Shown: positions 1 to 33,792 of the stretch, piece after piece | How the letters are laid out: every line of letters begins with the position of its first letter | Numbering within the stretch: the stretch's first letter is position 1 | From: Bacteroidales bacterium | Lineage (GTDB): Bacteria > Bacteroidota > Bacteroidia > Bacteroidales > Marinilabiliaceae | Direction of reading: 5' to 3' | Length of the DNA stretch: 33,792 bases | NCBI GenBank assembly: GCA_024401365.1 | Contig: JAKSLE010000027.1 | Span: 1 to 33,792 of the forward strand | Translations under genes and position numbers: made by a program | Notes under the pieces: generated by a model | The model's database searches: none | Seen by the model: the letters and a program-made list of their open reading frames with translations, nothing else | What the model was told of the DNA's origin: nothing

Positions 1-3000
1 TTTCGCGGCCCACCAGATAGACGCCTTCGTTCTCCTGACTGAAGCGGTTAATACCCGACTGACAGTTGAGCATACCCATGTATGTACCATCGTAACGATA
101 GAGCGTAAAGCTCTTAGCCTCTGAGGTCCTGATGACGATTTCACGTCCCTCAGCCCATATCTTCTGGTAGTCTTCGCCAAGCTCTTCCTCTGGCTCTTCA
201 GACTGCTCTTCCATCAAATCTGCGAGGTATGGATCCATAATCAGGATACTGCGAGTCTGAACGGCTCCGGCACCCTTCATATAGGTGCGGAATGGCAGAG
301 CGACACGACCTGTTTCAAAAGCAGAACCGGTGGCATTCATGCCATAGACGCCCTTATTCGAAGACCCTGCATCAATCATAGTCATGTAAGTACCGACATG
401 GTCTTGACCATTGACTGTTGTTGCACGAGTTTCATCGTCAGTAACCCCAATCGAAACAGCATTATTTTCGAAGGTAATGGTCTGTGCTGCACCAGTCTTT
501 GTATGAGAAGCAAGCTCATATTTCGTTCCCTCCAAAGAGAACTCATAGAAATCATTACCAGGGAAAGATATGATGTAAGGCACACCTGCTGTCAGATATG
601 GATAATCAGCGAAAGTGTGGCCAGATTTATACCACTCTAATTCAGGATTACGAGTATCATAATCTGCATTATATCTTTCAAGCGAAGTAAAGTAGGTATT
701 TGCAGGATAATTATATGTATCTCCATTTGCCTGTGCAAATAGCGCCTCACTTGAAGTAGTAGACCTCACAGGACGAGCAAAGAAAGCGGTAGAAGTGTCC
801 TCCATCTTCGTAAATCCATTGAGCCAATATTCATGGTGAAGCTCACTCACATCATATTCTACGTCTCCAATTGTTTCAATCGCATTATCGCCATAGAAGT
901 GAGAAATCTCTCCATTCTTAGTAGCAGTAACCTTAGTGGCTGTGAATGGCAGACAGATTCCCTCCCACGCTGTAGGATTTCCATAATCACTACTATTGAC
1001 ATTGCGGAAGTATTGTGGCAAACGCTCATACCAGACCTTAGTTCCTACAGAGAAAGCATATGGAGCATTAAAGCAACTCAGAAGGCCTAACTGCTCACGA
1101 CGATCATCTGATATAGCTGAAATCTTTTCGTTTTCAGTCAACAGATTTGAGTAATCAATCAGGTGCAAGTAGTCAATGCTTCCATCTGCAGTAGATGTAC
1201 CTGTGATATGATGACCCTTGAACTCTGCATAGCTTATCTCACTTTCATTTGTATAGTCACCATACAAACCTTTCTTGACAAGGCTATATGCATTATTCGT
1301 ACCGCTTGGCAGTGCTGGCCAAGGAGATGCAGAAGGAGCCACCTCATCGCTATTAAGCGTATACACGAGGAGATTGCGAGTCACATTCTTTGCAGGAGTA
1401 TAACTCTTCAAACCGAAGTATGGCATATCGATCTGTGGTGCGAAATAATAATTACCATTTGTTCCATACTGGTATCCTTCGCTACCAGGCAGGAAGCTGA
1501 CAGCGGTTACCTTATCATCCACAACAGCACCCTCTTCATTGAAGAATACATCGTACTTATTCTTCGAATGATTAAAAGCCTCGGCACGATATACGCGCTC
1601 CTCTCCGTTTGGCTTAATGCTACCGCCATATGTGCCGCCATAGAGATAATCACTGCGGTAGATCGCATTTGGCTTTGTAGAAGGATTAACGGCAGAGAGG
1701 TTCTGACCAAAGAATATGTAGTCGTTAATGACTTCCTTCTTTTCTGCATCAAGTAGATCTACTAGCACCTTATTAAATAATGGCTGATAAGTCTTTGTCG
1801 ATTCGTCAAAACGAAGCAAGTCCTTATCATGATTATATTTCTTATGGTCATAGTCAATATCTACATAATGGTTAGTCAACTGATAGTAATAATCATGATC
1901 CACATAATTTTCGTAGAAATCTTTTCGATAATGAGGCTTGCGACTGCTACGCAAATGCTTGCCTTCATCCGTACCCTCTGTACTGAATGTTGCATACTGA
2001 TAATCACCATTTCGGAAATAGTCTTCAACATATCCCTTTTCTGCATGATCATCACAATCAGCATTGCTACCATTCTTTTCAAGATAGCCCACATGATAAC
2101 GCTTGTGCAGATAATAGTTATTTCCATTATATGCACGGCTGCCATTCATATCCTCATCGGTCAGAGCGTCACCTTCATGACGCACAATTAAATTATAAGT
2201 TTTACCATTTGGCAATGCAAAGTTATTGCTGGTTGGCAGTGTGAGCGTATGGCCCATACCATGGAATGTGCCCTTGAATGAAGACAAGTCATACGATGGC
2301 ATTGTCATTGCAGAAAGATTGACGTTGTCCATCAGATAGAAATCCAAACCATCAGCATACCGAGGATGACCTTTAATAGAAGCCCAACCGGAACCATCTA
2401 CGCCTAATAGGTTTTGATCAGCAGTAGATCCACTGATCCAATTTGCATATTTCAGGAAGTTAATCATATCTTCAGCCGTCTCTATATAGATACGAGCACC
2501 CTTAATAGGCAATAGATTGATATCAATAGGGTCTTCAGAAGGAACAGCTCCCTTAAATAGATCTTGAGGAAGAGGTTCTCTCTGCTCACGCATATTCCAT
2601 ACCTGTGTCATATTATGATAGTTATGAACATCGATGGTTGTGATAGGTTCTTTTCCTCCATCAGTACTCAAAACATCGAAGGTTGACTCACCTGCCTGGA
2701 AGCGGAATGCCAAGCCCCATTTATTCAAGTAATAAGAAGCAGGTAATTCGAGTTTCTCATTACCATCACGATAGGTTACTTTATACTTATCTACATTATA
2801 ACCATTATCTGCGTTTACAAGGTTTGATCCACTTGGGCCATCTGCAGGAGGAAGCAACATCCACTGTTTGTTCTTGATAGGCATACCATCATCGCCTTCA
2901 ACCGTAATTGTGCTAGTATTAACGCGAATGATTTCACCCGGCAGTGCACAGTTCTCAATACGTGGTGCACCCGTTACACGTGGGCCTTGCAGATATACAA

Positions 3001-6000
3001 TTGTCAAGTTAATAGTATATTCATACTCCTCAGTTGCTCCAGGATTCTTTGCCTTAATCAGCATTTTAACCTGTGTATCCTCACCCATGAAGTTTTTATA
3101 ATAATCTTTTTTCTCCTGTTCTGTCCATCCTGTATATTGACTAGGATCAGTAAGTGATGGATTATTATTTGCACGATCATTCAAACGGATACCTAAGACA
3201 GGGAGACCAGAAGAAGTCTCTGAATGATAGTCTGCGTAATTATCAGAAGCTTTAATGGTCTTGAACTCCCATTCATTAGAAGCATCTTCAAGATTAGAAG
3301 TATTATTTACTTTAGGGCGACTAACTACAGTATTCCACGTATTTCCCCAAACCATGTTACGTGTATCTGCGTCTTCACTTGCATTTTCTCCAATATACAC
3401 GAACATCTCATACTTCTCTCTATCTATACCAGTATCAGGGTCCTTCTTAAAATTGCCCTCAAGCGAAGATGCATATTCTACATTCGTATCACTATGTACA
3501 CCCATCAAATCAGACTTATAATTGCTCGGTGCGGTCTCTGGCATACCATGATCAAGCCACTTGACACTCTCAAGATGTACCTTGCTCTGATCTTTTACAA
3601 TACCATCAAGAATAACCGCTTGTTCTGCCTGATTGAGCAAGAACTTCTGATTATAGTCCATAGTATAGCAAGTGAGTACCACATTATAGAAATACTTTGA
3701 TCCTTGCAGATACCAGTAGTGGCAAGCTGCAGGGTTCATGCTCTCAAGCAAAGCCTGATCTTCTGATTTTGTGATACTACCGCTGTTATATGTCGGGTGG
3801 AAGTTGGTCGGATAACAGTCATCCACAACATACTGAGGGGCCTGACCATTAAAACAGGTTCCAGGGAACATAAAGTTACCACTCGTCTCCAAGAAATAGT
3901 GATCATCTTTCTTGTCATCGGCGAGGTTTGACCCTGAGGCGGTAGTCTTAGCTTCGTGGTGGTTGGCTGCATAGATATAGCCACCGCCTTCACCTTGTGT
4001 AGCGGTAAGTAGCTTCACCTCAAACACGCCCACTACAGGGCCATAATAATAATCAAGACTTGAACCTCCATTTCCTGCAGTTCTTACACCATCCTGCTCA
4101 TTCTGAATACGCAGCGTATAGCCATTGTTCAAACCTACGAGATTACGGCCAGTACCCAAGTTGCGTTTCTTGAAATTATCTGCATTCTCAGCTTTTTGTT
4201 CATCTGTAGAAGCATTATACTGAGCATCATAGAAATTATCGATATAACCTTTCTTGACCTGTTCATATGATGCAGCTGTTCCTAATGTCAAATTTGGATC
4301 TGGAGCCCCCTGATATAGGCCAGCCTTATTATGATACGTATCATTGAATGCATCATTTGACACCATAGCGCCAAGGTAATGCACATTATTATAGAAACCT
4401 ACATAATTCCTCTTTTGTGTTTGATCAAATGCAGCTTCATTCTTATCTTCTCCCGTCATAATAACATCAGGCATAGAGATTTGGGCGAGGTTATCAGTTT
4501 TACTGATCGAAGAGTTCATTCGCCACTCATCAACCAATGTCACAGAATAAATGGTTGCATTCGGAACAACGGTTGCATAGTCACGCTGGCCTTCAAGGAA
4601 GAAACTACAGTCATTGATATCTACCAGGTCAAGACGTTGGAAGGTATTCAGAAGTACAGGATATTTCACCGTACCCTCGTGATAACCATAGCCAGTAATG
4701 TCTGCAGCACGGAAACCCTCACAATATACAAAGTGTCCATCACCAAAGATACCGCCTTCACCAGTTACTTTATAAACCTTATTGTCGGTTCCATTTATTT
4801 CAATTGCCGACAACTCATAATCCTGAAGAGTCTCATAAGCCGGGATTCCCCAGCTATCCTTCCTGGTAGGATCTTTAGCGAAATATCCCATTCTATTCTT
4901 TCCAGCCTTCAAATACACCTCTTCTGCATGTAATGAAGAAACACGGATATGATCCTTACCCTCCGACTGAGAATTATCATCAGCCAACATGATAGATGAA
5001 TTACCTCCATATCCGACAAGAGCCACAGGCTCAAGTGCTGTGTGCTTACGATAACTCAAGTCTCGGAACACTTTATGTCCAAAACGGTCAGTGGCTGTTG
5101 TCGCAAACTTATGAACTGTTGGCTCACCAGTTACATTACCAAGGTTACTTGGCACACTGTAACCTCCACCATATACACCTCCACCGATCTGAATATCTAC
5201 CTTCTTTGTACCATCTGTATTATTATCCCAACCAGGGAAGATCTTATCATGGTCGAGCTTATTATATGGAGTTGTCTTCGTCTGTTCATTTACACAATCA
5301 AAGTAATCGCCAATATTCTCAACATGGGCGAACGTAGTCTCAGTTTCAAGATAATCCTTCCATGTACTGTTTCCTGCATCGCTCCAGGTTGTCCATTTAC
5401 CATGAGTATCAACGACCGAATTAGTATGACCGATAATCTGATTAACGACATTCTTTGGCACATAGTCTCCCACACGATAAGATACCATGCTGACAACCGA
5501 AGGCACACCTACGTTTTGTTCGTTAATCTTCACAGTCTTCATACGTTTGCCCTCTTCTACAGTCCAGTGATCACCGCGCTTTAGCTGGAAAGTACCTTCC
5601 TGCTTGCAGATATAATATTCTGGGAAGCCTACAATAATGCTAGTCGAGCCATAAAGATCGCTCTGGTCTGTTCCGCCAACCACATCTCTATAGATCAAAC
5701 CATCCTGAATACGAATTTCCGAATTACCCACAGCTATACCTTGCTGACCACCACCATACACACTCACAGCAGTAGGATGCTCGCCACCACGTGTCGAAGC
5801 ATAAGTGGTAGAACTCCAAGGGATGGTATGAATATGAGTATCACCCAGCACGCGACTATCTTCACCATAGCCAGCGCCATACAGCTTATAAGCCGTAACT
5901 ACGTCATCGCCAAGTGTCAGCATCTTGTTAAGCTCTTGCTGGAATGCATCCCATGTCTTGAAAGTATATTTATCAGAGTGAGTACCACGTTGCGAACGCC

Positions 6001-9000
6001 CCAGCATGTCACTATAGAGGTCAATATGGACATCTCCTACAGTGATACCCGACTCATAGCAACCACCATAGACATTACAACCATCACCCAGATGACCATC
6101 TACCAGATTCGTTTCAAGCTTATTCTTACGGAAAAGCTCATTGGCATCTGTCGATGCGAGATTCATACGCAGATTAACAAACTGACACTGAATCTCCATT
6201 TCTGTCTTCACTGTATTTGCGTTTGACTTGTCGTCGGCTAACACAAGGCCATCAGTCGTGTCGCTCAGAGGCATCAAAAATCCTCCGATATGCTTAACAC
6301 CGAATGCATTTTCACTATGTTCATTCACATAGGTAAAGTTCGTATTCTTACATCCACCGATGATATTACCAAATACATTCAGCTTATATGGGAAAGAAAT
6401 CTTCACCTTCTTATCAATCATCATCGAACCAGCGTTACCACCCAAGCAGAAATCGCCGATATAAGCAGCTGTGTATTCCACATCCTTCATATTGTTGAAG
6501 CCCTGTGGCAAAGCATCCATCTCCACAGCTCGCATATAGATATCAAGTAAAGCAGGATAGATCTCATCCAAATTTTCTACGATCAGCTTCTCATTATCCT
6601 TATATTCACTGCCAGATTTGTAGAGTTGTGACAGATTAGCAGGGGTATTTGTTGCCGCAGTAAGATTCATGTTGTTAACCTTCTCTACGGCATTCAGATG
6701 GCGTTTGCTGGTCAGATTCTCACCATTCGAACCCATATATACAGCATTAAGGGTCACACAGTCTCCCATCTTAAAGCGTGTGAAAGTCTGGTGCGAATCG
6801 CCTGGTGTAATCTGTGTAATAGTTGCAGAGTTACCACCGCAATATACGGCATTGCTGATATACACCGTCGAAAGATCATGCGGACGACCTTCGATATCAA
6901 GATAAGCCTTGGTAACGTTTGGTCGCATCGTATTAATGCCCATAACCTTCTTCATATCCTGATCGAAGCCTACCGTCTTATATCCATTATGGTCAGCTAC
7001 GGCAGTCTCATCCAATGCATATTCAGAGCTCTCTGGAAGAATGTAATAATAGCCACCTTCTTCTTCTCCATAGAGGTTCGGATCATAGACTTCCTTCACC
7101 TGTGTTACTTTCTCTCCGGTCTGATCATCAATAGCATATTTATATACATAGTTACCATTACCAGCACCATATACATTACCAGAGATAGCACCGGCAATAA
7201 ACAGATGCGTTCCATTATAAATCCTACCAGCAATATCATTACCTCCATAGACATCATTAAAATGGCCGTTCAGAACTCGCAGTGTAGCTCCATAAACATC
7301 CTTATCGAAATCATCATTATTTTCTGACGATGCCGAAGCATGTTCAGGATATCGATCAGCAAAGTCAACGGTGTTATCACCGTCTTTTGCTTCAACACTG
7401 GCAATACGACAACCACCGAAAATCTGGTCTATATACAACTGTTCACTATTAACAGTAAGATTCAGGCCTCTTGTCTCACTATATTGAGCGAACTTATCGC
7501 CTGCGCCGCCGCCCACAGAAACCAAAGAAGGATTACCATTATAATAATTCATATCGCCCATATTGCCACCCGAATATACATGTCCGAGGTGACCACTGGC
7601 AAGGTTCCAACTAGGGAGAATGCTCATCTTGGCATGATTATTACCGCCAAAAAGACGAAGCACCTGATAGTTGAACTTATACTGGCTTCCCGACTTCTTA
7701 TAATCCAGATCCGAAAGACCGATGTAATGACTGTTAACAAAATCTTTATCCGCCGCAGCCACAGAAGCTATGACATCATATTTTGCTTGAGGATCATTAA
7801 CATCATTACTACCATGAAGGCCATCTGATGGTATGATAGGCTCAGCCACATGTATAAAATTCGACTCTGTAATTGTCGCCATATTGCCGCCGCCATAGGC
7901 CTGATACATAGTACCACCAGTAATATCCAGAACAGCTTTTCCGACATTTGGCTGATCTCCTTTTTCTGTGGTCCATAACTCTCCATTACCACCAGCATAG
8001 ACAGTACCTATGAGTGGATAGCTGTTATAACCTGCCTTAGCCTTATCGTTCTCCAGATCCTCGGAATCATGCTTTTCAAGTTCTGCATTATCACCAATAC
8101 GCACATATGTATTCGGAGTAACACGCCAATCACTTCCAGCAGCTATATTCAGTTTATTCAACAGAGGATCTGTATCAACGTTACGCCAGTCTTTACTTGC
8201 AATATAGCTATCACCATTCGCACCGTCAATCGTACCAGCCACATCCGTACCGCCAAATACCATCTTGGCTACCGTCGGCACATGTCGTGCAGGTAAAGTG
8301 CCATCAGAGGCGTATGGCTCATGAATCCACACATATGTGCCACCAGCAATGTTAGCCTGACGCGCACCACCATAAACGTTGGTTACATACCCACCAGTCA
8401 CCTCTACATTAGTCGATGCTTTAGTTCCTAGGGTTGTGTTCGCTACAAGGTCACCATGCATTCCACCGCCATAAATATTACCGAATACGGTAGATGGTTT
8501 ATTATTTGCATCGAGGTAGCCATCGAACTTCACATAAGTGTTACCCTCGGTAGTACCTAACTGCGATCCACCAAAGACATTAAATACGTTTTGGGAAGCG
8601 AAAATATCATTCGAATTAATCTGGTAAGGCTTATTATTGACAACCACCGAAGTATTGCCCTTTGAATGAGTTGCTTCACCATAGCCACAACCCACCACGC
8701 TCAGGCAGTTGTTATTCTCAGCATCACTGGCCAAGGCGAAAAGACTCTCAGCAAACTTTGTAAAGTCCTCTGCATCATCCACCCAGCACTGATAGTCGAG
8801 CAGCACATCACCCGTCATCAAGCCCGTATTGTAACAGCCACCATACACATTACCGCCATAAGCGTGCGTGAATTCTTCATTAATGTGTGGTATGAGCTTA
8901 TTTTTCAGCGTCAGTCGAAGATGGTTCTGACCATTCTGGCCATTCAGGAATCCTCCATCTACTTCATAAGATTTGCTACCATCAGTATATTTTGCAAAAG

Positions 9001-10339
9001 CATCATAACTACCACCTACTACACGGTCAAGGATCGTGACACCATGAGCCATACTATAATCGTATGCCCAAGTAGCAGGATCTGGATCAGGCGAAGCAGC
9101 CATCGAACCATGGAAACCGCCGCCGATGAACGAAGAAATCTCAATATCTTCCACATCATCGTCCATACCCAGCGTTGCAGTTCCAGACATGTTGATTTTA
9201 CTTACATACTCTTCAAAAGATGTCTGATCATTAAAAGCTCCAGGTTCGTAATTTTCGACATTAACATGGAACTCGCCAGAACTGCCCATAAACAAGCCAC
9301 TGATATTCGTAGCGCGGTCTTCCTCAGAGTAATCATGGCCTATACGTAGATGCGATTTTAATTCTACAGACAGCGAGCCGTCTATGGTACAAGAGTTACC
9401 GCCGCCGAAAGCGTTGCCCTTGATAATAGCACGATCCGTTTTCGAATTACCACCCAAAACCATGTTTACAGCAGTAGTCTGAGGACGAGAGGTATAGGCC
9501 AGAATCTCATCACCCGATTTCAAATATGTATCAGGCTTCAGACCCTTATCATAGCTGACATAGTTCTTATCATAATAACCGAAATGATTACCATCGCCTG
9601 CTCCATACACATTGCCAAAAACGATACCTCCCTTAAGGTTAAGGTTTGCCGTAGCGACTACACCACTCACATCGTTTGCACCATAGGCATTATGTCGGAT
9701 AATCAGTTTCTCATTGGTTGTAGCCTCATCAGTACCAATCTGCAAATTAGCGGTTCCGGACACACCACCAATCAAACCACCGCCATAAGCATAATCAATG
9801 ACACCACTCTTAAGGGTCACATCGGTATTGGTAACATCAGCATACATACCACCGCCATAGAGATGACCCACAAAAGCTGATCCCATGACGCTTACGTTTG
9901 TCTCTCCTTCTACCGCACCATTAAAACCTCCACCTATGACATTTGGGATAGCAAATCCATTCACGCCATACGGATGAGCCGTATATGCATCTGCATTGGC
10001 ATTATAATCTTCAAAACCTGAAAATACCGGCACTTGGATCTTTACATTAGTAGAACCATGTACCACAGCAGATGTACCCCATCCACCTCCAAAGACAGAA
10101 TGTATAGGATTGACGTTATCAGTAAACGTCTGCTTCCAACTATCGGTCGCCGTAGCATCACCATCACCGATTTCGTCGGCATCGGCAAATCCCTGGTTAA
10201 CCTCTACGGTTGTACTGCCAACTACCTGTGCAGCCTCTCCACCACCATATACATTACCGCGGATTGTCACCTGAGCTTGCGATGTAGTGAAGCACCCTAT
10301 CAGAAGGGATGTCAATAAATTATAGTATATTGGTTTCAT
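1..10339 (-). CDS. Giant secreted YGGG-repeat protein with T9SS-like C-terminal domain (gene A, partial at 3' end)
   Basis: The frame is open from the ATG at 10339 to the window edge: 3446 complete codons with no stop. Aligned with gene C, only about five residues (KLLVK-like) and the stop are missing. A signal peptide (residues 1-22, cleavage SQA|Q) leads at once into RGNVYGGGE, the first of dozens of [YF]G[GA]G repeats reaching about residue 1775. A repeat-poor region follows, with a GLUG-like GTFHGMGHTLTLP near residue 2692, WEGICLPF near 3126 and SFPGNDFYEFSLEGT close to the end. Next come an acidic linker (EEQSEEPEEELGED) and a roughly 60-residue domain ending GVYLVGRE, which resembles T9SS type A sorting domains. 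It is colinear with gene C. The ATG overlaps the stop of gene B (ATGA), so translational coupling is likely. LIGC at residues 13-16 also fits a lipobox, but A|Q cleavage as in its neighbours is favoured. Surface display is inferred from the C-terminal domain; the molecular role is unknown. Confidence 0.9.
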   Translation of the reverse strand, partial: MKPIYYNLLTSLLIGCFTTSQAQVTIRGNVYGGGEAAQVVGSTTVEVNQGFADADEIGDGDATATDSWKQTFTDNVNPIHSVFGGGWGTSAVVHGSTNVKIQVPVFSGFEDYNANADAYTAHPYGVNGFAIPNVIGGGFNGAVEGETNVSVMGSAFVGHLYGGGMYADVTNTDVTLKSGVIDYAYGGGLIGGVSGTANLQIGTDEATTNEKLIIRHNAYGANDVSGVVATANLNLKGGIVFGNVYGAGDGNHFGYYDKNYVSYDKGLKPDTYLKSGDEILAYTSRPQTTAVNMVLGGNSKTDRAIIKGNAFGGGNSCTIDGSLSVELKSHLRIGHDYSEEDRATNISGLFMGSSGEFHVNVENYEPGAFNDQTSFEEYVSKINMSGTATLGMDDDVEDIEISSFIGGGFHGSMAASPDPDPATWAYDYSMAHGVTILDRVVGGSYDAFAKYTDGSKSYEVDGGFLNGQNGQNHLRLTLKNKLIPHINEEFTHAYGGNVYGGCYNTGLMTGDVLLDYQCWVDDAEDFTKFAESLFALASDAENNNCLSVVGCGYGEATHSKGNTSVVVNNKPYQINSNDIFASQNVFNVFGGSQLGTTEGNTYVKFDGYLDANNKPSTVFGNIYGGGMHGDLVANTTLGTKASTNVEVTGGYVTNVYGGARQANIAGGTYVWIHEPYASDGTLPARHVPTVAKMVFGGTDVAGTIDGANGDSYIASKDWRNVDTDPLLNKLNIAAGSDWRVTPNTYVRIGDNAELEKHDSEDLENDKAKAGYNSYPLIGTVYAGGNGELWTTEKGDQPNVGKAVLDITGGTMYQAYGGGNMATITESNFIHVAEPIIPSDGLHGSNDVNDPQAKYDVIASVAAADKDFVNSHYIGLSDLDYKKSGSQYKFNYQVLRLFGGNNHAKMSILPSWNLASGHLGHVYSGGNMGDMNYYNGNPSLVSVGGGAGDKFAQYSETRGLNLTVNSEQLYIDQIFGGCRIASVEAKDGDNTVDFADRYPEHASASSENNDDFDKDVYGATLRVLNGHFNDVYGGNDIAGRIYNGTHLFIAGAISGNVYGAGNGNYVYKYAIDDQTGEKVTQVKEVYDPNLYGEEEGGYYYILPESSEYALDETAVADHNGYKTVGFDQDMKKVMGINTMRPNVTKAYLDIEGRPHDLSTVYISNAVYCGGNSATITQITPGDSHQTFTRFKMGDCVTLNAVYMGSNGENLTSKRHLNAVEKVNNMNLTAATNTPANLSQLYKSGSEYKDNEKLIVENLDEIYPALLDIYMRAVEMDALPQGFNNMKDVEYTAAYIGDFCLGGNAGSMMIDKKVKISFPYKLNVFGNIIGGCKNTNFTYVNEHSENAFGVKHIGGFLMPLSDTTDGLVLADDKSNANTVKTEMEIQCQFVNLRMNLASTDANELFRKNKLETNLVDGHLGDGCNVYGGCYESGITVGDVHIDLYSDMLGRSQRGTHSDKYTFKTWDAFQQELNKMLTLGDDVVTAYKLYGAGYGEDSRVLGDTHIHTIPWSSTTYASTRGGEHPTAVSVYGGGQQGIAVGNSEIRIQDGLIYRDVVGGTDQSDLYGSTSIIVGFPEYYICKQEGTFQLKRGDHWTVEEGKRMKTVKINEQNVGVPSVVSMVSYRVGDYVPKNVVNQIIGHTNSVVDTHGKWTTWSDAGNSTWKDYLETETTFAHVENIGDYFDCVNEQTKTTPYNKLDHDKIFPGWDNNTDGTKKVDIQIGGGVYGGGYSVPSNLGNVTGEPTVHKFATTATDRFGHKVFRDLSYRKHTALEPVALVGYGGNSSIMLADDNSQSEGKDHIRVSSLHAEEVYLKAGKNRMGYFAKDPTRKDSWGIPAYETLQDYELSAIEINGTDNKVYKVTGEGGIFGDGHFVYCEGFRAADITGYGYHEGTVKYPVLLNTFQRLDLVDINDCSFFLEGQRDYATVVPNATIYSVTLVDEWRMNSSISKTDNLAQISMPDVIMTGEDKNEAAFDQTQKRNYVGFYNNVHYLGAMVSNDAFNDTYHNKAGLYQGAPDPNLTLGTAASYEQVKKGYIDNFYDAQYNASTDEQKAENADNFKKRNLGTGRNLVGLNNGYTLRIQNEQDGVRTAGNGGSSLDYYYGPVVGVFEVKLLTATQGEGGGYIYAANHHEAKTTASGSNLADDKKDDHYFLETSGNFMFPGTCFNGQAPQYVVDDCYPTNFHPTYNSGSITKSEDQALLESMNPAACHYWYLQGSKYFYNVVLTCYTMDYNQKFLLNQAEQAVILDGIVKDQSKVHLESVKWLDHGMPETAPSNYKSDLMGVHSDTNVEYASSLEGNFKKDPDTGIDREKYEMFVYIGENASEDADTRNMVWGNTWNTVVSRPKVNNTSNLEDASNEWEFKTIKASDNYADYHSETSSGLPVLGIRLNDRANNNPSLTDPSQYTGWTEQEKKDYYKNFMGEDTQVKMLIKAKNPGATEEYEYTINLTIVYLQGPRVTGAPRIENCALPGEIIRVNTSTITVEGDDGMPIKNKQWMLLPPADGPSGSNLVNADNGYNVDKYKVTYRDGNEKLELPASYYLNKWGLAFRFQAGESTFDVLSTDGGKEPITTIDVHNYHNMTQVWNMREQREPLPQDLFKGAVPSEDPIDINLLPIKGARIYIETAEDMINFLKYANWISGSTADQNLLGVDGSGWASIKGHPRYADGLDFYLMDNVNLSAMTMPSYDLSSFKGTFHGMGHTLTLPTSNNFALPNGKTYNLIVRHEGDALTDEDMNGSRAYNGNNYYLHKRYHVGYLEKNGSNADCDDHAEKGYVEDYFRNGDYQYATFSTEGTDEGKHLRSSRKPHYRKDFYENYVDHDYYYQLTNHYVDIDYDHKKYNHDKDLLRFDESTKTYQPLFNKVLVDLLDAEKKEVINDYIFFGQNLSAVNPSTKPNAIYRSDYLYGGTYGGSIKPNGEERVYRAEAFNHSKNKYDVFFNEEGAVVDDKVTAVSFLPGSEGYQYGTNGNYYFAPQIDMPYFGLKSYTPAKNVTRNLLVYTLNSDEVAPSASPWPALPSGTNNAYSLVKKGLYGDYTNESEISYAEFKGHHITGTSTADGSIDYLHLIDYSNLLTENEKISAISDDRREQLGLLSCFNAPYAFSVGTKVWYERLPQYFRNVNSSDYGNPTAWEGICLPFTATKVTATKNGEISHFYGDNAIETIGDVEYDVSELHHEYWLNGFTKMEDTSTAFFARPVRSTTSSEALFAQANGDTYNYPANTYFTSLERYNADYDTRNPELEWYKSGHTFADYPYLTAGVPYIISFPGNDFYEFSLEGTKYELASHTKTGAAQTITFENNAVSIGVTDDETRATTVNGQDHVGTYMTMIDAGSSNKGVYGMNATGSAFETGRVALPFRTYMKGAGAVQTRSILIMDPYLADLMEEQSEEPEEELGEDYQKIWAEGREIVIRTSEAKSFTLYRYDGTYMGMLNCQSGINRFSQENEGVYLVGRE

Positions 10340-13300
10340 TGTTTTTCACCGATTATTACTTTCGTATCTCCCGTAACTTTAGCCTTATTCGGATGTCCGA
10401 TTTCACCTTGACCTCCTCCAAAGACATCACCTTCGAAGGTTCCGCCCTTGATAGTGACAGCAGTCGTCCCGTCAACAGCTCCCATCTTTCCACCGCCATA
10501 GACATTACCAGTAAAAGGATGTCCTGAAGGAAGGTCTATCTCAATATTAATTTTTGTCGTGAAATCTTCTCCCAACTCAGTATTACCCGATGTGGCAATG
10601 CGCAGATATTCATCGGTAGCAGATGATTCAATGCCTAATCCTGCACCATAGATGTTTCCTCCAATAATAGGCCATTTTTCGTTATCACCGGATACTTTAA
10701 GATTGACTGTACCAATTAATTCTGCGATGTGAGTAATCGTCTGCCCGTAAGCATTCTTCAAATTATAGTATTTCTTACTACCCTTACTACCGCCATATAC
10801 AGAACCCAGTATTGTGCCACCTGTGATATTGATATTAGAAGTACCGAACACAGAACCTACACCTTGCAGACAAATTGTATTGTCCATTCCAGGCACTTCG
10901 CCGTCACCACCACCAAATATATTACCTTCTATCGGACCGCCATTGATGCTACCACCAATTGTACCACCGCTAATATTGATAGTTGTAGAAGATTGAGACA
11001 GATCCATCTCCTCTATAGTGTATGTACCATCGGCATTGCGGTTGTGTAAAGTGACTTTGGTCCAAGGTGAACCCACTGGTTTTCCTCCATATTGTACCCA
11101 GTTCTGAATGGTATTCGCAGCATCATTTTCGATGTCAGATGCGTATGGAATACGCGGATCCCAGGGATTTGTTCCCAGCACACCTCCTACACCACCGCCG
11201 TAAAGATTACCAAGTATGGTGCCACTCTTAACATTAATCTCAGTTCGTCCATATTCATACATATCTACAATAATGCCAGTTTTGCTACTTACGCTTCGAC
11301 CAAGTCCTCCACCATACATATTTCTTACCAAGATAGGCTTGAGTTTTTCGTCCTGCTCCACATTGATAATCGTTCTTCCGAAAAAGGATGAGTTTGGCCA
11401 TTCTCCGTATGCTCCATTCGTACCGCCATCAGGGGTGAATGATTTGGTTCCATTTACCACGGCATTACCCTGGTTTGCACCAACAATAGTGTTAATAATA
11501 CCACCATGAACATTAATCTCCAAGTCCTCATAGATTGTTCCATCAGTTAATCCCGCGCATAATAGATTAACATCGCAAAAATAATTCTTCCCTTCTTCAG
11601 ATGTCATTCTATTGTCCGGGTCAATATCAATGTTAATTATGGCCCAAGAAGGATGCTTTGGAGTTGCTTGAATGGTATGAACACTATTCTTAGACTCAGA
11701 AAAGAATCCACTGGTAAAACGGCCACCAAGAATTCGTCCATAATGCCCAGACTCAATGGTCAGGACCTGAGGCTTAGTGCGAGTCCAATACTCTTCCTCA
11801 AGATGACTCAGGTTGGTTGCAGTCAAAATAACAGAAAAAGCAGGAATTTCCTCGTCGTAAATATTAGTATGATTAACAGACTGCTTTTGGAAATTACTCA
11901 TCACCAATCCTTTTCCCATCCACACATCGTTTCCATGACAATGAAAACTGATCGCATCTTGTTTCTCCGAATAAAATGTCAAATACTCAAATTTGGTATC
12001 AGCGAGTACATAGTTATGCAAGCCTGTCTTTGTTGGATCATCTCCCTCGTTCAAGACAGTTTCTCCGGTGACATTAAGTGAAATGATACCATTATAATTC
12101 GTTCCAGCCCATTTACCGGTGAGTGTGGCAGGATTTGCTCCCTTGCTTATGAAACAACCAGTATTGAGTTTTCCAATGATAACGACATAATTCTTTTCCA
12201 TTGAACCACCTTCCTCCTTCGATCTGAGCAACAGATTCGCATTGTCTAGAGTCTTGACTGCCGTCTCTGGTGTCCAGCCACGTTCACGGGAACCTGCTAC
12301 ATTATCCACTCCATTAACGCCATCTGCAAATACTACAACTACATCACCACCAACGGCATATATGGTGGTCAGAATCTCTCCGCCCGTTTTAATGGTAACG
12401 GCACACCATACTATACCGTCCGATTCGTCCAGTTCGCTCTGGCTGAGATGGAGCATTCTAGAAGTTTGCCCATCCAGCGCTGTAGTGCGATCGTTCTTAT
12501 ACCATTGATACGATGCACTAAAATCACCAGATGGTTCTTCACCACTCCAGTTAAGCATAAAATCATATCCATCAGTGGCGTTGCCAATAGTGGTGACATA
12601 AGGACTGAAAAGATCGTTCTGTGGCAATACCAGTTCTGCCTGTGTGCGATACTCTACTCCGTCTGACAGAATGATAGCCACAAACAGACGTGATTCCGTG
12701 CTACTTGGAGTCAGTTTGTAGTTCTTCAAGGTTGCTCCGTCAATCGTTGCCCATGTCTTTCCATCGGTGCTAACCTCCCAACGGTATGCGCTGGCTGTTC
12801 CATTTTCCATCTCAGCGGTAAGATTATCATCAATAATAACCAGGTGCGCTCCCTTATACGGCAGGTCAGTCATGTGAGGGAACCCGTTCTCCCATGACCA
12901 ATACACATCATCCGTAACATCCTCGCAGAGATATCTCAAAGTAGTACCTTCTTTATCGATAAAGCGTGCAGAGTAGTTCACACCCTGATACTTCTTGGCA
13001 TTGTATGTAGCTGCAGACTCAGTGCCATCGGCATGAGCATAAATGTGATGAGTGCCTATGACGCAAGTCTCAGTAGGATACAATTCTGTGATTAGTTCGC
13101 CACCAATGCGGAAATTATAGTATTGGGCATTGGTGATTGAAACCTGAGTGGCTGATGAGTTGTTGTTGCCTTCCCAAATCTTAGAGTAGTTTGTAAAAGA
13201 AACACTCTGCTGAGCAGAGTAACGCAGGGCTCCTAATACAGGGCTTATCCATGCCTTTGAAGCATTAACATTACCAGAATAGAACGTATGAGCAGGCATA

Positions 13301-16300
13301 CATCCCTGAGCCTGATCCTGAGTGGCACTAGTAGCACAAAATCTACCAATGATACCTCCGACATTAAAAACTCCTAATTGTCCCTCATTAGTAGTATTTA
13401 CAAAGGTCGGGTTCTCTAATGTAATGTCTACTTGTGCCGCGACATGTTGTATTTTTGTATTAGAAGGTGCATTTACAAGATCATTGAATGCATTCTGTAC
13501 TGAACCGATAACACCACCTACATAAAGACCACGTGTAGCAAGGCTGTAGTTACTACTGCCCTCATCGGAGATCTTCGAGTTGCGAATCTCTATATTCTCA
13601 ATTTTGGCATTATTAGATACAAGACCTGCCAACACACCGATGCACACATTATTGGAAGTGCCAAAACCTGCGGTTTCGTTATAGTTGAATGTAGTGTTGC
13701 TCGTTCTGTGCGTCAACGTAGCACCATCAATGATAAGGTTGCGGATAACGGCAGGAGAAGCTCCACTATCGCCTACTTTAATAGAAGGCATCGGACTACC
13801 CACAATAGAGAAGAGACCCCATCCCAGATAAGAGTCGTTGGCATTGATTGCGCCACCATACCATTCCTCTTTCATACCAGAAATCTTGTGCTGTTTACCA
13901 TCGAAGACACCATCGAATACGTAGCCCAAACTCATCGCATTATTGGCCTTAAAACCAGTGGCGAAAGATATTGGTGTGAAGTCAGCTACTCCGCTCAGAT
14001 CAATATCATTATCCAATTCATAATACGCCTTGTTATAGTGTCCATCGGATGTGTATGTCTTCTCCCATACGGTATTGAGAGGCAAAGTAGAGAGATGTGA
14101 CAGCAGTTGAAGCTCGACTGCAGAACCGATAAGATAAGGATTGGTCTTTGTACCGTATGTCTCTGCCGAGGTGTCATTTACTCGGAATACAGACTTAACC
14201 TTAATATCCACCTTCTTCAAAGCCTTACCACCCTTGATTGCCTCTACGGCAACAGTACTACCCGCGAAAGCAGGAACGACGTTAATGTTCTCGGTCGTCA
14301 CGTCCTGAAGTACACCATCTACGTACCACTTGAAGCTTTCTGCGCTTGAAGCCTTGGCTGAAAGCTTGTGGCTGATTACACCGCGGTTGGCTGCGATGGT
14401 AAAGTCTGCGTTTTCATCCGTAAGTACAAGTATCGCCAATTTACCAGAAAGGATATCCTTTTTAGTTTGTTCAACATTAGCATCCTCAAGATAGTTACCA
14501 CGATTCACACCCTGCATGTAGTACATGTAGTAGGCTGGGTAGGTGTTCTTGTTCGTAGTCCAGACAGGAGAAATATCACTAACCGCTGCATAAGCTAAGA
14601 TTGTTTTGGATATTTTGTCAGCAGTACTATTAGCGTTGGCATTTGTCAGTGTTTCCTTTCCAATTGTCAAATAACCTTCAACTGGAGATTCGGTTGTATT
14701 CAGAGTTTGAGAAGTAACATCTGACGATAGGCCAATCTTATAACCATTGAAATACCAATCATCAGCTTTTGCCCATTCTTCAGCAGATATGGCAGAAGCA
14801 TTCACACCTGTGTAGTCATCATAGATATACTTGTTATCTGCAACCTTTGTAACAAACACACCAACAATAGGACCTACGCCTGCAGAAGGTGCATAGATCT
14901 TACCTGAGTAATAGAGCGACTCTGGTAAACGCGAAGGCGTATTGATACGACCAATGACACCACCCACAACAAAACCGCTGTACATGTTGCCAGACGTTGC
15001 CGGTGTGAGTCCGCTGAGGTCGAAATCTACCTCTGATACGCAGTTGTTTACCTCTGAGAACGTTGTTGTACTTTGAGGCATGTAACCTACAATACCTCCA
15101 AAAGTATAAGGTAGGTCACCGTTTGTGTATTTATGGCTACCTGTAGTATGTATCTTGCCACTTACAGAAGACTTCTCAATCTTGTTGGTTTGCGCTACCG
15201 CATTCAACTGACCAGCAATACCACCGACGTAAATACCCTTTGTAGTGATATCACAAACAAAGTCAATATCCAAACCCTTCACATCAAATCCCGTTGCAGA
15301 AGAAGGATAACCTGCTGCACCTTCAAGGCTGCCGATAGCACCACCGACGTAGGACAATGCTGTAATATTATTATTAAATGTAAGGTTCGCGCCTGTGGTA
15401 ATTTTCCATGTATTGAGTTCACACATGGTATTCACCCTACCAGCGAGTCCGCCGTAAAAACTGCCAGCGGTAGTCTGACCTGTAATGGTAAGGTTAATGG
15501 TGCCAACAGTAACGTTGTCTGCTGTGACTTTGTTGGCCGTATTGTTCTTTCCGTATAGGTATCCTGTGAAGCCGCCTACATAACCAGCTGCCGTTACGTT
15601 GCCGCCTACACTAACCGTAGCCACACCGTCAACACCTGCGCCATCAATATTTACCTGGGAATAAGTCACATTTCCTTGACCGATTGCTCCAGCAAAAGCA
15701 CCGAGATAACTGCTCACACCCATATTGCCGGTAACATTAACCGTACTATTGCCGGTAATTTTAACATTCTTCAGTGTGAGAGGTGCACTGTTGTCGGATT
15801 CCATAGAGCCAGCAAAACCACCCAAGTAATCTGCAGTAGAGGTCAAAGAACCATAAGCCTGCAAATTAGTGTTGGTTACCGTCCAGTTTTCAAGACGTAC
15901 GTTAGTTTTGGTATGACCCAAAAGTCCTGCTCGGACCTTGCTGATATTGGTCGTTTCCTTGTTGGCTTCCGTTCCAATAGTCAACTCGGCAGTACCATTT
16001 ATGGAAACATTGGTTACTGGTGTTTCCTGCACATTTACACCATTGAGGTATCCGGCAAACGTACCCAGATAAAGATCTACATTCGGATTGCCTACAGCGC
16101 TGTAGTTGAGTTTCGGACTTGATACCGTGACATTATTTATGTTGTCATACGAATCAATCGAACCAAATACTGCTCCAATACGTTGTGCAAATGAAATCTT
16201 AGCAACATTCACGATAGGATTAGTCACGGTCAGACCATTGATAAACGATGTATTTCCCGCAGTGCCCTTGATATAAGCAATAGCACCTCCAACGTATGAC

Positions 16301-18762
16301 GTAGCTGTTTTCAGTTCTCCCTCTGGAGTGACAGTTGGCTTTGTAACCTCGCATCTTTCCAAACGGCAGTTTGTCGATGCCTGACCTATGAAGCCACCAA
16401 GGTAACTTGCAACGGTAATATCTCCTGTTACGTTAGTAGTTGAAGAACCTGTGATTTTTACTGATTTTGCTGTGGTTGGAGCACCTGCAGCACCAGTCAA
16501 GTTGCCGGCGAAAGCACCTAATTGGCTACCAGTTGTAGTAAGCTTTCCATATACCTGTATAGCTGAGTTCTCTATCGTCCAGCCTTCCATACGTACATTG
16601 CTATTAGCTCTACCGATGAGACCAGCATTAATGGCTTTTATTTCCGTTGTTGCTTTATTCGTTTCCGTGCCAAGTGTCAATTGTGCAGTGCCCGTGATGG
16701 TAACGTTGGTAACCGGAACTTCTTTAGTAGTATTACCTACAATATAACCGGCAAAGCTACCAAGGTTCATTGCAACACCAGGATTGCCTGTGTTGTTGTA
16801 TGTCATAGCAGGATTGCTGACAGTGACGTCATTTACCTCACTAAATGTATTGATACGACCGAATACAGAGCCGATACAGCAATCCTTATAAGAAACCTTG
16901 TTTATTGTTACGGAAGGTTTGGACACATTAAGTCCGTCTATGCCGGAAGTATAGCCATTTGCACCTGTTAGATCGCCAAAAGCTCCACCGACGAAAGACG
17001 TGGCTGTATTTATGTCACCGCTCATCGTGACATTGGCAGCTGTGGCTATTTTGAGATCGCTAAGTGTAACACCCGTAGTAGCCAAACCAATCAGACCTCC
17101 GAAATAGCTGGCAGCCGAGACTACTCCCGTGATAGAAACATTGGCAGTCCCCAGAGTGATATGTTTCAATTGAAGGATATTGTTTTCCTTGCTTCTACCT
17201 AATACTTCTCCTGCAAAACCGCCATAATGGCTGGCTACCGATACTGCACCTGTAACAGAAACTGTAGCTGTTCCGTCCACACTCGCATAATCAACCTGCA
17301 GCGTATTGTTCACTGCATCTGCAGTTGCCATCAATCCTGCGAAGCCGCCCAACTGGCTGGCTGTCGACACGTCGCCTCCCACTGACACAGTACTATTGCC
17401 CGCGATCTTAGTATTAATAAGTTTTACAGGTGCATCAGCCACTGTGGTCATACTAGCCACAAAACCGCCCAACTGACTGGCGATAGCGACATTCCCAGAG
17501 ACAGAGACAGAACTATTTCCAGTAATTTGGATATTATTAAGGGTTATAGGAGCATTAGCAGCACTGACGATGTAACCAGCAAAACCGCCAAGCTGACATG
17601 CAGTAGAAGCAAGATTGCTATTCACCTTTATTTCGGTATTCTCAATTGTCCATCCGTCAAGGCTTACATTTGTGGTGACATAACCTACAATACCGGCCTT
17701 TGTCTTGCACACATTGTTGCCACTAGAACCCATTGTTACCTTTGCGGTGCCACTGACAGTAATTCCTGTTATTGCTGTTTCCTGATCGGCTTTACCAGTA
17801 ATACCACCGAAACAACTACCTACATAGAAATCTACGTTGGGACCTCCGGTTGAACTATATGTGAGTTCAGGGCTGCTGACTGTTACGGTTTTTACAGTGC
17901 TGTATGTATTGATATGGCCAATGGCCGCACCAACGTAACTGTTTGCGACGCTGTTTTTGCCAATAGAAACCTTTGGCATTGTTACCGTCAATCCTTCGAT
18001 TGTAGATAGTTCTGTTGCAGAAGCTCCCTGGAATCTACCGATAGCTCCACCTACGTAAGAAGCACCACCCTTCATCTCTCCAGAAACGGTAATGGATACT
18101 GATGTTTTGCCGTCACTAGAATCGCCAACCGAGCAGTTCTTGATGGTAGAGTTCTTCTGAATGAGACCAGCAAAGGCACCAATATAGTTTGTATTAGTTA
18201 GGTTCTTGACAGAGATAGTGACATTCTTGACACTAACGCCATCAAAATCGGTATATTGTCCCACATTACCCACCAGAGCACCAATATAGGTAGTATTGGC
18301 AAGATCATCTACAGTCTGACTAATTGTGACATTATCGATAATCAAGTTCTTAATCTCTGCACGATTGGTCGCTGATGTTCCCTGGACAATAGCAAAAAGA
18401 GCGTTTGCCTTATTGGTGATAGGCGTAATCTTATAATTGCTTATAGTGTGTCCATCACCATCAAAATGTCCTTTGAAGGTTTTCTGACCATTACCAGAAT
18501 TGGCCCACTCTGCACCGCCAAGGTCAATATCCGCCCCTAACTTCCAATACGCAGTGTTGTTGTTCATCTTTGAACCGAACGAATCGAGGTCTGAACTATT
18601 GGCAATGATATATGGATCGTCAGAGGTTCCATTACCGCTGCTTTGCGCCCATGCCTCTCCCACTCCCACCATCAGGCAGAGCAGAAGCAGGACGACGCTG
18701 CGAAGGGTAGCGTGGAAATTTACTATCATAACACTAATCATATTTTTCATCGTTTCAGTCAT
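10336..18762 (-). CDS. Giant secreted GLUG-array protein with D-like YGGG C-terminal region (gene B)
   Basis: 2808 residues. A signal peptide ends at AWA|Q (residue 39); Met5 or Met8 are alternative starts that give a more usual n-region. The mature N-terminus has the classic GLUG-domain header: SDDPYIIANSSDL, then LGADIDLGG, then FKGHFDGDGHTISNYKI. A long array with recurring LGGFAG/YVGGAIG turns follows to about residue 1340. A second header (NPYLIGSAVELQLLS, NDIDLSG, FDGVFDGKQHKISGM) lies near 1520-1640, and Ig- or Fn-like segments (SAYRWEVSTDGKTW, SASYQWYKNDRT) near 1990-2110. From about residue 2140 to the end it is homologous to gene D almost full length. Shared landmarks include NIDIDPD/NVDIDPN, LLCAGLTDG/YLCAGMTQG and NSSFFGRT, and both end in a YGGG array closing on GHPxKAKVTG. 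No T9SS-like domain is visible. The stop overlaps the start of gene A. The likely fold is an exported beta-solenoid; the function is unknown. Confidence 0.93.
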   Translation of the reverse strand: MTETMKNMISVMIVNFHATLRSVVLLLLCLMVGVGEAWAQSSGNGTSDDPYIIANSSDLDSFGSKMNNNTAYWKLGADIDLGGAEWANSGNGQKTFKGHFDGDGHTISNYKITPITNKANALFAIVQGTSATNRAEIKNLIIDNVTISQTVDDLANTTYIGALVGNVGQYTDFDGVSVKNVTISVKNLTNTNYIGAFAGLIQKNSTIKNCSVGDSSDGKTSVSITVSGEMKGGASYVGGAIGRFQGASATELSTIEGLTVTMPKVSIGKNSVANSYVGAAIGHINTYSTVKTVTVSSPELTYSSTGGPNVDFYVGSCFGGITGKADQETAITGITVSGTAKVTMGSSGNNVCKTKAGIVGYVTTNVSLDGWTIENTEIKVNSNLASTACQLGGFAGYIVSAANAPITLNNIQITGNSSVSVSGNVAIASQLGGFVASMTTVADAPVKLINTKIAGNSTVSVGGDVSTASQLGGFAGLMATADAVNNTLQVDYASVDGTATVSVTGAVSVASHYGGFAGEVLGRSKENNILQLKHITLGTANVSITGVVSAASYFGGLIGLATTGVTLSDLKIATAANVTMSGDINTATSFVGGAFGDLTGANGYTSGIDGLNVSKPSVTINKVSYKDCCIGSVFGRINTFSEVNDVTVSNPAMTYNNTGNPGVAMNLGSFAGYIVGNTTKEVPVTNVTITGTAQLTLGTETNKATTEIKAINAGLIGRANSNVRMEGWTIENSAIQVYGKLTTTGSQLGAFAGNLTGAAGAPTTAKSVKITGSSTTNVTGDITVASYLGGFIGQASTNCRLERCEVTKPTVTPEGELKTATSYVGGAIAYIKGTAGNTSFINGLTVTNPIVNVAKISFAQRIGAVFGSIDSYDNINNVTVSSPKLNYSAVGNPNVDLYLGTFAGYLNGVNVQETPVTNVSINGTAELTIGTEANKETTNISKVRAGLLGHTKTNVRLENWTVTNTNLQAYGSLTSTADYLGGFAGSMESDNSAPLTLKNVKITGNSTVNVTGNMGVSSYLGAFAGAIGQGNVTYSQVNIDGAGVDGVATVSVGGNVTAAGYVGGFTGYLYGKNNTANKVTADNVTVGTINLTITGQTTAGSFYGGLAGRVNTMCELNTWKITTGANLTFNNNITALSYVGGAIGSLEGAAGYPSSATGFDVKGLDIDFVCDITTKGIYVGGIAGQLNAVAQTNKIEKSSVSGKIHTTGSHKYTNGDLPYTFGGIVGYMPQSTTTFSEVNNCVSEVDFDLSGLTPATSGNMYSGFVVGGVIGRINTPSRLPESLYYSGKIYAPSAGVGPIVGVFVTKVADNKYIYDDYTGVNASAISAEEWAKADDWYFNGYKIGLSSDVTSQTLNTTESPVEGYLTIGKETLTNANANSTADKISKTILAYAAVSDISPVWTTNKNTYPAYYMYYMQGVNRGNYLEDANVEQTKKDILSGKLAILVLTDENADFTIAANRGVISHKLSAKASSAESFKWYVDGVLQDVTTENINVVPAFAGSTVAVEAIKGGKALKKVDIKVKSVFRVNDTSAETYGTKTNPYLIGSAVELQLLSHLSTLPLNTVWEKTYTSDGHYNKAYYELDNDIDLSGVADFTPISFATGFKANNAMSLGYVFDGVFDGKQHKISGMKEEWYGGAINANDSYLGWGLFSIVGSPMPSIKVGDSGASPAVIRNLIIDGATLTHRTSNTTFNYNETAGFGTSNNVCIGVLAGLVSNNAKIENIEIRNSKISDEGSSNYSLATRGLYVGGVIGSVQNAFNDLVNAPSNTKIQHVAAQVDITLENPTFVNTTNEGQLGVFNVGGIIGRFCATSATQDQAQGCMPAHTFYSGNVNASKAWISPVLGALRYSAQQSVSFTNYSKIWEGNNNSSATQVSITNAQYYNFRIGGELITELYPTETCVIGTHHIYAHADGTESAATYNAKKYQGVNYSARFIDKEGTTLRYLCEDVTDDVYWSWENGFPHMTDLPYKGAHLVIIDDNLTAEMENGTASAYRWEVSTDGKTWATIDGATLKNYKLTPSSTESRLFVAIILSDGVEYRTQAELVLPQNDLFSPYVTTIGNATDGYDFMLNWSGEEPSGDFSASYQWYKNDRTTALDGQTSRMLHLSQSELDESDGIVWCAVTIKTGGEILTTIYAVGGDVVVVFADGVNGVDNVAGSRERGWTPETAVKTLDNANLLLRSKEEGGSMEKNYVVIIGKLNTGCFISKGANPATLTGKWAGTNYNGIISLNVTGETVLNEGDDPTKTGLHNYVLADTKFEYLTFYSEKQDAISFHCHGNDVWMGKGLVMSNFQKQSVNHTNIYDEEIPAFSVILTATNLSHLEEEYWTRTKPQVLTIESGHYGRILGGRFTSGFFSESKNSVHTIQATPKHPSWAIINIDIDPDNRMTSEEGKNYFCDVNLLCAGLTDGTIYEDLEINVHGGIINTIVGANQGNAVVNGTKSFTPDGGTNGAYGEWPNSSFFGRTIINVEQDEKLKPILVRNMYGGGLGRSVSSKTGIIVDMYEYGRTEINVKSGTILGNLYGGGVGGVLGTNPWDPRIPYASDIENDAANTIQNWVQYGGKPVGSPWTKVTLHNRNADGTYTIEEMDLSQSSTTINISGGTIGGSINGGPIEGNIFGGGDGEVPGMDNTICLQGVGSVFGTSNINITGGTILGSVYGGSKGSKKYYNLKNAYGQTITHIAELIGTVNLKVSGDNEKWPIIGGNIYGAGLGIESSATDEYLRIATSGNTELGEDFTTKINIEIDLPSGHPFTGNVYGGGKMGAVDGTTAVTIKGGTFEGDVFGGGQGEIGHPNKAKVTGDTKVIIGEKQ
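15690..17990 (-). repeat. Three long super-repeats inside gene B
   Basis: Within the GLUG-like array a composite block recurs three times, starting near residues 259 (VTMPKVSIGK), 611 (VSKPSVTINK) and 846 (VTNPIVNVAK). Each copy runs through an IGxVFGxI turn, an NxVTVSxP strand, a GNPxV or GGPNV turn, a TNVxIxGTAxLTxG strand, an R/S-x-E/D-x-WT strand and a final KITGxSxxNVTG strand. The second and third copies are the more similar pair. The first is followed by extra LGGFAG units before the second begins. The boundaries given are approximate, because they come from protein motifs read by eye. Confidence 0.75.
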
Positions 18763-18797
18763 TGCAATTAAAATGGATGTATGTTCGTTATAGGGAT

Positions 18798-18826
18798 GCG
18801 AGATTCCGGATTAATTAATCTCTCGC
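18798..18826. promoter_or_regulatory. Imperfect inverted repeat in the C-B intergenic gap
   Basis: GCGAGATT on the plus strand is mirrored by AATCTCTCGC across ATTAATTA-rich sequence, so a hairpin with a 2-nt bulge could form between the stop of gene C and the start of gene B. The centre includes the perfect 12-bp palindrome GATTAATTAATC (18809-18820). There is no downstream T-run, so a terminator is not well supported. It could be an operator, a processing site or chance. Confidence 0.3.
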
Positions 18827-18852
18827 TTCAAATAAAAATATGCCAGAAGAGG
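18809..18852. repeat. 44-bp direct repeat, left copy (fossil of the 67-aa gene 3' end)
   Basis: This stretch matches 31461-31504 at 43 of 44 positions. On the minus strand the right-hand copy encodes PLLAYSYLKREIN plus stop, the end of the 67-residue gene. Here the same frame would read PLLAYFYLKREIN plus stop but has no gene attached. It lies 9 bp beyond the stop of gene C and 46 bp upstream of the gene B start codon. It is best read as the scar of a tandem duplication or insertion of the D-C module, or else as a shared regulatory element. Confidence 0.9.
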
Positions 18853-18861
18853 ATTCACCGA

Positions 18862-21800
18862 CTACTTAACGAGCAGCTTTTCGCCACCCACCAGGTAGAT
18901 TCCTTCTACCTCCTGACTGAAGCGGTTCAAACCAGCTGAGCAATGTAGTGTGCCGCGATAGGTACCATCATGACGATAGAGGTTGAAGTTACGAGCCTCC
19001 GAAGTCTCAATGACGATATCTCGACCCTCGGACCAGATCCTCAGATAGTCCTCACCGAGCTCGTCTTCAGGCGATTCTGTCTCCTCCTCCATCAGGTCTG
19101 CCAGATATGGATCCATGATCAGAATGCTGCGGGTCTGAGGGTCAACAGAGCCCTTCATATAAGTGCGGAATGGCAAAGCATCGTTGCTTGTTTCGAACTT
19201 TGAACCAGTACCATTCATACCCAAAACATTTGTAGTGTGCATATAAGTACCATAATGTTTTGATGCCGTTGGTTTCATTTCTTCGTCACTCACAAGAATA
19301 GTTGTAGTTCCGCCATCGAAAGTGATCTTTTGAGGTGCACCACTCTTAGTATGAGAAGCTCGATCATACTCAGTTCCTTCTAGAGAGAACTCATAGAAGT
19401 CATTACCTGGGAAAGAAATGATATATGGCACACCGGCTGTCAGATATACATAATCTTTATATGTATGCGATTCATTATACCATTGTACATCATCACGAGT
19501 ATTCGAGTCAGGAATATATTGTGATAGACCTGTAAAGTAAGTATTTTTAAATACATAACCAGGATCACTTGCGATCTTCTGAGAACTTTCGGTAAACAAG
19601 CCTGAACCTTCTTTTGCTGGACGCATGAATGTAGCAGTATGGTTTGTATTATCGTATGCAGTCATACCATTGAGCCAATATTCATGGTGAAGTTCACTTA
19701 CGTCATAAACAACTCCACCAATAGTTTCTGTAGCATTGTTTCCATAGAAGTGGGTAATCTCACCATTCACACTTGCCGTCACCTTCGTAGCCGTGAATGG
19801 CAGACAGATACCTTCCCATGCGGTAGGATTTGCATAGCTCTCACCTGTTCCACTGACATTACGGAAGTACTTAGGCATGCGCTCATACCATGCACGGTTC
19901 TTCACATTGAATGTAATCGGAGCATTGAAACACTGCTTATCCACCAGATGGAAGTAGTCGGTAGCAAAATTGCCGCTACCATCCTTCACGATGTTATGGT
20001 ACTGCACATCTGACTCCGTGGTAGTACTGAGGTCCTTGAACTTGAACACTGCACCTCCATTATCATTATTATATACAAGGAGATTCTGTGATACCTTGTT
20101 GGTCGTCTCGTTGCTGTATGGACTGACTGTGCCGTTGTGATCACTATTGAATGAGGAGAGCGACTCAGGGCGGTCGTCAGTCTTGCCGTAGAAGTTTCCA
20201 GCTGCAGTTGTTTCTGGATTGTCTGCTGTGAAGTCAATAGCTGTCAACGTTGGCTGCATAGCCCATGCCACCTTATTATAATGGAACTTATCTGGGGTGG
20301 AACTATGGTAGTATCCTGTAGTGCGATACACACGGTTTGCTTCTGTCCAGCTATTAACGGAGAACTCTTCATCAATATGCTCAGGATATTTCTTCTCTGC
20401 CGTTGGATTCAACGTCTGACCGAAGAAGAGACAGTCGTGCCGAATCAGTTTGTATTCATCAGCATGCTCTGCATTATGGCTTGTCTGCATGTTGCCGTAG
20501 TTAGGAGCAGCAATACGGAGGTAGCGGCTGTTGATACCAGAAGTGAGAGCATAACGCCAATCACCACCCATGCCGTCATTGTTGGCAAAGAGGGTGTGGA
20601 CGTAGTTGTTAGGATCATTCTCCGTTGAATAGTAATGGCTGAGGGCGTAAGCCTTCTTGCCATACTTCAATACATCGGCATCGTCAGCCGTAGAGAAGCT
20701 GTTGGTGATAGTTCCTGTAGAAGCAATAGTTCCGTTAGGTACTCCGAGGTTATAGACATAACCTGTAAGGTTGTTGCCGAAGAGCGAACCTGCGTTGCTT
20801 GGCAGTGATAAAGAGTAACCATTTCCATGCAATGTGCCAGCAAACGTACCAGTTATTGCAACAGGTAATGTGAGGTCATTCTGCAGGAAGAAGTGCATAC
20901 CCTCGCCAGTATTGCCATCGTTGACGTAGCTTACAAACGCAGCGATATCATCATCGTCAGCAAGGTATATCATTGCACCCGGTTTGAGAGCCTTAGCGTA
21001 GATATTGCCATCTGTTTTAGAGAGCGTAACATCATAGTTTGTATCAACGATATCCGCCATTTTATGATAGTTATGTACCACAAGCATACGTTTGTTGAGA
21101 GGCTCGGTGTCTGTTGTAGTAGGGGCTACGACAAAATCTTCACCACCAGCACGGAAGACGTAATAAACATTCCAATGGTTTTGGCTGTAGAGTGCAGGTA
21201 TGCTACCTTGTGAGTAACCTTCAGCGTTGGTCGTGGTGAAAGACGCAGGAATTATCTTGCCCTTGCTTTCATCCCATGAATACGTATCTTCACTAAGGTC
21301 GTCCTTCAGCGGCACGAGTTTCCAATCAAAGCCAGTCACAGGGAGCTGATCCGTGGTCTTGATTTGAATATCATTACTATTGAAGCCGATGCGTTCACCA
21401 GGGAGAGCACAGTTCATGATATTCACATTACCCGTAAACGATGGACCCTGGATATACACTATCTCAAGGGTTACGTTGTAGGTCTTGGTTTCGTAGGTAA
21501 GATCGCCACCTGCTGTAGTGCCGTCCTGCTTCCTTGCCTGAATAATCAACTGCACATTCTCAGGTACGCTGAGGTAATTGTTATAGTATTCCTCCTCATG
21601 GTTCAGCGGACAGTTGTCAACGTTGTCAATGAGATGAACGTTGAAGCGTGGGGTGGTATTGGTGTTATTATAAGTTGTCCATGTCGGCGAAGTTATCTGC
21701 TCTGTATCTGTTGTTGAACGAGGCATCTCGTTGGTCCATAGTGGTTGGTCGTTGGCATTATCGCCCACCTGTAATGTGAACTTATATTTGACATCGCTGC

Positions 21801-24800
21801 CACTTAATGGAGTAAGATATTCATCACGTCCTCCTCGGATATCACCAGTATAGCCTTCAGGATATGTAGCCGCCTGCCACTTCACGCTCTGCAGACTTAC
21901 CTCCCAATCGTTCTCTATACCAGCGAAGATGACGTTAGGGTCAGCGGTGCTAAGGTCAAACTCTTTCTTTGTCTTGAAAGAGAACGCCGTGAGGGTGGCA
22001 TGATAATAATAGGTGTCGCCGATAACATACCAGTAGTGCTGCTCAGGGAGAGTACCTCCACATTCATCGAATCCCTTTGGCAGACAGTCATCCACGATAT
22101 ACTGCTTTGCATCTTCACCAGGACGAATAACACCCTCAAAGACGAAGTTACCTGATTCGTTCATGAAGGTTGCTGTCTCTGGATGATCTTTATCGTAAGT
22201 ATCCGCATGGACATTGTCAGCATACACATAACCACCACCTTCGCCTGGCTGCACATTAAGAAGCTTTACCTCTGCCACACCAACGATAGGACCGTAATAT
22301 GATTTGTGCTCATCACCTTCATAGTACTGATTCTCCACATGCAGGCTGAAACCACTGTTAATGCCTATCATGTTGCGGGCAGTAGCGTAGTTGCGCTGCT
22401 TGAAGGTATTGGTTGCTGCCTCAAGCTTATCGGAATTATAATAATTTGTTATGTATTCTTGCTTCTTTTCGCGATAAGACACAGTACCAACTTTACCTGC
22501 GTAATCATGGAACTTATCCGTACGGAAGTCATCATTGGTAACGATAGCACCAATGTAGTGAATGGTGTTATAGAAGCCTATGTAGTTGCGTGACTGCTTT
22601 GTAGTGAAATCTGTAGCATAAGTGCCTGTTGCATCAATCGTAGAATTCATGCGCAACTCGCCAATACGCGCAAGAGAATACTTACGCTTATTAATCTCAT
22701 CGGTAGCAAAGTCCTCATCACCATAGAGCTTGAAGCAGCAGTCATTGACCGTAAGGAGGTCAAGACGCTGGAGGGAGTTGAGCATAAGCGGATTACTTGG
22801 TGTATGCTGAGCATAGCCATAGCCATTGAGTTCTGCTGCACGGAAGCCTTCGCAGAATACCAAACGACCATCGCCATAGATACCACCAGTACCACTATAA
22901 TGACCATTGACCACAGGATTCTCAGTAGAAATCTTGATATGATCTTTAGTTGTACCTTGGTCTGAGACGATGATACTTGAGTTACCACCATAGCCAACGC
23001 TAGAGTTGCCCTTGCTATCCACACCGTGGTTATATTCCGTGGTGCTTGCCAACGTTGTATAAGATCCAGCAATGGCTGCGGTAGAGTTACTCAATGAGAA
23101 TCCTCCGCCATAAACACCGCCACGCACACGAATCTCCACGCTGTTCCAACCACCAGTAGGGAAGAAAGAGTCGTCTTTACCCTCGTCATGGAAAGCGAAG
23201 TATTCATTATCCTGACGTATATCAGTGTGGATGCTGCTAAGAGGAGTAATAGTCTCTGAACCATGCAACTTCACTCCAGTTATCTGGTCATATACATTAC
23301 AAGGCACATAAGTACCTTCGAAGTACTTGATGCTCTTCTTGATGACAGACTCCGCTCCATTTTTGCCCTTAGTCATGTATCCCTCATTCCACTTGTCTGC
23401 ACGGTCAATGAAGTATTCGCCTGACTGTTTGCAGACATAGAACTTAGGATAACCCACGGTAATCTGTGCCGAACCATACATAGGAGCAGCGAAGCTACCA
23501 CCAACAACGTCCTTATATACCAGTCCATCGTGAACATGGATAACGGAGTTGCCCACAAGCATACCATTACGTCCGCCACCGAAAATATTGTTTACTGATG
23601 GATGGTGAGCAGCCACGTTTGGAATGTCCTTCATATAGATGTAAGCATCGCCGAAACTGCGTGACTCTGGACCGTAGCCTGCGCCATAGACATTAGCCAC
23701 AGGGAGGTTAAGCCTGTTCGATTCATCAAGTTCTGTATTTGTATAGGCATCAATAGTTGTGCCATATCGTGGATCGGAGTAAGCCAGCATATCCGACTCA
23801 ATGTATATCTGCACATCGCCAACCATATCGCCCGACTGATAGCAACCGCCATATACGTTACATCCATCGTGCCATGCCTTGCCATCAACCTTCCAGGTCA
23901 CGCCATCGTCGGTCTTGTCGGGAGCAAGGTAGTCCTGTGCTTTGTAAGTCTCTCGGTATTCCTTATACTCATCACCAAGAACCATACGACGCGAATACCA
24001 GTCACCTCGAATCTTCATGCGAAGCTTGGTCTTCGTAGGTTGATCAACGCCACTGTCATCCTTCAGAGTAGCGCCACTTGCCAATGGCATACGGAAACCG
24101 CCACGATGCCACTTACCCTTATACTGGAAAGATGCGTCCTTACTACCGCCGATGATACGGCCGAAGAAGTTCAGCGACTGTGGGAACACGATATCCACCG
24201 GTTGGTCAGTCATCATACTTCCAGCATTTCCTCCCATACAGAAGGTACCAATCCAAGTATTCTGGAAAGTATGACCAGAGAACTCGGTGAAGCCCAATGG
24301 CATTGCCTTCATATCCACTGCACTCATATATACTGACAGCAGGTTAGGATAGATGGTCTTGATGAGTTCTTTCGTGTCTGCAGGGAGGCTATACATCGCA
24401 AGCAACTCATTCCATTCGGGATCCGTCATGTCTGCAGAGAAGTCAAGTCCGTTGACCTTCTCAAAGTTCGTAAGGTATGTATTATCCTTATCGTTGGCAT
24501 CATACCTCATCGATTCGCCATTACTGCCCATGAACACCTCATTGACGATGACATTATTGCCGATATTGAACTTCACATGAGCATCACCAGTTTCCTGACC
24601 TGTAGAACGAATGGTAGAAGCATTGCCACCGCAATATATCGAACCAGAGATATAAACCTTGTTCGCTGCATCCTGACCCTGAATGTTAAGATATGCCTTC
24701 GCGACATGTGGACGAGCGTTGGTCAGAGACACGAGTTGCTTGAGTTGTGAGTCGCCTTCTGCGCCAGGAATCCAATAGACGAACTTATTTACATCATTGT

Positions 24801-27800
24801 TCCACACCTCTGCTATGCCGCTCGTTACATGCTCGCCTGTCTTATCGTATGCATAGAGGTAGTTACCGTTACCAGCGCCATATACATTACCCGTGATAGA
24901 GCCCGAGAGGTTTACATTAGTGCCGTTATATACATAGCCGCTGATATCATTGCCACCATAGACATTACCGATGTGACCCTTGATGACATTGACCGTAGCA
25001 CCGTATTCGTCCTCCTCAAAAGTAACTGAAGATTCGCCATCCATAGCCTTCACATCACTCATACGACACCCGCCATAGAGCGACTCAATGTAGATGTCCT
25101 CAGAGTTTACTTCAATGCTAAGACCCTTCGGTTCGCCATTGTCTGTATCTGCTACTGGGTTATAGTAAGTCATGTCACCCATGTTACCACCACTATACAC
25201 ATTACCTACCCTACCCTGCTTCAGGTTCCACTTAGGCTGAATAGTCATCGTTGCCACGTTGTTACCACCGAAGAGATTATCCACATGATGTGCACTCATC
25301 TTCAGTTCTGTGCCATTCCAAGTATATCCGTCACGAACCGTCTTGAAGAACTTATCATCAAGGATACCCTTCTGGTATTCTGTGAATTGCACATCGGCAT
25401 AATACTCGCCAGAAGCATTTATAAAGATATAAGCCTCATCAGTTATCGTTGCCTTATTGCCACCACCGAAGGCTTCAAGCGTTGTACCGCCGTCTATCTC
25501 AAGGAGCGAGGTACCTACGTTTGGTGCTACACCAAGCTCTTCGCTCCACTGCTCACCATTACCACCACCATAGACATTTCCTACAAGAGGGAATCCCGTC
25601 ACGCCAGGGTTTGTACCCGATACCTGTATGTAGCTGTTGAAGTTCTTTCCCTCAAGGGCTGGCCAAGCAGTCTTGGTCCATGTGGCTGGCATAGTTCCGC
25701 TGATGGTTCCGCTGATATCATTGCCACCATACATATTGCATATAATAAGGTGGCTGAACTTATCCTTGAGTCCTGTACTTTCACGTGTCGAACCATCGTA
25801 TGCCCAAACGTGCGCTGCACCGCCGATGTTTGCCTGACGGCTGCCACCATATACATTCACAAGGAAGCCCTGCACCAGCTCCACATAGGTGTTGCCATCT
25901 ATGTCGCCCTTGAATCCACCACCATAGAGCGAACCAAGCATCGTACCCTGCTTACCACCATCGTAATATACGTTGGTGCTACCAGCCACAGTACCCATGT
26001 TGCCACCTCCGAACACATTATATATAAATGGCCAGTCACCGTTCTCCGAACTGGTATCGCCTCCTGATGTCTGGACGCACAGATATACATCGCCCATAGA
26101 GTGGGTATCCGTACCATAACCCGCACCGAACACGTTCAGCGCATTGTTACGGTTAAGGTCTGCCACCTCGTCATAAATAGCCTTGTTCGTCTTGCCGAAG
26201 AAACGCTCATCAGTACAGAGTGGAGACAATGAACAGTCGTAATCAACCCATGAGTCGCCTTCTACATAACCAGTCATATAGCAACCGCCATAGACGATAC
26301 CGCCATGAACATTCAACTCTGTTCCTGCAGTAGGATTAGCCTCATGAACAGCAGGATGCAGACGGTTCTTAAGTTCAAGGCGAACAAGAGCTTTTTCTTT
26401 CTTTCCAAAGTAACCGCCATCGCAGGTGAAGTCAGCAGTCTCAAGAGATGAAGGGTTGTGAATCTGATGAATACGGGTATTGCTTGTGTTGTCTTCTGCA
26501 TTCAGTCCACTGCTCATGGCCAACATACCACCATCGAAGTTATAACGCAGAATACCAGTGATCTGGTCAGGTTGATCTGCATCTTCATATAGTTCCTTTA
26601 GGTACTGGCCGTTATTTGTACCATTATCTTTAACCCAACCACCAGGTATCTCTGTCTGGAAGATGTAGTTACCCTGACTGTCTTGTTTATATCCATGTTC
26701 GTCAGTCTCATAGATACGATACACAATGTGCGCGTTATACGAACCACCTACCACGGCATGACCTACCGTCACACCCTTAGGCAGCTTATAGTAGAATGAG
26801 CCATTCTTTGTCATTGCCTTCATCGAACCACGATAGCCGCCACCGACGAAGTTCGACATCCAGATGTCTTGAGCCTCATCGCTGATGTTCAGCTTCACAT
26901 CGTCCGACCACGTAAGGATATTGTTGATAAAGTCGGAAAATGATTTCAGTCCTGCCTTTCGTCCGATGTCATTGCCATCCGCATCATATACAAGAAAGCC
27001 TGGCAGGTAGGTATGCGAACGAGGATTGAAATAATGGTGATAGTACTCCAGTTCGTCTGGTTTTGTACTCTGTGTCACCATCTCCTGACCGTTACTACCC
27101 ATGAAGAGTCCGTTAGGAGCATCGTGGGAGTCGTTGCGGTTGCCCAACTGCACATGACTGCCAATGTTTATCTCTATCGTACCGCCTCCAAGGAAGTTAT
27201 TGCCCGGATGCCATGAAGTTGCATCGTTATCGCTATATACCTCAGCGTTATCATCCTTCTTGCCATCCCATATACCTACGTTACAAGAGTTGCCGCCACC
27301 AAAGGTGCGACCCCAGATGCGCACTTTATCCACATTCTGTCCGTCGTTGAAGTCCGAACCCTCATTGCCCTGCAAGTTCATCACTACGTGAGCGGTACGA
27401 GGACGATATTTATACACAGGAGCGGTGACTGCAGGATTCTCCTGTCCCGGCTTCTGCATCTGACGATAGTTCTCTGATGGGTGCTGACTGAGGCTGAACT
27501 GAATATGTTCAGGGTTGGTATAGCCGGTATGGTTACCGTTGCCTGCGCCATAGACATCACCCAGCACAAGACCGCCGTAGATGTTCATGCGGACGCCGTG
27601 GTCAGCATCATCCTTAGGAGAATAAATATTGTAGGTCAGCGAAGTACCTGCGATTGAGTGAGTATCGACTACTTCCGTTCCCACCGTACCGCTGATATCA
27701 TTACCTCCATAGATGGCACTCTTCACAAGAAGCTGTCCGTTGTGAGCTTTGATGTCATCACTTGTACCTTGCTGTCCGTAGGTAAGATTGGCCTTGCCAT

Positions 27801-29121
27801 AGACATTACCAATCAAGCCGCCACCATAGATACGGTTGAACAGTCCGGACTTAAGCGTTACGTTGGTTTCTCCAACGGAAGCGTAGTAGCCACCGCCATA
27901 GACCTTACGCACCACCACGTCACCGCCGATGGTTACATTAGTACTGCCCACCACCTTGCCGTTATAGCCACCACCAACGACATCCATACATGAACGTCCA
28001 GGTGCGCCATGACTCCATGTGGCTCTCTCTGCAGCATCATAGATAACATTCGGGTCTGGATTAACGCCATCCCAAATTGAAGAGAACGAACTTTTGAACT
28101 GCGACAAATATCTGAACGAATGTGAACCCTCAATGTCCATCGTCACATTGGTGTCGCCATTAACCTGAGCATGATAACCATAGCCACCACCGAACACACA
28201 GAACTGCGCATTGGCAATTGAGTTATAGACGATGTCCCATTGCTTCATACCGTCAAGATACGTCTCATTCAGCATACCCTCACTGACCATACCATAGTTG
28301 ATGTGAGTGAATGTATTACCAGCAACATTTGCTGCCGTCATACCACCACCGTAGATATTATGGTCGGTCAGGAAGAGCTGTGTCTCACGACTGGCATCAA
28401 ACTGATTCTGGGTAAATTCCGATATCTTTCCATCAACTACCTCATACGTCTTCAGTATCTTGTATTCGTACTCTGTATGGTTGCCGTCCTCACCATCAAA
28501 GACTACAAAGGTGTTGCCGGTGGTTAATTCTTTGCCTGTAATCTTCTTGATGTCGGCAGAGGCAAGGACTGTCTGACGATTATCTGGAAGGATGGTTTTA
28601 CCATCGGAGTCCATTGTCTGAGTCACCTTTCCCAATCCGCCGCCAAAGGCATCATGCGCCATCTTACCTTTCTTGAAGTGCACAAGTGTATTACCACTGA
28701 TATCAGCCATCTCGCCACCTCCGAAGATACGTTCCCAAGTGTTAGCACCATCAAGGACAACATCTGTCTGACCTGTGACAAGTCCTGCTACGACGTCATC
28801 GCCACCTTCTTTTCCCTGACCGCCGCCAAAAACCTTGCCGAAAATCTCCGCACCAGTGCTGAGCTTGACCTTTGTTGTGTAGGAATGTTCCATGTCTTTG
28901 TGGAACAGGCCTCCCTCCTCACTATTAAGCTTACTATCTGTGACAAGCTGATTGTCCAGTGCATCATCTTTCGCAACGACCTGAGACAACTCTCCTCCAC
29001 CATAGACGTTACCATAAATCTTCACCTTGACTTTCGACTCTACTCCTTGAGCATAGCCGACGTTTACTGCTCCTATCAGGAGTAGCATCAAGAGAATTAT
29101 ATGTTGAGTTTTCTTTGTCAT
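18862..29121 (-). CDS. Giant secreted YGGG-repeat protein with T9SS-like C-terminal domain (gene C)
   Basis: 3419 residues. A signal peptide (1-24, VGYA|Q) is followed almost at once by KIYGNVYGGGELSQVV. About 38 [YFV]G[GA][GNSC] turns were counted by eye between residues 35 and 2045, commonly as GxVYGGGxxGxVxGxTxV, which suggests a beta-solenoid. The region from about 2050 to 3340 is repeat-poor. It has a GLUG-like FAGTLHGNGYSLSLP near 2754, WEGICLPFTATKVTA near 3102 and AGVPYIISFPGNDFYEF near 3230. An acidic linker (3345-3358) precedes a roughly 60-residue terminal domain ending GIYLVGGEKLLVK, typical in pattern of T9SS type A sorting domains. It starts 20 bp after the stop of gene D, so one operon is likely, and it is a full-length paralogue of gene A. 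T9SS export to the cell surface is an inference from the terminal domain. The role is unknown; adhesin or structural surface fibre are possibilities. Confidence 0.95.
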   Translation of the reverse strand: MTKKTQHIILLMLLLIGAVNVGYAQGVESKVKVKIYGNVYGGGELSQVVAKDDALDNQLVTDSKLNSEEGGLFHKDMEHSYTTKVKLSTGAEIFGKVFGGGQGKEGGDDVVAGLVTGQTDVVLDGANTWERIFGGGEMADISGNTLVHFKKGKMAHDAFGGGLGKVTQTMDSDGKTILPDNRQTVLASADIKKITGKELTTGNTFVVFDGEDGNHTEYEYKILKTYEVVDGKISEFTQNQFDASRETQLFLTDHNIYGGGMTAANVAGNTFTHINYGMVSEGMLNETYLDGMKQWDIVYNSIANAQFCVFGGGYGYHAQVNGDTNVTMDIEGSHSFRYLSQFKSSFSSIWDGVNPDPNVIYDAAERATWSHGAPGRSCMDVVGGGYNGKVVGSTNVTIGGDVVVRKVYGGGYYASVGETNVTLKSGLFNRIYGGGLIGNVYGKANLTYGQQGTSDDIKAHNGQLLVKSAIYGGNDISGTVGTEVVDTHSIAGTSLTYNIYSPKDDADHGVRMNIYGGLVLGDVYGAGNGNHTGYTNPEHIQFSLSQHPSENYRQMQKPGQENPAVTAPVYKYRPRTAHVVMNLQGNEGSDFNDGQNVDKVRIWGRTFGGGNSCNVGIWDGKKDDNAEVYSDNDATSWHPGNNFLGGGTIEINIGSHVQLGNRNDSHDAPNGLFMGSNGQEMVTQSTKPDELEYYHHYFNPRSHTYLPGFLVYDADGNDIGRKAGLKSFSDFINNILTWSDDVKLNISDEAQDIWMSNFVGGGYRGSMKAMTKNGSFYYKLPKGVTVGHAVVGGSYNAHIVYRIYETDEHGYKQDSQGNYIFQTEIPGGWVKDNGTNNGQYLKELYEDADQPDQITGILRYNFDGGMLAMSSGLNAEDNTSNTRIHQIHNPSSLETADFTCDGGYFGKKEKALVRLELKNRLHPAVHEANPTAGTELNVHGGIVYGGCYMTGYVEGDSWVDYDCSLSPLCTDERFFGKTNKAIYDEVADLNRNNALNVFGAGYGTDTHSMGDVYLCVQTSGGDTSSENGDWPFIYNVFGGGNMGTVAGSTNVYYDGGKQGTMLGSLYGGGFKGDIDGNTYVELVQGFLVNVYGGSRQANIGGAAHVWAYDGSTRESTGLKDKFSHLIICNMYGGNDISGTISGTMPATWTKTAWPALEGKNFNSYIQVSGTNPGVTGFPLVGNVYGGGNGEQWSEELGVAPNVGTSLLEIDGGTTLEAFGGGNKATITDEAYIFINASGEYYADVQFTEYQKGILDDKFFKTVRDGYTWNGTELKMSAHHVDNLFGGNNVATMTIQPKWNLKQGRVGNVYSGGNMGDMTYYNPVADTDNGEPKGLSIEVNSEDIYIESLYGGCRMSDVKAMDGESSVTFEEDEYGATVNVIKGHIGNVYGGNDISGYVYNGTNVNLSGSITGNVYGAGNGNYLYAYDKTGEHVTSGIAEVWNNDVNKFVYWIPGAEGDSQLKQLVSLTNARPHVAKAYLNIQGQDAANKVYISGSIYCGGNASTIRSTGQETGDAHVKFNIGNNVIVNEVFMGSNGESMRYDANDKDNTYLTNFEKVNGLDFSADMTDPEWNELLAMYSLPADTKELIKTIYPNLLSVYMSAVDMKAMPLGFTEFSGHTFQNTWIGTFCMGGNAGSMMTDQPVDIVFPQSLNFFGRIIGGSKDASFQYKGKWHRGGFRMPLASGATLKDDSGVDQPTKTKLRMKIRGDWYSRRMVLGDEYKEYRETYKAQDYLAPDKTDDGVTWKVDGKAWHDGCNVYGGCYQSGDMVGDVQIYIESDMLAYSDPRYGTTIDAYTNTELDESNRLNLPVANVYGAGYGPESRSFGDAYIYMKDIPNVAAHHPSVNNIFGGGRNGMLVGNSVIHVHDGLVYKDVVGGSFAAPMYGSAQITVGYPKFYVCKQSGEYFIDRADKWNEGYMTKGKNGAESVIKKSIKYFEGTYVPCNVYDQITGVKLHGSETITPLSSIHTDIRQDNEYFAFHDEGKDDSFFPTGGWNSVEIRVRGGVYGGGFSLSNSTAAIAGSYTTLASTTEYNHGVDSKGNSSVGYGGNSSIIVSDQGTTKDHIKISTENPVVNGHYSGTGGIYGDGRLVFCEGFRAAELNGYGYAQHTPSNPLMLNSLQRLDLLTVNDCCFKLYGDEDFATDEINKRKYSLARIGELRMNSTIDATGTYATDFTTKQSRNYIGFYNTIHYIGAIVTNDDFRTDKFHDYAGKVGTVSYREKKQEYITNYYNSDKLEAATNTFKQRNYATARNMIGINSGFSLHVENQYYEGDEHKSYYGPIVGVAEVKLLNVQPGEGGGYVYADNVHADTYDKDHPETATFMNESGNFVFEGVIRPGEDAKQYIVDDCLPKGFDECGGTLPEQHYWYVIGDTYYYHATLTAFSFKTKKEFDLSTADPNVIFAGIENDWEVSLQSVKWQAATYPEGYTGDIRGGRDEYLTPLSGSDVKYKFTLQVGDNANDQPLWTNEMPRSTTDTEQITSPTWTTYNNTNTTPRFNVHLIDNVDNCPLNHEEEYYNNYLSVPENVQLIIQARKQDGTTAGGDLTYETKTYNVTLEIVYIQGPSFTGNVNIMNCALPGERIGFNSNDIQIKTTDQLPVTGFDWKLVPLKDDLSEDTYSWDESKGKIIPASFTTTNAEGYSQGSIPALYSQNHWNVYYVFRAGGEDFVVAPTTTDTEPLNKRMLVVHNYHKMADIVDTNYDVTLSKTDGNIYAKALKPGAMIYLADDDDIAAFVSYVNDGNTGEGMHFFLQNDLTLPVAITGTFAGTLHGNGYSLSLPSNAGSLFGNNLTGYVYNLGVPNGTIASTGTITNSFSTADDADVLKYGKKAYALSHYYSTENDPNNYVHTLFANNDGMGGDWRYALTSGINSRYLRIAAPNYGNMQTSHNAEHADEYKLIRHDCLFFGQTLNPTAEKKYPEHIDEEFSVNSWTEANRVYRTTGYYHSSTPDKFHYNKVAWAMQPTLTAIDFTADNPETTAAGNFYGKTDDRPESLSSFNSDHNGTVSPYSNETTNKVSQNLLVYNNDNGGAVFKFKDLSTTTESDVQYHNIVKDGSGNFATDYFHLVDKQCFNAPITFNVKNRAWYERMPKYFRNVSGTGESYANPTAWEGICLPFTATKVTASVNGEITHFYGNNATETIGGVVYDVSELHHEYWLNGMTAYDNTNHTATFMRPAKEGSGLFTESSQKIASDPGYVFKNTYFTGLSQYIPDSNTRDDVQWYNESHTYKDYVYLTAGVPYIISFPGNDFYEFSLEGTEYDRASHTKSGAPQKITFDGGTTTILVSDEEMKPTASKHYGTYMHTTNVLGMNGTGSKFETSNDALPFRTYMKGSVDPQTRSILIMDPYLADLMEEETESPEDELGEDYLRIWSEGRDIVIETSEARNFNLYRHDGTYRGTLHCSAGLNRFSQEVEGIYLVGGEKLLVK
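23645..27710 (-). repeat. Internal super-module duplication within gene C
   Basis: Marker motifs recur in the same order. YGGNDISG occurs near residues 470, 1129 and 1386, VYGAGNGN follows the first and third, and FMGSNG occurs near 672 and 1530. YGGCY occurs near 944 and 1755, followed each time by an [FY]GAGYG turn with a GD(V/A)Y strand (near 1010 and 1820). Two colinear copies of a several-hundred-residue block therefore seem to underlie the array, with a partial extra copy between them. Gene A shows the same order of markers (MGSxG, YGGCY, NDIAG, MGSNG, YGGCY), so this internal duplication predates the A/C split. Confidence 0.65.
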
Positions 29122-29141
29122 GTGCTTATTACACTAAGAAA

Positions 29142-31313
29142 TCACTCGTCACAGATATTTACCGTCGTTGTGCCAGTCACCTTAGCCTTATCAGGGTGAC
29201 CATCTTCACCTTTGCCAGCACCATATACATTGCCGAGGATGATGCCGCCGAGGATAGTCACATTTGTGTTACCCTCTACAGCACCCATAGCTCCACCGCC
29301 GTAGATATTACCTTTGTAAGTCCAGTCAAGATTAGGAGTATCGAAATCATCAGGCCTCCTTGGGTCAATGACAACATTTGTCGTGCCATAGACTTTAGCT
29401 ACATCAGCAAATTCTGTTGCTTTACAAGTGTATGTTTTTTGTGTTGCACCGTTCCAAACACTTTGAGAACCTTCAGACTGAGAATCTAAACCTTTACCAC
29501 CGCCATAGATGCCGCCGCTGATGTTGCCACCATAGATATTCACATGCGTATCACCATATACAGAAGCCACAGTACTAAAGCCAGTCCTTTGAGCGTCTGT
29601 TGTTGAAGCATTGAAGTAATTGGATGCTCCCATACCGCCGCCATAAACACCGCCTGTGATAGTACCACCGTAGATGTTCACTCTCGCCTCTCCCCAGAAG
29701 GAACCTGCACCTGCGATAGCACGTTCAGCTGGCATCTCAGGAGAGAAACCATAACCACCACCAAATACGCCACCATTGACTATGCCTCCATGGATATTTA
29801 TCTCCGTAACAGTCTTGCTCAGGTCTATTGTTTCGGGTGTTCCATGAAGGGTGGTTGTGAATGTTGGCATTGACTTAGTACCGGTCTCATCGTATGGCTG
29901 ATATCTGATACCCATAAAAGGATAGTTCTTATAATCATTTCCGCTATCCAAATAGGGAACAAACTGATCAGTAGTATGGTATGCACCATCTGGGCTCTTC
30001 AACCCTGTGATACCACCTGCAGTAGCAAATATACCAGATTCAATCTTTCCACCATGCATATTCAGCGTGCTCTTTCCATAAAAGGCGGCATTGGAAGTTC
30101 CTTTTGTATCCTTATTATCCGTATAACGTCCGAAACATGTAGCAAAATAACGATAGATAGTCACATCTTCATTCTTAGCAGGGTTGATATTAACCTCCGT
30201 ACGACCAAAGAAAGATGAGTTAGAAATACCCACCGTAGCTGTTGCCGTATGAGAGTTTCCCTGCATGGCAGCAACAAGGGTACCAATCGTACCACGCTTG
30301 ATGTTAAATTGCACATCACTATACACCATACCTTGCGTCATTCCGGCGCAAAGGTAGGCAATATCATACACATCATTACGGGTATTCCAAGCGCCTGTGG
30401 ATGTATTCGGATCAATATCTACATTCACAACGCAAAGGAATGGGGAGCTTGGACGTCCCATCACATATCGTTTCTTAACAGCATCAGCATCTACACCGGT
30501 AAGACGGTTTGTCAATATACGACCAAATTTACCGGATTTAATGGTTAGTGTTACCGGTTTCGTTTGAGTAGGTAGACCACCGGTGGCAGAAGATGTACTG
30601 AAACTGTACGTACTAGCAAACAAGAATACCTGAAAATCCGGGGCCTTTCGAGTAGAACCATCCACACGTAGTGCACCATTCTCTGCAGTAAGACTGGCGC
30701 TTACATCATTCATCACGCATCCTACATCAAACATGCAGTCATGCAGAAACATTGACAAAAAGCCATTAGTGGCTCCAAAACGGACATATTTGAACTTAGT
30801 GTCAGCTCCGATGCGAGTGGTTCCACTTGTTAGAGTACTACTATAATTCGATGAATTGAGATACACTCTTCCCCAAGAACTTATCTTGCTTGAAGCAGTA
30901 TTCTCTGCCGTCCACGGCCAAACACCTGTGATGGTGACAGGAATACCATTGGTACCATTTCCTTTGGCAATGGTTTCGTCTATAAAGAGGTTGCCTGATC
31001 CCTGTGCATTACGAACCACAATAATATTGCTATCCCATGCGGCATCGCGGTCGGAATCGGTGGTGCCGGTGTAATTAGGGAGCAGTTTATAAGCTTGAGC
31101 CCATGACCTTACTGCATTGGCCTCAGACGAACCATCTTTCGAGTCGTTACCCTCGCCAAGTTTCAGGTACACCACATTATATGTCTCTTTCACACCATCG
31201 CCATCGTAATCGTATTCTTCGGTATGCGTCTGCGCCCACACGCACCCCCCTCCCATCACCATCATGATGAGCATCATCAATATTCGGGACATGCATGTAT
31301 TCTGTTTGATCAT
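29142..31313 (-). CDS. Secreted protein with short YGGG array, no sorting domain (gene D)
   Basis: 723 residues. A signal peptide ends at VWA|Q (residue 27). The mature start (THTEEYDYDGDGVKETYN) leads into a beta-rich domain with repeated SGKFGRI/RGTIGTL/GGKIESG turns. Residues about 505-723 hold five clear YGGG-type turns, and the protein stops within this array (AKVTGTTTVNICDE). Residues 49-723 are homologous to the last roughly 670 residues of gene B. There is no T9SS-like C-terminal domain, so it would reach only the periplasm unless it travels or assembles with its neighbour. Gene C begins 20 bp downstream and resumes the same repeat, so co-transcription and joint function are likely. 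The ATG at 31313 is followed by a second one (residue 8) that gives a more compact signal peptide. Function is not known. Confidence 0.93.
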   Translation of the reverse strand: MIKQNTCMSRILMMLIMMVMGGGCVWAQTHTEEYDYDGDGVKETYNVVYLKLGEGNDSKDGSSEANAVRSWAQAYKLLPNYTGTTDSDRDAAWDSNIIVVRNAQGSGNLFIDETIAKGNGTNGIPVTITGVWPWTAENTASSKISSWGRVYLNSSNYSSTLTSGTTRIGADTKFKYVRFGATNGFLSMFLHDCMFDVGCVMNDVSASLTAENGALRVDGSTRKAPDFQVFLFASTYSFSTSSATGGLPTQTKPVTLTIKSGKFGRILTNRLTGVDADAVKKRYVMGRPSSPFLCVVNVDIDPNTSTGAWNTRNDVYDIAYLCAGMTQGMVYSDVQFNIKRGTIGTLVAAMQGNSHTATATVGISNSSFFGRTEVNINPAKNEDVTIYRYFATCFGRYTDNKDTKGTSNAAFYGKSTLNMHGGKIESGIFATAGGITGLKSPDGAYHTTDQFVPYLDSGNDYKNYPFMGIRYQPYDETGTKSMPTFTTTLHGTPETIDLSKTVTEINIHGGIVNGGVFGGGYGFSPEMPAERAIAGAGSFWGEARVNIYGGTITGGVYGGGMGASNYFNASTTDAQRTGFSTVASVYGDTHVNIYGGNISGGIYGGGKGLDSQSEGSQSVWNGATQKTYTCKATEFADVAKVYGTTNVVIDPRRPDDFDTPNLDWTYKGNIYGGGAMGAVEGNTNVTILGGIILGNVYGAGKGEDGHPDKAKVTGTTTVNICDE

Positions 31314-31460
31314 ATTCTGAATATGTTTATCAGATTGTTCTTGATTTTGACATTATAAATTTGCGGATGTCTTCCTCTGTAGGAAGCTGAAGCATAGGAC
31401 TCCCCCATTTTCAAAGGTTGCAATTCGGCGGACACTGTGTACCGAATTTGATTTTCGCCT
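31314..31460 (-). other. Leader region upstream of gene D, no firm promoter
   Basis: 147 bp lie between the 67-residue gene and gene D. No good TTTG/TAnnTTTG pair was found; a TTTATAATG stretch about 50 bp before the ATG is only E. coli-like. A short hairpin, CTTCCTACAGAGGAAG on the minus strand, is present at about 31371-31386. Genes D to A may be transcribed from here or from the promoter at 32045. Confidence 0.4.
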
Positions 31461-31504
31461 GATTAATTAATCTCTCGCTTCAAATAAGAATATGCCAGAA
31501 GAGG
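31461..31504. repeat. 44-bp direct repeat, right copy
   Basis: This is the intact source-like copy, covering the last 13 codons and stop of the 67-residue gene and the palindrome GATTAATTAATC. Its partner at 18809-18852 differs at one base. Together the two copies bracket genes D and C, 12.65 kb apart in the same orientation. Confidence 0.9.
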
Positions 31505-31666
31505 GCTTTGTGTATAAAGTCCCGTACGCTCATCGTCTATGGCTTGAAATATCTTAGAATGATAGATTGTTTTCAAAGCCTGCTGTATGGTAATATTCTT
31601 GTCGCGCATCAAAGAAATTGTCATCTCACTGACAATCATGCGCACCAAATGTTGCTTTGTTGTCAT
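31463..31666 (-). CDS. Small uncharacterised protein, 67 aa
   Basis: A soluble, mostly helical small protein without signal peptide or membrane segment. The pattern SEMTISLMRDKNITIQQALK followed by IYHSKIF and TGLYTQSPLLAYSYLK resembles a recurring family of small Bacteroidetes proteins found next to DUF3791-type genes; this recognition is from memory and moderate. Its ATG overlaps the stop of a possible 29-residue ORF (ATGA at 31663-31666), which supports this start. Its 3' end is the part duplicated in the C-B gap. Function is unknown; a role in a small toxin-antitoxin-like locus is possible but not shown. Confidence 0.7.
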   Translation of the reverse strand: MTTKQHLVRMIVSEMTISLMRDKNITIQQALKTIYHSKIFQAIDDERTGLYTQSPLLAYSYLKREIN

Positions 31667-31752
31667 ACTCTTCTGAGATATTTAAGTGCTTCTTCTGTAC
31701 AGAAGCAATATTGGTTGTTTAATTTTTTATATTCAAGAGCTTTTGCTAGCAT
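31663..31752 (-). CDS. Possible 29-aa coupled ORF between the two small genes
   Basis: An ATG at 31752 opens a 29-codon frame (MLAKALEYKKLNNQYCFCTE, then EALKYLRRV) ending in TGA at 31663, which overlaps the next ATG as ATGA. The composition is protein-like and the coupling is tidy. The same frame also continues upstream, without another stop, to the TGA of the DUF3791-like gene. It could therefore be a separate micro-gene, the tail of a longer gene broken by that TGA, or chance. Confidence 0.4.
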   Translation of the reverse strand: MLAKALEYKKLNNQYCFCTEEALKYLRRV

Positions 31753-31773
31753 CTCAAGGGAAGTGAAATAGTT

Positions 31774-31992
31774 TCATTTTATCGTACCTCCATTCTTTGC
31801 AGCTATAGATTTCATATCGGCTACAGCTTCTTCAATAGACAATAGATGCTCAGCTTCGTAACATTCATCCAAAAAAGCAATTGCACCATGCTCATTCAGA
31901 TAGTTGTATGCATCAAGCAAAGGCATATTACTAGATACAGCGAACTCGCTGATGCAATAGTTGATATACTTTACTTTATTATCGATATCCAT
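31774..31992 (-). CDS. DUF3791-like small protein, 72 aa
   Basis: The sequence reads YINYCISEFAVSSN, then DAYNYLNEHGAIAFLDECYE, an AEHLLSIEEAVADM segment and a short basic tail. The layout (CI..., an aromatic-rich helix, G...FL...Y...H, an acidic DM/DI helix) matches my memory of DUF3791 proteins, which often pair with DUF3990 genes in Bacteroides. No DUF3990 partner is visible here. The length is usual for the family. It is cytoplasmic by appearance, and its function is unknown. The start at 31992 sits about 50 nt downstream of a good Bacteroidetes -7 box. Confidence 0.72.
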   Translation of the reverse strand: MDIDNKVKYINYCISEFAVSSNMPLLDAYNYLNEHGAIAFLDECYEAEHLLSIEEAVADMKSIAAKNGGTIK

Positions 31993-32018
31993 TTCTTTGT
32001 CTTTTTGTCCTTATTCTC

Positions 32019-32032
32019 GCGCGCAGACGCGC
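32019..32032 (-). promoter_or_regulatory. GC hairpin in the 5' leader of the DUF3791-like gene
   Basis: GCGCG and CGCGC are separated by a 4-nt loop in otherwise AT-rich leader DNA, between the putative promoter and the start codon at 31992. It could stabilise the leader or affect translation; no known riboswitch is recognised. Confidence 0.35.
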
Positions 32033-32044
32033 ATATATTGGGGT

Positions 32045-32052
32045 CAAATATA
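32045..32052 (-). promoter_or_regulatory. Bacteroidetes-type -7 box TATATTTG
   Basis: The minus strand reads TATATTTG, an exact match to the primary sigma factor TAnnTTTG consensus. It lies about 50 bp upstream of the DUF3791-like ATG in very AT-rich DNA. The -33 TTTG is weak: a TTTA about 20 bp upstream. It is the best promoter candidate in the window and could drive the small genes and possibly the giant-gene operon behind them. Confidence 0.5.
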
Positions 32053-32215
32053 AATTAAAAATTTATAAGTTGGTAAAAAAAAGAGAAAAAAAAATGACTT
32101 TTTTATTGGAAAAGGACGTTTCGGGAGTTTTTGGCAGGTCGTGCGAACAGTTTTGAACTGCTAAAGAATTTCCGGATGGGTCTCGCCGGACAGCGAAACC
32201 TACTACGGAAAACGG

Positions 32216-32246
32216 TGGTAGGCCCTACCAGATGTAGAGCCTACCA
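32216..32246 (-). terminator. Weak hairpin downstream of the AraC-type gene
   Basis: The stretch TGGTAGGCCCTACCA is a near-perfect palindrome, and a second CCTACCA arm follows, so alternative stems can form just after the stop at 32253. On the minus strand it is followed by CCGTTTTCC, a poor T-run. A terminator is plausible from position only. The rest of 32058-32252 shows no gene. Confidence 0.35.
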
Positions 32247-32252
32247 AGGTAT

Positions 32253-32684
32253 TCAGATGCGGGTCTTGACGGGGCGCTGCACCCCACGGCGATACCCGTT
32301 GCGGTATTCGAATGGCGTCAGTCGCAATTCGCGTTTCATGGCGTTGGCCAGGTGCTTGCCCTGGGTGTATCCGCACTTCTGGGCGATGACCTCAAAGTCA
32401 TCAGTGGTGGTGCGGAGGAGCTCCAGGGCTCGCATCATACGCCAGATCATCAGCAGTTCATCGATGCCCTTGCCCGTCAGCAGGCGGATGGCGCCACTGA
32501 GGTCGGAGCGACGCTCCTCCAGCTGCCTAGCCAAGGCCTTGGCTGTGATGCCCGGATTGCGCTGGATCAGGGGGATCATGTCCTTCAGGATGGGTGTCTC
32601 TACCGTGCCTGTGGAGGCCTGGATGTAGAGGGTTTCGACGGAGATTTTAGTGATCATAGATGTAAGCATATTCTTTGGCTGCAT
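32253..32684 (-). CDS. AraC-type helix-turn-helix protein, DNA-binding domain only
   Basis: The ORF of 143 residues (134 if begun at the third Met, 32657) consists almost entirely of an AraC/XylS DNA-binding domain. The first HTH is GITAKALARQLEERRSDLSG, followed by a linker helix LLMIWRMMRALELL. The second HTH is EVIAQKCGYTQGKHLANAMK, ending in the family signature LRLTPFEYR. No ligand-binding domain is present. The upstream amidase stop lies at 32647-32649, so the 32657 start gives an 11-nt overlap and coupling, while the 32684 start gives a longer overlap; the former is more natural. It probably regulates transcription, with targets unknown. Its placement just upstream of the small-gene and giant-gene operon makes local control possible but unproven. 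Confidence 0.8.
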   Translation of the reverse strand: MQPKNMLTSMITKISVETLYIQASTGTVETPILKDMIPLIQRNPGITAKALARQLEERRSDLSGAIRLLTGKGIDELLMIWRMMRALELLRTTTDDFEVIAQKCGYTQGKHLANAMKRELRLTPFEYRNGYRRGVQRPVKTRI

Positions 32685-33291
32685 CGTAACACGGACAGGC
32701 TTTCTTCACGCCGGGCAAGTCGCGGTGACCCAGGATCTTGGCCGATGGGAACAGATCGTGCAGGCAGGTCAGCAGATCGTGGAGGACGACAAGCTGCTCG
32801 GCGGTGCGGTTGTCTTCGTAAGCTGAGGCCCCCCTCTTATCCCCCCCAAGGGGTGGAGGATTGCCTCCCTCTTGCAATTTTTCCAGATCGTTCAGATTAC
32901 CGATGGGGATTTGTTCTGGTCCATCTCGGTGCCCACCCTCACTACACACGCCGATGCTGATGGTGTTGTAGCCCTTCACGTGGCAGCCCTTCATGGTGAT
33001 GGGGCGACAGTAGTAGAGGTGACCATCGCGGCGCACGTAGAAGTGGTATCCGGGCATATCGCCGAAGCCGGCGTTCTTGTGCGAGGAGATCAGGTTCTCG
33101 ATCGTGAAGTCCTGTGAGGGCCGGGTGTCTGAGCAATGCAGCACGATCAGATCAATCTTCCGGCACCCCTCGCGCCAGCCCGAACGCAGCAAGGAGAGCA
33201 GTTCCGACTTTGACAACAGTGCGGAGGACTTCGGTCCAAAAGTTACGCTTACAGGTCTTCTTACACTCTTCACAGCACTCTCCGTGCTCAA
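32647..33291 (-). CDS. N-acetylmuramoyl-L-alanine amidase (amidase_2 / T7 lysozyme-like)
   Basis: It cleaves the bond between N-acetylmuramic acid and L-alanine in peptidoglycan, by family knowledge. Visible core: KIDLIVLHCSDTR with the first zinc His at 52, GYHFYVRRDGHLYYCRPI, then GCHVKGYNTISIGVCSEGG, LGHRDL (His189) and ACPCYDA (Cys199, the expected third zinc ligand). The catalytic set looks complete. Two oddities stand out. First, relatives start right at the MRKIDLIV-like segment, whereas here that place reads CRKIDLIV. The only upstream ATG (33291) adds about 42 residues that overlap the 55-residue gene in another frame. A non-ATG start such as TTG at 33192 may be the true one. Second, about 25-30 extra residues rich in G and P (near 129-160) interrupt the loop before NRTAEQ. 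No signal peptide is visible. Confidence 0.85.
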   Translation of the reverse strand: MSTESAVKSVRRPVSVTFGPKSSALLSKSELLSLLRSGWREGCRKIDLIVLHCSDTRPSQDFTIENLISSHKNAGFGDMPGYHFYVRRDGHLYYCRPITMKGCHVKGYNTISIGVCSEGGHRDGPEQIPIGNLNDLEKLQEGGNPPPLGGDKRGASAYEDNRTAEQLVVLHDLLTCLHDLFPSAKILGHRDLPGVKKACPCYDAAKEYAYIYDH

Positions 33292-33319
33292 TACTGGGAG
33301 TCTCTTTGTTTTCTTCCAT
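33152..33319 (-). CDS. Smalltalk-like small membrane protein, 55 aa
   Basis: An ATG at 33319 opens a 55-codon frame ending in TGA at 33152. The N-terminal part is charged and Cys-rich (HGECCEECKKTC, Cys15, 16, 19 and 23). Then comes a basic-aromatic KRNFW and one hydrophobic helix, VLRTVVKVGTALLAAFGLA. Position directly before the amidase and the W..V...V...TA pattern recall the Bacteroidales smalltalk proteins, which sit between HU-like and amidase genes; those lack this Cys-rich head as far as I recall. Its 3' end runs into the amidase coding sequence, so translational coupling is likely. The function of the family is unknown. Confidence 0.65.
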   Translation of the reverse strand: MEENKETPSIEHGECCEECKKTCKRNFWTEVLRTVVKVGTALLAAFGLARGVPED

Positions 33320-33358
33320 AATCAATAAAAAGCTTAAGTTAATAATACGGATTCGCTA

Positions 33359-33427
33359 GCGCGGTGCTGAAATATTATAAATACACAAAATACGATAAAT
33401 ACTTTATTTCGCTGCGCGGTGCTGAAA
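33359..33427. repeat. Direct repeat GCGCGGTGCTGAAA, two copies 55 bp apart
   Basis: Identical 14-mers occupy 33359-33372 and 33414-33427, each preceded by an ATTCGCT-like sequence and followed by AT-rich A/T tracts. The second is followed by two ACTATAAAAACG units. They lie between the upstream gene tail (33698) and the small membrane protein (33319), so regulatory binding sites are possible. Confidence 0.7.
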
Positions 33428-33470
33428 AACTATAAAAACGGATAAAAACTATAAAAACGTATTTATTTTT

Positions 33471-33614
33471 GCGCTTTGCGCTATGAGGAAAAACAAGAAA
33501 AAACACTTATCAACATAAAAAAACATTATAATTGTTTTACAGGTATTTGTTATTATAATTGTTTTTACAGGTTTTTATTTGTTTTTATATGTTTTTCTCC
33601 ATAGCGCGAAGCGC
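33471..33614. repeat. 24-bp imperfect inverted repeat flanking an AT-rich core
   Basis: The left arm is 33471-33494 (GCGCTTTGCGCTATGAGGAA then AAAC). The right arm is 33591-33614, whose reverse complement reads GCGCTTCGCGCTATGGAGAA then AAAC, with three mismatches over 24 bp. The 96-bp interior is rich in GTTTTTAT-type tracts and shows no ORF of note. It resembles the ends of a small non-coding mobile or MITE-like unit, or a large cruciform, but no target-site duplication was identified. Confidence 0.6.
33525..33574. repeat. Two tandem copies of an ATTATAATTGTTTTACAGGT unit
   Basis: Copies begin at 33525 and 33552, a period of 27 bp, and differ by one T insertion and the 3' edge. They are followed by looser GTTTTTAT units up to 33596. 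The array lies wholly inside the larger inverted repeat. Confidence 0.65.
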
Positions 33615-33656
33615 ACCTTAGCACCAAACTAGCTTCGTTCAACTTTGGTAATCACT

Positions 33657-33682
33657 CCCCCTCCCTATATAACGGGAGGGGG
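33657..33682 (-). terminator. Perfect 9-bp GC-rich hairpin after the partial gene
   Basis: CCCCCTCCC and GGGAGGGGG flank an 8-nt TATATAAC loop, 16 bp beyond the stop of the partial gene at 33698. The stem is strong and well placed for termination, but no T-run follows on the minus strand, so it may act as an mRNA-end stabiliser instead. Confidence 0.55.
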
Positions 33683-33697
33683 TAAGGGGGTGGGTCT

Positions 33698-33792
33698 TTA
33701 CTTCCCGCTAGGGAATGGCACCGGACTGATGTTTGGCGTATCTTCCTCCTCTTCCTCGGTGTCGCTTACCTTACCGGCGCGAGAATTCAGAC
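33698..33792 (-). CDS. C-terminal tail of a truncated gene (possibly HU-like DNA-binding protein)
   Basis: The frame enters from the right edge and ends in TAA at 33698, giving 30 residues: LNSRAGKVSDTEEEEEDTPN then ISPVPFPSGK. The acidic, Pro-containing tail resembles the variable tails of HU-family proteins that precede smalltalk and amidase genes in Bacteroidales. The DNA-binding part lies outside the window, so the identity rests on context only. Confidence 0.45.
   Translation of the reverse strand, partial: LNSRAGKVSDTEEEEEDTPNISPVPFPSGK

Follow-up and report, generated by a model that had tools for sequence, protein, structure and literature searches.

Paired giant YGGG-repeat genes of a Bacteroidales contig as possible segmented, T9SS-exported beta-solenoid adhesins

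What do four giant exported repeat proteins, encoded side by side, build together, and why is each of their two modules divided between two genes? The question is raised by a Bacteroidales contig, the whole of which (33,792 bases) is the window analysed here. A reading of this DNA made earlier from sequence only, which proves to be partly supported, had proposed four tandem giant genes of more than 10,000 residues; the genes are indeed present, head-to-tail on the minus strand as D, C, B and A, with a total of 10,396 residues and with A truncated by the contig end (Table 1). Genes B and A share 4 bases, where the start of A runs into the stop of B, and a signal-peptide-like stretch ending in AQ, as judged by eye, stands at the start of all four proteins. 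Translational read-through from D into C or from B into A is not needed, because each downstream gene has such a start of its own. Rfam and tRNA scans of the window gave nothing and scans for promoters and terminators gave site numbers no higher than in shuffles.

Table 1. Positions in the window of the genes, sorting domains, rungs and repeats discussed in the text
Feature	Position	Strand	Remark
Gene D, 723 aa	29142..31313	minus	signal peptide, beta-helix domain, 6 YGGG-type rungs; no CTD
Terminal rung of D (..KAKVTGTTTVNI + 3 residues)	29145..29192	minus	proposed open C-terminal edge
Gene C, 3419 aa	18862..29121	minus	signal peptide, YGGG rungs from residue 39, non-repeat body, CTD
First rung of C, directly after signal peptide (..VKIYGNVYGGGELSQVV)	28957..29031	minus	proposed open N-terminal edge
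T9SS-type C-terminal sorting domain of C (YRHDG - 20 residues - GIYL - KLLVK)	18865..19050	minus	
Gene B, 2808 aa	10336..18762	minus	signal peptide, long GLUG-like N-terminal repeats, D-type core last; no CTD
D-homologous C-terminal core of B	10339..12375	minus	
Gene A, at least 3446 aa, homologue of C	2..10339	minus	3' end lost at contig end
T9SS-type sorting domain of A, incomplete	2..172	minus	basic end cut by contig end
47-base copy in the C-B gap	18806..18852	minus	95.7% match to 3' end of a 67-aa ORF upstream of D
Counterpart 47 bases upstream of D	31458..31504	minus	

The two modules are built of related proteins. In BLAST comparisons residues 125-723 of D align with residues 2211-2807 of B (31.8% over 641 columns, E 5e-63), and C aligns with A (34.6% over 3097 columns, E 0, and a further 30.9% over 566 columns). 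Both homologies had been recognized in the sequence-only reading, but their extent was overestimated, as the part shared by D and B comes to about 600 residues and not roughly 670, and C does not match A along its whole length, its first ~250 residues having little counterpart there. The same reading took the locus for a duplicated D-C/B-A unit, of which the paralogy of D with B and of C with A stands and the duplication does not. In the D/B tree (midpoint-rooted, with long-branch warnings for the row of genome G101 and for both single-ORF rows), D-type and B-type proteins form separate clades, each with members in other genomes, so that the modules, judged from their sequences, are old paralogues now adjacent and not a simple duplicated unit. 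A 47-base copy in the C-B gap is likely a trace of a recombination that brought both modules together; a repeat search of the flank returned only short repeats.

The [YF]G[GA]G repeat described beforehand is borne out by strict counts of 5, 19, 6 and 12 in D, C, B and A, respectively; in 200 shuffles per protein the mean counts were 0.28-0.86 and the highest 2-4. Its spacing is irregular, though, ranging from 5 to more than 400 residues and larger still in B, where the YGGG part occupies the last ~330 residues save for one looser match elsewhere. No family scored above cut-off in Pfam for any of the four proteins, or in NCBIfam for D, C and B. At E up to 1, Pfam yielded no family in D, C or A and only a sub-threshold Glug match in B (PF07581, 11.9 bits against a cut-off of 20.5), and in none of the four did it yield the chlamydial Pmp repeats (PF02415) or, as marks of two-partner secretion and autotransporters, a haemagglutinin activity domain or translocator barrel. 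A literature search of open-licence PMC full texts found no paper on the YGGG repeat or on the gene arrangement. Because related loci were collected with only two peptide patterns, the 15 recovered are a lower bound, and one homologue search, with D alone as query, may have missed B-type genes. The D/B plus C/A family is rare and occurs mainly in horse-gut MAGs.

The contig may not belong to the genome to which it was assigned; with a probability that we put somewhat below even, it was mis-binned and the locus comes from a Prevotella-like horse-gut organism. D shares 84% identity with a gene in the Candidatus Prevotella equi genome, C reaches up to 96% over 150 residues against the related locus L006, none of 70 other genomes from the assigned genome's own family matches the C/A tail region over its full length, and the best amidase matches outside the window lie in genomes G104 and G099, not in genus mates. 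Horizontal transfer, however, accounts for the same facts, and the tetranucleotide distance between window and genome (0.176) falls inside the range spanned by 15 pieces of that genome (0.086-0.27), although L006 also gives 0.174.

The beta-solenoid that had been suggested for the repeats is supported for D, for which a solenoid fold of stacked strands is predicted. The AF2 models are weak, with a mean pLDDT of 56.9 for D and of 44.8 for the last 1160 residues of C; the latter model was unfit for fold search and only its last 60 residues were used. With the model of D, Foldseek returned 21 matches, none at E ≤0.001, most of which we take to be beta-helices. The best structural neighbours are UpaB (6bea), a self-associating protein (4kh3), EtpA (8vbb) and an antifreeze protein region (3p4g), and CsgA (8c50) ranks second, but with an rmsd of 10.2. 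Like the seven-stranded sorting domain of C described below, the solenoid of D is a fold by prediction only.

The points at which the proteins are split fall on the rungs of this putative solenoid. D ends 3 residues beyond its last rung motif, its last predicted strand covering residues 716-720 of 723, and B ends 4 residues beyond its own. Among 30 solenoid proteins with the 3' end present (at least 300 aa, with two YGGG motifs and one rung motif), many of which are homologous so that their rung ends are not independent, 15 end 1-11 residues past a rung motif. All of these are without a CTD, two have a cut 5' end, and an interrupted protein of L085 ends in the same manner. Two others end 163 and 289 residues past a rung motif, and 12, with CTD-like tails, end at least 2093 residues past one. 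Positions equally close to a rung make up 1.3-9.3% in the nine of the 15 rung-ended proteins that pass a stricter filter, and 27-28% within the rung-motif span of three D-type proteins. The gene that follows starts with a rung in 10 of the 15 cases, and in 12 when inserted non-solenoid genes are skipped; the partner in L084 was assigned to the C/A type only by its N-terminal repeats (24% over 727). Extra solenoid genes that both begin and end on a rung occur in L083 (1331 aa) and L012 (722 aa).

In two genomes the parts are joined. The proteins G095:C18 (6335 aa) and G099:C50 (6296 aa) carry B-like and then A-like regions in one ORF, with a CTD at the end; they match B from about 874 to 2806 and 2788, respectively, and then A from 918 and 1029 to 3446. 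Some 1,200-1,400 residues of extra repeats lie between the two regions, and the alignment is ambiguous for the N-terminal repeats of B and A. D plus C, and B plus A, look like halves of one protein.

Sorting domains are confined to the second half of each pair. Those of C and A are 74% identical over 100 residues. T9SS CTDs are described in part of PMC11969387 as having motifs B (YxxxG), D (GxY) and E (basic), with box-to-box spacings of 10-17, from which the 20-residue spacing given here is measured differently. The pattern Y/FxxxG-20-GxY[IL] occurs in C, in A and in 7 of the 9 other C/A-type tails (9 of 11 in all). All 7 D/B-type tails whose end is intact lack it, D and B being without a CTD; in L007 and L010, two unrelated proteins fit it as well. 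Seven short strands are predicted in the last 60 residues of C, and PDB sequence searches, which gave nothing at E <0.03, had as their best result a weak profile match (E 0.034) to Hbp35 (5y1a), at its C-terminal end. With TIGR04183 none of 8 C/A-type tails scored above cut-off and 4 of the 8 scored below it, the window tails of C and A being unmatched even at E up to 10. SprA (TIGR04189) scores 2517.7 bits against a cut-off of 200 in the same genome, so the T9SS translocon is present. C and A accordingly share with T9SS type A cargo the CTD motifs behind a signal peptide and a translocon in the genome, but not the match to TIGR04183. The notion that their tail is a CTD type general to the cargo of this genome was rejected because a 108-residue query, at E up to 1, matches no protein of the genome other than A and C; gene conversion between these two is the better reading of the similarity.

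From gene order, paralogy, the split at rung ends, the single-ORF homologues, the CTD motifs, the translocon and the fimbrial neighbours of relatives, all read from sequence, we infer, giving it an even chance, that D-C and B-A are segmented T9SS-exported beta-solenoid adhesins whose halves dock edge to edge. Each module would encode one giant surface adhesin, divided between two polypeptides that are exported separately. D/B, exported by Sec, would bring N-terminal domains and end in an uncapped solenoid edge, and the C/A part would present an uncapped edge first, then a long non-repeat body and lastly a T9SS type A-like sorting domain. Docking of the edges, whether periplasmic or on the cell surface, would give one continuous solenoid, in which the CTD of C/A takes D/B outward and keeps it attached to the cell. 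If the halves do dock, this would be a way to build a surface rod exceeding one polypeptide, T9SS could take along a passenger protein that has no sorting signal, and two recombinant fragments should bind via their solenoid ends. Tentatively, the scheme may be widened to a segmented filament, in which two or three giant polypeptides, separately exported and with facing ends uncapped, lock by their edges into a composite beta-solenoid several thousand residues long; the T9SS signal would sit on the last segment alone, the others would be passengers across the outer membrane, and segments could be added, swapped, fused or interrupted at rung boundaries.

It is unlikely, in our estimate, that each pair consists of two independent exported proteins that act together without edge-to-edge docking, for example a D-type ligand-binding protein, periplasmic or released, and a C-type cell-bound adhesin, the rung ends being merely the usual ends of solenoids. 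The separate signal-peptide-like starts and the lack of a CTD in D/B would suit such an arrangement, as would the 3 of 15 rung-ended proteins whose following gene is neither rung-started nor an obvious insert, two of which precede another rung-ended gene. The single ORFs with B-like and A-like regions and the genes with a rung at both ends speak against it, as does the fact that only 2 of 17 CTD-less proteins with a genuine 3' end stop away from a rung.

The proposed docked adhesin acquires a possible role from the neighbours of its relatives. Ten genes of the D/B or fused type have an upstream neighbour that is visible, and for 6 of these a fimbrillin is encoded by the next same-strand upstream gene (five genomes; L006, L007, L083, L086, L087 and L117, the last with a single-ORF gene), and it belongs to the same minor fimbrillin family in all six; no fimbrillin lies upstream of the other four, the 154-aa ORF upstream in L084 having been left out of the domain scans. 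The cassette of L087 comprises DUF3575, DUF5119, three Mfa_like_1 proteins and D, with DUF5119 and the third Mfa_like_1 below cut-off, and in L015 a giant that is more distant stands behind a DUF3575 gene and a FimA-like one, the latter narrowly missing its cut-off; the fimbrial genes of L016 were called by likeness to L015, without a domain scan. A giant protein family without a name, from gut bacteria of horses and ruminants, is now linked in this way to type V-like fimbriae. As D-C/B-A-type units follow an Mfa1/FimA-type operon in several relatives, an arrangement that recalls Mfa5, an attachment role is suggested, as a tip or accessory adhesin or alongside pili. The stricter reading, that these proteins are Mfa5-like tip or accessory components of type V-like pili and that fimbrillin-less loci have lost or relocated their pilus genes, gains from the shared fimbrillin family, the L087 cassette and the L015 genes, but we find it doubtful. 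Four of the 10 loci are without a fimbrillin, and so is the window beside D, where no FimA/Mfa1-type operon adjoins. PF13149, PF12099 and alignment A5 found no fimbrillin in the window's own genome (87% complete), nor was a recognisable one found in 14 genus mates by a search without a positive control, and Pfam at E up to 1 gave no von Willebrand factor A or other such domain in D, C or A.

Several known systems resemble the proposed segmented adhesin in part. Mfa5 of Porphyromonas gingivalis is described in part of PMC7835359 as a surface protein of the fimbrial tip that has a T9SS CTD and whose gene belongs to a fimbrial operon, and as a single chain with vWA and IgG-like domains. The likeness lies in the CTD and in the fimbrial operon, the relatives of the window locus following Mfa_like_1 genes, whereas the window has a split beta-solenoid, no vWA match and no adjoining fimbrial genes. 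Its proteins are presumably several times larger than Mfa5. Among T9SS cargo of Prevotella intermedia are beta-helix proteins with CTDs, long CTDs having seven strands (PMC11969387), as predicted for C; the passages on its pectin-lyase-fold cargo describe proteins with 1-3 pectin lyase domains, in contrast to the window proteins, and say nothing on split or tandem giants. In solenoid adhesins such as UpaB, 4kh3, EtpA and 3p4g, too, a beta-solenoid forms the bulk of a large surface protein, but no PDB sequence match was obtained for D or the D/B profile. Autotransporter and similar solenoid adhesins use other export routes. Curli are built from small, like subunits (CsgA), separately secreted solenoids that stack by their edges; separate secretion and edge stacking are also proposed for this locus, which differs in having two or three different large segments and T9SS.

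The window is a single complete contig of 33,792 bases, in which open-reading-frame analysis identifies four minus-strand genes, in the order D, C, B and A. D and C lie 20 bases apart, C and B 99 bases apart, and B and A overlap by 4 bases. The sequence-only reading had described D as a homologue of the end of B and C as a homologue of A, and both relationships were recovered (31.8% over 641 columns, E 5e-63, and 34.6% over 3097 columns, respectively). The YGGG-type repeat it had noticed is likewise genuine, the strict motif occurring five times in D, 19 in C, six in B and 12 in A, with shuffle means below 1. Spacing of this motif is irregular in the window proteins, and the bulk of B is composed of a different, GLUG-like repeat (13 motif matches) that falls below the Pfam cut-off.

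Features of the window and of related loci (L, locus; G, genome; C after a colon, contig)
Feature	Location	Strand	Length	Remark
Genes D, C, B, A	window 31313 to 2	minus		
D		minus	723 aa	first in transcription order
C		minus	3419 aa	
B		minus	2808 aa	last part D-like
A		minus	3446 aa so far	open at contig end
DUF3791 gene and 67-aa ORF	window 31463-31992			upstream of D; ORF without credible Pfam match
HTH_18 and Amidase_2 genes	window 32253-33291			HTH_18 overlaps Amidase_2
Near-copy, C-B gap	window 18806-18852		47 bases	
Near-copy, 3' end of 67-aa ORF	window 31458-31504			
Tail of C	window 18865-19300			
Tail of A	window 2-450			
Single ORF	G095:C18		6335 aa	
Single ORF	G099:C50		6296 aa	
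D-type gene	L085:8369-10324 (G099:C43)			in-frame stop
RhuM-family and KilA-N genes	L094:16689-17989 (G103:C134)			next solenoid gene at least 5552 aa
Protein before solenoid gene	L012:2373-3929		~520 aa	no Pfam match
Protein before solenoid gene	L089:64-1632		~520 aa	no Pfam match
Protein with Chlam_PMP repeat match	L117:6606-9173		856 aa	in cluster upstream of single-ORF giant
Open frame	L118 (G104:C53)		7727 residues	YGGG repeats; genome of L016

None of the D/B-type genes encodes a sorting domain, and their products stop almost on a solenoid turn (rung): D has 3 and B has 4 residues following the last VxGxTxVxI-type motif. Among 30 solenoid proteins with a 3' end (six more, cut there, were set aside), 15, all lacking a C-terminal sorting domain (CTD), end 1-11 residues past a rung, and so does the interrupted L085 protein; two end 163 and 289 residues past one, and 12, with CTD-like tails, more than 2,000. 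Positions this close to a rung make up 1.3-9.3% of the nine proteins passing a stricter filter, but 27-28% of the rung-bearing span of the three D-type proteins. The next gene opens with a YGGG rung within its first ~60 residues in 10 of the 15 rung-ended cases and without such a start in three; in two, other genes intervene (a 518-aa ORF in L012; RhuM and KilA-N genes in L094). In L094 the RhuM gene ends in GGSTEVNIE, resembling its neighbour's rung end (23 bases at 91%), and the pattern looks as if genes had been inserted or recombined at rung boundaries. The ~520-aa proteins of L012 and L089, which directly precede solenoid genes, appear similar by eye.

Seven D/B-type genes are complete at the 3' end and have sequence beyond it (window D and B, L006, L007, L012, L083, L084). 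All seven are followed by a C/A-type gene, five of them directly; the cut partner in L084 was assigned by its N-terminal repeats. An extra solenoid gene with a rung at both start and end occurs in L083 (1331 aa) and L012 (722 aa). A further three genes (L085, L086, L087) are D-type but cut or interrupted. In two genomes (G095 and G099), both parts occupy one ORF. Each such ORF aligns first with B (residues 874/875 to 2806/2788) and next with A (918/1029 to 3446), the two stretches being separated by ~1,200-1,400 residues of additional repeats; matches to the N-terminal repeats of both B and A exist as well, but are ambiguous. Such Rosetta-stone fusions are classic evidence for two proteins acting as one. 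G099 holds both a single-ORF B-A version and, elsewhere, the interrupted L085 gene.

Gene order, rung-boundary ends and single-ORF homologues are firmly established. The two chains of each module would be exported separately and dock edge to edge, D presumably leaving the cell by way of the sorting domain of C, and the assembled protein may serve in adhesion; for a split-solenoid adhesin anchored by the type IX secretion system (T9SS) as a whole, we put the chances at about even. The long T9SS CTD pattern (Y/FxxxG, 20 residues, GxY[IL], basic end) is present in nine of 11 C/A-type tails, including C and A, the latter cut before the basic end; the Gly is missing in L012, and the spacing differs in L013. 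The same motifs are described for P. intermedia in PMC11969387, where long CTDs comprise seven strands. The last 60 residues of C are modelled as seven strands (block pLDDT 58-76) in an otherwise weak AF2 model of residues 2260-3419. The best PDB match of the C/A tail-region profile, a weak one, is the C-terminal end of Hbp35 (5y1a, E 0.034), and TIGR04183 is sub-threshold in four of eight C/A-type tails and absent from C and A. The T9SS translocon protein SprA is present in the window's genome.

The locus had also been read as a duplicated unit. Paralogy of the modules stands, but D-type (window, G095, G096, G098, G099, G101) and B-type (window, G096, G098, G100) sequences fall into two distinct clades (99/99 each; midpoint-rooted tree with long-branch warnings), and both occur in G096 and G098, making the modules old paralogues side by side. 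The near-copy between C and B shares 95.7% identity with the end of the 67-aa ORF upstream of D, so recent recombination probably lies behind the juxtaposition. C is 66-96% identical to its L006 counterpart in residues 1351-3150, dropping to 47% over 3151-3300 and to 28% across the final 119, where it is 73% identical to A (25-57% elsewhere); no other protein of the window's genome has this tail (E up to 1). These results make gene conversion between the two tails likely. A gene of the Candidatus Prevotella equi genome, which is not one of the 71 from the window's family, shares 84% identity with D; this would mean either recent transfer or a mis-binned contig, and the composition of the window fits either.

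Of ten D/B-type or single-ORF genes (window B, preceded by C, and the cut L012 were left out), six, from five genomes, have a minor fimbrillin as next same-strand upstream gene, at ~0.9 kb in L006 and 33-54 bases in L007, L083, L086, L087 and L117. All belong to one family (fimbrillin alignment A4; L117 by hhalign, 99.5%); PF13149 matches the L006 copy at its cut-off and those of L007 and L087 sub-threshold, but not the other three. L087 has a full cassette: DUF3575, DUF5119 (below cut-off), three Mfa_like_1 (two above cut-off) and D. No fimbrillin lies upstream of window D, L084 (a 154-aa fragment, by eye), L085 (an HTH_18 gene directly upstream) or the G095 single ORF, just behind which a DUF3575-DUF5119 operon begins. 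Since the window's genome has no match to PF13149, PF12099 or fimbrillin alignment A5, a fimbrial role is a lead from the relatives only, not for the window organism.

The family is rare: a search of 84,980 species genomes with two peptide patterns derived from aligned C/A sequences gave 15 loci, a lower bound. Seven of the nine closest (L006-L014) carry horse-related names; yak, goat and RUG (rumen) records occur among the distant ones. With D as query, only its own genome matched among 61. In a sample of 399 genomes from the family to which L006's genome belongs, the D/B profile matched two at E 1e-40, that genome included. It also matched eight of the ten genomes of related loci at E 0.001, the D/B core being covered at E <1e-40 in only six (G095, G096, G098, G099, G100, G101). 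Among 71 genomes from the window's family, the C/A tail-region profile matched over its length in the window's own genome and in no other; a further 13 gave a short match, mostly to the sorting domain in the last ~60 positions. The genome of L016 also holds L118, a giant open frame with YGGG repeats.
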